Source: Muribaculaceae bacterium
GTDB lineage: Bacteria; Bacteroidota; Bacteroidia; Bacteroidales; Muribaculaceae
DNA length: 56,338 bases
NCBI GenBank assembly: GCA_017964485.1
Contig: JAGCRW010000039.1
Span: 65,365 to 121,702, forward strand
Reading direction: 5' to 3'
Made by a program: the position numbers and the translations under genes
The notes under the pieces: model-generated
Told to the model about the DNA's origin: nothing
The model's database searches: none
What the model saw: only the letters and a program-made list of their open reading frames with translations
Shown: one piece after another, positions 1-56,338 of the stretch
How positions within the stretch are numbered: position 1 is the stretch's first letter
How the letters are laid out: each line of letters starts with the position of its first letter

Positions 1-1801
1 CGATACCATCAAGAGCATTGATGATGCCATGTCCACGAGCCATTACAGGGCTGGAAGAACCAGCGGGATAGGCAGTGGCAGTCTCGGCAATCACTTCCTT
101 AACGCGGTCCAAGTCGAGGGTTGGGTCGGCTTGGAGGTAGAGTGCTACCACACCTGCGGCGCAAGGAGTAGCCATTGATGTTCCACTCATCTGGCCCCAC
201 TTGTAGGTTTGGCCATTATAAGTCATCGACCAAGATGAAGACTGATAGTAGTCATATCCATTGATTGATGAAATCACATAGTGTCCAGGAGCAGTGATGA
301 AGGGCTGGTTAACGCCGTTGCAGTCAACACCGTAACTTGAGAAGTAGGCAACATCGCCTTGGCCATAGCCATCGCTTGAACGTGATGCCTGAGCACCCAC
401 GCTGATAACCTTGGGCGAAGTCATATCGTCGCACATCGAGCCCTCATAGGTGCCAGGGGTGATGGTGTAGCCACTCACGCTGCTCGAAGATGAGCTAAGA
501 GTGCTGTAATAGCAGTCGGTATATACGCTAATAGTGTTGCCGGCTGAGCCTTTAATTACGTAAGTCGCCTGCGAGGCGCTGCTTTCGATATACAGCTCGT
601 AGCGGTTGTTAGCGGCATCAACGCCACCTTGCACAGTAACACTGTTGAAGGTGCCGTTAGTCATCCAGTCGCTCTGCGAACCGCTTACAATCACTTTTAC
701 TTGCAACTCATCGCTAGTGCTGTTCCAGATGTCGCAAGCACCAGTTGCCGAACCGCCCCACCAGCCGCCTGAAACATTGTTGGTGACAGCCATGTAGTCG
801 TCGTTGCTTGAGAGAGTCTTGCGAGCATGGCCATAAATATCGGCCTCGTTACCTGCGGCAAGCAGAATCACTGCGCCATAGGTGTTGGCAACCTCGGTAT
901 AAGCACGGCTTGTCATGCTCATACCATCGTGAGGACCAATGTCGCTACCCAAGCTGATGCTGATTACGCAAGGCTTGCCAAGCTGCTGAGCATACCAGCC
1001 GATATACTTTGCCGAACTGATAATGGCAGTCTCAGTAAGTTGTGAACCGCAGCCGCAGAGGATAAGGTCGGCCTCGGGAGCCATACCAGCATAGTTGCCC
1101 ACATGCGAGCCGGCAGCGCAACCTGTGGTGTGCGTGCCATGACTCTCGTTGCTGTCGTCACAGGTAAGATTTGCAATCTGGCTAGGTGTGGTGTACTGAT
1201 AACCCATCATCTGCACGCCGTCGATAGATACTGTGGTGCCGCCGTTGGCACTGCTGGCGTTGGGCAAATACACAGCTTTCACACGGGTGTTGCCGTTGTC
1301 ATCAAGGAATGCACGGTGGTTAAACTGGATACCGTCGTCGATAAGGCCCACTACCACGCCTTGGCCTGTATAGCCCTGTGGCAGGCCATAGTTGGTGCCA
1401 TCCCATGCCTTGTCGGCATTGACGATGCCTTTAGCCACATCGGTGAGCAGTCGGGCGTTACGGGCGATGCCCACTTGCTTGACGCCTTTGATTCGGGCAA
1501 CAGCCTCAATCTTGTTTACAGGAATACTGGCAGTGACAAAGTCGCTGAATTTACCAGTAACTTTCACTCCGTTAGCCTCAAGTTCGGCTATCGAAACTCC
1601 ATTAAGAGAGATGAAGCATTCCACACACTCCACCCCATTCATAGATTTTGGAGAGACAAGCGCATTCTTGCCATCAGGGTTTTGAGCCACCCCGGCGGCA
1701 CGTTGCTGCAAGTACACTCGTGTTGGAGCGCTTAATTTGTTCTGAGCCATCATGCCCAGCGACAAACTAATCGCCATCAGGATTAGAATAAATTTTCTCA
1801 T
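1..1801 (-). CDS. Secreted S8 subtilisin-like serine protease, C-terminus cut by window edge
   Basis: Endopeptidase of the subtilisin (S8) family, probably exported. The ATG at 1801-1799 opens a signal peptide of about 20 residues (MRKFILILMA...), then a pro-region to about residue 120. The catalytic triad is visible: Asp155 in VGLIDDG, His221 in ESHGTHTTG and Ser in MSGTSMATP (bases about 170-196). The frame stays open for 600 codons to base 1, so the C-terminal part, including any dockerin, lies outside the window. It matches the next gene (2006-5458) nearly block for block and is its tandem duplicate. A long insertion between the His and Ser blocks is shared with that neighbour. The family call is firm; the substrate is unknown. 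Confidence 0.9.
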   Translation of the reverse strand, partial: MRKFILILMAISLSLGMMAQNKLSAPTRVYLQQRAAGVAQNPDGKNALVSPKSMNGVECVECFISLNGVSIAELEANGVKVTGKFSDFVTASIPVNKIEAVARIKGVKQVGIARNARLLTDVAKGIVNADKAWDGTNYGLPQGYTGQGVVVGLIDDGIQFNHRAFLDDNGNTRVKAVYLPNASSANGGTTVSIDGVQMMGYQYTTPSQIANLTCDDSNESHGTHTTGCAAGSHVGNYAGMAPEADLILCGCGSQLTETAIISSAKYIGWYAQQLGKPCVISISLGSDIGPHDGMSMTSRAYTEVANTYGAVILLAAGNEADIYGHARKTLSSNDDYMAVTNNVSGGWWGGSATGACDIWNSTSDELQVKVIVSGSQSDWMTNGTFNSVTVQGGVDAANNRYELYIESSASQATYVIKGSAGNTISVYTDCYYSTLSSSSSSVSGYTITPGTYEGSMCDDMTSPKVISVGAQASRSSDGYGQGDVAYFSSYGVDCNGVNQPFITAPGHYVISSINGYDYYQSSSWSMTYNGQTYKWGQMSGTSMATPCAAGVVALYLQADPTLDLDRVKEVIAETATAYPAGSSSPVMARGHGIINALDGI

Positions 1802-1863
1802 GTGAATGATATTAAAAATAAAAAAATAAAGTTCTCAAAAATATAGTTGTTTTAAAAAGCCCA

Positions 1864-1871
1864 CAAATTTA
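1864..1871 (-). promoter_or_regulatory. Bacteroidetes -7 promoter box for the first protease gene
   Basis: Minus-strand TAAATTTG fits the TAnnTTTG consensus and lies about 63 bases upstream of the start at 1801. No good -33 TTG was found at the usual spacing, so this rests on the -7 box alone. Confidence 0.45.
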
Positions 1872-1962
1872 GGAATAAATATTGACATTACCATCAACTA
1901 CCCATCCAAAAATGGCACCTTTTACGTTTTTTTGTGTCATTTGCGGGAGATTTTAGTGAACA

Positions 1963-1990
1963 AAAAAAAGCGTCCGAAGACGCTTTTTTT
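1963..1990 (-). terminator. Intrinsic terminator after the second S8 protease
   Basis: A perfect hairpin (GCGTC, loop CGAA, GACGC) is flanked by A and T runs on both sides. It sits 16 bases past the stop of the gene ending at 2006, so it should end that minus-strand transcript, and could work in either direction. Confidence 0.85.
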
Positions 1991-2005
1991 GATTCTACTT
2001 TTGCA

Positions 2006-5000
2006 TTACTTTTTTTTGCTTCCCAGCAGGATGTTGTAGATGCAAGTGATGTCAACACTGGTGATATTGCCATCACCATCAACATCGCTAGTGGCGATAT
2101 AGGTCTCGTCACCATTGAGAAGGTAGTTGTAGAGACATGTGATGTCAACGGCAGTTACCTCACCGTCGCAGTTCACATCGCCATAGACATGGTCGCCACC
2201 TGCAAGGGTCAAAACATCAACCATATTGGACCAGTTGCTGAATTCACTACCGTAAAGCGCCTTAACGTCATAAGCGTAGGTAGTTTCGGGCTGGAGTCCA
2301 GTAACAAGATAGTGAGTGGCAGTGATACCTGCAAACTCCATGGTCTCTCCCTCGCCGCTCTTCTCCAAGATATTGCCTTCGTAGATTTCCACGCCAGTGA
2401 TTACCACGCGTTTCTTCTTAACAGTAGTGGCAAACCTAATCTTTTGACTTGCATCGGCAACGCAGTCGAGCACCACGATGTAGCTGCCCTCGTCGCTGTT
2501 AGGAATTATCAACGACTCAAGATTATCGCCACAGCTCACATTCAGTTGACATTCGGTATCGGTGTCGTAAGCACGAGCAGTGAATTTCACGCTAACCTTG
2601 CCGTTGCTGCCCGAGAGGTCGAGCGCAGGAGTTTGCAAAACGCCGATATTAGTGGTAGAACCTAATCTCACGCCTCCAACAGCTTGATAGACGTAACTTC
2701 CTGCCCAGCCGCTGTTGTCGCAGTAATTGTTGAGCGTGCTAGCGATATTGGTAGTGCTCTCTTTTGTACAATTTGCAAATGTCTCGGTGAAAACAGGAGT
2801 AGATATCGCCAGCGGCTTAACGCGCAGAGTGTAACTGTTGGCAAAGAGGCAAGGCTCCCAATTGGCAGTAAACGAAGTGGCCGCAATGTCAGTTGCCTCG
2901 GTGGCGTGAGGCGCCACAACATTAATTGTAGAAGTGCCAGTGAGTGTAACAGTCTTGCTTTCGGCACCTGTAGTGCTGATGGTGATCGTGCCATTGTGAG
3001 TGCCTGCGCTGGTTGGAGCGTAGGTCACAACCACAGTCACATAATAGCCATCAGGAAGATCGCTGGCAGGTATGACGCTTGGGTTAACGGTAAACATCTC
3101 GTTGTCGCTGGTGAGAGTCACGTCGTCAACAATAAACTGGCCATAAACTCTAAAGCCCTTAGTCGCAGTGCCACCAGCGTAGGCTGTAATGTCGAGTGAC
3201 TCGGAACTTGTGGTGATAGTAGGCGTCTTAAGCAGTGCAGTGCCATTCACATTGATAGAAACCTGCTCAGCGCCAGCGCTGTTGAGGTTGATGGTGGCCG
3301 ATGTAGAGCCAGCTTCGGTAGGAATATACTTGATAGTGAGGGTTGTACCTGCCATAATCTCGGCATTAGTGAAGCTTGCGGGCTCCACGCTATAGATGCT
3401 TGGACCAACCACATTGACGGTCACGCCTTGTGTGAGGTTGCGGCCTTCAAGATTCACCGTAGCAGTGATGGTGTCGCCCACATGTCCGGTCAAGTTAAAT
3501 TCGGTCTTACTTGCGATTATCCTTGGCAGACTGCTCTGCACCAAGATGTAAGAGATTCCGTCGAGGGCATTGATGATGCCGTGACCACGCTGCTTGGGTG
3601 GACTTTGAGGGTTGGTAATGTAGGCCGTATAGGGTGTTGCGGAATTGGCAATGGCATTCTTCACTCCATTTACATCAAGTTCGGGGTCAGCCTGCAGATA
3701 TAGCGCCACCACGCCAGCGGCGATAGGTGTTGACATCGATGTGCCACTCATCTCTCCCCATTTGTGGGTGCGGCCATTATAGGTAACAGAATAAGATGTT
3801 CCATATTGACTGTTATAGGAGTCGTAGCCGTTGAGTGAAGAAATCACAACATGACCAGGAGCGGTGATGAATGGATGGTTATCGCCCTTAACATCGGTGC
3901 CATAGCTTGAGAAATAAGCCACATCGTTGGTGCTGTAAGGGTAATTGTAGCTAGTGCGCGAAGCCATAGCACCCACGCTGATGGTCTTGCTACCACAGAT
4001 GTCATCGCTCATGGTACCATCGGCTTGGCCCTTAGTTAGGGTGTAGCCGCTAACACTTCCCGAAGAGGCGATTACCGAGGCATTGCCACCATCGGTCCAC
4101 GCGTCGATGGTGTTGCCAGCAGCACTGGTCACCATGTAGGCAATGCGGTAGCTGTTGAGCTTCGCCCCCTTCATAGTGGGGTAAATGTAGATGTTTCTAC
4201 GATTGTTAGAAGAGCTAAAGTTGATTTCTACCGAACTGGAGCTGTTGAACCAGGTGCCGAAGCCACTTAACGTGGTGCTGCTAGTAATCTCATCGCTAGT
4301 GTAGAGAATTGAACCAGTGTTTTTGTTCACCACAAGCACTTTAAGCTTGAGCTGGTCGTTGGTCCTGCCCCATATATCCATAATGGCAGTGCCATAATAA
4401 GATGAACCTCCCACGTTGGCACCATTGCTCGACGTCTCGTGCATAACGACAAAAGCATCGTTCTCGCTCGAGAGAGTTCTGGTTGCATAGCCTGCAGCGT
4501 CGGCTTCATTGCCCGAGGAGAGCAGAATCACTGCGCCATATTGGTTGGCGACTTGGTCGTAAGCGCGGCAGATGTAACTCGAGCCGTCGTGAGGGCCAGT
4601 ATTACTACCAAGACTGATGCTGATAACACAAGGCTTGCCTTGAGTCTTGGCATAGTTGGCAATGTATTTCGCACTGTTGACAATCGCGGTTTGTGACAAG
4701 TTATCACCCAAACCGCACATCACTATGTCGCAGTCGGGAGCCATACCGCCATAGTTGCCAACAATTGAACCGCCAGCGCAGCCAGTGGTATGAGTGCCAT
4801 GGCTCTCAGCGTTGTAGTCTGTGGTAAGATTAGCAATCTGCGCTGGAGTGGTGTAGTGATAACCTGGAAGCGTGCTAGTGCCCACTTGTGGCGCTGTGCC
4901 GCCGTTAGCTTCGGTGGCGTTGGGCATATACACTGCTTTCACGCGGTTGTTGCCCGAGGAGTCGAAGAAAAAGCGGTGATTGAAGTCCATGCCAGTGTCG

Positions 5001-5458
5001 ATGACACCCACCACTACGCCTGTGCCTTTGTAGTTCTGCGGCAGTCCATTGTTGATACCGTTCCATGCTTGATAGGCCTTGGTCACGTTCTTGGCCTGGT
5101 CGGTGTACTTCTGCGCAATCTGTGAGATGGCAATCTGCTTCACAACGTCGAGATTGGCAACCTGCTCTACCTTGTTGATGGGAACGAGGGCCGTTACAAC
5201 ATCGTCGAACTCGCCAGTGATGGTCACTCCCAAAGCCTTGAGCTGGGCGGTGGCTGCCGACGACTTGAGCAAAATAAAGCAGTCGATGGTCTCAACGCCA
5301 TTCACCGACTTCGTCTTGCTGAATAGTTTCTTTTCCACTTGCTGTGACATGCCGCGGGCATAGTCACGCAAGAACAACTGGGTTGGCGCACTAATCTTGT
5401 CGTTGGCGACCATCGACAGCGACAGCATCAGTGCAATCAGTAGAATTAGTTTTCTCAT
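2006..5458 (-). CDS. Secreted S8 subtilisin-like protease with C-terminal dockerin
   Basis: Predicted exported endopeptidase of 1150 residues. The start at 5458 (MRKLILLIAL...) gives a clean signal peptide; an in-frame start 16 codons upstream would not. Pro-region about 25-120. Catalytic Asp154 (GVIDTG), His220 (ESHGTHTTG), Asn317 (SSGNEAD, oxyanion hole) and Ser574 (MSGTSMSTP). About 240 residues between Asn317 and Ser574 hold a beta-rich insertion. Residues about 660-880 look like two Ig/HYDIN-type domains, and about 885-1080 a fibronectin-III and jelly-roll-like stretch. The last 65 residues are a dockerin with two Ca loops, GDVNCDGEVT and SDVDGDGNIT. It is a tandem duplicate of the gene upstream. 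The dockerin should bind Ca2+ and perhaps a cohesin; no partner is visible here. Confidence 0.93.
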   Translation of the reverse strand: MRKLILLIALMLSLSMVANDKISAPTQLFLRDYARGMSQQVEKKLFSKTKSVNGVETIDCFILLKSSAATAQLKALGVTITGEFDDVVTALVPINKVEQVANLDVVKQIAISQIAQKYTDQAKNVTKAYQAWNGINNGLPQNYKGTGVVVGVIDTGMDFNHRFFFDSSGNNRVKAVYMPNATEANGGTAPQVGTSTLPGYHYTTPAQIANLTTDYNAESHGTHTTGCAGGSIVGNYGGMAPDCDIVMCGLGDNLSQTAIVNSAKYIANYAKTQGKPCVISISLGSNTGPHDGSSYICRAYDQVANQYGAVILLSSGNEADAAGYATRTLSSENDAFVVMHETSSNGANVGGSSYYGTAIMDIWGRTNDQLKLKVLVVNKNTGSILYTSDEITSSTTLSGFGTWFNSSSSVEINFSSSNNRRNIYIYPTMKGAKLNSYRIAYMVTSAAGNTIDAWTDGGNASVIASSGSVSGYTLTKGQADGTMSDDICGSKTISVGAMASRTSYNYPYSTNDVAYFSSYGTDVKGDNHPFITAPGHVVISSLNGYDSYNSQYGTSYSVTYNGRTHKWGEMSGTSMSTPIAAGVVALYLQADPELDVNGVKNAIANSATPYTAYITNPQSPPKQRGHGIINALDGISYILVQSSLPRIIASKTEFNLTGHVGDTITATVNLEGRNLTQGVTVNVVGPSIYSVEPASFTNAEIMAGTTLTIKYIPTEAGSTSATINLNSAGAEQVSINVNGTALLKTPTITTSSESLDITAYAGGTATKGFRVYGQFIVDDVTLTSDNEMFTVNPSVIPASDLPDGYYVTVVVTYAPTSAGTHNGTITISTTGAESKTVTLTGTSTINVVAPHATEATDIAATSFTANWEPCLFANSYTLRVKPLAISTPVFTETFANCTKESTTNIASTLNNYCDNSGWAGSYVYQAVGGVRLGSTTNIGVLQTPALDLSGSNGKVSVKFTARAYDTDTECQLNVSCGDNLESLIIPNSDEGSYIVVLDCVADASQKIRFATTVKKKRVVITGVEIYEGNILEKSGEGETMEFAGITATHYLVTGLQPETTYAYDVKALYGSEFSNWSNMVDVLTLAGGDHVYGDVNCDGEVTAVDITCLYNYLLNGDETYIATSDVDGDGNITSVDITCIYNILLGSKKK

Positions 5459-5510
5459 TGTAATAAAGGTATTTTGGTGATAATTTTTTCCTGGAATGAA
5501 TATCAAACGA

Positions 5511-5518
5511 CAAATTTA
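5511..5518 (-). promoter_or_regulatory. Bacteroidetes -7 promoter box for the second S8 protease
   Basis: Minus-strand TAAATTTG, identical to the box before the neighbouring duplicate protease, lies 53 bases upstream of the start at 5458. The -33 element is not clear. Confidence 0.5.
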
Positions 5519-5608
5519 GGCAAAATCACGATACAAACCTCAATAAAAACCTTTTTTAACGAGTTATTGTAAAAAAGAAAGCGGAAACAGAAAGGCCAAT
5601 TAAGATGC

Positions 5609-5650
5609 CGTTCACGATCACGTTTCACGATCACGTTCCCGATCCTCGTG
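5609..5650. repeat. Dispersed TTCACGATCACG repeat, copy 1
   Basis: The sequence TTCACGATCACGT occurs twice head to tail, followed by TTCCCGATCCTCGTG, and abuts the stop codon of the gene ending at 5651. Related copies lie at 8058-8131, 12200-12252, 38108-38158 and 43384-43411. Confidence 0.65.
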
Positions 5651-8017
5651 TCACTCGCCTAGCAGGATATCGTAGACAGTAGTGATGTCGGCACTAGTGA
5701 TAGCACCATCGCCGTTAACGTCGGCAGTGTCGATATAAGTGATATCGCCGTTGAGCAGGTAGTTGTAGAGTTCAGTGATGTCGGATGCGGTCACAGTACC
5801 GTCGCAGTTAACGTCGCCAAAAATTGCCGTACTCACTGGTGCATTGCGGTAAATCACCTCCAGTCCAGGAATGAGCATAGAGTAGTGCTGACCAACTGCT
5901 GACTTGCCCAAACTAACCTGGATATAAGTCAATTGAATGGGATAATTGCTAATGTCGCTTGCGTCAATCCATTGGTCAATGGGCAAATCAATAGTACTTT
6001 CCACATTGGCAGGAACTGAATCAGGTGTGACGGCAGGGAAGCTGATTTTGCCGCCATTGGGGCGCAAAGCAAAGGTGATGCCCGTAACAGGCGCCTCGCC
6101 AGGATTGATGCGCACGCGCAGAGTGTCGGGGAGGCTCCAAAGCACTATCTCCTTGGCCATCCTGTAGTAGTTAACTCGAGCGCTGCTGCCTGTGTAGTTC
6201 ACCTTGACGCCGTTGTCTAATGGCTCAACGGTGTAGTTCTTGCCACCGCTCATGCTCACATTCCATGTGCTCAAGTCCATCTCGGAGTCAATGGGATAAA
6301 CTCGCTTGACAGGTTTCTGCACTGTCACTTTCATACTCAGCTCCTTGTCGCCCAGCACGCCAGTGACGATTGCCTCGCCATCGCGCACGCCTTGAAGCAC
6401 ACCATTGCCAGCGTCAATAGTGACTATGCTCTCATCGCTGCTACTCCAAGAGAGCGCGGCAGGGTCAAGAGGCATAAACGTCTCCCCTACTTGACTCTCC
6501 ACACCCACAACATGGGTGCGGTAGGTGTCGGTTATGATAGAATCGTTGGTTAGTGTCATGTCGTCGGCACTGCCCACGATGGATATAGGCAGCGTGGCGC
6601 TGAGGCCGTTATAAATGGCGGTAATCTCGCCATCGCCAGTGCCTGTGCCGAAGAAAGTGATTCCATCTTTGATGGTGCCTAGACTCTCTGGCGCCTCAAG
6701 TGTGAAACCCTGCACATCGGTGTCGATGAGCATGCCATATTGGTTGTAGCCATAAATCACTGGTGTATAGAGCCCATATTTAGGCACTCGTTGTACCCAG
6801 TCCTTGAAACGTATCTCTGCAATCTCGTTATCGTCGGGGGCGCTGCTCACGAGGAACAGTCCATTACAGTCGGCGCGTTCGGAGCCATCGCTAGGCACGT
6901 TACGCACTCCTAATGCACTGGTATATAACGTAGTTGAGCCGCCGCCATCTAGGTTCATGCCCTCGGTAGCTCCTGCATAGCGCAGCAGGTCTCCCAGATG
7001 AGATGTGCGGCAACCGTCGCTAATCATCGAACGCCCGTCAACTACTAGGAAAATTACCGTTTGACCGCCATTGGCAAAACCTATGCAAGTACGAGGGTGC
7101 ATGTCGGGGTTTCCGTCGTTGATGGTCTCGCCATCATGCAGCATCCAGGGCTGACCACTCACAACCTCGCAAGGGTCAATCTTGGTGCCACCCGCCACAG
7201 CATTCATAGTAACCGTCACCTCGTCACCTTCTTGCAATCCTGTGATAAAATCGGCGGTAGAGCCCTGTCCGTGAAGCACATATCCGCCAGTAGGCACCTC
7301 CATGTCGCCCGCAGTACTTGGTGCGCCTGTGATCACCATCTTGAAGGGCTCAAGGAAGTTGAAAGTGTTACCCTCCACGAGCATCGCCTGCACCTCGCAG
7401 CACGCGCTGGTTTGGTTGGTATAGCCGTAATATCGGTCGTTGTAGAATGTGATGACATTGTTGCTCGCGTCGGTGTTAACGCCGCCAGCTGTGACAGTTA
7501 TGCCGTTATGAGTTACCGAACCGCTAAACGACACCGCATTGATATAGGAGTTGCGGTTCTCATCAAAGACATACTTGTATTCCTCATTGTTAAGACGATA
7601 AACCACACCTTCGCCAATGCAAGTGCCAATGGGCGTTCCCACCATTGACACACCATGCGCAGTGGTGCCGCTAGTGTAGAAAAAGTCGCCATTGATGCCC
7701 GCAAAGTAGCGGTGACCAGGTCCGTCTTTGCGCTGAGCCATCGACGACACAGTCTCGCCACCCGCCGTCTTGTCGTTTCCACTCACGGTGTGCAGGGTGA
7801 GATAGGGATTTGTCATGTCGATGGTGGTATAAAACACGCGCATGTCGGTTGTGCCATTGGTAAAATAGAGCGACGTCTGGCTAGTGCCTGGACCTATCTT
7901 GGCATGAAACAATGTGTCGACAGAATATTCCACTCCAAGCAGACTCCAAGTGTTTCCTGCCCAGCCAACTACTGAGAAAGCGAGCATAAGCAATGCCAAT
8001 AAACTAATCTTCTTCAT
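5651..8017 (-). CDS. Secreted NAGPA-type phosphodiester glycosidase with Ig-like domain and dockerin
   Basis: 788 residues. The start at 8017 (MKKISLLALL...) gives a signal peptide; the 35 codons before it read through the intergenic repeat and are not credible. Residues about 90-400 match the NAGPA/phosphodiester glycosidase family (PF09992): GINGDFF near 110 and MNLDGGGSTTLY near 355. Family members cleave sugar phosphodiesters, as the eukaryotic mannose-6-phosphate uncovering enzyme does; the bacterial substrate is not inferable. Residues about 500-590 form a BIG2-like Ig domain (SWSSSDESIVTID), followed by a beta-sandwich (about 610-725). Residues 732-788 are a dockerin of the DVNCDG type. 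The gene is a tandem paralogue of the next one upstream, collinear over its whole length. Confidence 0.88.
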   Translation of the reverse strand: MKKISLLALLMLAFSVVGWAGNTWSLLGVEYSVDTLFHAKIGPGTSQTSLYFTNGTTDMRVFYTTIDMTNPYLTLHTVSGNDKTAGGETVSSMAQRKDGPGHRYFAGINGDFFYTSGTTAHGVSMVGTPIGTCIGEGVVYRLNNEEYKYVFDENRNSYINAVSFSGSVTHNGITVTAGGVNTDASNNVITFYNDRYYGYTNQTSACCEVQAMLVEGNTFNFLEPFKMVITGAPSTAGDMEVPTGGYVLHGQGSTADFITGLQEGDEVTVTMNAVAGGTKIDPCEVVSGQPWMLHDGETINDGNPDMHPRTCIGFANGGQTVIFLVVDGRSMISDGCRTSHLGDLLRYAGATEGMNLDGGGSTTLYTSALGVRNVPSDGSERADCNGLFLVSSAPDDNEIAEIRFKDWVQRVPKYGLYTPVIYGYNQYGMLIDTDVQGFTLEAPESLGTIKDGITFFGTGTGDGEITAIYNGLSATLPISIVGSADDMTLTNDSIITDTYRTHVVGVESQVGETFMPLDPAALSWSSSDESIVTIDAGNGVLQGVRDGEAIVTGVLGDKELSMKVTVQKPVKRVYPIDSEMDLSTWNVSMSGGKNYTVEPLDNGVKVNYTGSSARVNYYRMAKEIVLWSLPDTLRVRINPGEAPVTGITFALRPNGGKISFPAVTPDSVPANVESTIDLPIDQWIDASDISNYPIQLTYIQVSLGKSAVGQHYSMLIPGLEVIYRNAPVSTAIFGDVNCDGTVTASDITELYNYLLNGDITYIDTADVNGDGAITSADITTVYDILLGE

Positions 8018-8057
8018 ATTGTCAAATAAAAGTTGTGCATCATGCATTTTTTGGTAA

Positions 8058-8131
8058 AACGGGAACGGGAATGTGAACGGGGAAAAAAATCTTCTAGAGG
8101 AGCCGGTCACGATCACGTTCACGAACCTCGA
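8058..8131. repeat. Dispersed repeat, copy 2, with inverted arms
   Basis: Left arm GGGAATGTGAACGGG and right arm GGTCACGATCACGTTCACGA are partly complementary around an AGAGGAGCC core that recurs at 12200-12252. The right arm runs into the 3' end of the gene ending at 8119 and supplies its last codons. Confidence 0.6.
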
Positions 8132-10527
8132 CTCACACCCAGAAGGATGTCGTAAACCGATGTGATGTCGGCTGCGGTTATATCGCCGTCACCATTGACA
8201 TCGCCATTGAGCAACTGTGATGTGTCGCCGTTGAGCAAGAAGTCGTAGAGCGAGGTGATGTCGGCAGCGGTAACAGTTCCGTCGCCATTAACGTCGCCTG
8301 TAATTGGTTCATTCAAAGGTGCATAGCGGTAAATAACTTCAATGGCAGGAATGAGCATGGTATATTGCTGACCATTTGTAGGTTTTGCCATAGAAATCTG
8401 CACGTAATTCAGTTGTATGGGATAATTGCCCATATCATCGGCATCAATCCACTGGTCGATGGGAAAATCGATAGTGCTCTCAACATTGGCTGGCACCGAC
8501 TCGGGTGATACCGAAGGAAAACTGATTTTGCCGCCATGTGGACGCAGGGCGAATGACACACCAGTAACGGGTGCCTCACCTGGATTGATGCGCACACGCA
8601 GAGTATCGGGAACACTCCACAATGTTATTTCCTTGCTCATGCGAAAGTAGTTGGTACGACCGCTGGAGCCAGTGAAATCTACTTTCACGCCCTTTTGATA
8701 AGGCTCGGTGACGACATTTTTACCGCCACTCATTGAAAATGCCCAAGTGCTCAAATCCATCTCGGGATCAAGTTGATATACGTGCTGTACAGGCTTCTGA
8801 ACCGTAACTTTCATTGTCACCGACTGCTCGTTGATAGTGCCAGTAACGCTCGCCTCGCCGTCGCGCACGCCTTGCAGCACACCTGTGTTCTCGTCAATGA
8901 TAACGATGCTCTCATCACTACTTGTCCATGTGAGCGCCTCGGGGTCGAGGGGCACAATATTCTCCCCTACTTGACTCTGAAGTGCGACACGATAGGTGCG
9001 ATAGGTGTCGGTAATGATAGAATCGTTTTTTAACTCTATGGCATCGCCGCTGCCAACAATGGTGAGAGGCGCGCTCACGCTCACATCGCCCAGTGTGCCC
9101 GTGAGAATGCCTGTGCCACTACCGCTAGCAAAAATTGTGCTGCCATCACGAATTGAACCGAGCGACTCGGGGCAAGACAACACCACGCCCTGCACATCGG
9201 TATCAATGAGCATGCCATACTGGTTATAGCCGTAGAACTTGGGGGTATAAACGCCAAATTTAGGCACCACGAGGCTGAAATCAACAAACCGCAGTGAGGC
9301 TATCACGTCATCATCGGGAGCGGTGCACACTGCAAAGAATCCGTTACCGTCGGCACGCTCTACACCATCACTGGGGTGATTGCGCACACCTAAGGCACTT
9401 GTATAGAGCGTTGATGAGCCACCACCATCCACATTCATGGCATCGGTAGCGCCAGCATAGCGCATAATGTCGGCAAGCACTGAGGTGCGAACACCATCGC
9501 TAATAATTGTGCGTCCATCAACCACGAGGAAATACACCTTGTTGCCGCCGTCGCTGTAACCCACTGCCGAACGAGGATGCAACTGGCTAGCGTCGGCACG
9601 TTCGCCCTCGGTGTCAAGCACCACGCCGTCGGCTAGAATCTTGGGATTTCCCGAAATAACCTGCTCAGGAACTACGCTTAGGCTGCCATATTTCCACGTT
9701 GGCGAAATGGTGATGGTGTCGCCTATCTGCAACGTGTTGACTACAGTCGCTGCTGAGCCGCGACCACGAATCACATATTTTCCCACAGGAATTGTCATGT
9801 CGCCAGCGGTGCATGTGTCGCTCTCAACAACCATCCTGTAGGGGCTTGCGCTCTCAAATTGGTCGCCTTCGACCAGGCGCGCCACAAGTTCGGTGCCGCT
9901 GTTAGTCTGGTCGGTGCTGCCATAGTAACGGTCGGTGTAAATCACTATCTTGTTGTTGCACTCGCTAGAATAAGTGTTCACGCCACCAAGCGTGGCAGTC
10001 GTGCCAGCAGGCGTTGTGAGGGTGCCACCAAAAACGAAGGGGTTGACATAGACCTGGCCTTCCTTATCGACAATGAAATTCTTATATAACGCAGCATTGT
10101 TGCGGGCGCGGTAAATTTCACCATCAACTACGGTAGCGCCAACCGGCGTGCCAACAATCGACACACCTCGGCCTGTGGTGCCGCTGGTGTTGAAGAAGTC
10201 GGCGTTGATGCCTGCGAAGTAACGCCTTCCAGGACGGCTTTTGCGCTCTGCCATAGCCGACACACGCTCGTTGCCGGCGAGTTTGTCGGTAGCACATACT
10301 CCCGCCAGCGACAGCCATGGTGTTGTCAAGTCGATTGTGCAGTAGAACACCCTCAACTTACCAGTCTCGTTATGGAACCACAGCGAGGTCTGTGTTGTAC
10401 CTGGCCCCACTTGATTGTGGAACAAGGTATCGACTTGATATTCCACTCCACGCAGCGTCCAAGTGTTGCTTGCCGAGGCGCAAATCGCCAATAACGCCCA
10501 GAATATAAATAAACTTAATCTCTTCAT
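8119..10527 (-). CDS. Secreted NAGPA-type phosphodiester glycosidase with dockerin (paralogue)
   Basis: 802 residues, starting at 10527 with a signal peptide (MKRLSLFIFWALLAICASA). Same architecture as the gene at 5651-8017: PF09992-type catalytic region with GINADFF near 110 and AMNVDGGGSSTLY near 365, a BIG2-like Ig domain (TWTSSDESIVIIDENTG), a beta-sandwich, and a dockerin at about 742-797. This dockerin is of the DVNGDG type, unlike its sister's DVNCDG type. Its DNA is almost identical to that of the unrelated propeller gene at 10674, which suggests exchange of the module. The protein ends LLGVSRGS instead of the usual LLGE/LLGN because the dispersed repeat now provides the last codons and stop. 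Substrate unknown. Confidence 0.88.
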   Translation of the reverse strand: MKRLSLFIFWALLAICASASNTWTLRGVEYQVDTLFHNQVGPGTTQTSLWFHNETGKLRVFYCTIDLTTPWLSLAGVCATDKLAGNERVSAMAERKSRPGRRYFAGINADFFNTSGTTGRGVSIVGTPVGATVVDGEIYRARNNAALYKNFIVDKEGQVYVNPFVFGGTLTTPAGTTATLGGVNTYSSECNNKIVIYTDRYYGSTDQTNSGTELVARLVEGDQFESASPYRMVVESDTCTAGDMTIPVGKYVIRGRGSAATVVNTLQIGDTITISPTWKYGSLSVVPEQVISGNPKILADGVVLDTEGERADASQLHPRSAVGYSDGGNKVYFLVVDGRTIISDGVRTSVLADIMRYAGATDAMNVDGGGSSTLYTSALGVRNHPSDGVERADGNGFFAVCTAPDDDVIASLRFVDFSLVVPKFGVYTPKFYGYNQYGMLIDTDVQGVVLSCPESLGSIRDGSTIFASGSGTGILTGTLGDVSVSAPLTIVGSGDAIELKNDSIITDTYRTYRVALQSQVGENIVPLDPEALTWTSSDESIVIIDENTGVLQGVRDGEASVTGTINEQSVTMKVTVQKPVQHVYQLDPEMDLSTWAFSMSGGKNVVTEPYQKGVKVDFTGSSGRTNYFRMSKEITLWSVPDTLRVRINPGEAPVTGVSFALRPHGGKISFPSVSPESVPANVESTIDFPIDQWIDADDMGNYPIQLNYVQISMAKPTNGQQYTMLIPAIEVIYRYAPLNEPITGDVNGDGTVTAADITSLYDFLLNGDTSQLLNGDVNGDGDITAADITSVYDILLGVSRGS

Positions 10528-10673
10528 ACAAATTATTTAAAAAAATGAGGATATGCGAACATTGTAACACACCCTCATTTAATAGTTATCAGTTGTCTGT
10601 CATCAGTTGGCGCAGCCACTTAACACCTAAAACTTTGCGGACAAGGTAGCCACGTCCCCACATAACTTAATAC

Positions 10674-12095
10674 CTAGTTTCCTAACAAAACATCATATAC
10701 CGACGTGATGTCGGCGGCGGTTATATCTCCGTCTCCGTTAACGTCGCCATTGATGAGGCTTGATGTGTCGCCGTTGAGCAAGAAGTCGTAGAGCGAGGTA
10801 ATATCGGCAGCGGTAACAGTGCCGTCGCCGTTCACATCGCCATAGAGAGCCACGGGACCATCGGGCTCAATGGCGGAGCCAATCTTGTAAACACCCATAC
10901 CATTGTAGGCCTTGAAGGTGAACAGAGTGATTTCCTCATTACCCTCATCATCGTAACCTTTCTCGGTAGCGATGCAGTGCACACGCAAACCGTTATCGTT
11001 AATCTTGCCAACACTGTCGGCTGGAAGCTGCCAGTATTTGGTCATTGTCTCAAGCATATCTCCATCGCCAAGCTCGCAAACATTGATTTGGCAGCCATTA
11101 CCGTTGCCATTCATGTCGGCCTTGACATAAGAGAAGAAATGACGGCCTTCAAGAGTGAACTCAGTCATACCATTGGCTGCCGCGCGTGTGGGCCACAAAT
11201 CCTGGGGCACGTTCTCAAAACTGTCAACAACCGTGCCATCAATATAATAGAGCACTGGAGCACCGTCGAAGCAGTCGATGTAGAAGTACTCGCCGCTATA
11301 CATAGTGTCATCATCGGTGCCAAGCAGCATCTTAATCACAGGAGCAAGACTGAAGCCTACTTTCTCGGCAGGATAGAACTCGGTGAAATCCATGTAGGGG
11401 TCGCCATAGAAACCACCCTCCCAGGTGTCGATGTCTCCGCCTTGTTCGTTGTGCCAGCGATAAACGGTGGGGAAACCAGGATCGTTACTGTTATGGGCAA
11501 TGGTCATAATGTTGCACTCGGCTTCCTCAAGAGTGATGTCTCCAATGAGGTCAAGATAGTCGGTGCGATACACCATATCACCCTTATACATATTGGTCAC
11601 AAGAGTCATCTCACCACTCTCAGTATCCACCTGATAAATAGGAATCTCGATGGCCGAAGCGCTAGTCATAGGTGCCACCCAAATGTGCCCGAAGTTGTCG
11701 CAGCCAATACTTGTATTACCCAAGAACACTCCGTAAGGATTTCCATTGAATGTCAAGTCCAAATCCTTAATGGGCTCACCAGAGAGAGCGTCAAAACAGT
11801 GAATCACACCCTGAAGAATGGTGTCGTTCTTGCCTGTCTCAGGATTGGGGATTATAAGCTGCTTCTCCTGACTGCGCGACACATAAACCACGCCACCAGT
11901 CATCGTGGCGGTGCGGGCGTTAGTGTGGCAGATGGGTGAAGCCAAGTAGGCTTGATTGGCATGCACGCGGTCAAATATCCATAGGTTTTTAACTCCAATG
12001 CCATTCACTTTGGCATAGGTTTGGCCATCGGTTACCGCCCAACTGCTCATGGCAGTCATCACAGCCATAATCGTAAGTAGTATTAATTTTTTCAT
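10674..12095 (-). CDS. Secreted propeller-like protein with C-terminal dockerin
   Basis: 473 residues; the start at 12095 (MKKLILLTIMAVMTAMSSWA) gives a signal peptide, and 14 upstream codons are discarded. Residues about 25-410 contain repeated short beta-rich blocks ending in phrases such as GVVYVSRS, GHIWVAP and IYQVDTESGEMTLV, typical of a beta-propeller. I do not recognise a named family or catalytic residues. The same domain occurs in the next gene (12256) and in the C-terminal half of the GHL10 protein at 23317. Residues 418-473 are a dockerin (DVNGDGTVTAADI, then DVNGDGDITAADI). Probably a binding or scaffold subunit; that role is inference. Confidence 0.85.
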   Translation of the reverse strand: MKKLILLTIMAVMTAMSSWAVTDGQTYAKVNGIGVKNLWIFDRVHANQAYLASPICHTNARTATMTGGVVYVSRSQEKQLIIPNPETGKNDTILQGVIHCFDALSGEPIKDLDLTFNGNPYGVFLGNTSIGCDNFGHIWVAPMTSASAIEIPIYQVDTESGEMTLVTNMYKGDMVYRTDYLDLIGDITLEEAECNIMTIAHNSNDPGFPTVYRWHNEQGGDIDTWEGGFYGDPYMDFTEFYPAEKVGFSLAPVIKMLLGTDDDTMYSGEYFYIDCFDGAPVLYYIDGTVVDSFENVPQDLWPTRAAANGMTEFTLEGRHFFSYVKADMNGNGNGCQINVCELGDGDMLETMTKYWQLPADSVGKINDNGLRVHCIATEKGYDDEGNEEITLFTFKAYNGMGVYKIGSAIEPDGPVALYGDVNGDGTVTAADITSLYDFLLNGDTSSLINGDVNGDGDITAADITSVYDVLLGN

Positions 12096-12199
12096 GTTAC
12101 TGATATTTTGAGTTTGCTTGTTATTAATTAAACACAAAGGGGGAAAACCACCAAGCCTCCCCCTTCACTAAATGTATTAAATCAAATTATGCTTTATTG

Positions 12200-12252
12200 G
12201 TGAAACGTGAAAGTGAACAGCATCTTGAGGAGCCTTCCCGTTCACGAACTCC
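12200..12252. repeat. Dispersed repeat, copy 3
   Basis: GAAACGTGAAAGTGAAC, then CATCTTGAGGAGCC, then TTCCCGTTCACGAACTCCG. The outer arms pair (GTGAAC with GTTCAC). The element stops three bases before the stop codon at 12256. Confidence 0.6.
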
Positions 12253-12255
12253 GAC

Positions 12256-13680
12256 TTACTCACCTAACAGGATGTCATAAACTGAAGTGATATCGGCACT
12301 GGTGATAACACCGTCTCCATTAACGTCTCCATGAATGAGGCTGGTAGTATCGCCGTTGAGCAGGAAGTCGTAGAGTGCGGTGATGTCGGCTGCGGTAACG
12401 GTGCCGTCATCGTTAACATCGCCAGTTAAAGCCATTGGCTCATCGGGAACTACGCCCTCACCAACTACATACACGCCCATACCATTATAGCACTTGTACT
12501 CGAAGATGATTGCTGCTTCCTTGCCACCTTCGGTGGTATAGTCGGCAGTAATTGGGTGAATGCGGAGACCGCTATCACTGGTTTGGCCTTGACCGTCGGC
12601 AGGGAATGTCCAGTAACGCTGCATGCCGCTGAATGCCATGCCCTCGCCAAGCTCGCAGATGTTCACCTGGCAAGAGTTAGGAGCGTCGTATTGACCTATT
12701 GGGTAAGCGATGAAGTTGCGGTCGCCAAGTTTGAACTCAGCTATGCCATTGGTGCCAGGCTTTGGCATCAACAGGCTGTCGGCTGCCATCTCTTCTTGAG
12801 AGAGACTGCCAAATCCGTCAACGATAGTACCATCTTGAGCGTAGAGAGTGGGAACTGTAGTAAAGCCGTCGATATAGAAGAACTCACCGCTATAGCGGGT
12901 GTCCTCATCCTCGCCAAGCACGAAGCGTGTGGCAGGAGCAGTACCCCATTGCACTTGACTCTCGGGATAGAACGCTGTGAAATCTACATAGGGATCTCCC
13001 CAGAAGAAGCCATCCCAAGTGTCAACGTCGCCGCCCTGATCGTTGTGCCAACCATAAACAGTTGCGACTCCTGAGCCAGCGCCCATCACATTACATTCGG
13101 CTTCCTCAAAGGTGATATCACCCACAAGGTCAACATAATCGACACGGGCAATGTTGTCGCCCTTGCTCAGAGTTGCCACCAGGGTGAGCTCGCCAGTCTC
13201 AGTATCAACTTGATACAGTGGAATTGAAGCGGAATTGTCAAGAGAGATTGACGCTACCCACACATGGCCAAAGTTATCCTTACCAATGGAGTTCACGCCC
13301 AAGAACACGCCGAATGGCTCACCATTGAGAGTCACATCGAGCGGTGCCATCTCCTCGCCGGTCAAAGCATCGAAGCGATAAATGACGGCGCCCATGATAG
13401 TGTCGCCAGGTTGTGGGATAATCTGCTTTGCCTCACTGCGTGCTATATAGATGACACCGTCTTGCATCACGGCTGTACGTGCCTTCTGATTGCACCAGGC
13501 AAAGTCGGTCTGCAACTCATTGACGCCATAGTGGAAACGGTCAAGCAGCCACAGGTTGCGCATGCTGATGCCGTTAACGGTCTCATAGCCGTTGGGATCT
13601 TTCTTCAAGAGCTTGCCAGCAGCCGAGGCGCTAGAGCATGCAATAGCGATTAAAGTAAGAACGAGTAAAAATTTCTTCAT
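12256..13680 (-). CDS. Secreted propeller-like protein with C-terminal dockerin (paralogue)
   Basis: 474 residues; start at 13680 (MKKFLLVLTLIAIACSSASA), a signal peptide; 19 codons upstream are discarded. It is a full-length paralogue of the gene at 10674: shared blocks include VNGISMRNLWLLDRFH, KARTAVMQDGVIYIARS, GDITFEEAECNVM, VYGWHNDQGGDVDTWDG and GMGVYVVG. Residues 418-474 are a dockerin whose first loop reads DVNDDGTVT and second DVNGDGVIT. No catalytic motif is seen. The Trp- and Asp-rich stretch WHNDQGGDVDTWDG, conserved between the two copies, is a candidate ligand site. Third pair of tandem duplicates in a row on this strand. Confidence 0.85.
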   Translation of the reverse strand: MKKFLLVLTLIAIACSSASAAGKLLKKDPNGYETVNGISMRNLWLLDRFHYGVNELQTDFAWCNQKARTAVMQDGVIYIARSEAKQIIPQPGDTIMGAVIYRFDALTGEEMAPLDVTLNGEPFGVFLGVNSIGKDNFGHVWVASISLDNSASIPLYQVDTETGELTLVATLSKGDNIARVDYVDLVGDITFEEAECNVMGAGSGVATVYGWHNDQGGDVDTWDGFFWGDPYVDFTAFYPESQVQWGTAPATRFVLGEDEDTRYSGEFFYIDGFTTVPTLYAQDGTIVDGFGSLSQEEMAADSLLMPKPGTNGIAEFKLGDRNFIAYPIGQYDAPNSCQVNICELGEGMAFSGMQRYWTFPADGQGQTSDSGLRIHPITADYTTEGGKEAAIIFEYKCYNGMGVYVVGEGVVPDEPMALTGDVNDDGTVTAADITALYDFLLNGDTTSLIHGDVNGDGVITSADITSVYDILLGE

Positions 13681-13845
13681 TTTGCAAAATGTTTTAGATA
13701 TTAATAATGTTTTTTTAGAATATTCTTTACAACCCACAAAGAAAATAAAAACTCAACAAATGACCAAATTTTTCTCACATTTTTTCCACACAAACTAACA
13801 AAATTACACATTATTAATAATAAAGGCCTCAGATTCTCAAACACA

Positions 13846-13853
13846 CAATTCTA
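13846..13853. repeat. 8-bp target-site duplication, left copy
   Basis: CAATTCTA directly abuts the left end of the insertion sequence and is repeated exactly at its right end. Confidence 0.8.
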
Positions 13854-15003
13854 GGTCAATTGGTCAAAATGAGTGGTAAAAATTGAGTGATATTGCTCTA
13901 TTGGTCAAAATGGGTGGTGCTTACAATGTGTAAGCAAAGAAAATATTATGAAAAACACCGAGGGGAGCGCCAAGCGGCAAGGGGGCGAGCAGTCCCCGAC
14001 GAGCGTCAGTAGTAATGCCTTGATATATATTGGTCAAGGAACTTTATACGATTGCTTTTCTTCATTCCACTATGGACTCTGAGTTTCGATTTTATGTCTG
14101 TGAATGTTCCCTCTAATGCGTTGTTGGTCCTTGGAATGCCATATTGCGGATAATCAAGGAAGGTCCACAGGTATGGCATATTGCGCTTCAAGCTAAGGTA
14201 TGCACTGCGCAGCCTTCTGTGGGTGTATCGCTTCTTTCCTGTGGTCTTGTCGATGCTTCGCTCAAACAGGAACGCCCTCCATCGCTCATGCCATTGATTG
14301 AAGGCGTCAATAAACGTCTCCTTATCAGAGCTTGTCAGTGTCTTAGACAACTCGAGAAGTTCAACTGAGGCCTCAAGTTCGGGTTTAGATGTCAGGTATG
14401 TGCGCACTATTCGTTGCTGGTGCACCTGGCACATCTGCACTGGTATGGGAGAGAGGGCTTTAAAAGCCCTTTCATTCCATCGCATACGGCTCCATAGATT
14501 TCAAAGCCATTGGACTGGAGCCACTCAATGCCTTCCATATAGTCAGCAATAGTCTCATGACGGACATACTTGCGCCACAAGATCTTGTTTCGCAAAGCGT
14601 CTTTTATGACCATCAGGCCAAAGTTGCGGCCCCAATACGTGGTGTCCATCTGTATGGTAACTTGCTTGAACTTTGATACCACATGAACGTGTCGCATCTT
14701 GCGTAGGCATCGCTGAATGGTACTTACACTTTTTAAGTACTTTGAGGACAATTCGCTCAAGGTCATCTTATGAACCACGTAGTCCTCTATTACCTTATTG
14801 TGATCCAAATGATTACCACCACGAAAACGGCGGCCACAATGGTTGCATTTATATAGTTGACAGTTCTTGCGTTTGCCGAATTTAATGACGTCATTAGACC
14901 CGCAATAAAAGCATTTTTTGCATCATATTGATAATAAATGCTGCAAAGATAAGGATTGATGGGCTTTTTCACAGATTTTACCACGCAAAATGACCAATAA
15001 GCC
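13854..15003 (-). mobile_element. 1150-bp insertion sequence, IS256-like variant Zn-binding type
   Basis: The ends are imperfect inverted repeats, about 24 of 34 matches, each beginning GG, then ATTGGTCA, then TG.GTGGTAAAA. They are bounded by the 8-bp direct repeat CAATTCTA, and 8-9 bp duplications are known for IS256-type elements. A second copy of the left-end motif (TTGGTCAAAATGGGTGGT) sits inside at 13901-13918, a possible extra transposase-binding site. The single cargo is a transposase with two frame breaks. The intact ends and exact duplication suggest a fairly recent insertion between the dockerin cluster and the Sus-like operon. Confidence 0.85.
14006..14926 (-). pseudogene. Transposase with two frame breaks
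   Basis: DDE-type transposase resembling the Bacteroidetes IS256 variant Zn-binding type. Three frames together encode it. First, a zinc-binding N-terminus (CFYCGSNDV ... YKCNHCGRRF, bases about 14828-14913) whose only good ATG (14926) is one base out of frame, at an A6 run (14914-14919). Second, the catalytic core from there to about 14465, with MDTTYWGRNFGL and AVCDGMKGL (two Asp). Third, MCQVHQQRIV ... IPRTNNALEG (third acidic residue) to the stop at 14006. The step from second to third is -1 and falls on minus-strand T TTA AAG (14458-14464), a classical slippery heptamer. So the second break may be programmed, while the first looks like a one-base insertion. Either a recently dead copy or one needing recoding. 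Confidence 0.75.
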
Positions 15004-15011
15004 CAATTCTA
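15004..15011. repeat. 8-bp target-site duplication, right copy
   Basis: CAATTCTA, an exact copy of 13846-13853, directly follows the right end of the insertion sequence. Confidence 0.8.
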
Positions 15012-15026
15012 TAGAAACAACACAAA

Positions 15027-15065
15027 CAAAAACATCACCCTGCCGCACATACAGCGACAGGGTGA
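15027..15065 (-). terminator. Terminator of the Sus-like operon
   Basis: TCACCCTG (15035-15042) pairs with CAGGGTGA (15058-15065). On the minus strand the stem is followed by a T-rich tail (TGTTTTTGTTTG). It lies just past the stop at 15100 and should end the SusC-to-PKD transcript. Confidence 0.75.
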
Positions 15066-15099
15066 CAAAAACAATACTTTATGAAAAATCTACTCCTAC

Positions 15100-16812
15100 C
15101 TAAAATAGGTTGGTGAGTCGTGGATTGATGCAGAGACCGAGAATGCGCTCGCGGTTGGCGTTGAAGTCATACACCTTCTTGTCCACGGGATTGTAATACT
15201 TGAGACCAGTGGTGTAGTTCTTCTCGGTGCTAGCTGCACGGAAGCCGAAATAGACGTAGTGAGTGAGAGCATCCACAGCAAACTGAGTGGTGTAAACTCC
15301 CTCATCGGCAGTGGTGTTCTCGGGATTGGCCTCCATAGCTATGAAAGCGGTGTATTGGTCATAATTCAGCCCCTGATCGGGAGAAGGCATGGGGTAAGCT
15401 GTGAAACCAGGGCCTGGAGTTCCTCCCTTGCACATCCACACATAGAGGTTGCCAAGGTCCTCATCAAGAGTGAAGGCACGTGGCTGAGTGGCCTGCAGCA
15501 CAATTGGGAATGGTATAGGACCAGGCTTGGTAGCCGATGCCTCGCCAATATCGCTTGTGCGGAAACGGTAGATACCGTTACCCGAGTAGTTCTTGCCCCA
15601 CCAGAACACACCTGTGCGGTCGAGGTAGATGCCAGTGTGAATGGCACCATAGGCGATACCGTTGCCATAGTACTGGAGCATATTGTTCACAACGAAGTAT
15701 CCTGCAGTGCTTGAGAATACAGTCTGCTCACGCTCTCCACGAGTGGTGAGCGGCAAGCGGCGGATGCCCGTGTTACGGTCGGTATAGTAGAGGTTAGTAC
15801 CGTCACTCAAGCCCTGGAAGGGATCGTTGAAGGCCTGACCACCCACATTGGTAACCATAGTGCTCACGTCGGTGCCGTCGGCAGTCATAACACTGATCTT
15901 GCCGTCGCCAAGCACGCCGTTCTCATCGTTGACATAGTAGTACTGCTTACCGCAGTCAAGGATATACACATAGTCCTTATCTTCAACAGAGGCAAAGACA
16001 AGAGTAGTAGGCATATTACCCGAGTTCACACCCATGTCAAAAGGCATGTTCTTGGTGCCTGCTGGCAGCTGGCTCATGTCCACGAGCTTGTAGGCCTTGA
16101 TGTTGCCGCCAAACACTGCGTAGTACAACGTTGGGCAAGGAATCGACGAGCCCACCTGCACGTTAACATAACTATCCTCCAAGCGGCGATTCTCGCCGTT
16201 GACGTCAAACCAGGTCTGCAACTCAATCTTCTGCGAACCGATGTTCTTGAATTTGAGCTTGCCAGGATTGTCGACGGTGCCGTCGCTGTGACTGTAACCA
16301 GTGAACTCCTCAATGGGTGTGCCATCCTCAAGAGCTGTGCCCTCGGGGAATTTCCACACATACTTGCACTCGAGGTTCTCGGGGTTAGGCAGCGCGATGT
16401 CGAGCAACACGGTCACATCGTTGATAACCACAGTCTCGGCGCTCTGCTCTGCAACACTGAGCACAGGAGCGATATCGTAGATGAGCAACGGATAGGTGCG
16501 CTTGCCCACACCATCCACAGTGAGAGTCACCTGATAGAGACCAGCCTGAGCATACTTGTGAGTGGGATTCTGGTCGGTTGAGGTTGTGCCGTCGCCAAAG
16601 TCCCAAGTCACATTGCCACTCTTCTCGCTGGTGTTGTTGAACTTGATAGTCGATACCACATAGAAGTCGAGAGTATATTCATCTCCATCAACATTGTAGG
16701 TGAAATCCACATCCTTGCCGCCAAAGTTGCCGTAGGCCGGCTCCTTCTCGACACACGATGCCATGGTGAGCACCAGCAATGTCATTAATGCTAAGTTCTT
16801 AAAAATCTTCAT
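15100..16812 (-). CDS. PKD-domain surface lipoprotein of a Sus-like operon
   Basis: 570 residues. The signal peptide ends in a lipobox (LTMASC, Cys at about 20), so it is a lipoprotein, probably outer-membrane and surface exposed as is usual for Sus-type lipoproteins. A PKD domain is clear at about 55-105 (VTWDFGDGT ... HKYAQAGLYQVTLTV). Residues 110-220 look like a second beta-sandwich. Residues about 225-560 are propeller-like, with phrases such as YVYILDCGKQYYYV, LYYTDRNTGIRRLPL and GNLYVWMCKGG. Last gene of the operon, 16 bp after the gene before it. By position it corresponds to the extra SusE/F-like binding lipoproteins of Sus systems; ligand unknown. Confidence 0.85.
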   Translation of the reverse strand: MKIFKNLALMTLLVLTMASCVEKEPAYGNFGGKDVDFTYNVDGDEYTLDFYVVSTIKFNNTSEKSGNVTWDFGDGTTSTDQNPTHKYAQAGLYQVTLTVDGVGKRTYPLLIYDIAPVLSVAEQSAETVVINDVTVLLDIALPNPENLECKYVWKFPEGTALEDGTPIEEFTGYSHSDGTVDNPGKLKFKNIGSQKIELQTWFDVNGENRRLEDSYVNVQVGSSIPCPTLYYAVFGGNIKAYKLVDMSQLPAGTKNMPFDMGVNSGNMPTTLVFASVEDKDYVYILDCGKQYYYVNDENGVLGDGKISVMTADGTDVSTMVTNVGGQAFNDPFQGLSDGTNLYYTDRNTGIRRLPLTTRGEREQTVFSSTAGYFVVNNMLQYYGNGIAYGAIHTGIYLDRTGVFWWGKNYSGNGIYRFRTSDIGEASATKPGPIPFPIVLQATQPRAFTLDEDLGNLYVWMCKGGTPGPGFTAYPMPSPDQGLNYDQYTAFIAMEANPENTTADEGVYTTQFAVDALTHYVYFGFRAASTEKNYTTGLKYYNPVDKKVYDFNANRERILGLCINPRLTNLF

Positions 16813-16828
16813 AACTCAAAGTAGTGTT

Positions 16829-17878
16829 TTAGTTAAGAGAAATTTGCTTGGTCTCGGTATCTTTTCCCATCTTGCCACTCTCATCAAACACGCGGAAGGT
16901 AGGATAAAGGATGTAGTTGCGGGTGAAGTTTACCGAGTAGTTCTTGTCGCTGCTGTTGTAAATCCAGTCCTTGAAAGGAATCTGGTTAATGAGGTCTTTC
17001 CAGAATGGCATATACTGCTTGCGCACCGAGGTGATGCGGCCACCAGTATCGTCGCTGTAGCGACTGAACACCCAGGAACTTGACTCATAGACATCATAAA
17101 CATTGACGCCTGCTGGTGCCTGGTCGGGGGAAGTTATCTCGTGCTCTGTCTTCACGCCAGCCTCATCAACAGTGATATAGTAGTAATGATCTACCACATC
17201 GGGATTTACATACCACAACTTGCTCTTCTCACTCGCTTCAGTGTCGAAAGGTATTGAGAAACCATATTTTGCGTTGAGTTCCTCAAACTGCTCGGCAGTG
17301 AAGTCGTAGTTGATGTAAATGTTGCGCAAGTCGTTATAATATACGCTGTCGCGTGTCAAGTATTCCACCACATGGTCAACAAACTCCTGCTGGAAGGTGG
17401 CGGGATAATACATGTTGAAACGAGTCTCGTCAAACTCCTCGGGGTCAACCCAGGTAACGGGAGCCAATGTTGACGACACCTGGAAGGAATCAACAAGCAC
17501 ATACTCGTGTCCGTCCCACTCTGCCTTGTCGTGAGAGTAGGTGGCGAGAAGCACGCTATTGCGCACAGTATCGGTAGAATTCACCGTTTTGGTGTAGGAC
17601 AGCGATGTAGTGAGTCGGCAGGTTGCAGCCGCCGAAGTGGTGCGTGTCACCAATCCCCACACCTCGCAGTGGTCAATATTGTGGTCGCTGCTGGTGTAAT
17701 ATTTTGCCTTGAAGTTGACATATCCACCAGCCTTTGCCACGTCGCTGAGTTCCCATGACACCGTTGGCACCACTTGACCAATATCCATATTGTCGGCAAA
17801 TGGGTCATTGACGGCACAGGCAGTAGTCAGAGTCACCAAGAGTGCCAGAGAACCTAATATATTAAAAATCTTCATCAT
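16829..17878 (-). CDS. SusE-position lipoprotein of unknown family
   Basis: 349 residues from the MMKIFNILGS start (17878; 17875 also possible). The lipobox LTTAC makes it a lipoprotein. The remainder is beta-rich (PTVSWELSDVAKAGGYVNFKA near the N-terminus) with no named domain I can place. Charged and aromatic content is high and there are no membrane helices after the signal. It lies 44 bp after the susD-like gene and 16 bp before the PKD lipoprotein, so it is co-transcribed with them. Probably an accessory ligand-binding lipoprotein, inferred from operon position only. Confidence 0.8.
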   Translation of the reverse strand: MMKIFNILGSLALLVTLTTACAVNDPFADNMDIGQVVPTVSWELSDVAKAGGYVNFKAKYYTSSDHNIDHCEVWGLVTRTTSAAATCRLTTSLSYTKTVNSTDTVRNSVLLATYSHDKAEWDGHEYVLVDSFQVSSTLAPVTWVDPEEFDETRFNMYYPATFQQEFVDHVVEYLTRDSVYYNDLRNIYINYDFTAEQFEELNAKYGFSIPFDTEASEKSKLWYVNPDVVDHYYYITVDEAGVKTEHEITSPDQAPAGVNVYDVYESSSWVFSRYSDDTGGRITSVRKQYMPFWKDLINQIPFKDWIYNSSDKNYSVNFTRNYILYPTFRVFDESGKMGKDTETKQISLN

Positions 17879-17922
17879 AATTCTTGAATTTATAATTGAT
17901 TCATTACATTTCTTGGTGTTGA

Positions 17923-19845
17923 TTACTCGCCAGTGAGCGAAGTCACCTCGCCATAGGCATGCGACCAAATCATGGGCTCTTGCAACCATTTATAGTTCTT
18001 GTAGGCACCCAGTCGCTGCAGCTCCGAGCGGTTGTATTTCTCCTCGGTCTCGGGGTCGTAGTTCAGGCGTTGAATCCAGGTGTTCTCCTTCTCGGCCTCG
18101 GTTAAACCGTCAACCCAATAAGGCGCATACAAGTTATAAGGACGGCGCAAGTTTGGATAGATAATCTCGTTGGCGTCGCCAATACCATAGTTGTTGCGCT
18201 TGTTGCTGTAGTGGTAGCGACGCATGTCGGTCCACATCTCGGGTTGATATACCATAGCCACATATTTCTGAATCATCAGGTCGCTAAGTGTATATTCCGA
18301 TGGATTGAAGAACCAGTGCTTGTTGCCGCGGTCGGTTACCTTGGGCACACGCAGTGTGGCCTTGCCTGAACTGCTATAGGTATTATACTCCTCATTATTC
18401 AGGAATGAATTGAGCTGTCCGTTCCAATACTGAGCCTGAGTGTAACCTGGCACTCCGCTCACGTTAGCACCGCCTGGATACTTATTGTCGGTACTCTCGT
18501 TGTAGTTGGGGTTAGGATACTTCTGCAAGAAGAACTCAAGGTGACGCTCAATGTTGTGCTCGGTAGCTTCTTTGGCAAGAGCACAGGCTCCAACCTTGTC
18601 ACCCAGCCAATACATTGCCTCGGCCTTAATGAAGTAGAGTTCCTCCATAGTGAAGATGGGGTTGTAACCTGTAGGATCACCAGCATAGGCACCCATATAA
18701 AGGTTAGGATAGTTGGCAATCTTATAGCTAGTGCTCATACCTATATTGCTGTCAAGGCAGCGCATCTTAACCTCTGAGCCTGTTGTGTTGCTTGAAGAAA
18801 CTGGTCCAGAACGAGGTATCATCAACAGTACACAGCGTGGGTCGTTGGCATAACCGCAATGGTATTGTGCCACACCACCGTTGAACTTACCCATTTGGGC
18901 TTCGTTGTCGGGAGAGCTGAGTCCTAGCACATCAACCATGAAATACTTGCTTGGGATGGCACCATCGAGCAGGTTGGAACGCGACTCCCAGCTGTTAATA
19001 ACAGGCTTGGAGAGGCTCCACACGCAGTTCTGAGTGCCTGTACCACCATCGAAATTGTAACGAGGCTCGTTGCCAAACCACTCGCCGTAGAGCAGGTCGC
19101 CCTTGCGCCACTGGTTAATAGCGGCATCGGCGGCAGCGATAATCTTCTGGCACATGGCGGGGCTGCGGTCCACATTAGGAATGTTGCGCAGCAGCAGGCG
19201 TGCCTTGATGGCATAGACGAGACCTTTCCACTTCTCGAGGTCGCCGGCATAGACACGGTCTTGTGCCGCATCAATCACCAGATTGTGCTCGTTTTGTGTG
19301 TAAGCAGGATCCTCGTAGAGTTTTATCAACTCTTCGGCCTCTTCAAACATCCACTTATAAATACTCTGCTGAGTGTCGTAAGTAGGAGCATTAGTCAGGT
19401 AGGCCTGAGAGCGTGGCATATCGCCAAATGCATCGGTTGTCAACTGGGTTGACATCAGCTTAATGGTACGAGCAATAAGCTCATAATTTGGCGAGTTAAT
19501 ATCCTGAGAGTACTCTATCAAGTTCTTGGCATTGACGCCAATGTCGTAGAAGTGGCGACGCCACTGTGGGTGACGGTTCATGGTGAGCATCTCCCACTCG
19601 CACTTGTAGGAGTAGGCACCGACCGAGCTCTTGCCACCAGTTGTTAGGAACTGCGAGAAGTAGTTGTAATACTCAGCGTGGTCATAATTGATTTGCTGAG
19701 CATAGAACACCACCACAGGCAAAGCAACTTGCACATTAATCGAGTGAGCCTTATCGGGGTTCACATTATCTTCAAGAATATCTTCGCAACTCACACTGAT
19801 AAAGCATGCGAGAAGCAGAGTAGCAAATATCTTTACTGTTTTCAT
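17923..19845 (-). CDS. SusD/RagB-like outer-membrane lipoprotein
   Basis: 640 residues from the MKTVKIFATL start; an ATG three codons earlier (19854) is also possible. The lipobox is FISVSC. The mature start EDILEDNVNPDKA and the helical TPR-like pattern with YYNYFSQFL and ARTIKLMSTQLTTDAFGDMP fit the SusD-like family (SusD_2/SusD-like_2 type). The C-terminal third has IFTMEELYFIKAEAMYWLG and DLMIQKYVAMVYQPEMWTDM, the usual SusD signatures. SusD proteins cap the SusC channel and bind the incoming ligand at the surface. The gene starts 24 bp after the SusC stop, the canonical order. Confidence 0.93.
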   Translation of the reverse strand: MKTVKIFATLLLACFISVSCEDILEDNVNPDKAHSINVQVALPVVVFYAQQINYDHAEYYNYFSQFLTTGGKSSVGAYSYKCEWEMLTMNRHPQWRRHFYDIGVNAKNLIEYSQDINSPNYELIARTIKLMSTQLTTDAFGDMPRSQAYLTNAPTYDTQQSIYKWMFEEAEELIKLYEDPAYTQNEHNLVIDAAQDRVYAGDLEKWKGLVYAIKARLLLRNIPNVDRSPAMCQKIIAAADAAINQWRKGDLLYGEWFGNEPRYNFDGGTGTQNCVWSLSKPVINSWESRSNLLDGAIPSKYFMVDVLGLSSPDNEAQMGKFNGGVAQYHCGYANDPRCVLLMIPRSGPVSSSNTTGSEVKMRCLDSNIGMSTSYKIANYPNLYMGAYAGDPTGYNPIFTMEELYFIKAEAMYWLGDKVGACALAKEATEHNIERHLEFFLQKYPNPNYNESTDNKYPGGANVSGVPGYTQAQYWNGQLNSFLNNEEYNTYSSSGKATLRVPKVTDRGNKHWFFNPSEYTLSDLMIQKYVAMVYQPEMWTDMRRYHYSNKRNNYGIGDANEIIYPNLRRPYNLYAPYWVDGLTEAEKENTWIQRLNYDPETEEKYNRSELQRLGAYKNYKWLQEPMIWSHAYGEVTSLTGE

Positions 19846-19869
19846 AATATCCATGATTTACAAGTGTGA

Positions 19870-22800
19870 TTAGAATGATGCTTTTAGCGTAAAGTTAAAG
19901 CTTCGCGTAGAGGGCACGTTGTAGTTGTCGATACCCATGCCACCAGTACCACCACTGACACCTGCCATGATAGCAGGATCGTTACCGCTATACTTGGTCA
20001 AGAGGAACAAGTTGCGGCCAGTGCAGTTGAGGCTCAAGTGCTTGAGTGGGCAACCAGGCTTGAGCAGACTAGTGAAGTCATAGCCCAAAGTCACATAACT
20101 CAAGCGAATGTAGGAACCGTCTTCGATAAAGTTAGAAGAAACGGTGCTGTAGTATGTAGCAATGAAATTCTGGTCAAGTATGATTGGGGTGGTGTTGGGA
20201 GAGTATGTTCCGTCACCATTGTCAACCACGCCCTTGAAGATGATTTCACGGTTGCGATACTTGTCGTAGAGGTGATTCATACCGTTGGTAATCAGGCTTC
20301 GGCCTGTGACGTTAGCCACATCGCCACCCTTGCGGCAGTCAAGGAGGAACGATGCCGTGAATCCTTTATAGCGGAAGTTGGAACCGAGACCGAGCAGGAA
20401 GTCGGGCTCACGGTTGCCAATGTAAACACCTTTCTGGGCATCGATGATAGGATAACCCTCGGCATTGCAAATCACATTGCCGTCGGGGTCACGCATATAG
20501 TCCTTACCCGAGAGACCGGTAGAAGAGCCATTCAAGCGGGCAACGGGGAATATGTCGCCATACTGTGTTCCTTGAATCTCTATCACGTCGTCGGGGAGTT
20601 TCTTCACGCGACCACGGTTGAAAGAGTAGTTGAGAGTTGCGGTCCAGTCGATGTCGTGAGTGCGGATGATGTCTTGAGCAAGCGACAGCTCCACACCGTG
20701 GTTCTCGATGGTTCCCTCGTTGCGGGTCTGAAGGATGGTTCCTGACGCTGGTGACACGCGCACGCTCACAATCTGGTTATCGACGGTAGTCGAGTAGTAA
20801 GCGACATCAAGGCGAGTGCGGCTGTTGAAGAAGCGCAGGTCGGCACCAATCTCCCACGAGCTGGTCATCTCAGGATCAAGCACGATAGCGCGAGAAGTGG
20901 TTGGGTCGATACCATAGCCTGGGTCGGGGAAGGTGGTCCAGCGCTTGAAGGTGTTGGTAAACAGATAAGAAGGACTGTCCTTACCAACCTTTGCCCAGTT
21001 TCCACGAATCTTACCATAGCTGAACCAGCTGTTGGTCATGTGGAAGAGCTCACTGAAAATCACACCACCGGTAACTGATGGATAGAAGTAACTGCGAGTC
21101 TTGTTCTGCTTAAAGCGAGAAGAGCCGTCATGACGCCAGGTTCCAGAAATCTGTGCGATGCCCTTGTAGTCGAAACGAACCTCGCCAAAGTAGCCATATT
21201 TGTTATAGCTAGAGTGATACAGTGTCATGCCACGCTCGAGATAGGTCTCGGGGTCGATGTTCTGCCAGCTGTAGAAGCCATCGCCATGAGAGTCGGTCAA
21301 GAGGAACTCATAACCGCCAAAACTACCCTCAATGCCCTTATACTTGCGATACTCCATACCATAGAAGATGTTGAAGTTGAAGTCTTCGGCAAAGGTGTGG
21401 GTGTAGTTAGCAAAGAATTGTGCTGTCAACTGCTCGCCACGAGAAGGCTGGAACGAATATTCACCAAGACGCGATTTGCTGGCGGCGAGTGCCGTCTGTA
21501 CCTCCTCGTTGTTGATGTCAACAAAGTCAACCTCATAGAGGCGAGGCACTGTGTAGGCATCATACATTGTGTAGCCCTTATCGTAACCTACCTTGCCGGT
21601 AAACACTAGGTTCTTGATAGGCTCGTAGGCAATTTGGCCATTGAGCATGAAGCGGTTGCTCTCGGTTTTACTCTTATCAAGATAGCGACCGTAGTATGGG
21701 CTCACTGTGGCGCCTATGCGCTCGGTGTCGAGCAGCAGGTCCCAACGGTCGTAACGGCTTGCCCAGTTCACGGTACCATCGGCAGTGACATAATCGGCCA
21801 TATTGAAGTTGCGGCCCCAGTTATAGATGGTCGACATCGAGTTGCCGAAACCACGTGACTGGTTGTCGATAAAGTTCAGCGATAGCTGAATGGTAACCTG
21901 CTCCGATGGTTTGTACATACCCTTCAAGAACGCTGTAATCTGATTTTTGTAGTCCTTGGGTACTACACCTTCGTTACGGGTATAGGCTACTGAAGCATAG
22001 GAATTGAACTTCTCGGTACCTCCCGAAACCGACACGCTGTACTTCTGCAACAGGCCAGTGCCCAAGAATTCGCCCAAGTTGTCATAGAGTGTCTCATTAG
22101 CCTGAAGGTAAGGTCCCCAGCCGCCACCACCGCTATTCTCGCGGTAGAAGCCTTTAGAGCCAGGGGTGAACATGCTCTGGAGCTTGGGAACACGCATACA
22201 GTTGCTGATTTCAACTGTTGCGCTGGCGTCAACCTTGATGGAGCCATCGCGGCTACCGCTCTTGGTGGTAATGAGGATTACACCGTTGGCACCCTCTTGG
22301 CCATAAAGCGCGCTTGCGGCGGCACCCTTGAGGACGCTCATCGTCTCGATGTCGTCGGGGTTGATATCGGCAAGCGTGGAGCCTTTACCGCGAATCGCCA
22401 CACCGTCGACTACCATCAGTGGCTCATTGCTCTGAGAGTTGTTGACCGAGCTAATGGCGCGGATAATAAGTTGGGTTGATGAGTTGGGAGAACCACCACC
22501 TGTAGCCACCTGCAGGCCGGCAACCTTTCCCTGGAGGGAGTTGGCGAAATTGGCCGAGCCACCAGCGGTCACCTGGTCGCTGCTCAGGGACTGAACGGCG
22601 AAGTTCAGTTTCTTCTTCTCCTGAGTCTGACCATAGGCGGTCACCACAACTTCTTGTAGCACTTGGGAATTGTCCTCCATCTCAACGTTGATGACCCGCT
22701 GGCCAGCGACTTTTATTGAGACAGGATTCATTCCCACATAAGAGATCTCGAGGACTTCGCCGTCGTTGACCTCAATAGAGTATTTTCCGTCAATGTCGGT

Positions 22801-22950
22801 GGCTGTGCCGCGAGTGGTACCCTTCACCTGAACCGAGGCGCCGATAACGGTCTCTCCGTCAGACTTCTGAGTGACAACTCCCGTCACAATGCGGGCATAG
22901 CCCGCCATCGCAATGACCGAAAATAACAGTAGGAGTAGCTGTTTTCTCAT
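19870..22950 (-). CDS. SusC/RagA-like TonB-dependent outer-membrane transporter
   Basis: 1026 residues. Signal peptide 1-19 (MRKQLLLLLFSVIAMAGYA), carboxypeptidase-regulatory-like domain about 21-100 (ATDIDGKYSIEV), TonB box region VLQEVVVTAYG near 105, plug domain about 115-230 with the SusC signature (ADINPDDIETMSVLKGAAAS then ALYGQEGANGVILITTK), and a beta-barrel ending in FTLKASF with a terminal Phe. There is no STN domain, so no anti-sigma link is expected. It takes up a ligand delivered by the SusD-like partner, powered by TonB. First gene of the operon; no glycoside hydrolase, hybrid two-component or ECF sigma gene is attached, so the ligand (glycan or peptide) cannot be named. Confidence 0.96.
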   Translation of the reverse strand: MRKQLLLLLFSVIAMAGYARIVTGVVTQKSDGETVIGASVQVKGTTRGTATDIDGKYSIEVNDGEVLEISYVGMNPVSIKVAGQRVINVEMEDNSQVLQEVVVTAYGQTQEKKKLNFAVQSLSSDQVTAGGSANFANSLQGKVAGLQVATGGGSPNSSTQLIIRAISSVNNSQSNEPLMVVDGVAIRGKGSTLADINPDDIETMSVLKGAAASALYGQEGANGVILITTKSGSRDGSIKVDASATVEISNCMRVPKLQSMFTPGSKGFYRENSGGGGWGPYLQANETLYDNLGEFLGTGLLQKYSVSVSGGTEKFNSYASVAYTRNEGVVPKDYKNQITAFLKGMYKPSEQVTIQLSLNFIDNQSRGFGNSMSTIYNWGRNFNMADYVTADGTVNWASRYDRWDLLLDTERIGATVSPYYGRYLDKSKTESNRFMLNGQIAYEPIKNLVFTGKVGYDKGYTMYDAYTVPRLYEVDFVDINNEEVQTALAASKSRLGEYSFQPSRGEQLTAQFFANYTHTFAEDFNFNIFYGMEYRKYKGIEGSFGGYEFLLTDSHGDGFYSWQNIDPETYLERGMTLYHSSYNKYGYFGEVRFDYKGIAQISGTWRHDGSSRFKQNKTRSYFYPSVTGGVIFSELFHMTNSWFSYGKIRGNWAKVGKDSPSYLFTNTFKRWTTFPDPGYGIDPTTSRAIVLDPEMTSSWEIGADLRFFNSRTRLDVAYYSTTVDNQIVSVRVSPASGTILQTRNEGTIENHGVELSLAQDIIRTHDIDWTATLNYSFNRGRVKKLPDDVIEIQGTQYGDIFPVARLNGSSTGLSGKDYMRDPDGNVICNAEGYPIIDAQKGVYIGNREPDFLLGLGSNFRYKGFTASFLLDCRKGGDVANVTGRSLITNGMNHLYDKYRNREIIFKGVVDNGDGTYSPNTTPIILDQNFIATYYSTVSSNFIEDGSYIRLSYVTLGYDFTSLLKPGCPLKHLSLNCTGRNLFLLTKYSGNDPAIMAGVSGGTGGMGIDNYNVPSTRSFNFTLKASF

Positions 22951-23062
22951 AATAATTAATGTTTGTTTATATTTTATGTTTTTGATATTTCAAAAGTGAT
23001 TGATAATCAGCATTGCATGTGATAAGATTTGACACTTTTTGCAACGAGATTATTTCAATTTA

Positions 23063-23070
23063 CAAACTTA
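23063..23070 (-). promoter_or_regulatory. -7 promoter box for the SusC operon
   Basis: Minus-strand TAAGTTTG fits TAnnTTTG and lies 113 bases upstream of the susC-like start, implying a leader of about 100 bases. The -33 element is not obvious. The rest of the 22951-23316 spacer is AT-rich and, apart from the terminator at 23231, shows nothing else I can name. Confidence 0.5.
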
Positions 23071-23230
23071 ATCATTTATTTTGAAAACACATTAATAAAA
23101 AATAAGAAAATTGACATTTTTTTGTTTTTTTAGCATTAACTACTATTTTTTACTATCCTTAACACCGCTGTCTCCAATCAACCAAAATAGAACGAATTAT
23201 TAACGTTTTTAAGTTAAACCCAAAGCAAAC

Positions 23231-23256
23231 AAAAAAGCGCCCAGAGGGCGCCTTCT
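23231..23256 (-). terminator. Terminator after the GHL10-dockerin gene
   Basis: GCGCCC, loop AGA, GGGCGC, followed on the minus strand by TTTTTTG. It lies about 60 bases past the stop at 23317. Confidence 0.85.
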
Positions 23257-23316
23257 TGTGGATTGTTAATTATGAACGTTATAGCTCAACTATGAACTAT
23301 AAACTGTGAACTATTA

Positions 23317-26300
23317 TCAGTTTCCCAGCAGGATATTATATACTGCCATGACATCGGCGCTGGTGATAGTGCCGTCACCGTCGACATCACTGGTAGCGAG
23401 GTAGGTAGTGTCACCGTTGAGCAGGTAGTTATAGAGCACTGTGACGTCGGCCGCGGTGACGGTTCCGTCGCAATTGACGTCGCCAGTGACTGCCATTGCG
23501 AGCGTGACGGTGTATTTTGCGAGTCCGTTGCCGGGCACATACATGTAAAGCAGCATCTCGTTGCTCTTGTTGCCAGGCACTGCGAGGCAAGGAGTGCTCA
23601 TAGTGGTGCTGTTGACCACTCCCATTCCATTCTTGGGCAGAGTCCACAAGATGTTCATGCCTGCGAAGTCATCGCCACCGGGGTTCATTGCCAAGCGGTA
23701 GTTGTGGCCCTCGGGAGTTGCATAGTCACCGCTGGAATATAGCAAGAAACGCTTGCCTGCGAGCTCAAAGACATCGGAGCCGTCACTAGCTGAACCCTGC
23801 TTAAGCAGCGCGTCATTGCCATCAAAACTGTCGATAATAGCTCCAGTCTCCACATTATATTTCGTGGGCTGGATTGCCGCACCGTGCACCAGTGCCTCGG
23901 TAGGGCTTAGCGCCTTGATGCGTGGCGAAGTGCCGAAGTTGGCTGCACTAGGGGGATATAGCGCAGTGACATTTGTAACCGTGGTGTTAATGACGTTGCC
24001 ATTCTGGATTGTCCAGCGTATAATCTCGGTGCTGCGTGATAGAGCGGCAAACACATAGAAGTTGCCCGAAGTCACATCGCCTAGCACGTCGATGTGGTCG
24101 ATGCGACCATTTGACTCGCTAGTTGAGAGTGTGGCGCGAAGGACAACTGCGCCATTTTCGGGATTCACACTATAGATAACCAGCGGCGTGTTGTTAATCT
24201 TTAGCAACATGTTACTGATGAGCAAGTTGCCAGCATCATCAACGAGCACGTTGTTGCAGGGGAAATAATCGCCCTGAACCTCGATCGGGAGATTGATATC
24301 ACGCAGCCACTCACCAGTATTGGCGTTATAAACACGCAGCGAGCAGTCGGCATTAGAAGCGTTACTGCTTCGGTTTGTTATATACACATTGTTGCCAAGT
24401 ACTGTGAAAGAGCGGTTGAATGAGCCGTAATTTTCTTGCTCGAAATTGTTGTAGTTACTCTTTACTGAGCGCAGCCAGTTGTTGGTGACAGACACGCCGT
24501 CGATGGGCAAATAGGTGTCGTTGTCAACGTCAATCTTGAGCACATATCCTGGCTCTGTAGCGCCAGTAGTAATTTCGGTGATGATGAACGAGCGGGTCTC
24601 ACTCACGTTGGGGTCACAACCAGCTGCGGTGGTGGTAACGCGCCAGTAGTAGGTACCCTCGCCAAGTAGCGCAATCACGCATTGGAGAGTGAGGTTTCCG
24701 TTCTCGCTCTGGAGATAGTTGGCAGTCTTGACTATGTTAGTAAACGCCTCGTCGGTTGCCACTTCGAGCTTGTAGGTGTCGGCACCCACGTCGGCAACGA
24801 TGAACTTGAAGTTATCGTCAATTTCGGCGCCGTTCTCGGGATAAATCAGTGTAGCTTGCGGTGCGAGGTCGCGCTGAATGGTCATGAACGATGCCACGTC
24901 GCTGAGCTTGTCAAACTTGCCAGTCTGCATAGTTGTGATGCGCCAATAGTAACGGGTGGCCGAGGCAAATGTGCTCAGATCAAGAGTCACATGATTCTCG
25001 GCAATGCCGTTTTGACTAATCAGCACATTGTTGAAAGCGTTATCACTAGCAACTTCAATCTTGAAAGTGGCGCCATCAACGGCACTCCATGTGAACTCCT
25101 GCGACCATTGTACCTGAGCGTCATCAATGGGTGAAATCAGCGTCACCTGCTCGGCCTCGCCAGCAGGAGCATTGAGATAGGCGGGAGTGTATTCGAAGTT
25201 GTAGCCATCAACACTCGACACGGCAAACCAGTAACCATTAGCATAAGTATTGGCAAGTGTCACCGAGGTGTTATAAGTCACCGCCACGAGGTAGTCGCTC
25301 TTGATGCCTTCAAACTGCTCGCTTGTGATGGTGCTCACATCTACACTGGTGGGGATGGCATAGACAGCATATTTCACGAGCTCGCCATCCACGGCATCCC
25401 ACGACAAGGTGTTGCCGTTCAAGGCAAAATTCTCGGGGGTGTCGAGGTTGTCTTTTGGTTTCCATTCAAGTGCAGGTGGCAGAGCTTTCTTTGGGAAAAT
25501 GGTCTGCACCAAGTAGTTGCCAAGTCCCGTCATGCGCGGACCGTTGATATAGCGCGAGGAGTAGAAGTTCACACCTGGCGCATTGTTCTCGGTATACTGG
25601 CGGCTGAGCTGCACCTGAGCCACAATCTCCTGCCAGCTGGTTGTGGTGTTGCCATCATTGTCCATAAAATAGATGTTCTGACTGGCATAGTGGTGGCGGT
25701 TAAAGTGCTTGGCTATATAGCTCCACCACTGAGTCAATGGACCGAATGGGTTGGTCGAGTGATTTCTCTTCCAGTAGAGCTGGGGCGAGATATAGTCGAT
25801 TGTGCCTTCCTCAAGCCATGCCAGCGGGTCGCTGAAGAGCGAGTTGTACTGCCAGTCACTGCCAGTAGGACAAGGGGTCACGCCATGCTGCGAGGCGCTG
25901 GTGGAGGCTGTTCCTGCCACACCGGCGGGGCCTATCGCGAAGCGCACCTGCGGTTTCACAAGCTGAACCATGTTAAACACGTCGGCAACCATTTGGTTGA
26001 CCTGAGCGCGACGCCAGTTGGCAAAAGTCAACGTAGTGCCGCTGTTGCGCCACAGCTGGTAGTCGGCAGCACTGCTGTTGGTGGGAATACCACTAGGATA
26101 GAAGTAGTCATCGAAGATGATACCGTCAATGTCGTAGTTCTCAATCATCTCACGGCACACATTCACAATGCGCTCACGCGACTCTGGTAAGCCAGGGTTG
26201 AGCACGGTGGTGGTAGTTCCCGAACTATTGGTATAAGTGAGCAGGATGCCCGAATCGCGCAACGCTTGGTCCTGAGGGGTGTTCCACGTGTTTTGGCCAC

Positions 26301-26709
26301 CGTTGGCAAAGCGGTAAGGATTAACCCAAGCATGGCACTCGATGCCGCGCTTGTGACACTCTTCTACGGCAAATGCCAATGGGTCCCAACCTGGGTTGGC
26401 ACCACGAGTGCCTGTCAGGTAGCTCGACCAAGGCTCATAGCTCGACTGATACATAGCGTCGCACATCGAGCGCACCTGGATGCACACGGCATTCATATTA
26501 GTGTTGGCAAAGCCGTCGAGGTAATCTATCAGTGACTGTTTTTGGCGTGCTATAACCGCCGCGCTAGTGCCGCGCTCGCTGGGCCAGTCAATGTTAGAAA
26601 CGGTGGCGAGCCACGCTGCACGCATCTCACGCTTCTGTTCCTCGGCCTTCAAGGCAGGAAACACCAGCGCAAGCATCATAATGAGAATTGTTAGTTTTTT
26701 AGCCATCAT
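23317..26709 (-). CDS. GHL10-type glycosidase with FN3 domains, propeller and C-terminal dockerin
   Basis: 1130 residues, signal peptide 1-22. Residues about 25-375 match the bacterial GHL10 (DUF187, PF02638) family: EMRAAWLATVSNIDWPS, AVCIQVRSMCDAMY, ECHAWVNPYRF, IDGIIFDDYFYP and TIDYISPQLYWKRN. Members are predicted or proven glycan hydrolases with a TIM barrel; the substrate cannot be read here. Then come a fibronectin-III domain (about 395-500) and two more FN3-like domains (about 505-690, each with the phrase FK/YKLEVA). A propeller-like domain (about 710-1060) is homologous to the proteins at 10674 and 12256: it shares VYNANTGEW, ATLS and HIDVLGDVT-type blocks. The last 60 residues are a DVNCDG-type dockerin. 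Monocistronic on present evidence. Confidence 0.9.
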   Translation of the reverse strand: MMAKKLTILIMMLALVFPALKAEEQKREMRAAWLATVSNIDWPSERGTSAAVIARQKQSLIDYLDGFANTNMNAVCIQVRSMCDAMYQSSYEPWSSYLTGTRGANPGWDPLAFAVEECHKRGIECHAWVNPYRFANGGQNTWNTPQDQALRDSGILLTYTNSSGTTTTVLNPGLPESRERIVNVCREMIENYDIDGIIFDDYFYPSGIPTNSSAADYQLWRNSGTTLTFANWRRAQVNQMVADVFNMVQLVKPQVRFAIGPAGVAGTASTSASQHGVTPCPTGSDWQYNSLFSDPLAWLEEGTIDYISPQLYWKRNHSTNPFGPLTQWWSYIAKHFNRHHYASQNIYFMDNDGNTTTSWQEIVAQVQLSRQYTENNAPGVNFYSSRYINGPRMTGLGNYLVQTIFPKKALPPALEWKPKDNLDTPENFALNGNTLSWDAVDGELVKYAVYAIPTSVDVSTITSEQFEGIKSDYLVAVTYNTSVTLANTYANGYWFAVSSVDGYNFEYTPAYLNAPAGEAEQVTLISPIDDAQVQWSQEFTWSAVDGATFKIEVASDNAFNNVLISQNGIAENHVTLDLSTFASATRYYWRITTMQTGKFDKLSDVASFMTIQRDLAPQATLIYPENGAEIDDNFKFIVADVGADTYKLEVATDEAFTNIVKTANYLQSENGNLTLQCVIALLGEGTYYWRVTTTAAGCDPNVSETRSFIITEITTGATEPGYVLKIDVDNDTYLPIDGVSVTNNWLRSVKSNYNNFEQENYGSFNRSFTVLGNNVYITNRSSNASNADCSLRVYNANTGEWLRDINLPIEVQGDYFPCNNVLVDDAGNLLISNMLLKINNTPLVIYSVNPENGAVVLRATLSTSESNGRIDHIDVLGDVTSGNFYVFAALSRSTEIIRWTIQNGNVINTTVTNVTALYPPSAANFGTSPRIKALSPTEALVHGAAIQPTKYNVETGAIIDSFDGNDALLKQGSASDGSDVFELAGKRFLLYSSGDYATPEGHNYRLAMNPGGDDFAGMNILWTLPKNGMGVVNSTTMSTPCLAVPGNKSNEMLLYMYVPGNGLAKYTVTLAMAVTGDVNCDGTVTAADVTVLYNYLLNGDTTYLATSDVDGDGTITSADVMAVYNILLGN

Positions 26710-26745
26710 TTATAGTAGTTAATTGTTTATGTTCTTTTCACCCCA

Positions 26746-26753
26746 CAAAGGTA
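26746..26753 (-). promoter_or_regulatory. -7 promoter box for the GHL10-dockerin gene
   Basis: Minus-strand TACCTTTG fits TAnnTTTG, 37 bases upstream of the start at 26709. No convincing -33. Confidence 0.5.
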
Positions 26754-26829
26754 GAATAATAATTTCAAAAATTATGTCCCCAATCATTAAAAAAGTTTAA
26801 ATATCTCAAAAAACACCTTTAAAGATGAT

Positions 26830-26870
26830 AATTGGACCAACCGCCTAGAATCAAGGCAATCAGTCCAATT
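26830..26870 (-). terminator. Putative terminator after the small basic secreted protein
   Basis: AATTGGAC (26830-26837) pairs with GTCCAATT (26863-26870), with an inner GCCT/AGGC pairing. It lies 27 bases past the stop at 26897. There is no long T run, so the call is moderate. Confidence 0.5.
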
Positions 26871-26896
26871 AGCTTCAATTACTCAAATAAAAGCGA

Positions 26897-27442
26897 TTAT
26901 TTCTTTTTGCTTTTACTTTTGCCCTTTGTTTTGGTTTTGCTTTTGCCTTTACCCTTGTTGCTGTTTTCGATAGCATTATCACTGTCAACACTTTTATTGT
27001 CATCTATCATATAAACTTCAATGTCACCATTTTCATCAGTTTCTACGTTTATTGTCTCAGGAGTGGGGACACGCTCAACATTTCCAGCCGAAGAGTATTC
27101 ATACCTTTTGCTATCGGTCATCATTTGTTCTAAATATATTTTAGATACCGATTTGGGTTTCTTAACCTCCACCACAAGAGACTTTACAGTTGACTTACAC
27201 TTACGAGACACATAATAACGCTTCTTTGCATTATTATCAACAAACATCAAATACCCATTGCCTTTTATTTCAACAACTGTGGTAGGACTAATCGTTGAGC
27301 CCACTTTAACTTCAGAGTCGCCTTGATATACATTAAAAGCCTTCTCAACTTTATAAGTAGTGGTCGCAGACTTATTAGGTTTGGCGTTTGCAGTTACACC
27401 TATAACCAAGCAAAACACGATAAATAATAAAATCTTTTTCAT
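26897..27442 (-). CDS. Small secreted protein, FecR-like beta domain with polybasic tail
   Basis: 181 residues. Signal peptide 1-20 (MKKILLFIVFCLVIGVTANA). Residues 28-90 (VYQGDSEVKVGSTI ... GYLMFVDNNAKKRYYV) have the look of a FecR-type beta domain, a weak resemblance I would not rely on alone. An acidic segment (about 125-155) is followed by a Lys/Gly/Ser tail (KGKGKSKTKTKGKSKSKKK). The gene follows the CHASE2 gene with only three bases between, so the two are almost surely co-transcribed and probably work together at the envelope. Unrelated in sequence to the surrounding dockerin proteins. Confidence 0.75.
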   Translation of the reverse strand: MKKILLFIVFCLVIGVTANAKPNKSATTTYKVEKAFNVYQGDSEVKVGSTISPTTVVEIKGNGYLMFVDNNAKKRYYVSRKCKSTVKSLVVEVKKPKSVSKIYLEQMMTDSKRYEYSSAGNVERVPTPETINVETDENGDIEVYMIDDNKSVDSDNAIENSNKGKGKSKTKTKGKSKSKKK

Positions 27443-27445
27443 AAT

Positions 27446-28615
27446 CTATTTGTTTATTAGTGTGTTTCTTAATAACCACCAGTTGTGCTTGCGCGATAAG
27501 GTCTCTATGGCAGCATTGTATATGCTGCGACTCTCGAGCACAAATCCCAACAGCAACAGTATGAGGATTGCATCAAGATACACGCTCTTGTGAACGAACA
27601 TCAGCAGAATGCCCCAAAGAACAAAAAACAAGAACACTATTGTTACTACACGAAGCACCAAGTTCGATTCTTTTCCGAAGAGACACCAACCTTTTTTGCT
27701 GCGTTTAAGCCATCCTAGCACGGAATCCACAATAAGTTCAAACAAGTAGCAGAGTACAAAAGCTATAAGTAGGTTAACCCACGTGTTGGCATAACTGATG
27801 TTACGGTGACTGCGTATGGTCTCAACCGAATAGGCCTGAAGCATCACACCTGGCATCTTGCCCAAGGGTGTGCTCCACATGTCACCCTCATCGGTGCAAC
27901 TTCCCACCATCACGATATGGTCAGAGATAAGCTCCTTGTAAGCATCAACGGAGTCGAGAGGCACCACGACAAACTTAGTTGTGAAGTCGATGGTAAGTTT
28001 TTTTTGTGGCTGAAGAGAAAGAGAGTCGAGCACCAAGGCTATCTCCACTGGAAATGAATTCATTGCCATGTCGCCCAGGTTCTCAACAGTGAGCATATTT
28101 CTAATGGTCTTATGCTCGAAATTATCGTCTAGGTTGGTGAAGCCCTCTCTCACGCCAAGGGTGTCGGCAAAGAATGAGGACCTCTTGCCCGTAAACGCCT
28201 TCGTCTTGCCATCATAGTCAAGTAATCTGGTTCCCCACACGGTATTCTCGCTCATGTTCGTCACTGTCTCCAAAAGAATCATATTGTCATCGGGCTCACC
28301 ACGCAAGTCGGCAAACACCACATCAATACCCGTGACCCAAGGTTTTAACGAGTCAATTTTAGCAAAGCCACGAGCCAAGTTGCCACGGTTATATTCATTA
28401 CCTATATCAACGATGGTGATATCCTGATTCACGTCACTCCCTTTGTTGGCAACACGGAAAAACAGATCGGTAGAGGACATGTTGCCCAACGCCTCCTCCA
28501 GTGGGTCGAACATCGAGAAGTTAAGCACCACATAATAAGTCAATCCCGTGAGAGCAAACGCCAGCAGGGTGATGAGCAAGTGGTCGATATGAAATATGTA
28601 TTTCAGAAGTTTCAT
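27446..28615 (-). CDS. Stand-alone CHASE2-domain membrane protein
   Basis: 389 residues. One N-terminal membrane helix (about 13-32), an extracytoplasmic CHASE2 domain (about 35-265) and three C-terminal helices (about 272-360). CHASE2 signs are DITIVDIGNEYNRG, WVTGIDVVFADLRG, DTLGVREGFTNL and DHIVMVGSCTDEGDMWSTPLG ending in PGVMLQAYSVETI. CHASE2 normally sits before a cyclase, kinase or phosphatase; here only about 29 residues follow the last helix and no output domain exists. Signalling would need a partner, the obvious candidate being the small basic protein three bases downstream. It is divergent from the dockerin/beta-helix gene at 28822. Confidence 0.85.
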   Translation of the reverse strand: MKLLKYIFHIDHLLITLLAFALTGLTYYVVLNFSMFDPLEEALGNMSSTDLFFRVANKGSDVNQDITIVDIGNEYNRGNLARGFAKIDSLKPWVTGIDVVFADLRGEPDDNMILLETVTNMSENTVWGTRLLDYDGKTKAFTGKRSSFFADTLGVREGFTNLDDNFEHKTIRNMLTVENLGDMAMNSFPVEIALVLDSLSLQPQKKLTIDFTTKFVVVPLDSVDAYKELISDHIVMVGSCTDEGDMWSTPLGKMPGVMLQAYSVETIRSHRNISYANTWVNLLIAFVLCYLFELIVDSVLGWLKRSKKGWCLFGKESNLVLRVVTIVFLFFVLWGILLMFVHKSVYLDAILILLLLGFVLESRSIYNAAIETLSRKHNWWLLRNTLINK

Positions 28616-28633
28616 ATAATTTCAATCAATTTG

Positions 28634-28641
28634 CAAATATA
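28634..28641 (-). promoter_or_regulatory. -7 promoter box for the CHASE2 gene pair
   Basis: Minus-strand TATATTTG fits TAnnTTTG and is only 19 bases from the start at 28615, so the leader would be very short. -33 unclear. Confidence 0.45.
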
Positions 28642-28764
28642 ACACATTATTCTAAACCAGAAAACCGTTTGACTTTTAAATTCTCAATTATGGCTCAAAA
28701 TCCACATTTTTGTTTATTGTTTTATGGCATTTACATAAAAAACAAGTGCTATTTTAATGTAAAA

Positions 28765-28796
28765 TTTGTGCATCTCATCTCAAATGTATATTTTTG
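28765..28796 (+). promoter_or_regulatory. Bacteroidetes promoter for the N-terminal dockerin gene
   Basis: TTTG at 28765-28768 and TATTTTTG at 28789-28796, separated by 20 bases, match the -33/-7 pattern. The start at 28822 is 25 bases downstream. This placement argues against the in-frame upstream ATG at 28669, which lies before the promoter. Confidence 0.7.
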
Positions 28797-28821
28797 CAAA
28801 ACATTAATAAAAACACAAGAC

Positions 28822-30321
28822 ATGAAAAAGACTATTTTTGTAATTCTGCTCATTATTGCAGCAGCGATAGGATATAAAGCCAACGCGCTCATTGGTGATG
28901 TGAACGGTGACGGCACGGTGACGGCAGCCGACATTACGGCACTATATGACTACTTGCTCAACGGCGACACCAGCAGCCTCCTCAATGGCGACGTGAACGG
29001 CGACGGCGACATTACCAGCGCCGACGTGACATCAGTTTATGACATCCTTCTCAACGGTGAAGAGCCCGATCCTGATTTGCCCGATTTCACGGTCAATGTG
29101 GTTTATAATGGCAATGAGGCAACAGTCACAGTAGCCAAGAACATCAGGAACCAGATGACGGTTGAGATTAATGGCGCGCATGTCAACATCGTGGCCGCCC
29201 CCGAGCTGCAAGACTCTGTAATCTACAATCTTAGCGGCTCGACTAGCAACGGCTCGTTCTATATGGATGGCGACTATAAGTGCTTTGTGAATCTCACCGA
29301 CCTTACCATCCACAACCCCGACAGCGCAGCAATCAATATTGACAACGGTAAGCGCATCGACCTCACTCTCAATGGCAATAACACCCTCACCGATGCTACT
29401 GGTGGCCCTCAAAAGGCATGCTGCTTCATCAACGGCCATGCGGTGATTGCCGGCTCAGGAACTCTTAACATCACAGGCAACTCCAAACACGCATACTTCA
29501 GCGACGAATACACTCGCATCAACAGCGGCACCATCAACGTGACCAACTCGGTGAGCGACGGTTTCCACATCAACCAATACTTCCGCATGGATGGTGGCAA
29601 CGTGACCATCAGCACCACTGGAGGCGATGGCATTGACGTGGGATGCACCAAAGATCCCACAGACACCAACAATGGCCAGTTCATCATGAACGCTGGTACG
29701 CTCAATGTGACGACTAGCGCCAATGCCGTAAAGGGTATCAAGTGTGAGTCAATTATGACCATCGCTGGCGGCTCTATCACATCAAGCACCAGCGGCAATG
29801 CCATCTATGACCCCGACAAGGCCGACCTCAGCAGTTGTGCGGCAATCAAGTGTGACAGCACGTTCAACATGACCGACGGAACTATCTACCTCACCAGCAC
29901 TGGCATAGGCGGAAAGGGTCTGAACAGCGACGGCAGCGTGAACATCAGTGGCGGCACTTTCACCGCTGTGACCACTGGCGACGTGTATGAGTACTCCTCT
30001 ACCCTCGACACCAAGGCGGGTGGCGTCAAAGCCGATGGCTCTATTATAATCAGCGGTGGTACAGTAAAAGTAGCTGCCAGCAAATACGACGCCAAAGCCT
30101 TTAACGGTGAGTGCGGCTTCTTCACCAATGGTGGCTACATTTTGGGCATCGGTGGCAAGTCCTCTACAGTAAGTGCTGGCTACACCCAAAGGTATAAATA
30201 TCTGCGCAACCAAGTCATAACCGCAGGCTCCACCTACACATGCGAGGGCATCTCCTTCGCCATTCCATCGTTCTACAACAACGCCGCAGCGTTGGTAGTG
30301 GTTTCGACTCCTAATCTGTAA
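28822..30321 (+). CDS. Secreted beta-helix carbohydrate-binding protein with N-terminal dockerin
   Basis: 499 residues. Signal peptide 1-23 (MKKTIFVILLIIAAAIGYKA), directly followed by a dockerin at about 25-80 (DVNGDGTVTAADI, DVNGDGDITSADV, ending VYDILLNG). An acidic linker (EEPDPDLPD) leads to a right-handed beta-helix (about 90-499) rich in turns like INSGTINVTNSVSDG, MDGGNVTISTTGGDGID and ISGGTFTAVTTGD. This fits the Cthe_2159-type carbohydrate-binding family (PF14262; the founder binds cellulose and polygalacturonate). It is the only dockerin protein here with the module at the N-terminus. Five bases separate it from the DUF3822 gene, so that gene and rsmD may be partly co-transcribed with it. 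Confidence 0.85.
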   Translation: MKKTIFVILLIIAAAIGYKANALIGDVNGDGTVTAADITALYDYLLNGDTSSLLNGDVNGDGDITSADVTSVYDILLNGEEPDPDLPDFTVNVVYNGNEATVTVAKNIRNQMTVEINGAHVNIVAAPELQDSVIYNLSGSTSNGSFYMDGDYKCFVNLTDLTIHNPDSAAINIDNGKRIDLTLNGNNTLTDATGGPQKACCFINGHAVIAGSGTLNITGNSKHAYFSDEYTRINSGTINVTNSVSDGFHINQYFRMDGGNVTISTTGGDGIDVGCTKDPTDTNNGQFIMNAGTLNVTTSANAVKGIKCESIMTIAGGSITSSTSGNAIYDPDKADLSSCAAIKCDSTFNMTDGTIYLTSTGIGGKGLNSDGSVNISGGTFTAVTTGDVYEYSSTLDTKAGGVKADGSIIISGGTVKVAASKYDAKAFNGECGFFTNGGYILGIGGKSSTVSAGYTQRYKYLRNQVITAGSTYTCEGISFAIPSFYNNAAALVVVSTPNL

Positions 30322-30326
30322 TAGAA

Positions 30327-31112
30327 ATGACCAATCTACCAGCATTAGCTATTGACATTGATAGAGATAAGCTTCATTATCTCATTTATGCTCGTGACGT
30401 TAAGCCAACGATGGCGACTATTGAGCTCAATAGCAGTGACAATCTGAAACAGGCACTTGAGAACGCGGTCTATGACACGCCTCTCCTGCTTGAGGAATAT
30501 AGTCGCATCACCATCGTTCTGCACTCGCAGCACTTTGTGGTGATGCCAGCCCAGCTAGCGGAGCAGAAGATAGCAAGGCAGGTTTTCGACGCCTCTTTCT
30601 CACAGCTTGAAGGCGAACTGATGCTCTGCAAGGTTAAGAACACAGATGCCGCTATTGCTTGCGACGTGCCGCAGGGAGTGACGGCATTCCTCGCCCGCAC
30701 CTTTGGAACCCCTACCCTGCTTCACCATCTCGCACCACTGTGTGCCTACTGCGCCGAGGCCTACGCCGACGACAACGGCTGCTTGCACATTAATATTAAT
30801 GACAAAGAGGCCCACATAGTGGCAACGCGCAATGGCAAATTGCAATTAGCAAACACTTATCCCTACCGCTCGCTCGATGATATCATCTACTTCGCCCTTG
30901 CGGCATTCAAGGAGTGCCGTTTCGACAGCCGTGCCGACAAAATCTTGCTCACGGGCGACAACGAACTGCGCTCACAACTTGCCGAGCAGCTGCGCCAGCG
31001 CATTTCCTATGTCATGCCCGAAGTCTTCCCCGCACAAGCGCTACAATTAGGCAAAGATGTTATAACACTACCTTTCAACCTAGTAACCCTTGCACTCTAT
31101 GCGAATAATTAG
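30327..31112 (+). CDS. DUF3822 family protein
   Basis: 261 residues, cytoplasmic by appearance (no signal or membrane helix). Placed in DUF3822, a Bacteroidetes family often found directly before rsmD; the fold resembles the actin/ASKHA type (TNLPALAIDIDRDKLHYLIY at the start, HININDKEAHIVATRNGKL mid-protein, KILLTGDNELR later). It overlaps the rsmD start by 14 bases, implying translational coupling. Function unknown; a role linked to ribosome maturation is only suggested by the neighbour. Confidence 0.8.
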   Translation: MTNLPALAIDIDRDKLHYLIYARDVKPTMATIELNSSDNLKQALENAVYDTPLLLEEYSRITIVLHSQHFVVMPAQLAEQKIARQVFDASFSQLEGELMLCKVKNTDAAIACDVPQGVTAFLARTFGTPTLLHHLAPLCAYCAEAYADDNGCLHININDKEAHIVATRNGKLQLANTYPYRSLDDIIYFALAAFKECRFDSRADKILLTGDNELRSQLAEQLRQRISYVMPEVFPAQALQLGKDVITLPFNLVTLALYANN

Positions 31113-31632
31113 CGGAAAATATGGCCGTAGGCGTTTTGACGTGCCAACCAATATCACTGCGCGTCCCACTACCGACATGGCGCGCGAGAACCTATTCAAC
31201 GTACTCAATAACCTCGTGGACTTTGCGGGCATGACGGCGCTCGACCTCTTCTCGGGTACTGGCGCCATCAGTTTTGAGCTCCTTTCACGGGGCTGCGCCA
31301 GCGTTACAAGCGTGGAGAAGGCCTCGACACAATACAATTTCATCCGCAAGGTCAAGGATATACTCAAGGAGGAGAACCTGGTGCAGATTAAAGGAGATGT
31401 TTTCAAATTTATTGGTTCCTGCACCCGCAAGTTTGACCTCATCTTTGCCGATCCACCTTACGACCTGCCACAACTGCCGCAACTGCCCGAACTAATCCTC
31501 TCAAGCCAGATGGTGCAACCTGGCACACTCGTCATAGTGGAACACTCTAAAGCCAACGACTTCAGCCACCTCTCCCAGTTTACCCAGCAACGAGTCTATG
31601 GCAAAGTGCACTTTTCGTTCTTTACAGTTTAA
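31099..31632 (+). CDS. rsmD: 16S rRNA (guanine966-N2)-methyltransferase RsmD
   Basis: 177 residues from ATG 31099 (MRIISGKYGRRRF); a TTG nine bases earlier is less likely. SAM-binding motif ALDLFSGTGA near 50-59 and the catalytic DPPY at 118-121 identify the RsmD methyltransferase family, which methylates G966 of 16S rRNA on the small subunit. Length fits the family (about 180). It overlaps the end of the DUF3822 gene and is followed by a bidirectional terminator at 31688. Confidence 0.93.
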   Translation: MRIISGKYGRRRFDVPTNITARPTTDMARENLFNVLNNLVDFAGMTALDLFSGTGAISFELLSRGCASVTSVEKASTQYNFIRKVKDILKEENLVQIKGDVFKFIGSCTRKFDLIFADPPYDLPQLPQLPELILSSQMVQPGTLVIVEHSKANDFSHLSQFTQQRVYGKVHFSFFTV

Positions 31633-31687
31633 TGCGTTTCACGCAGGTTAGAGGTTCCCTTTCGGACACGTCGGACAAAGAATAAAC

Positions 31688-31725
31688 AAATGGTCGCCCC
31701 ACTATTGGGAGCGACCATTTTATTT
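31688..31725. terminator. Bidirectional terminator between rsmD and the large S8 protease
   Basis: AAATGGTCGC pairs with GCGACCATTT around a CCCACTATTGGG core, with A-rich sequence on the left and TTATTT on the right. It serves the convergent genes ending at 31632 and 31750. Confidence 0.85.
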
Positions 31726-31749
31726 AAAGATTGTAGTGCCTTAAGGCTA

Positions 31750-34700
31750 CTATTTAAACACTTTCTTCGTTGCTGTCTTGCTGCCGTCGCTGTAGCGAGT
31801 CACAACGATGTTAATGCCCTGGAACGGTTTGTCGCTGATCATACCAGCAGTGTTCACATAGTCAACACCCACCACCTCGCAGTTGCTATTCATGTAAACA
31901 CCATTTATAGCGGTAACGATGTTGCCATCACCACTCAAGTTAGCGGGATATACCACGTAGTTATCGCTTGGATCGCCACCACCTCTGAGAACATTCAGCT
32001 TAGAAGGACGACTAACAACAGCTATGAAGCGGTAGTTCTGACCTTCTTTCAAGCTTGGCTTAACGCCACCTGTTGTATTGCGTTCCCAACTAACGTTGAG
32101 CGCACCTTGAATCTCGGTGTTGTCAGGTGTTACAAACATCTCGCCATCCCACATAGCATAGGTGATCTCGCAAACCTCCTGAATCTTAGGATTCATAAAG
32201 AAGTAGTGATCGCCATGCACACCCACAGCACCAGTATTTCCATTGATGTTAAGGTTGCTCTCAATAAAGTTAGCAGGGCTGTACACGTTCATCGTGTAAT
32301 TGCTGTCATCGGTGAACGAGAGAGTGTATTCTCCGTTTTTGGGGAACACCTCGATGGTGTAGTTCTCATTGTCGATGTAGCGACCAGAAACAGTGCGGGC
32401 TGCAATTTTTTTGTTGTTTTCGACAGCACCATTGAGCAATTCGGCAATGCCATTATTTGCAGTAGCCTCGGGGAACTTGAGAACTATCCAGTTGCTCTGA
32501 TCCCAGTCACCAACCTGTCCATTATGAGTTTGAGTTTCATTATCATAATTGATATTGACATCGCGCATAAAGTCGATTTGACCGTCAATAATTGACGTGG
32601 CAACAATTGATGAATTGCCCTCGTCTTTACACCATAGCAAGCCATTGTCGGCATCGGTATAAACAGCTACTAGCTCGTCACTAATCATAAACTTCTGGTT
32701 CTTGGCACCGCTTGACTCGATTTGGGCAAGAGTTGCCGTAGTAGTAGTCAATGGTGTCTGGAAACCAATCTCGTACATATAACCGCGATAGTTGCTAACC
32801 TCAACCTTGTAAATCTTATTTGCATTAAGGTCTGTTACGGCAATATTATAGGTGCTGGTTGAGCCACTAATTTGAGTTGCTGTTGCTGTTGTTGCGGCAT
32901 TCAATGTGCCATCAGAATTCTCAGTGCACTCATAAATTTTTATTGCGGCAGGATAGCTGTCACTTGAGCCACCACCCATATAATTACCAGCTATTCCTAT
33001 ACCATATAGCTTCACTGCTGTAACATTGGTTACATAGAAACTGATATTTCTGATTTCTGAGTTTCTGCTACTATTATAACCCAAAGCACGAGATGTTGTA
33101 TTAGTGAAATAAGTGCCACTGCCGTTATATGGGTCAGAATATGATGGGTTGAATGACCATGTTGTTCCGCCATAGGTGTTGTTATTACTTAATGAACACT
33201 CAATCCAAGCTTGCGGATGGCCAGAACCTATAGTGCCACTGTTAATGGCATATCTTGCGCCAACAAAAGCACCATAAACTGGCATTGTGAGCCATGCAAC
33301 ATCATTATCATAATACTCTGTATATTTGTAGATGTTATCTACCAATGCAGTGCGCCATCCAGCATCATCAATAGTAGCATACTTAGCAATGTTTAGATAG
33401 GCGTCGTTAGCAGTGCCACCTTCGCGACATATACCAGAGATAACAACAGTTTCCATAAGCTCGCCACTTGTAAGAGTTATTGTGCCTGAATAGACGCCCT
33501 CACTAACTGGAGCATTGAAGGTGACTGTAACACTGGCTCCTGACTCAGCATCAGCAACACTGATGATGGATTGATCTATAGAAAATAAGCTATTCAGGTC
33601 TGAGAGTGTTACTGAAACATTATCGGTCAACTTATGACCATTTACATTGAAGGTTGCACTTGCTATCTCGCCAGGAGCAGCACGCATAGAAAGTTCATTT
33701 GGAGTAACTTTAAGTGTCGGCTTATTGAGTGGTGTCTGGAATCCAATCTCACAGATATAGCTACGATATGTAGCAGCCTCAACTTTGTAAATCATGCTTT
33801 CATCAAGGTCGGTTGCCGAGAGCACAAATGTTCCTGAAGTTGCAAAGTTACTTTCATTCTTTATAGCCGCTGTTGATGCTGTTAAAGTGCCATCGGCATT
33901 CTTCGTGCACTCATAAACCTTTAGAGATGCTGGATAATTACTATCTGCACGAGATTGACCAAGGCCTAATAATTTTACACCTGTGGTGTTGGTCACATAG
34001 AATGAGAATGTTTCCTGTGTAGTGTTTGTTCTTGAATTGTAACCCATTCCACGAGCTGTTGTGCTAGTGAAATAAGATGAACTACCAAGAAGTTCAGCAC
34101 TATTTCCCCATGTTGTGCCAGCATACTTGTTGTTTGTATTATCCACATTTGTCTCAATCCACTTTTGTGGATGTTCGTTATAATAACAAGCACTCCATGC
34201 GCCATATACAGGCAATGTGAGCCAAGCACATTCTTCATTTATATGCTCTGTGTACTTATACAGGTAATTAACATAACTTGTATTCCAACCAGCCTCATCA
34301 ATAGTTGCATATTTAGCGATGTTGAGATAATTATCACTTGCAGTACCACCCTCATGAGCAAATGCTGTAAGAGTTACTGTCTTGGGCTCGACGCCTGCAC
34401 AAGCAAGAGTGATTGTTCCTGTAAATGAACCTTCATTTGTGCTTTGGAAGGTAACAGTAACGTTAACAGGATTGTCCTCGCTAATGCTGTTAGCAGGGAT
34501 AGTTGTTGGAGAAACAGTAAAAACATCATTTGCGCCTGTAAGTTCCACATTCACTGCTTCATTGATAAAACGGCCTGTAACGGCAAACGTCTTTGTCACG
34601 CTGTTTTCCAGATCGCTCGAGAATGCAAGACTGGTAGGTTCAACTATCAGCGTAGGGATGGCAGCTTGAGCAGTTCCAGTGATATTGACAGTTACAGAAG

Positions 34701-37644
34701 ATGCACCTGCACTACTCAGAGTTAATGTTGCCTCGGTGTTGCCAGCTACTGTAGGAGCATAGGTCACAGTAATTGTGCCACCTGAATTATTAAGTGAACT
34801 ATTATCAATGCTATAAACATTAGCACCTGTGAGCGAGGCTGTAATATTCTGCGACAAGTTGCTGCCTGTTACCGTCACTGTCTGAGTGTAGGTGCGAGTG
34901 GCATATGCATCAGTGAAGGTCACTGAAGTAGGATTAGCGGTGATAGTGGGACCTTGCGCTGTTCCTGTAATAGGTATTGTAACAGTATTTGCACCAGCGC
35001 CAATGGTGGTGAGCACCAGATTTGCTGTTGAAGTGCCACCAGCTGTTGGCGTCCAAGTCACCGTAACAACCTGTGAAGTAGCATCAAAACTGGATGGAGA
35101 CACACTGTATATGCCGTTAGCATCATTTGTGATTGCTGCAGTGATTTCACCTTGCAGATTATTACCAGTAACAGTTACCGTCTTAGTGTAAGTCTGCCCA
35201 CTATTACCAGTGAAACTGAGACTTGTTGGACTCGCAGTGATAGAAGGAGCTGTATAAACGCCATTACCAGAGAGTGATACTATCACGTTGGTGGCATTAC
35301 TGCTAGCGAGAGTAATGGTACCATTATATGTATTACTAACGTTTGCCGTTGGGTTGAAAGTAACGGTAATAGTAGCACCAGTACCATTTTCGGCAGTATT
35401 TTTGTAGACAGTAGCTTGGGATATTGAATATCCCGTACCACTTACAGTCAGCGAGATGTCTCCTTCAAGATTTGCACCTTGAACGTTAAAAGTCTGAGTG
35501 GCAGTACCACCAGCTGTCACATTGCCGAAGTTAATGCTAGTTGGAGAGACAGTGATTATGGGATCATCTTCACATGGAGCAATATATTTAAGTCCATTCA
35601 ATGCATCAATCTTACCATATTTTCCAAAATGAGCACTGTTAGCACCTGTTACGTATGAATCCCTGACTGCTGTTTGATTCAACACCTCTTTAACGTCATT
35701 AACACTCAAATTGGGATTTGCCTGTAACCATAAAGCCATAATACCAGTAGTGGTTGGAGCTGACATTGATGTGCCACTCATTGAGCCATATCGACTGCCA
35801 TCACTTGTATTGCCAATGGTCATATATTCTTTTGCCTCTGATTGTGATTGAGGATAGTTGTTTGTGTCATATTTATTAACACCAGCAATTAAAATTGCAC
35901 CAGGTGCAGTAATATCTGGATAAACTTTACCATCGGGACCACATCCTGTACTATAGCTAGAGAATGGTGCAATATCACCAACGGTGTATTCATCACTTGT
36001 ATAGGAAACATTATTTGATGTTGTTACCGATTTTCTTGAGACATAAGCACCAACAGTAATGATACCATTAGTTGCAACCTCATTACCAATCGAACATTCA
36101 TCACTACCTTTAGCAAAAGTGTAGTTTCCATAAGTGCCAGCATAATTAGCATCCATAAAAGAACTCCACGTGCTGGCCCAGCAATCAAATTGAACAGCTG
36201 AATTACTAGTGCTAAAAACTAACATTCCAACCGAATAACGGGGAAGAAGTTTGCCGTCACTAGTAGTACTCATGCTGCTAGAACTCTCAGTGGTTGTTCC
36301 CTGAACTGTAATATCATAGTAATATTTTCCGCTATAACTATCAGTACTTCGAGTAATTCTTACACTACCATTACTGAAATACGTCGAGCTAAGCGACACC
36401 GATGAACTTGAGTTTGGTGTAACTGCGTTGGTTGTAGCAACTACTGAATTAGTTTTTTTATCAATAATTATAAACTGGAATTTTAATTGGGTGCCAGCAG
36501 TGCGAGGCCAAACATAGTATTCACTATAATAACTTGAACTATAATAATAAGTATAAGTACAGGATCCATCCACATCGCTATAAGGATTAAACTCAAGTGA
36601 TGTGCACGCAGGTGTTGAACTAGTGGCTGTGCCTCCAAAATAAATATTTTCACCAGCATCATTGCCGGCAGAAAGACACAAAATACGACCTTTTGCTGTA
36701 CCATTACTTGTAAAACTACTATAGGCAGAAGCTAGACTACCTGTTCCATCATGAGCTCCGTATTGAGAACCTAAACTAATATTTACAACACATGGTTGAC
36801 CTGTAGATGTGGCATAATCTTTGATTCTTGACAAAGAGTTAGCAATATTGGTTGAAGTCAAAGAGTTTAGGCCGCATAAGAACAAATCACTCTCTGGTGC
36901 CATTCCAGAGTAGGTAGTACCATTCAGTGTTACAGCTCCACCACCTGCTGTTGTACTAGTGTGTGTGCCATGCGATCCATTCGTAACGTCATAATCAGGG
37001 AAATTGCTAGTATAAACGCTAGAACTCCTACCTGGTGCATACACTCTCTTAACACGAGTGTTGCCATTTGCATCATTGAAAGCAGTATGCTTAAAATGAA
37101 TACCTTGATCAACAACACCAACAATAACACCTTGTCCTGTGTAATTGTCACAAAGTCCGTTGTTCACTCCTTCCCATGATTTGCTAGCGTTAGTCATACT
37201 ACTAGCAACATCTGTTTGGGGTTGCAACAAACGTGCCACGTCAATCTGAATGACATCACTTAAGTTACCAACTTCTTCAATTTTATCAACAGGGATCTTT
37301 GCTGTAACAAATTTATCAAATTTTGTCATCACAATAACACCCTTCGACTCTAAAGAGGAAACGTTGTCGGGATTCTTTAGGTAGATAAACGCGTCAATCA
37401 TTTCAACATTGCCAATAATTTCTATTGGTGCAAAACCAGATTTCACACCACGTTCAATCTCTGGTCGCAATTTAAATTGTCGACCATTGTATTCAGGCAA
37501 TGAGCTTGGATGAACTTTTTGAATTTCATCAGCATGCATCATCAAGAACATCTGCGTTCCCGCCGACAGTTTGTCAATGCTGTCAGCTAGAGCTATCAAT
37601 GTCGCCGCCATGGCGACCATGAAAAACATTAGAATTTTTTTCAT
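31750..37644 (-). CDS. Giant secreted S8 protease with Ig-like repeats and T9SS-like C-terminus
   Basis: 1964 residues; signal peptide 1-20 (MKKILMFFMVAMAATLIALA). Subtilisin triad Asp179 (GVVDQG), His225 (GSHGTHTS), Ser626 (MSGTSMSAP); Asn328 (SAGNDA). Residues about 690-1120 hold five Ig/HYDIN-like repeats of about 80 residues, each starting with a phrase like ITVSPTSINFGNV. Two copies of a 250-residue unit (LNIAKYATIDEAGW and LNIAKYATIDDAGW) follow at about 1125-1660, each ending with an EIGFQTPL phrase. The C-terminus (NTAGMISDKPFQGINIVVTR, then YSDG, ending KKVFK) resembles Bacteroidales T9SS-type sorting domains. Unlike the other S8 protein with a visible end, it has no dockerin. The DNA looks more AT-rich than the dockerin genes. 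Convergent with rsmD. Confidence 0.9.
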   Translation of the reverse strand: MKKILMFFMVAMAATLIALADSIDKLSAGTQMFLMMHADEIQKVHPSSLPEYNGRQFKLRPEIERGVKSGFAPIEIIGNVEMIDAFIYLKNPDNVSSLESKGVIVMTKFDKFVTAKIPVDKIEEVGNLSDVIQIDVARLLQPQTDVASSMTNASKSWEGVNNGLCDNYTGQGVIVGVVDQGIHFKHTAFNDANGNTRVKRVYAPGRSSSVYTSNFPDYDVTNGSHGTHTSTTAGGGAVTLNGTTYSGMAPESDLFLCGLNSLTSTNIANSLSRIKDYATSTGQPCVVNISLGSQYGAHDGTGSLASAYSSFTSNGTAKGRILCLSAGNDAGENIYFGGTATSSTPACTSLEFNPYSDVDGSCTYTYYYSSSYYSEYYVWPRTAGTQLKFQFIIIDKKTNSVVATTNAVTPNSSSSVSLSSTYFSNGSVRITRSTDSYSGKYYYDITVQGTTTESSSSMSTTSDGKLLPRYSVGMLVFSTSNSAVQFDCWASTWSSFMDANYAGTYGNYTFAKGSDECSIGNEVATNGIITVGAYVSRKSVTTSNNVSYTSDEYTVGDIAPFSSYSTGCGPDGKVYPDITAPGAILIAGVNKYDTNNYPQSQSEAKEYMTIGNTSDGSRYGSMSGTSMSAPTTTGIMALWLQANPNLSVNDVKEVLNQTAVRDSYVTGANSAHFGKYGKIDALNGLKYIAPCEDDPIITVSPTSINFGNVTAGGTATQTFNVQGANLEGDISLTVSGTGYSISQATVYKNTAENGTGATITVTFNPTANVSNTYNGTITLASSNATNVIVSLSGNGVYTAPSITASPTSLSFTGNSGQTYTKTVTVTGNNLQGEITAAITNDANGIYSVSPSSFDATSQVVTVTWTPTAGGTSTANLVLTTIGAGANTVTIPITGTAQGPTITANPTSVTFTDAYATRTYTQTVTVTGSNLSQNITASLTGANVYSIDNSSLNNSGGTITVTYAPTVAGNTEATLTLSSAGASSVTVNITGTAQAAIPTLIVEPTSLAFSSDLENSVTKTFAVTGRFINEAVNVELTGANDVFTVSPTTIPANSISEDNPVNVTVTFQSTNEGSFTGTITLACAGVEPKTVTLTAFAHEGGTASDNYLNIAKYATIDEAGWNTSYVNYLYKYTEHINEECAWLTLPVYGAWSACYYNEHPQKWIETNVDNTNNKYAGTTWGNSAELLGSSSYFTSTTARGMGYNSRTNTTQETFSFYVTNTTGVKLLGLGQSRADSNYPASLKVYECTKNADGTLTASTAAIKNESNFATSGTFVLSATDLDESMIYKVEAATYRSYICEIGFQTPLNKPTLKVTPNELSMRAAPGEIASATFNVNGHKLTDNVSVTLSDLNSLFSIDQSIISVADAESGASVTVTFNAPVSEGVYSGTITLTSGELMETVVISGICREGGTANDAYLNIAKYATIDDAGWRTALVDNIYKYTEYYDNDVAWLTMPVYGAFVGARYAINSGTIGSGHPQAWIECSLSNNNTYGGTTWSFNPSYSDPYNGSGTYFTNTTSRALGYNSSRNSEIRNISFYVTNVTAVKLYGIGIAGNYMGGGSSDSYPAAIKIYECTENSDGTLNAATTATATQISGSTSTYNIAVTDLNANKIYKVEVSNYRGYMYEIGFQTPLTTTTATLAQIESSGAKNQKFMISDELVAVYTDADNGLLWCKDEGNSSIVATSIIDGQIDFMRDVNINYDNETQTHNGQVGDWDQSNWIVLKFPEATANNGIAELLNGAVENNKKIAARTVSGRYIDNENYTIEVFPKNGEYTLSFTDDSNYTMNVYSPANFIESNLNINGNTGAVGVHGDHYFFMNPKIQEVCEITYAMWDGEMFVTPDNTEIQGALNVSWERNTTGGVKPSLKEGQNYRFIAVVSRPSKLNVLRGGGDPSDNYVVYPANLSGDGNIVTAINGVYMNSNCEVVGVDYVNTAGMISDKPFQGINIVVTRYSDGSKTATKKVFK

Positions 37645-37705
37645 TTCTTGTCGTTAAATATTTATTATTGATAATTTCTTGAGGTTAATTTTTTACAACA
37701 AGCCG

Positions 37706-37713
37706 CAAAAGTA
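37706..37713 (-). promoter_or_regulatory. -7 promoter box for the giant S8 protease
   Basis: Minus-strand TACTTTTG fits TAnnTTTG, 62 bases upstream of the start at 37644. No -33 at standard spacing. The rest of the 37645-38186 spacer is AT-rich and holds the divergent cmk promoter and a dispersed repeat. Confidence 0.5.
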
Positions 37714-38007
37714 GTAAAAAAAGTTGAACTAAAGCATTTAAACGCACTTTTTTAAACAAAACTGAATATTTTTTCAACAAAACTAGTAGGGCATTTAATA
37801 TTGCGCACCACGTAAGATAGGTGGAGGTAATGAGTTTTTTTGCGCTGCACATTGAATAAAGATTTTACATAAATAATCATCAATTTCCCATATATTAAAC
37901 GAGTGATTAAAGGCATATCAATGTTCAAAGCACAATAAATAATTCGTTGTTATTGGTGCCAATTGTAGTGAATAATTAATCAAAAACAAAAAATTATTTT
38001 CACTTCA

Positions 38008-38037
38008 TTGTCTGACAAAATATTTTTCTTATCTTTG
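38008..38037 (+). promoter_or_regulatory. Strong Bacteroidetes promoter for the cmk-ispH region
   Basis: TTG at 38008-38010 and TATCTTTG at 38030-38037, spaced by 19 bases, match the -33/-7 consensus exactly. The cmk start is about 150 bases downstream, leaving a long leader that contains a copy of the dispersed repeat. Confidence 0.8.
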
Positions 38038-38107
38038 CGTGTTGAAATACGCCTCGCGCAGGTTTGAGACTATGGGCGAAATCTGTGCGACGCAATACAT
38101 CAGGGAA

Positions 38108-38158
38108 GATTCTAGTGTTGATAGCCAAGAGCCGTTCACACTCACATTCACGATTCAA
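38108..38158. repeat. Dispersed repeat, copy 4, in the cmk leader
   Basis: GATTCTAGTGTTGATAGCC then AAGAGCCGTTCACACTCAC then ATTCACGATTCAAG. It shares the GAGCC..TTCAC..TCAC.TTCACGA pattern of the copies at 8058 and 12200. Here it lies in a 5' leader rather than at a 3' end. Confidence 0.5.
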
Positions 38159-38186
38159 GAATTACTCACTAAAATATTTTGACATC

Positions 38187-38882
38187 ATGAAACAGAAACG
38201 CATTACAGTTGCCATCGACGGTCACTCTTCTTGTGGCAAAAGCACTATGGCAAAAGCACTTGCCAAGCGCGTAGGCTATGCCTACATTGACACTGGCGCC
38301 ATGTATCGCGCCGTGACGCTCTACTGCCTTGAGCACGACATGATTAAGGGCGAGGAAGTTAACAAACCGCGCCTGCGTCGCCACATCCCTAAGATTGAGA
38401 TTACTTTCCAGGTGAATGAGGAAGGCAAGAGCGACACCTATCTCAACGGCAAAAACGTGGAGAAAGAGATTCGCGGCATGGAAGTGAGCAACAAGGTAAG
38501 CCTCGTGTCTGCAATAGGCTTCGTGCGCCGAGCTATGGTCGCCCAGCAGCAAGCGATGGACAAGAACAAGGGCATCGTGATGGACGGTCGTGACATAGGC
38601 ACCGTAGTATTCCCCGACGCCGAGCTCAAAGTGTTCATCACAGCTAGCGCCCAAGTGCGCGCCGAGCGACGCTTTAAAGAATTACAGAGCAAAGGCGACA
38701 CCACCACAACCTTTGAGGAGGTACTTGCCAATGTACAGGAACGCGATTTGCTCGACTCTACCCGTAAAGAAAGTCCATTGCGCCAAGCCGACGACGCCCT
38801 ACTGCTCGACAACTCCAATCTCACACTTGAAGAGCAAGACGAGTGGCTGTATCAGCGCTTCGTTGAAGCTGCTACTCGCTGA
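38187..38882 (+). CDS. cmk: Cytidylate kinase
   Basis: 231 residues from ATG 38187 ([10 protein letters not shown]); an in-frame ATG 41 codons upstream reads through the leader repeat and is rejected. The P-loop GHSSCGKST spans 12-20, and [12 protein letters not shown] and [17 protein letters not shown] are family hallmarks of bacterial CMP/dCMP kinase, which makes CDP/dCDP from CMP/dCMP and ATP in the cytoplasm. Length is standard. It is followed by ispH after 94 bases, a common Bacteroidetes pairing. Confidence 0.96.
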
Positions 38883-38976
38883 TTTAGCAAGAGAGAAGCG
38901 ATAGTTTTTTCTAGTGACTCTAAAAGTCTAGAAAAACTAACAACCAGCAAGCACAGCTTACGACAAAACATAAAAA

Positions 38977-39852
38977 ATGATTATCGAAATTGACAACGGT
39001 TCGGGTTTTTGCTTTGGAGTGACTACTGCTATCCACAAAGCCGAGGAGGAACTTGACAAGACAGGACACTTGTTTTGCCTTGGCGACATCGTGCACAACA
39101 GCAACGAGGTGGAGCGCCTCAAGAAGAAAGGCTTGGTGACCATCACCCACGAGCAATTCCGTGAGCTGAAAGACGTGAAGGTGCTGCTACGCGCCCATGG
39201 TGAGCCACCCGAAACCTATGAGACCGCCCGCTGCAACAACATCGAGATTATCGACGCTACCTGTCCTGTGGTGTTGCAGCTGCAACGACGCATCCGCAAA
39301 AGCTACAATGAGAGCAAGAACGAAGCGCCACCACAAATTGTCATCTACGGAAAACGCGGCCATGCTGAGGTCAATGGCCTGGTAGGTCAAACCGAAGGAT
39401 CGGCAATCGTCATCGAGAGCCTGGATGAGATAGACCGCATCAACTTCGGGCGCGACATATACCTCTACTCGCAGACTACCAAGTCCCTGCAGGAGTTCCT
39501 AGCCCTTGTCAAGGAGATAGAGCAGCGCGCAGGCAACGGCGTGAAGTTCCAGAGTTTCGACACCATCTGCCGCTCGGTGGCAAACCGCATCCCGCAAATC
39601 CGAGCCTTCGCAGCCCGCCACGAGCTTGTGCTATTTGTATGCGGCAAGAAATCGAGTAACGGGCGCAACCTCTTCAAAGAGTGCGTTGACGCTAACCCCA
39701 ACTCCCACCTTATCAGCAACGAGAACGATATCGACCCGCGTTGGCTCGACGGCATCAACAGTGTGGGAATTTGTGGCGCGACCTCAACCCCTCGCTGGCT
39801 CATGACTCAGGTGAAAGAATTTATTGAGCGGTGCGCGCTAGCTAATGGGTAA
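38977..39852 (+). CDS. ispH: 4-hydroxy-3-methylbut-2-enyl diphosphate reductase
   Basis: 291 residues. Last step of the MEP pathway: HMBPP is reduced to IPP and DMAPP by a [4Fe-4S] enzyme. The three cluster cysteines are present: Cys12 (GFCFGV), Cys96 (DATCPVV) and Cys198 (FDTIC). Also LRAHGEPP near 70, HAEVNGLVGQT, and a C-terminal GICGATSTPRWL. Length fits the family. It lies in the plus-strand group with cmk and the two following genes. Confidence 0.96.
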   Translation: MIIEIDNGSGFCFGVTTAIHKAEEELDKTGHLFCLGDIVHNSNEVERLKKKGLVTITHEQFRELKDVKVLLRAHGEPPETYETARCNNIEIIDATCPVVLQLQRRIRKSYNESKNEAPPQIVIYGKRGHAEVNGLVGQTEGSAIVIESLDEIDRINFGRDIYLYSQTTKSLQEFLALVKEIEQRAGNGVKFQSFDTICRSVANRIPQIRAFAARHELVLFVCGKKSSNGRNLFKECVDANPNSHLISNENDIDPRWLDGINSVGICGATSTPRWLMTQVKEFIERCALANG

Positions 39853-39907
39853 TGAGCCCCAGCTTTATAAAGAACTAAAAACTAAATATTTATATCTATA
39901 ACTATAA

Positions 39908-40810
39908 ATGACCAAACGCACGCTATTTATCATCATTGGCTTGTTGGCGCTACTCGATGTGGCGGCGATAATCATCTACCTATCGGCACCAAACCGCGAA
40001 GGGAAGAGTCCGCTAGACACGACCTATGACAACATTAACCAAGGCACTCATACCCAGGCCGATATCCTGCCCGACAAGGCCTCGCTCGACGAGTTTGAGC
40101 CCATTGAAGACACAGTGAATTTCATCTCTACCGACAAAGTGGATGACGGCGGAGAGCAGAAGCGCATGTCGTCAACGGTGATCATCAAACTGCAATGGCC
40201 CAAGAAAATCAACGGCAGCAACCAGTTCCTAGAGTTGCAGAATGCTCTAATGACCAAGCTCACTGGCAAGACCTACCCCAGCGTCAAGCAGATGGTGGCC
40301 GACCTTACTAGTCACCCGAAATTTGTAAAACCCACCACACATTTCACTCGCATTGATAAGGACTTCAGCGCAAGTCACGGAGCCAGCCACACCACGCATC
40401 GCTACACCATACAACCCCACTTTGGCACCCACTTTCGCCTAGAAATGATGGTCGTAACCGAGACCCTCGATGGTGGTAAAGAGTCTCGCACTTTCAGCAT
40501 CATTCACTATGACCGCACACATGGTAAAATCATCACCATCGACCAGATTTTTGACAGCGCATCAACCAGCGATATCATCGCACTTATCAATCAGAGCATT
40601 GAGAGCAAAATGATTAAGCAGAACATCGACATGCACGAAGTGGAGACCATTCCAAAAGAGTTTGTCCTAGGCGATAATAATGTGATTTTCTATGTGGAGC
40701 AAGGTTCCAACCACTATGAGATAAAAGTGAGCAACGAAGACCTGAGACCATATTTTACCGACTACTACAACGACCTAATTATCAACGACACGAAACTAAT
40801 TTCCTACTAA
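39908..40810 (+). CDS. Membrane-anchored DUF3298/RsiV-like protein
   Basis: 300 residues. One N-terminal membrane helix (about 5-26, LFIIIGLLALLDVAAIIIYL) with no clear cleavage site, then an extracytoplasmic domain. Residues 85-290 show an alternating alpha/beta pattern with FSIIHYDRTHGKIITIDQIF and IPKEFVLGDNNVIFYVEQGS, which resembles the DUF3298/RsiV C-terminal fold, seen in anti-sigma factors and other envelope proteins. The assignment is by pattern only. Its position after ispH and before the TIGR02757 gene suggests co-transcription, but gives no function. Confidence 0.75.
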   Translation: MTKRTLFIIIGLLALLDVAAIIIYLSAPNREGKSPLDTTYDNINQGTHTQADILPDKASLDEFEPIEDTVNFISTDKVDDGGEQKRMSSTVIIKLQWPKKINGSNQFLELQNALMTKLTGKTYPSVKQMVADLTSHPKFVKPTTHFTRIDKDFSASHGASHTTHRYTIQPHFGTHFRLEMMVVTETLDGGKESRTFSIIHYDRTHGKIITIDQIFDSASTSDIIALINQSIESKMIKQNIDMHEVETIPKEFVLGDNNVIFYVEQGSNHYEIKVSNEDLRPYFTDYYNDLIINDTKLISY

Positions 40811-40896
40811 AGAGAACAGATTAGGAATTTATATAAAAAACTATTCAGAATCTCTAGAACTTCAAAACTGTCTAGAAGAACTAAAAACTAACTACT

Positions 40897-41670
40897 ATGC
40901 AGGATTTGAATCAACTTAAAGCGCTTCTCGACCGTGAGGCGGAAAGGGTGAACACACCCTATTTTATCGATGCCGACCCTGTCCAGTTCCCTAGGCGATT
41001 CTCCTCGCTGCGCGACATTGAGATTGTGTCGCTACTCTCGGCAACCATTGCCTGGGGCAACCGCAAGATGATTTGCAACAACTGCGAGAAAATGCTCTCA
41101 ATAATGGAAAACGAGCCTGCACATTACGTTGAAAGCCAAGCTTATGAGTCTCTTCCCGATGAACTGAACATCCACCGCACCTTTTTCGCACGTAATTTTA
41201 AATACCTAATGCGAGGGTTGCGCCGCATCTACCTAAGCCACAGCTCTCTTAACGAATTTGCGCACGCTAACCACGTGGGCGAGAGCGAAGAACCGGCATG
41301 GCGACTCGTCACGCTGATGCAGCACGAACTAGCCGAAGCCAACGGCGGCGCAAGCGACTCGCGATGCCTGCCCACAAACCTCGACAACACTGCCCTTAAA
41401 CGCATAAACATGGCTCTGCGGTGGCTTGTGCGTGATGACGGAATAGTTGATATGGGCGTGTGGGACGCCATTAAACCGTCGCAACTCTTCATTCCCCTTG
41501 ACGTACACGTGGGTAATACAGCACGAGAGCTTGCTATGACCACTCGCCATGCCAATGACAAGAAGACGGTAATGGAAATCACCAAACTCCTGCGCCAGTT
41601 GCGTCCCAGCGACCCCATCATTTACGACTTTGCCCTTTTCGGATACTCAATGAATAATTCATTATCGTGA
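40897..41670 (+). CDS. TIGR02757 (DUF2400) family protein
   Basis: 257 residues, cytoplasmic and helical. Start ATG 40897. Recognised by FIDADPVQFPRRFSSLRDIE near the N-terminus, LLSATIAWGNRKMI, and the C-terminal LFIPLDVHVGNTARELAM and PSDPIIYDFALFGY blocks, typical of this Bacteroidetes-rich family. It is distantly related to helix-hairpin-helix DNA glycosylases; no biochemical role is settled that I can name. It shares a short leader motif with the gene before it (bases 40870-40893 compared with 39870-39886). Confidence 0.88.
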   Translation: MQDLNQLKALLDREAERVNTPYFIDADPVQFPRRFSSLRDIEIVSLLSATIAWGNRKMICNNCEKMLSIMENEPAHYVESQAYESLPDELNIHRTFFARNFKYLMRGLRRIYLSHSSLNEFAHANHVGESEEPAWRLVTLMQHELAEANGGASDSRCLPTNLDNTALKRINMALRWLVRDDGIVDMGVWDAIKPSQLFIPLDVHVGNTARELAMTTRHANDKKTVMEITKLLRQLRPSDPIIYDFALFGYSMNNSLS

Positions 41671-41728
41671 CATAAAAATACAAACTCTCATAAGAGCACC
41701 TTTATTTTTCAAAAAATACGTGGAAAAT

Positions 41729-41759
41729 TTTGTTATTTAAATAATAATGTGTAGTTTTG
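41729..41759 (+). promoter_or_regulatory. Bacteroidetes promoter for the GYF_2 membrane protein
   Basis: TTTG at 41729-41732 and TAGTTTTG at 41752-41759, spaced by 19 bases. The start codon is 50 bases downstream. Confidence 0.7.
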
Positions 41760-41808
41760 TGAGATGAAAAAGAATAAATTTTAAATTAATCCACTAATAA
41801 TTTCTACT

Positions 41809-42663
41809 ATGAAACAGTTTTTTATCATCCAAAACAATCAGAATTTTGGTCCCTTGCCAGCCGACCAGTTGAAGCTATATGGGTTAGGACCAAACTCATT
41901 GGTGTGGTGCGAAGGTATGGCAAATTGGACACCTGCGAGCCAAGTGCCTGAACTAGCGCAATTTCTAGCGCCAGCAGCACCCGTCCCCCCTGCCACACCG
42001 GCACCTCCTGCCGCGCCTGTTCCACCTGCTGCACCAGCACAACCACAGTACTCACAGCCCTATCAGCAACCTGCTCAGCAGCCCTACCAGCAACCTGCAC
42101 AACAACCCTATCAGCAGCCTTATCAGCAACCTGGTCAACCTGCCCAAAACCCATTTGGAAATATGGACACCCAGGGCATTTTCAAGCTGATTCTATTCCT
42201 TGTTTTGGGATATACTGCTATTGCTGGTTTGATTAACTTCATCGATTCTTTTGATCTCTTTGATATTCGCAAGGGCACACTGGCTGGTCTATTCATGCTT
42301 TTTAGCTCGTTGGCCACAATAGGTATTTGTGTTGTGATTATCCTGCGAATGATCAAGAACGAGAAATATGGATTCCTTGCATTGGGATTTTTTGCTATTT
42401 CCTTCATTTTAGGCTTGCTTAACATGATACTCATCGCATCAAGCTCAAATTTCATCATGCCATTTATAGCAGGAATTATGGGTATTGTAATCACATTGCT
42501 TGCAATCATGCCAATGGAGAAAATCAGCGACCCCAACAGCTACAAACAACTCATGGCAGAAGCTACACAGATTGACTACATCTTGCTGGGTGTATATGCA
42601 GTGCTCATGATTGGTTTCTTGGTTTTCTTTAAAGTGATGATGAAGAGTGCTTTTAGACTATAA
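41809..42663 (+). CDS. GYF_2 (DUF4339) domain protein with Pro/Gln repeats and four membrane helices
   Basis: 284 residues. The N-terminal GYF_2 domain (about 1-52) has FIIQNNQNFGPLPADQL and LVWCEGMANWTPASQV. Residues 55-115 are a Pro/Ala stretch, then PYQQPAQQ-type repeats. Residues 118-280 hold four hydrophobic helices, the last near the C-terminus (LLGVYAVLMIGFLVFFKVMM). GYF_2 domains often sit on bacterial membrane proteins as presumed protein-binding modules; the Pro-rich linker is probably exposed to the cytoplasm. Single-gene unit with its own promoter and a strong terminator at 42687. Confidence 0.85.
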   Translation: MKQFFIIQNNQNFGPLPADQLKLYGLGPNSLVWCEGMANWTPASQVPELAQFLAPAAPVPPATPAPPAAPVPPAAPAQPQYSQPYQQPAQQPYQQPAQQPYQQPYQQPGQPAQNPFGNMDTQGIFKLILFLVLGYTAIAGLINFIDSFDLFDIRKGTLAGLFMLFSSLATIGICVVIILRMIKNEKYGFLALGFFAISFILGLLNMILIASSSNFIMPFIAGIMGIVITLLAIMPMEKISDPNSYKQLMAEATQIDYILLGVYAVLMIGFLVFFKVMMKSAFRL

Positions 42664-42686
42664 ACGCACTTTTTCTGACATAAAAC

Positions 42687-42728
42687 AAATCAGGGACAAC
42701 GCCAATGGGCATTGTCCCTGATTTTTTG
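42687..42728. terminator. Bidirectional terminator
   Basis: AAATCAGGGACAA pairs with TTGTCCCTGATTT around a 12-base loop, followed by TTTTTG. It serves the convergent genes ending at 42663 and 42756. Confidence 0.9.
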
Positions 42729-42755
42729 TCTCATCGATTGCCTAATCGGCGAATA

Positions 42756-43298
42756 TTAATCTCTCGGGAAAGTGCTCACGTTAGTGATTTTGTAAGCGCC
42801 ATCAGCTCCTTCCACCTTGAGGTAAATGTTGAAACTGTCTTCACCTCCCACAACAAACCAATTACCATCGTAACGATCAATAATGATATGATCTGGAGTG
42901 ACACCTAAGGAGTCATCGGTGCGGCCAGTGATAATTGACCAGTCATAGCCACCATCATCATTGCGGAGCAGATCGAGTGCGGAAGATGTGAATTTAGTCT
43001 TCACATAAGGGAAATAAGCCTCATTGTAGATATTTCCATTAAAAACATACTGAGAGTAGAAGTTAACGAGGAAAGCCTTCTCTAGGTCGGCCACATCACC
43101 ATTATCTAGACGTTCGGCACCCTCTGCAGTATACATACCCTGGTCAACATGCATTTCATTGTTGTTGCTTTTGACAGTCTTGGTGGTCTGGGGTTTGTAT
43201 TTGCCCTTGCCTTTACCCTTCTTTACCTTGGCACTAGCATCAACAGCGGTGCCCATAATCAATGCTACGATTGCAGCAATAAATAAAAACTTCTTCAT
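42756..43298 (-). CDS. Small secreted protein with basic N-terminus, DUF3828-like
   Basis: 180 residues. Signal peptide 1-22 (MKKFLFIAAIVALIMGTAVD), then a Lys/Gly-rich stretch (KVKKGKGKGKYKP). Residues 60-180 form one globular domain: FLVNFYSQYVFNG, FTSSALDLLRNDDGGYDWSI, then DGNWFVVGGEDSFNIYLKVE. This resembles DUF3828-type or NTF2-like secreted domains (helix then curved sheet), a pattern-based guess. The basic stretch echoes the tail of the protein at 26897, without other similarity. Apparently monocistronic. Confidence 0.75.
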   Translation of the reverse strand: MKKFLFIAAIVALIMGTAVDASAKVKKGKGKGKYKPQTTKTVKSNNNEMHVDQGMYTAEGAERLDNGDVADLEKAFLVNFYSQYVFNGNIYNEAYFPYVKTKFTSSALDLLRNDDGGYDWSIITGRTDDSLGVTPDHIIIDRYDGNWFVVGGEDSFNIYLKVEGADGAYKITNVSTFPRD

Positions 43299-43383
43299 AG
43301 TAAAAAACGTTTTTTGTAATGAAAAATATGGTTTATAATTATATGACTAATAAATTGATGCAAAGTTTAATTCTCCCTGCCCC

Positions 43384-43411
43384 CTATCACGTTCACAATC
43401 CTCGTTCCACG
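43384..43411. repeat. Dispersed repeat, copy 5
   Basis: CTATCACGTTCACAATCCTC then GTTCCACGA, closely matching the end of copies 1 and 2, and again just before a stop codon (43414). Confidence 0.6.
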
Positions 43412-43413
43412 AA

Positions 43414-44394
43414 TTACAGCACAAACCACAAGCTAGTGTCATAGCGTGGCAGGGCATAGACCTGAACAGCCTTACAGCGAGAGTCGGGCGAGTTGCTGCC
43501 ATCGCCCACGCTCACTCTCTGTGCCTCGAGCGCCGCAGTCATCGTGCCTAGAGCCTTCTCAGGAGTGTTGTTGTCATTGCTCAAATGGCACAAAAACACC
43601 CATTTCAACCCTTCGTGGTAATTGGCAGCCACATATTGTGCCGCCACGATGTTGTCGAGGTGGCCCATGTTGCCTCGCACACGCGCTTTGAGATACTCGG
43701 GATATCGCCCATTGTCAAGCATCTGGCGATCGTAGTTGCTCTCAATCATCAGGAAATTGGCTTGACTCATATAATGCGCAGCGCGCTCGGTAATGATGCC
43801 CATATCAGTGGCAACGACAAACGTGTTGCCGCCTACATCAATGCTGAAACCCATGTTGTCGATGGCGTCGTGCGACGTCTCAAAGGCAGTGAACTTCATG
43901 CCCGCAAGAAAGAACGGTATCTCCTTGAAGATGCTCACCTGATAGTCCTTGATGCGACTCGACACGTTGTGATGCCGCAGCAGTCCTCCCATCAAGCGTG
44001 GAGTGCAATAAATGCGCAGATGCTTGTGCTCACGCACCAGTTTGTAAGCATAGCGAATGTGGTCGGCATGGTCGTGAGTGAGCAATATGCCTTTCACCTT
44101 GCTAATGCTGATGCCATTGGCGGCGAGGTCGCGATACACATGCTGTGGGTCTACGCCTGCGTCAATCAGCACTCCTCCGTTCTCAGTACCCAGAAACGCG
44201 CAGTTTCCACTGCTACCGCTTCCGAAACTCACAAACTGCAACCCACTCCATTGGTCGCCATTGTCATGCGGCACAGTGTGTTGCTCAGCTTGCAAGTCAT
44301 CATTGTCAAAATCATTGTCATCGATGGCATATTTTTCTATCCATCGGCTGTCGCCAAGCCTCCGCTGGCGATACTTATTGTTATTTTTACTCAT
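43414..44394 (-). CDS. MBL-fold metallo-hydrolase, YycJ/WalJ-like
   Basis: 326 residues. Metallo-beta-lactamase fold with FVSFGSGSSGNCAFLGT near 54-70 and the zinc motif THDHADH (His107, Asp108, His109, Asp111, His112). Downstream ETSHDA and CHLSNDNNT are further expected ligand sites. The SGSSGN start is typical of YycJ/WalJ-type hydrolases, nuclease-like MBL enzymes. An acidic, low-complexity N-terminal extension of about 45 residues precedes the fold and is unusual. 36 bases separate it from the methylase upstream, so they form a two-gene unit. Confidence 0.88.
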   Translation of the reverse strand: MSKNNNKYRQRRLGDSRWIEKYAIDDNDFDNDDLQAEQHTVPHDNGDQWSGLQFVSFGSGSSGNCAFLGTENGGVLIDAGVDPQHVYRDLAANGISISKVKGILLTHDHADHIRYAYKLVREHKHLRIYCTPRLMGGLLRHHNVSSRIKDYQVSIFKEIPFFLAGMKFTAFETSHDAIDNMGFSIDVGGNTFVVATDMGIITERAAHYMSQANFLMIESNYDRQMLDNGRYPEYLKARVRGNMGHLDNIVAAQYVAANYHEGLKWVFLCHLSNDNNTPEKALGTMTAALEAQRVSVGDGSNSPDSRCKAVQVYALPRYDTSLWFVL

Positions 44395-44430
44395 TTTTCA
44401 ATTATCAGCCGCCCCTATGACCTTTTTGCT

Positions 44431-45138
44431 TTATTTATAAAGCAAAAATATTGTCGGCACCTTGCTTAGGTCGGGCAACTGGTTGAGCCACTGCTTCACC
44501 CCTCGCGTGATGATGCGCTCACCATCTCCAGTAATGTCGGTGGCGATGCACAGTTTGATGTGCGGAGGCATTACCTTGCAAATCTCGGCAACGAGGGCAT
44601 TGTTGCGGTAGGGCGTCTCAATGAAAATCTGCGTCTGATCCTCACGCACAATACGCTGCTCCATATCCTTGAGCTTGCGGGTTCTTTGACCAGCATCGAT
44701 TGGCAGGTAACCCAGGAAGGCGAAACTCTGACCATTGAAACCTGAGCCCATTAGCCCCATCAAGATGCTCGATGGCCCCACAAGCGGCTTAACCTTTAAT
44801 CCTCTACTTTGTGCTATTGCTACCACATCAGCGCCTGGGTCGGCAATTGCCGGGCATCCAGCCTCGCTTATAACTCCCATCGCCTCACCACCAATGAGCG
44901 GTGTGAGCATAGCGGGAATATCTTCAATACGAGTATGGCGGTTGAGCTCATAGAAGGTAAGCGTGTCAATGTCGATGCTGCGGTCGCACTTCTTGAGGAA
45001 ACGCCGTGCCGAGCGCACGTTCTCTACTATAAAATGCTTTATCTCTTTAACAATCTGAATATTGTTCTGAGGCAACACAGTATCAAGCTCAACATCGCTG
45101 AGCTGCACAGGAATCAGATATAGAGCCGCCTCGGTCAT
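44431..45138 (-). CDS. RsmI-like SAM-dependent methyltransferase (tetrapyrrole methylase fold)
   Basis: 235 residues. Tetrapyrrole-methylase fold as in RsmI (16S rRNA 2'-O-methylation of C1402): GVISEAGCPAIADPGADVV near 87-105, VGPSSILMGLMGSGF, and FLGYLPID. The N-terminal part lacks the usual short LYLVATPIGN start of RsmI (it reads LYLIPVQLSDVELDTVLP), and the length is shorter than typical RsmI. This fits the second, Bacteroidetes-type paralogue, so I do not assign rsmI. Likely an rRNA or other small-substrate methylase in the cytoplasm. Confidence 0.87.
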   Translation of the reverse strand: MTEAALYLIPVQLSDVELDTVLPQNNIQIVKEIKHFIVENVRSARRFLKKCDRSIDIDTLTFYELNRHTRIEDIPAMLTPLIGGEAMGVISEAGCPAIADPGADVVAIAQSRGLKVKPLVGPSSILMGLMGSGFNGQSFAFLGYLPIDAGQRTRKLKDMEQRIVREDQTQIFIETPYRNNALVAEICKVMPPHIKLCIATDITGDGERIITRGVKQWLNQLPDLSKVPTIFLLYK

Positions 45139-45167
45139 GACAAAAGGGTTGCTATAGCAGTAATTTG

Positions 45168-45175
45168 CAAAATTA
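45168..45175 (-). promoter_or_regulatory. -7 promoter box for the methylase/MBL unit
   Basis: Minus-strand TAATTTTG fits TAnnTTTG, 30 bases upstream of the start at 45138. -33 not clear. Confidence 0.45.
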
Positions 45176-45231
45176 ATGCTTTTAGTTGGAAAAAGCTAAA
45201 ATACCCCAAAAAAAATGCAAAAACACCTTGC

Positions 45232-45270
45232 AAAAAAATATCAGGCGCCTCACTCGAGGCACCTGATATT
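45232..45270 (-). terminator. Terminator after the M6 protease
   Basis: AATATCAGG.GCCTC pairs with GAGGC.CCTGATATT (one mismatch), loop ACTC, with a run of seven T on the minus strand. It lies 20 bases past the stop at 45290. Confidence 0.9.
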
Positions 45271-45289
45271 CTTTTATTGTCTTGTCATA

Positions 45290-47524
45290 TTAATTACCTA
45301 GCAAGATGTTGTAAACCATAGTAACATCGCCAGCTGTCACCACTCCGTCGCCATCTTGGTCACCGTTTACAAGAGAATCAGTGTCGCCATTGAGCAGGAA
45401 GTTGTAGAGAGCTGTCACATCGCCAGCGGTTACCACTCCATCACCATCTACGTCGCCAGGAATAACGACAACTGGGCTAAGTTCGCCGTTGTGGTAGATG
45501 GTAAAGTCATCAAGATAACCTGCCATGCTAGTGGATCCTCCTGTGCAGGCTACACGGTAACGTGCAGGCACTTGCACAGTAATGGGGAAGCAGATCGTAT
45601 TCTTCATATTCGGTCCGGCAACAACTGTGGTATTACCCGTTGCGTTTTTCTGTACAGTCCACGTATTACCTTGGTCGGTTGACATGTAAAGCTGCAGGTT
45701 GGTGTTGATATTAGTAGTGTTATAGAAATCAAACGAAATCATATAGGTATCATAAGCCACATCGCTAGTCATGGTTGCAGTGCTTGGCTTTTTCATGGCA
45801 ACAGAAATATTGCCGTTGCCCGCGGTTGCATCAGAAACCGCGGCAGGCCATGCTTTGGCGAGAGTCCAAGTGGAGAGAGTACCTTCGTCGCTTAGAGACG
45901 AGTTATTTGACGTTTTGGGTGTCATAGGCTCAAAGTCCTCGACTGCAGTAACAAAGGTACCGTCTAACTTAACATTGAACTTCACCACATCACCTTCCTC
46001 GTGAATGTTGTAAAGGACATATTGGTTGGGCTTGTTGTTCCAGGCCATCAAGTTGGGCGTCGTCTCATTAGTAATCATTGATACGCCACGAGATCCCGGG
46101 AATGGATCAGTGGGTGACTGTTGAGCTGTAGAACCACCAGCACGCAGCAACTCGTAGTAGAGACGGCTGGCGTTAGCGTTGGGGCCATTATTGTTCCACA
46201 CACTTGCGTTAGTAGAGTCCATGCGGGCTATAGTCATGCCATGACCTGGTGCGTAGGCATCCCACTTGGTAGATGTCTGACGGTTGTCGATAAGGAAGAT
46301 TTCTTTGTTGGTAGGAGTCTTGAGAATGTATCCCTCACCAGTAGTGCTTGTGGGATTGAGAGTGTATTCACCCTCAGCTTTGATAATCTGATAGTTGGCA
46401 AAGCCTGTTGAATAACGGTCATAGAGGCTGTAAGCCACTGGGGTGCGAGCGTTGTTCTGGTAGTTGCCGCCAGCCATGAGATCCCACTCACCGGGGTGCT
46501 GTGACTCGCCTCCAGTAGAAGCGTCGTTGTCCTCATCTGTATCGTAGAGGTCGGGCAATCCCAACACATGGCTGAACTCGTGGCAAATGGTACCTATGCC
46601 GTCAAAGATGCCACTGCTTTTGCCATAGATGTACTCGGCCGAACATGCATAGTCGCGTATGTACTTACCATCATATTTCGTGTAGGTATAGAACGCTGAG
46701 CGGTGCGGCCAAATGTGATTTGGGCTACTGGGGTCGCTGCTCGATGGGGTATCGGCATAGATAAAGTAAATAAGGTCAACAATGCCGTTGTTGTCAAGGT
46801 CATACTGACTGAAATCCACGTCAGGGTTAGCTTTCTGGACTGCGTTTAGAAAGATGTTATAAGCATATTGATCACCTTGATTAACATTGTAATTCACCTC
46901 ATAAGGACCCACCACGTCAAACTGTGGTGTGAAGATGCCATTGCTGTTGTCGTGGAAGTAGTCACGCACGCTACCAGTACAGCTGCCGTAAGGGTTTGCT
47001 GTGCCGTCCTCGTTGGTGTATCCAGTATAATTTTCCTGATTTATCATGTTGGTGTAGAAGTCAATCACATCACTACGTGTGAAATGAGAATCCTTAAACT
47101 CAACAAGAATTACCAAACCATGGAAATTGTTGTAGTTGATGCTGTTGAGATGGGGCAGCGCGTCGCGCTGAGCGCGGGCACGGATGCCAGCAGCAATTTG
47201 ACGCTCAGAGCGCAGATTCTTGCCAGTTGCCTGCAGCCAAGCATTGTCGCTTGCCGAACGTTTGTCGGCATCGCGGGCAATAAGTTTGCTGGCAACCACT
47301 TCGTCATTGATAAGAGTGCCATAGGCATAATAGCCTTGGGCGTTCTTAACGATGGTGTAGCCATCAGCAGTAGTCATGTAGTGCATGAACTCATCGCCCT
47401 TAATTCTCACTGTCAGTTCCTCGCCATTAGGCTGAGTAACCTTCTGTGGTGTGGGGATGGCTGGCACAGCACTTGCCACCAGGCAAGCCAGCGCCATAAA
47501 AACGGTAAAGAATAATTTTTTCAT
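45290..47524 (-). CDS. Secreted M6-family metalloprotease with C-terminal dockerin
   Basis: 744 residues, signal peptide 1-19. Residues about 20-120 are a pro-region (HYMTTADGYTIVKNAQGYYA, typical of M6 pro-domains). The catalytic zinc motif is HEFSHVLGLPDLYD, with His315, Glu316 and His319. Family M6 members (immune inhibitor A type) cleave host or matrix proteins. Residues about 540-680 are a beta-sandwich (jelly-roll/MAM-like). The last 60 residues are a dockerin whose loops read DVDGDGVVTAGDV and DQDGDGVVTAGDV, the most Asp-rich pair here and the only one with Gly before the last Ca-binding Asp. Single gene with a strong terminator. Confidence 0.92.
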   Translation of the reverse strand: MKKLFFTVFMALACLVASAVPAIPTPQKVTQPNGEELTVRIKGDEFMHYMTTADGYTIVKNAQGYYAYGTLINDEVVASKLIARDADKRSASDNAWLQATGKNLRSERQIAAGIRARAQRDALPHLNSINYNNFHGLVILVEFKDSHFTRSDVIDFYTNMINQENYTGYTNEDGTANPYGSCTGSVRDYFHDNSNGIFTPQFDVVGPYEVNYNVNQGDQYAYNIFLNAVQKANPDVDFSQYDLDNNGIVDLIYFIYADTPSSSDPSSPNHIWPHRSAFYTYTKYDGKYIRDYACSAEYIYGKSSGIFDGIGTICHEFSHVLGLPDLYDTDEDNDASTGGESQHPGEWDLMAGGNYQNNARTPVAYSLYDRYSTGFANYQIIKAEGEYTLNPTSTTGEGYILKTPTNKEIFLIDNRQTSTKWDAYAPGHGMTIARMDSTNASVWNNNGPNANASRLYYELLRAGGSTAQQSPTDPFPGSRGVSMITNETTPNLMAWNNKPNQYVLYNIHEEGDVVKFNVKLDGTFVTAVEDFEPMTPKTSNNSSLSDEGTLSTWTLAKAWPAAVSDATAGNGNISVAMKKPSTATMTSDVAYDTYMISFDFYNTTNINTNLQLYMSTDQGNTWTVQKNATGNTTVVAGPNMKNTICFPITVQVPARYRVACTGGSTSMAGYLDDFTIYHNGELSPVVVIPGDVDGDGVVTAGDVTALYNFLLNGDTDSLVNGDQDGDGVVTAGDVTMVYNILLGN

Positions 47525-47652
47525 TGTAAAGGTATTTTTGTTTAAAATTTTACACTGGTAAAAGCAAAGTGCAAATTTCGTAATTTTTTTTCAAAGTAAC
47601 AACAAGTGAGGTCACTTTTCATCTAAATATGCAATTTTCCTCATTATTATAG

Positions 47653-47682
47653 TTGTTGATAAGAAAAATATATTTAACTTTG
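47653..47682 (+). promoter_or_regulatory. Bacteroidetes promoter for the tyrosine autokinase
   Basis: TTG at 47653-47655 and TAACTTTG at 47675-47682, spaced by 19 bases; the start codon follows 43 bases later. Confidence 0.8.
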
Positions 47683-47725
47683 CACGTTTAAATAGAATTA
47701 CAAACGAAACAATATAATCTGGGAT

Positions 47726-50197
47726 ATGCAAGAGACTAATCAAGAATCAACGTCAAGCATTAGCGAAAAGAAAAAAAAGAGTTCCACCACATCAATACCC
47801 ATCAAGGCATACTTCAATGCGTGCGCTCACAATTGGTATTGGTTTGTGATTTCGGCCATAATATGCACCTGTTTGGCATTACTCAAGAGCAAGTCGGAAC
47901 CTAAGCTTTACAGTTCCAGTGCTACTATCATGCTCACCACTGAGACCAGCAAGCAGGCAGGTAGCCAGGCGCAAGTGTTTGGTGACTTGGGCATGAAGGT
48001 AGGAACTGCCGACCTCGGCAACGAGACCCATTTGCTGAAATCTTCCAAACTCATGGAGAACGTTGTAACCCATCTAGGGCTCAATATCCAATACTATGGA
48101 AAGGTGTATCTGCGCGAGATTAACACCTACAAGCACTCGCCTGTGCAAATTACCCCGATGCGAGACGCTGAGACGAATTACTCAATATCTATAGTCCCCA
48201 AGAGCGAGACGAAGTTTGAGTTTGCCATCAACGGCAGCAAAAACTGGAAAGAGGCGGAATTTGGAAACACTGTTGCCACGCCTTACGGGCCTGTTGCCGT
48301 CACCAAGACCAGATTATTTAACACTGATTATGTGGGCTACACAGTGGTTGCGAAGGTTTATACCATCAACAGCGCTGCAAAGAAATATATCGGCTCCTTG
48401 AAAGTTGATATGACCGATAGATATAGTGACGTGCTGAAACTATCACTCACCACCGACAACCACGAGCTTAGCATTGATATCCTCAATGCCCTTATCGTTG
48501 CATATAACCAAGAAGGTATTGAAGACAAGAACCGCGTGGCACGCAACACCGAGGACTTTATTGCCGAGCGTATTGCCGCAATCTCACAAGACCTTAGTGG
48601 AGTGGACAGCCGTATCGCACAACTAAAATCGGCAAGCGCCAACGCATCAATGTATGCCGACGCCTCATCGGGCATGAGGTATCAGGAGAACGCCTCCGAT
48701 GCTAATCTGCAGCTTAGCCTAGCAACAAATATGCGAGATTATGTGAACAGCGCCCAGGATGACGCCTTGATACCAAGCAACACCGGCATCGCCAACGCTG
48801 GTATCGAAGGACAAATCAAGGCCTATAACGACAATATGCTCAAATACCAAAAGATTGCTGCCACAGCTACAGGCGAGAACCCTGTGATTGCACAATTGCA
48901 AAACGAATTGAGCACTCAAAAGGCAGGCATTCAAAAAGCAATCAACAACTACATAGGCCAACTAAGCGCCAAGGCTTCTCTAGCCCAATCTCGAGCCTCA
49001 ACGGCTCAAGCAGGACGTCTAGTGTTGCCCGAGCACGAGAAATCAATCATCGAGGTCTCTCGCCAGCAGAATGTAAAGGAGCAACTCTTCCTATACCTGC
49101 TTAACAAGCGCGAGGAAAACGCACTGCAGATGGCCATTACCGAGCCAAATGCCAAGGTAATCGAAAGTGCCTCTGGCAGCAGCGCGCCAATCTCCCCCAA
49201 CACCAGTAAATTCCTTGCTATTGGTCTGTTGATTGGCCTGTTGATTCCAGCCGCAATCCTCTACCTGATATATTGGATTCTCTCGCTTGACACCAAGATA
49301 CATACTCGTCACGATGTGGAGGAGAATTGCAAGATTCCGATAGTTGGTGAGATCCCTAGAAAGCACAGCAACCAGAAGAATGAAGAGATTGTCATTTCAG
49401 AGAATTCAATAGATAGAGTCTCGGAGGCGCTAAGAATTGTAAGAGCAAATCTCGACTTTATAACCGAGTCAAAAGATGGTGTGGGAACGGTGATGCAATT
49501 CACCTCTACACGTCCTGGAGAAGGAAAGAGCTTCATCGCCCTGAATCTCGCTCTTACTTATGCTTATGTCAACAAGAAGGTTGCCGTTGTCGATCTTGAC
49601 TTGCGCAAAGGACGATTTTCGGAATATGCCAATGCTGAGAGCAATTTTGGCGTGAGCTCATTCCTCTCAGGCAAGACATCCAATATTGATGACATCATCG
49701 TCAAGGGAAGCATTCACGAGAATCTCGACATCATACCTATTGGAGCCATTCCTCCCAATCCCACCAGCCTGCTGATGAATAAGCACCTTGAAGAGCTCAT
49801 TACCGATTTGCGCTCTAAGTATGACTACATCATCCTCGATACGGTGCCATTTGGACTGATTGCCGACGCGACACTTATCAACCGCTTTGTCGATTTCACT
49901 GTTTATGTGATACGCGACGGCTTTATCGACAAGAAGTTCTTGTTCGACCTTGAGAAGGCTAGCGATGAGAAGAAACTCAAGAATCTCACTATCCTTATCA
50001 ACGACATCAAGATTGACAAGAAGAACTATGGTTATGGTTACGGTTATGGCTATGGTTACGGCTACGGAAACTATGGTTATAGCTATGGCTACGGTTATGG
50101 CTATGGTCACGAAGACGAGAATAAAAAGAAGAAACTCAGCTTCAAGAATTTGAATTTGAACAAGACTTTGAACATAAAGAAAAAGAAGAAATCTTGA
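47726..50197 (+). CDS. Polysaccharide-export tyrosine autokinase (Wzc-like) with Tyr-Gly tail
   Basis: 823 residues; inner-membrane regulator of capsule/exopolysaccharide chain length and export. Membrane helices near 36-54 and 495-518 flank a periplasmic Wzz-type and coiled-coil region. The cytoplasmic BY-kinase domain has Walker A STRPGEGKS near 592-600, Walker A' VAVVDLDLRKG and Walker B YIILDTVPFGLIAD. The C-terminal tyrosine cluster (768-793) is a nearly perfect Tyr-Gly alternation with 13 Tyr, followed by a Lys-rich tail. Such clusters are autophosphorylated to control polymer export. No Wza, Wzx, Wzy or glycosyltransferase genes lie beside it, only an acyltransferase downstream. Confidence 0.93.
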   Translation: MQETNQESTSSISEKKKKSSTTSIPIKAYFNACAHNWYWFVISAIICTCLALLKSKSEPKLYSSSATIMLTTETSKQAGSQAQVFGDLGMKVGTADLGNETHLLKSSKLMENVVTHLGLNIQYYGKVYLREINTYKHSPVQITPMRDAETNYSISIVPKSETKFEFAINGSKNWKEAEFGNTVATPYGPVAVTKTRLFNTDYVGYTVVAKVYTINSAAKKYIGSLKVDMTDRYSDVLKLSLTTDNHELSIDILNALIVAYNQEGIEDKNRVARNTEDFIAERIAAISQDLSGVDSRIAQLKSASANASMYADASSGMRYQENASDANLQLSLATNMRDYVNSAQDDALIPSNTGIANAGIEGQIKAYNDNMLKYQKIAATATGENPVIAQLQNELSTQKAGIQKAINNYIGQLSAKASLAQSRASTAQAGRLVLPEHEKSIIEVSRQQNVKEQLFLYLLNKREENALQMAITEPNAKVIESASGSSAPISPNTSKFLAIGLLIGLLIPAAILYLIYWILSLDTKIHTRHDVEENCKIPIVGEIPRKHSNQKNEEIVISENSIDRVSEALRIVRANLDFITESKDGVGTVMQFTSTRPGEGKSFIALNLALTYAYVNKKVAVVDLDLRKGRFSEYANAESNFGVSSFLSGKTSNIDDIIVKGSIHENLDIIPIGAIPPNPTSLLMNKHLEELITDLRSKYDYIILDTVPFGLIADATLINRFVDFTVYVIRDGFIDKKFLFDLEKASDEKKLKNLTILINDIKIDKKNYGYGYGYGYGYGYGNYGYSYGYGYGYGHEDENKKKKLSFKNLNLNKTLNIKKKKKS

Positions 50198-50219
50198 CAA
50201 ATTTTTGAAAACACCTACC

Positions 50220-50270
50220 ACAAACGTCGCGCACACACAGCAACGGCACTTGCTACTGCGCGACGTTTGT
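50220..50270 (+). terminator. Strong hairpin between autokinase and acyltransferase
   Basis: ACAAACGTCGCGC pairs perfectly with GCGCGACGTTTGT (13 bp) around a 25-base loop, 23 bases after the autokinase stop. The right arm ends TTTGTTTG, so it could be an intrinsic terminator; the large loop also allows an attenuator or processing site. Confidence 0.6.
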
Positions 50271-50311
50271 TTGCCTCAATCACAAAATCACAATCACTCT
50301 GATTCCAAAAT

Positions 50312-51487
50312 ATGACCATCCTGAAAGGAAACGACCTATTGAGCAAAACGCAGTGCAATGCCTTGCGTGGAATTGCCATTATTGGCATCTTCCTGCATAA
50401 CTTCTGTCACTGGCTTAATCCCAAGATTGTCGTTCTTGAGAATGAATACAATTTCAACCTCAATTTCAGCCAGCGAATGTGGGACTATCTCACTGGCGGA
50501 GGCATCGACATGTATTTCCCTGTTCAGTTCTTCTCATTCTTCGGTCATTATGGAGTGCCCATTTTCTTGTTCCTAAGTGGCTTTGGACTAGTAAGGAAAT
50601 ATGAGGGAGCAAGAAGTGAAAAGAGCAGTGCCACCCAGTTCATCATCTATCAGTGGAAAAAGCTCTTCAGGCTTATGCTATTGGGACTGATAGTGGGACT
50701 CTTTGCACATGCGGTATATAACGCGTTCTACAAAGTGGATTGGTTAAAGTACTTGATTGCACAGCTGTTGCTGGTCATCAACGTGCTGCGTAAACCCGAA
50801 CTCAATATCATGCCTGGACCATACTGGTTCTTTGGGTTGATGCTGGAAGTTTATGTGATTTATCGTCTAATTGTCTATCCCACAGGCAACATCAAGAAGC
50901 GAGGATGGAAATGGCTAGGATGGTTCATACCGTTGGCGCTGGTGCTAGTGGCGTGGCTTATGCAGGTGCCGCTCACAAATCGCCCTGTATTCATCCGTTA
51001 TTTGCGTTACAATGCCGTCGTTGCCATGCTGCCGTTTGCCGCTGGAGTGCTAATGGCAAGATATGGATTTCCAAAACTTCCCAAATGGATGTGGGCGACC
51101 GTTGCCATCGCCGGACTGCCTGTGCTGATGCTTGCCAACCTCAACTTCTATGCCTGGCTGTGGGGGCACCTAATTGTGATTGCCGGCAGTGTGAGCTTCG
51201 TCAAACTCTTTGAGGCAAGAGACGCCACCATCCAGAAGCGACTCGATGCCTCAATCAAGCCACTGGTGTGGACGGGAGCTTTGTCGTCTTGCATATTTGT
51301 AACGCATCCGCTTGTACGCCTTCCAATTTTTATGGAAGTGATATGGGGAGGCCAAAGAATAGGACTCTGCCCGCAGTTTTACTTGTGGCTGGTCATTTAC
51401 ATCCTCCTCACCCTGCTGCTCGCCATGGGATACAAATACTACCTGGAGCTCTACCCTGCCCCAAAACTGAAGACGAAGAGTCACTGA
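50312..51487 (+). CDS. Membrane O-acyltransferase (acyltransferase_3 family)
   Basis: 391 residues with about ten hydrophobic helices. The family signature near the N-terminus is NALRGIAIIGIFLHNFCHW, with the conserved Arg and His, followed by YGVPIFLFLSGFGLVRKY. Such enzymes transfer acetyl or similar groups onto cell-surface glycans, lipids or exopolysaccharide. Placed after the Wzc-like kinase, so modification of an exported polymer is a reasonable but unproven role. It converges with the TonB-like gene. Confidence 0.88.
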   Translation: MTILKGNDLLSKTQCNALRGIAIIGIFLHNFCHWLNPKIVVLENEYNFNLNFSQRMWDYLTGGGIDMYFPVQFFSFFGHYGVPIFLFLSGFGLVRKYEGARSEKSSATQFIIYQWKKLFRLMLLGLIVGLFAHAVYNAFYKVDWLKYLIAQLLLVINVLRKPELNIMPGPYWFFGLMLEVYVIYRLIVYPTGNIKKRGWKWLGWFIPLALVLVAWLMQVPLTNRPVFIRYLRYNAVVAMLPFAAGVLMARYGFPKLPKWMWATVAIAGLPVLMLANLNFYAWLWGHLIVIAGSVSFVKLFEARDATIQKRLDASIKPLVWTGALSSCIFVTHPLVRLPIFMEVIWGGQRIGLCPQFYLWLVIYILLTLLLAMGYKYYLELYPAPKLKTKSH

Positions 51488-51491
51488 AACA

Positions 51492-51526
51492 CAAAAAAAC
51501 AGCAGCCACTGCTTGAGTGCTGCCGC
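51492..51526 (-). terminator. Terminator after the TonB-like gene
   Basis: The minus strand reads GCAGCACT ... AGTGGCTGC then TTTTTTTG, an imperfect hairpin with a run of seven T, 29 bases past the stop at 51555. On the plus strand it may also end the acyltransferase transcript. Confidence 0.7.
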
Positions 51527-51554
51527 TTAGGGGATTAATGCGCCATGAAAAAAC

Positions 51555-52007
51555 TTACAATCTGAAGGCAATTGGGATAATACAGCGCACGTTGACCTTG
51601 GAGTTGCTTACCGTGCCTGCTACCCACTTTGGCATCTTGCTGATGACGCGCATCGCCTCACGGTCAAGACTCTCATCGCCCGAACCTTGAATCACTTGAA
51701 TATCAAACAATTTGCCGTCGGTTCCAACTACAAAGCTGCACAACACGCGTCCCTGGATGTGATTATGATAAGCATCGTAGGGATATTCGCGGGTCTCGTT
51801 GATGAAGTTTATCATGCTGCGCTCGCCACCAGGGAACTGTGGACGCACGTCAACGCTCTCGTAATCATATACCAACGTGTAGCCGCTCTTGTTTGGCGAC
51901 AATGGATTACAAGTGGTGACATTACGCATGTGCTGCGCCGAGGCATCAAAGAGCAATGCACTCAACCCAATAATCAGCAATGATAATGATAAACGCGAGA
52001 GCTTCAT
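51555..52007 (-). CDS. Secreted TonB C-terminal domain protein
   Basis: 150 residues from the MKLSRLSLSL start (52007); nine codons upstream are discarded. Signal peptide 1-25 ending ASAQ. A TonB C-terminal domain spans about 75-150 (GRVLCSFVVGTDGKLFDIQV), preceded by VDVRPQFPGGERSM, the phrase typical of Bacteroidetes energy transducer TonB proteins. There is no Pro-rich spacer and the N-terminus looks cleavable rather than an inner-membrane anchor. It is therefore probably not a full TonB, but a periplasmic stand-alone TonB domain. It has its own -33/-7 promoter. Confidence 0.85.
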   Translation of the reverse strand: MKLSRLSLSLLIIGLSALLFDASAQHMRNVTTCNPLSPNKSGYTLVYDYESVDVRPQFPGGERSMINFINETREYPYDAYHNHIQGRVLCSFVVGTDGKLFDIQVIQGSGDESLDREAMRVISKMPKWVAGTVSNSKVNVRCIIPIAFRL

Positions 52008-52088
52008 AACAGCATTTTCAGTTAGTTCAAGCAAGTGTCAATTAGTGTTCTGAACCGCCATTTCAGGTGGTTTTCTACTTTTTCCTTG

Positions 52089-52118
52089 CAAATATAGTAG
52101 TGATTTCATAAAAAACAA
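52089..52118 (-). promoter_or_regulatory. Bacteroidetes promoter for the TonB-domain gene
   Basis: On the minus strand, TTG (52116-52118) and TATATTTG (52089-52096) are spaced by exactly 19 bases; the start at 52007 is about 80 bases downstream. The spacer 52119-52307 before porQ is AT-rich and shows nothing else. Confidence 0.8.
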
Positions 52119-52307
52119 CAACTACTGGTGCTCATTTTGGTAATGATTAATAAGGTTTTTGGTTTTTTTACAAAAAGATGCGTTTTTCATCGCTATTGTA
52201 AGGAAAATTAAACAATTAATGAGCTTAAAAATTGATGTACTGCAAGATATTGAGAATTTATAAAACCCACATTAATACTATAATCGCTTTTTTCTCGTTA
52301 TTAAATA

Positions 52308-53342
52308 ATGACAATGAAATTTTGGACAAAAAATATAATCTCGTTACTGCTCTTGGCGGTTAGCGCTATGACGGTTGCCGCCCAAGACGGCACCACGGCC
52401 TACCAGTTCCTGAATGTGCCGGTTTCATCGCATGTTTATGCCTTAGGAGGACACAACATCTCTATCATCGATGATGACATCAACCTCGTGGAACAGAATC
52501 CCGCGCTGCTGGGCAAGGAATTTGACCACCAGGTTGGGCTGAATTATATGCGCTACATTGGCGGCACCAACTTCATGGGGGCACGCTATGGCCAGGGTGT
52601 GGGCGAGCACGGCGCTGCGGGAGCAGCGATTCAGTATTTTGGCTACGGCAAGATGAATGCCACCGATCCCAGCGGAGCAATTGTGGGCGAGTTCAGCGCC
52701 AGCGACTTGGCGTTCACCCTCACCTACTCTCACGACATCAGCGACCGTCTGCGTGGCGGTATCAACCTTAAGTACGTCCACTCCAGCTACGAGACCTACT
52801 CTGCAGGCGCCATCGCCGTGGATTTGGGTATCAACTTCTACAACCCTGACAACGAACTGTCGCTCTCGCTCGTGGCAAAGAACCTGGGAGGTCAGGTAAA
52901 GAAGTTCAACGACACTCGCGACAAACTGCCGTGGGACATACAGATTGGTATGACCAAAGGACTGGGTTCAACGCCATTCCGCCTATCGGTAACCGCCTAT
53001 AATCTTACCAAATGGAAACTCCCCTACTACGAGCCAGCCGACAAGAACAACACCTCGAGCGACTTGGTTGAGAGAGACAAGTTCGCCAGCAACCTGTTCC
53101 GCCACCTCGTGTTCGGCATCGAGTATCTGCCATCGAGCAACATCTACATCGCCGCGGGCTACAACTACAAGACACGCACCGACATGAGCACCTACAAGCG
53201 CAACTTCCTGTCGGGATTCTCCATTGGCGGCGGCATGAAGGTCAAGGCCTTTGGCTTCGGCGTCGCCTTCGCCCAACCACACACCGGCGCCACCACCTTT
53301 ATGGTGAACCTTATCACCTCGATTGGAGAGCTGATGAGGTAA
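52308..53342 (+). CDS. porQ: Type IX secretion system outer-membrane protein PorQ
   Basis: 344 residues, signal peptide 1-25 (ending TVAAQ). PorV/PorQ-type FadL-like barrel: AYQFLNVPVSSHVYALGG at the mature start, DDINLVEQNPALLGKEFDHQ, FGYGKMNATDPSG, and a C-terminal FAQPHTGATTFMVNLITSIG. PorQ is an accessory barrel of the T9SS attachment complex in Bacteroidetes. Its presence shows that this organism has, or recently had, a T9SS, which matters for the C-terminal modules of the secreted enzymes in this window. In other Bacteroidales it is often found next to cmk (from memory); here cmk is 14 kb away. Confidence 0.88.
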   Translation: MTMKFWTKNIISLLLLAVSAMTVAAQDGTTAYQFLNVPVSSHVYALGGHNISIIDDDINLVEQNPALLGKEFDHQVGLNYMRYIGGTNFMGARYGQGVGEHGAAGAAIQYFGYGKMNATDPSGAIVGEFSASDLAFTLTYSHDISDRLRGGINLKYVHSSYETYSAGAIAVDLGINFYNPDNELSLSLVAKNLGGQVKKFNDTRDKLPWDIQIGMTKGLGSTPFRLSVTAYNLTKWKLPYYEPADKNNTSSDLVERDKFASNLFRHLVFGIEYLPSSNIYIAAGYNYKTRTDMSTYKRNFLSGFSIGGGMKVKAFGFGVAFAQPHTGATTFMVNLITSIGELMR

Positions 53343-53379
53343 TTCCTCAATGCAGAATCATACTCCATTTAGCACAAGC

Positions 53380-53399
53380 GGACAAGGCAGGCCTTGTCC
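53380..53399. repeat. Palindromic GGACAAGGC element
   Basis: GGACAAGGC, AG, GCCTTGTCC is a perfect 9-bp inverted repeat 38 bases after the porQ stop. It could serve as a terminator stem, but no T run follows. Similar palindromes are widespread in Bacteroidales spacers, as far as I recall. Confidence 0.6.
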
Positions 53400-53423
53400 C
53401 TACATCTCTATCCCAACAACTCA

Positions 53424-53719
53424 CGTGGGACAGTTTTTGAAAAAATTTTCAAACGATTAAGTACAATTAATTACATTTTCATTAGATGCAGGAATCATAG
53501 CCATTCGGCTTTTGATGATTAATGACGATTGATTCTCGCGTGGGACACTTTTTTATTTTTTTTCAGACGATTAGTTACGATTAAAAACAATTTCATTAGA
53601 TACTGGAATCATAGCCATTCGGCTTTTAATGATTAATGACGATTGATTCTCGCGTGGGACAGTTTTTGAAAAAAATTTTCAAAGGATTAATTACGATTAA
53701 AAACAATTTCATTAGATGC
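53424..53719. repeat. 2.6 tandem copies of a 115-bp noncoding repeat
   Basis: Units begin CGTGGGACA at 53424, 53539 and 53653. Each contains GTTTTTGAAAA..TTTTCA, GATTAATTAC or variants, TTTCATTAGAT, then GGAATCATAGCCATTCGGCT and TGATTAATGACGATTGATTC. The third unit stops after CATTAGATGCC. Copies differ by a few substitutions and small length changes. There is no ORF of credible coding type. Confidence 0.85.
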
Positions 53720-53721
53720 CT

Positions 53722-53830
53722 CAAAGTGCCCTTCGGGCAGAAATCTCGCAAATCCAAAACTTATCAAACAAATAGTATAACTCAAGATTTATCATTAATG
53801 CCCCTCGGGAAGATCTCTCGCAAATCGAAC
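53722..53830. repeat. Two diverged copies of a TGCCC-hairpin/TCTCGCAAATC motif
   Basis: AAAGTGCCCTTCGGGCAG then AAATCTCGCAAATC (53724-53754) is repeated as TTAATGCCCCTCGGGAAG then ATCTCTCGCAAATC (about 53795-53826). The first is a tight TGCCC/GGGCA hairpin. From here to 54045 the spacer is AT-rich and I see no gene. Confidence 0.55.
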
Positions 53831-54045
53831 AAATATTATTTCAAAGAGCGCTTGTGTTGTGGCGAAGATAAATAATAATGTGTTGAGGAAACAATAGTAA
53901 AAAACGGCAAAAAGTAATGGTGATTTTGCTCAATTTGCGGAGAACTGATGATGATTTTGTGCCAAAAAGGTGAAAGGTACATTTTGCCTGCTTGTATCTG
54001 TCAAATAATCAGACGTTTGCCAAAAGTAAAGGTACATGCAAATTA

Positions 54046-54077
54046 TTTGTTTGTTGTTGTTTTTTGTGATAACTTTG
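54046..54077 (+). promoter_or_regulatory. Bacteroidetes promoter for the TPR regulator
   Basis: TTTG at 54046-54049 and TAACTTTG at 54070-54077, spaced by 20 bases. The start at 54120 follows 42 bases later. This excludes the in-frame ATG at 54036, which precedes the promoter. Confidence 0.75.
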
Positions 54078-54119
54078 CACGTCATATTAACAGTATTGTT
54101 TACTATCTATGTTTTCGCC

Positions 54120-55769
54120 ATGAGAAGGCTTTTGTACATATCATCACTTTTAATAGTGCTAGGTGCAGTGATGAGCTGCAACCGCAGTGTAGACAAGCGG
54201 CTCGTCCTTGCCGACACGCTTATGTGGACACGCCCCGACAGTTCGCTTGCCATTCTTGAAAAAATCAATCGCGACTCCCTGCAAGGAGAAGAAAACCTTG
54301 CATATCATGCGCTCTTACTCACACAAGCTAATTTCCGTTGCAATATTCCACTGACAAGCGACTCCTTAATCAATAGTGCACTTGACTACTATAGCGATAA
54401 CCACAACCGAGAGCACTACACTCGCTCACTGTTATATAAAGGGGGATATTATGAGTTTAGCGCTAATCAACCCGTTGAGGCCATTAAGTGGTTCAAGCAA
54501 GCCGAAGATAATGCCGACAGCACCGACTATCGCAACCTTGCACAAATCAATATGCGCTTGGCTATGTTGTACTTCAAACACTATGCCAGCAACAACCTAG
54601 ACCTAGAGAAATTCAAGAAATCATTATATTATTATGAGAAGCTACATGACAAAAGAATGTCATTGTTAGCCACTATGTATATAGCTAGTCTTTACAGAAT
54701 TACAAGGAAAGATACCGCTGAATTATTATACGATAAAGCTCAGGCTCTCGCAATTGAACTTAAAGATTCTAGTCAGTTGTATCAATCTATTACTGGGAAA
54801 GCACTTCTCTACCTTGTTGATTCATCATACACTGACGCTAAAAATTGTATGCTTCAGGCACTATCATTATCAAACGGCAAAATGGAGAATTCACATTATT
54901 TCATTTTGAGCGAAGCATATTCCAAATTAGGACTTGTTGACTCGTCAGAGTTTTATTTCAATAAAGTCGATTTAAACTCATGCAATTCTTATGACAGCGT
55001 CATGTTTTATAGAGCACGCAAAGAATTAGCTATTGCAAAAGGCGATTTTGCCAATGCAACTAAATATGAAAATAACTATCTTAACTTAACCGATTCATTA
55101 GAGCACAACAAGGAAAAGTATGAACTCAGCAAGTTTGAGTCTGATTTTGACAACGAAAGAATTGCTTCTAAAGCCAAGAAGGTGAACTCATTAAACAAAA
55201 CCATATATTTCCTAATTGCTTCGTTTTTAGTTTTTGCACTGGTTGCCACAGCATTTTTTATCATCAGCAGGAAAAAGCGCAAGAACCAGCAGCAGGTAAT
55301 TGACGAGTTGAAGGAAGAAAGTTTTGTCAATTATGAGGAGTTGAGGAATAACCTTGCTGACTTTGACAACCATTTCAGCAAGACAATGAATGAAAAGTTG
55401 AAATCTCTTGAGGAGATTATGACTGGCGCCTACAATCCAAAACAGGATTCAAAGAGCAACGAGGTTGAGCATAATATGTCGCCTATTGCTGATGATGACA
55501 CGAAGTTCTGGGAAGGGCTGTATTCCTATATCAATATCAAGTATAATGGCGCGATGGACAAGATAGCCAATGATTTTCCGCAATTGTCGGCAAGCGACTT
55601 AAACTTCATCAAGTTGATGTGCTGCGGATTCTCGGATGCCGCCATTGCCGTGTGCAGGAACTATAGAAATGTCGCTTCCGTAAGAAGCCGGAAAAATAAG
55701 ATTAAAGAAAAAATGGGAATAAAAGAAACCCTTGCTGATTATGTGAAAAATATCATTTGCGATAAATAA
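54120..55769 (+). CDS. Membrane-bound TPR sensor with C-terminal helix-turn-helix
   Basis: 549 residues. N-terminal signal with lipobox-like LGAVMSC (Cys about 19). Residues about 25-350 are helical TPR-like repeats (LAYHALLLTQANFRC, AIKWFKQAEDNADS, LYYYEKLHDKRMSLLATMY). One membrane helix at about 361-382 (IYFLIASFLVFALVATAFFI), a charged coiled coil (385-450), then a C-terminal domain (about 488-549) LSASDLNFIKLMCCGFSDAA and IAVCRNYRNVASVRSRKNKI that looks like a LuxR-type HTH. The layout is a known Bacteroidetes regulator type: periplasmic sensing, cytoplasmic DNA binding. The lipobox conflicts with a transmembrane topology unless the protein stays in the inner membrane. The target may be the lipoprotein gene downstream. 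Confidence 0.85.
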   Translation: MRRLLYISSLLIVLGAVMSCNRSVDKRLVLADTLMWTRPDSSLAILEKINRDSLQGEENLAYHALLLTQANFRCNIPLTSDSLINSALDYYSDNHNREHYTRSLLYKGGYYEFSANQPVEAIKWFKQAEDNADSTDYRNLAQINMRLAMLYFKHYASNNLDLEKFKKSLYYYEKLHDKRMSLLATMYIASLYRITRKDTAELLYDKAQALAIELKDSSQLYQSITGKALLYLVDSSYTDAKNCMLQALSLSNGKMENSHYFILSEAYSKLGLVDSSEFYFNKVDLNSCNSYDSVMFYRARKELAIAKGDFANATKYENNYLNLTDSLEHNKEKYELSKFESDFDNERIASKAKKVNSLNKTIYFLIASFLVFALVATAFFIISRKKRKNQQQVIDELKEESFVNYEELRNNLADFDNHFSKTMNEKLKSLEEIMTGAYNPKQDSKSNEVEHNMSPIADDDTKFWEGLYSYINIKYNGAMDKIANDFPQLSASDLNFIKLMCCGFSDAAIAVCRNYRNVASVRSRKNKIKEKMGIKETLADYVKNIICDK

Positions 55770-55892
55770 CCAATAATTCTTGTGGAGTAATATGGAAAGA
55801 TACATTTTCAACTACTGCAATTGGTTAATTAACAGATGATTGTAAAAAGTAAAAATACACCCATTTTTCTTGCAAGGAAAAATAATTGTTCC

Positions 55893-55900
55893 TAACTTTG
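55893..55900 (+). promoter_or_regulatory. -7 promoter box upstream of the hairpin-rich leader
   Basis: TAACTTTG with a TTG at 55870-55872 (20-base spacing). The next start codon is at 56274, which implies a leader of roughly 365 bases. Confidence 0.65.
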
Positions 55901-55963
55901 CAACTAAGGAGTTTGAGGAGTTTAGGAGTTAAACAATTCTCCATTACTCCAAGCCTCCGTAGA

Positions 55964-56169
55964 ATAATATAACAATCTGGCGCAAGCCAGCTTTTCGGCA
56001 CCGAAAGGTGCAGCTTTGTGAGATTATAGTGCCCTCATGGGCTAACCGAGACGCAACGATTCACTCGCAAAGTTGCGAACAAAGTTCGTCGCAAAGCCTG
56101 CTTCGCAGGATAATATAACAATCTGGCGCAAGCCAGCTTTTCGGCACCGAAAGGTGCAGCTTTGTGAGA
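55964..56169 (+). repeat. Duplicated 60-bp two-hairpin unit with intervening hairpins
   Basis: Bases 55964-56023 are repeated exactly at 56110-56169. Each unit folds as CTGGC-GCAA-GCCAG (55977-55990; 56123-56136) and GCACC-GAAA-GGTGC (55998-56011; 56144-56157). Between the copies lie GCCC-TCAT-GGGC (56031-56042), CGAAC-AAA-GTTCG (56076-56088) and CCTGC-TTC-GCAGG (56097-56109). On the plus strand, three of these hairpins are separated by the word CAAAG. Confidence 0.8.
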
Positions 56170-56273
56170 GAATAATTTTTTGTTGTTTTAGTTGTTGGTT
56201 TTGTTGTGATCGTTGTTTGATATAACTGCGACATAGAGATAAGATTAAGTTTAACACATAAAGATATACAGCG

Positions 56274-56338
56274 ATGAAAAAGTATGCCCCTTTACTTTTA
56301 TTATTACTGACTATGGTGCTGTTTTCCTCATGTGAAGA
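56274..56338 (+). CDS. Start of a lipoprotein gene, cut by window edge
   Basis: ATG at 56274 opens MKKYAPLLLLLLTMVLFSSC followed by Glu: a lipoprotein signal peptide with lipobox LFSSC. Only 21 full codons are visible, so no family can be given. It lies behind the hairpin-rich leader and downstream of the membrane-bound regulator. Confidence 0.75.
   Translation, partial: MKKYAPLLLLLLTMVLFSSCE

Follow-up and report, generated by a model that had tools for sequence, protein, structure and literature searches.

The best-known scaffoldins are clostridial, and the clostridial cellulosome is anchored by SLH or sortase. The NagJ cohesin of Clostridium perfringens is, by its structure entry titles, a module of a glycosidase. 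In Candidatus Stygibacter (Cloacimonadota), the available part of the account (PMC8542988) describes a non-cellulase complex in which a scaffoldin with tandem cohesins is attached to the cell's own surface by a conserved C-terminal domain and in which secreted S8 and C25 peptidases are among the enzymes with C-terminal dockerins; it names four enzymes with a dockerin and a single scaffoldin of 3,755 aa, which carries CBM2/CBM3. As excerpted, PMC6118326 gives Ruminococcus albus many dockerins and few cohesins, with single dockerin proteins maybe held at the surface instead of in a large complex, and PMC12997984 describes the Limousia mucinolysome, a gut cohesin-dockerin complex directed at mucin and not at cellulose. 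For rumen Bacteroidetes, the excerpt of PMC7480376 reports dockerins with a role "not defined yet", and the part of the survey PMC9177762 that was available places cohesins in Firmicutes_A bins only. The camel-rumen Bacteroidetes bins #49 and #58 had 11 dockerins and no cohesin, and the same source mentions tandem cohesins in one Bacteroidetes bin and notes some Bacteroidetes cohesins without description; its available text gives no anchor, T9SS tail or architecture (PMC6071333).

The Muribaculaceae genome considered here resembles that of Stygibacter in having a non-cellulase system with S8 peptidases among the secreted proteins that bear a C-terminal dockerin and with cohesin proteins apparently attached to the cell's own surface, but it belongs to another phylum and has 89 dockerin open reading frames (ORFs), anchor and small scaffold pairs, cohesins that fall under the Pfam cut-off and a dockerin in place of a type IX secretion system (T9SS) tail. 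It shares a type I dockerin, by profile, and the cohesin fold with the clostridial cellulosome. By contrast, LRR and protease proteins lead its payload, its anchor carries LRR/Big_2, and T9SS tails stand where clostridia use SLH or sortase anchors. As in R. albus, the few cohesins may hold dockerin proteins singly at the surface instead of forming a large complex, but this bacterium is Gram-negative and its system apparently T9SS-anchored; the mucinolysome, likewise not a cellulose system, differs in being mucin-directed.

The window, a stretch of 56,338 nucleotides, was said in an earlier note to encode eight secreted dockerin proteins. Pfam Dockerin_1 (PF00404) was above cut-off in all eight (E 4.6e-13 to 4.6e-8), with the two ~22-residue F-hand repeats of the type I class. 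Seven, all on the minus strand, have a C-terminal dockerin: an S8 subtilase (2006..5506, dockerin 2021-2182; Peptidase_S8 2.9e-28, Dockerin_1 4.6e-13), two NAGPA phosphodiester glycosidases with Big_2 (5651..8122, dockerin 5654-5818; 8119..10527, dockerin 8134-8295), two further secreted proteins (10674..12137, dockerin 10677-10841; 12256..13737, dockerin 12259-12423), a GHL10 glycosidase-like protein (23317..26709, dockerin 23320-23484) and an M6 metalloprotease (45290..47524, dockerin 45293-45457). The eighth, on the plus strand (28822..30321, from an ATG at 28822 in ORF 28669-30321), has its dockerin (28894-29055) at the N terminus behind a signal peptide, together with a Cthe_2159-type carbohydrate-binding domain. 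Pfam thus bore out the attached modules proposed for six of these proteins; for the two called "propeller-like" (10674 and 12256) the Pfam search gave no family of weight besides the dockerin. The 5' part of a ninth dockerin protein, S8-like by eye, lies in an open ORF at 2..1801 (minus strand), and its C-terminal dockerin is outside the window at C98:63269-63427, within a 1314-aa frame extending into the window. The window also encodes the T9SS component PorQ (52308..53342, plus strand; NCBIfam NF033711 above cut-off, E 8.9e-116), and its contig holds a SusC/SusD-like cluster, recognised by eye. An S8 paralogue without a dockerin (31750..37644, minus strand) is 33% identical to the 2006 protein across 928 aa (E 1e-111). 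By eye alone its end resembles a T9SS C-terminal domain (CTD), and it matched neither TIGR04183 nor a profile of tails from other genera, so we keep this pair only as a lead to a swap of dockerin and T9SS tail within one genome.

A search of the full genome for further dockerins, as the earlier note had advised, gave about 90 secreted dockerin proteins. Dockerin_1 had 95 matched stretches at E<=1, 91 of them above cut-off and far beyond chance, which map to 89 distinct ORFs in an assembly of 120 contigs (90.7% complete, contamination 3.17%). The dockerin ends the protein, within 8 residues, in 61 of the 89 ORFs and is N-terminal in 18. Among the 81 dockerin proteins outside the window the leading Pfam families were LRR_5 (14), C10 peptidase (10) and CotH (9), any family left unlisted having at most one member; cellulases are thus not the main payload. 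A profile of 21 of these dockerins had the clostridial dockerin 4fl4 as its first match (E 4.2e-9), and many EF-hand proteins (calmodulins) were among the best 60 of its 139 matches. One named relative, a Muribaculaceae MAG from goat reticulum, was matched through the dockerin only. In an AF2 model of a cohesin-dockerin protein, helices 175-187 and 206-216 lie behind two calcium loops as a paired loop-helix fold (block pLDDT 93-97). Helix position 17, a recognition site, is tyrosine in both repeats of all 44 dockerins that share the commonest length, out of 84 that are full-length.

The earlier note had also seen no cohesin. This is correct for the window and, with PF00963, for the whole genome, where the best score was 11.6 bits against a cut-off of 24.1; it does not hold for the genome itself, in which we found five divergent cohesins in four proteins on contigs C97 and C70, with E-values inflated because the genome's own rows were in the search alignment (A1). 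Their class follows from homology to certified cohesins and from the cohesin fold, the structural rows from VIA-align covering residues 19-162 with rmsd >17 in 2 of 50. The nearest solved relative of a profile made from these cohesins only was the NagJ cohesin (E 0.0019). The PF00963 cut-off was passed in 19 of 41 genomes of the genus, and in the cohesin alignment of the genus 24 of 44 rows match PF00963 at E<=0.01. The congener domains used for comparison were collected with a model of seven seeds, one of them from this genome. A six-cohesin scaffoldin of a congener (G060) had no PF00963 match even at E<=0.1. Because none in this genome passed the cut-off and the G060 scaffoldin gave none, we do not read silence of PF00963 as absence. 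Counted with a model that includes rows from G157, G175 and this genome, cohesins number at most two per protein here (in a 90.7%-complete assembly) and six in scaffoldins of four congeners; a cellulosomal scaffoldin has several. The genome thus holds cohesins that probably match its dockerins and are too divergent for the standard search.

Three of the four cohesin proteins have a C-terminal T9SS sorting domain by the profile built from tails of other genera. TIGR04183 was above cut-off in one (24.5 versus 23 bits), just below it in another (22.4) and without a match in the 1657-aa cohesin protein, and PF18962 was below cut-off in both anchors on C70. Together with the position of the cohesins on C97 and C70, these results support the first alternative of the earlier note, in which a Bacteroidales surface assembly has its scaffold encoded at another place in the genome; a cohesin-like partner, whose absence would have spoken against that note, is thus present. 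The dockerin proteins as a group do not carry the sorting domain, PF18962 matching at E<=0.1 in four only. T9SS tails are nearly universal in the family, with 148 of 149 genomes having them. We make no claim of fewer tails in the genus (8-19 in ten genomes) because other genomes range from 0 to at least 36.

All ten genus genomes compared were dockerin-rich and all ten had cohesins. Across the order, cohesin matches occurred in 8 of 12 dockerin-rich genomes versus 32 of 332 others (Fisher 6e-6), in a test that scored up to 18 dockerin and 12 cohesin candidates per genome, used a threshold of 9 matches picked after the table was inspected, ignored phylogeny and took in this genome, which had contributed rows to the profile. 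The remaining 4 of the 12 had no match to our cohesin profile. A genome of a second genus with 30 dockerins (G001; 85% complete, 230 contigs) had no cohesin match. Outside the genus, cohesin matches were lacking in 14 of 31 dockerin-bearing genomes, and a Pfam dockerin was lacking in 15 of 32 genomes that did have a cohesin match. Cohesin-rich proteins also occur in several other Bacteroidales families, with tails that are T9SS-like by eye and supported by profile only in loci L242-L244.

In two protease families of the genus the dockerin stands at the position of a T9SS-like tail. The examined homologues of the M6 metalloprotease in other genera end in such a tail where the dockerin sits; at the C10 loci the tails were identified mostly by reading sequences, with TIGR04183 also listed for at least 4 of 17 frames. 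Fisher values for the two swaps were 3e-8 and 3e-7, independent events not being counted, and one swap per protein family would suffice. Because a T9SS-like tail is replaced in both families, the dockerin may also take part in export, and to this extent the second alternative of the earlier note, a calcium-stabilised anchor or export tag, may be right. Its purely structural side, without a partner, is disfavoured since the dockerin signature shifts together genome by genome, the scaffold dockerin included, among 27 dockerins of 10 genomes (each protease represented by its best-scoring copy; the scaffold of G017 contributes half a dockerin, and the G095 row comes from a Coh-Doc-Coh-Doc protein).

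We think it likely that these dockerins plug into cohesins as part of a docking system at the cell surface. The T9SS would export anchors with BspA-type LRR and/or Big_2, one or more cohesins and a T9SS type A sorting domain, and these would stay attached to the surface. A small scaffold or adaptor, built as signal peptide-(cohesin)n-dockerin with n=1 here and up to 6 in congeners and encoded next to the anchor gene, could extend the anchor. The roughly 90 secreted proteins, including C10, S8 and M6 proteases, phosphodiester glycosidases, GHL10, CotH, amylase, FGE-sulfatase and LRR proteins, would dock through a dockerin with a signature particular to the species; at least two protease families of the genus have a dockerin where the T9SS tail would be. 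What the computation shows is the homology and fold of the cohesins, the architectures, the tail swap and the homogenisation; we infer the binding of cohesin to dockerin, the anchoring and the surface location. Several points count against docking: other genomes of the order, G001 among them, have dockerins and no cohesin match or the reverse, there are 5 cohesins for 89 dockerin ORFs in a 90.7%-complete genome in which no protein with more than two was found, the T9SS-tail evidence is modest, and cassette copying alone could have produced the homogenisation. Moreover, because 61 of 89 proteins end in a dockerin and only four have a T9SS-tail match, most have no known route across the outer membrane. 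A rather unlikely addition is that enzymes with a signal peptide and no CTD fold in the periplasm, plug into T9SS-tailed cohesin carriers and ride with them through the T9SS translocon, which would let a single carrier export many enzymes. This would explain the tail replacement in two protease families, the free position of the dockerin at either end and the small number of cohesins for many dockerins.

A rival reading makes the dockerin itself the direct signal for T9SS export, which the translocon would read as another kind of sorting domain, and gives the cohesins little weight. Consistent with this idea are the dockerins that stand where two protease families would have a tail, the 61 proteins ending in a dockerin, the near-universal T9SS tails of the family and PorQ in the window, but a C-terminal signal would hardly be N-terminal in 18 of 89, four dockerin proteins also gave a T9SS-tail match, and cohesins are present in every genus genome compared; we regard it as improbable. 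It is slightly less probable still that the dockerins are mere calcium-stabilised caps spread by cassette duplication. No cohesin of the genome passes PF00963, and gene conversion can yield homogenisation, so that cassette copying alone could produce the shared signature; yet the genome has five cohesins, conservation extends beyond the calcium ligands to the tyrosine at helix position 17, and the signature changes with the scaffold dockerin included. Docking on scaffoldins that a different member of the community makes, or contamination with genes of a cellulosome-making clostridium, would suit the clostridial nature of the best-known scaffoldins and a fragmented assembly of 120 contigs with 3.17% contamination. 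We consider this very unlikely, given that the window dockerin genes share their contig with PorQ and the SusC/SusD-like cluster seen by eye, that all ten genus genomes are dockerin-rich and that the genome encodes its own cohesins, with T9SS tails on three of the four carrier proteins.

Together, the matching cohesins in this genome, mostly on proteins that look surface-anchored, support the idea that the bacterium probably docks its own proteases and sugar-cutting enzymes on its own surface. To the earlier reports this adds Pfam-missed cohesins on T9SS-tailed proteins of this genus, and cohesin-rich proteins in several further Bacteroidales families. A better cohesin profile would alter metagenome counts of cellulosome-like systems, and finding a dockerin where a T9SS tail would be makes a clear prediction for how proteases may be displayed by Gram-negative bacteria.

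Type I dockerins had been reported in an earlier note for eight proteins of the window (at 2006, 5651, 8119, 10674, 12256, 23317, 28822 and 45290), and all eight scored over the Pfam cut-off. The attached modules named there were confirmed by Pfam in six of these proteins, and the two described as propeller-like (10674 and 12256) matched no Pfam family of weight besides the dockerin. The window also holds the start of a ninth dockerin protein, which resembles S8 by eye and ends beyond the window. Contig C98, to which the window belongs, comes from an assembly of 2.73 Mb (120 contigs, completeness 90.66%). A search of this assembly for further dockerins, as proposed in the note, returned 95 stretches at E<=1, 91 of them over the Pfam cut-off, and 89 distinct dockerin ORFs were counted on the stretches fetched around the matches. 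The dockerin lies within 8 residues of the C-terminus in 61 of these ORFs, is N-terminal in 18 and internal in 10; 85 of the 89 have a signal peptide by a crude pattern rather than a trained predictor.

The main payload is not cellulases. Among the 81 dockerin proteins outside the window, tallied for the 25 commonest Pfam families of each half, the leading families are LRR_5 (14 proteins), C10 peptidase (10) and CotH (9), followed by FGE-sulfatase and alpha-amylase (4 each) and S8 and Amidase_3 (3 each); GH53, GH18, NAGPA and M6 have one member each. In an alignment from this genome (A5), one dockerin protein matches SusD_RagB and another SusF_SusE, and from these matches docking proteins may be mixing with PUL parts. 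By eye, a SusC/SusD-like pair and two small secreted genes lie among the dockerin genes of the window at 15100-22950 (-), a group that resembles a polysaccharide utilisation locus. Other neighbours are two short overlapping frames with the look of a broken transposase (14006-14808, -; by eye), a membrane protein with a CHASE2 domain (27446-28615, -; Pfam E 1.7e-15) and a Wzc-like chain-length/tyrosine kinase protein with a long YGYGYG tail (47726-50197, +; by eye).

The genome also encodes the cohesins for which a search had been proposed. These divergent cohesins, identified by homology and fold, lie on contigs C97 and C70. On C97, a 219-aa scaffold (signal peptide-cohesin-dockerin) adjoins an LRR_5/Big_2 protein of 1657 aa that carries two cohesins; the two proteins on C70, 676 and 672 aa long, have the architecture LRR_5-dockerin-cohesin. 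A profile based on 37 protease tails from other genera places a tail of the type IX secretion system (T9SS) at the extreme end of the three larger proteins, the putative anchors (E 4.5e-6, 1.8e-7 and 3e-10). With TIGR04183, one of the three exceeds the cut-off, another narrowly misses it and the third gives no match; PF18962 stays below its cut-off. PorQ is encoded in the window. Congeners repeat the pair of anchor and scaffold; their scaffolds, with a C-terminal dockerin, have one cohesin (G040, G079, G146, G135), two (G135) or six (G060, G135, G157, G175). Pfam Cohesin gives no match to the six-cohesin protein of G060 at E<=0.1.

In two protease families of the genus, a dockerin stands in place of the T9SS tail. 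The M6 protease ends in a dockerin in 10/10 genus genomes versus 0/20 genomes of other genera (best locus per genome, the 20 being the best-scoring of 84 with a match). The tails of those 20 resemble T9SS sorting domains, 12 of them by our own profile, and TIGR04183 matches 14 of all 30 M6 tails at E<=0.1. An M6 paralogue on C114 of this genome has a weak T9SS-tail match. The C10 protease ends in a dockerin at 9/9 readable genus loci (eight by profile, weakest E 2e-4, and one by reading; a further locus is truncated) versus 0/17 readable loci elsewhere, which with three truncated ones were taken from 115 other genomes with a match.

We infer that the anchors would be exported by the T9SS and that dockerin proteins would plug into their cohesins, directly or via the small scaffold. 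The outer membrane is the problem step of this mechanism, most dockerin proteins having no T9SS tail. According to passages of PMC9251779, T9SS substrates cross folded and require a folded C-terminal domain; it is therefore possible, hypothetically, that dockerin proteins are carried over as docked T9SS cargo. Those passages contain no mention of T9SS piggyback transport.

Published accounts describe related systems. In Ca. Stygibacter, a scaffoldin of tandem cohesins bears a C-terminal domain for attachment to the cell surface, and S8 and C25 peptidases bear dockerins (PMC8542988). Dockerins of undefined role are published for Bacteroidetes (PMC7480376); some Bacteroidetes bins are listed with 11 dockerins and no cohesin, cohesins are stated to occur in certain Bacteroidetes, and a Bacteroidetes bin, #136, figures in a count of bins that have two to four cohesins in tandem (PMC6071333). 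In R. albus, a single cohesin is thought to serve as a surface hook (PMC6118326). Among the papers that searches of a mostly open-access literature listed, none describes T9SS-tailed cohesins in Bacteroidales in its title or abstract opening.

Dockerins are homogenised within a genome. Those of M6, C10 and scaffold proteins have a mean identity of 60.4% within a genome (24 pairs) versus 42.7% when members of one protein family are compared between genomes (109 pairs; 0/2000 permutations), and the scaffold dockerin of the present genome is 51-83% identical to 26 others there. Enzyme and scaffold dockerins have signatures in common, for instance TGSD...YN (3/3 in G040) and D(L/M)N...IN (3/3 in G146). 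T9SS tails of M6 and C10 in other genera gave no such effect (23.4%, five pairs, versus 26.7%). The likeness in sequence fits selection by a common socket, and cassette copying could contribute.

Among 149 family genomes, each of the ten of the genus, this one included, has at least 39-40 dockerin matches, one genome of a second genus (G001) has 30, a further 30 genomes have between 1 and 6, and 108 gave no match at E<=1e-5. Outside the genus, cohesins matched in 17/31 genomes with dockerins versus 15/108 without (Fisher 9e-6), leaving 14 with dockerins only and 15 with cohesins only. G001 has no match to the cohesin profile, for which an incomplete assembly or a socket even more divergent are candidate readings. 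The 15 genomes with cohesin matches and no Pfam dockerin at E<=1e-5 (e.g. G128, G046, G139) might have divergent dockerins or use cohesins otherwise.

Across 344 Bacteroidales genomes, the divergent-cohesin profile matched 8/12 dockerin-rich ones (9 or more matches) versus 32/332 of the rest. Four dockerin-rich genomes of other families (G271, G292, G450, G508) had no match to this profile and may have another cohesin type. At one locus in another family (L233, G187:C25:205001-225000), adjacent proteins of 2466 and 1239 aa have 8 and 5 tandem cohesins. In other Bacteroidales families, proteins of 3 to 10 tandem cohesins stand beside dockerin proteins; their tails are T9SS-like by eye, with profile confirmation in loci L242-L244 only. 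The cohesin-dockerin arrangement extends past this genus.
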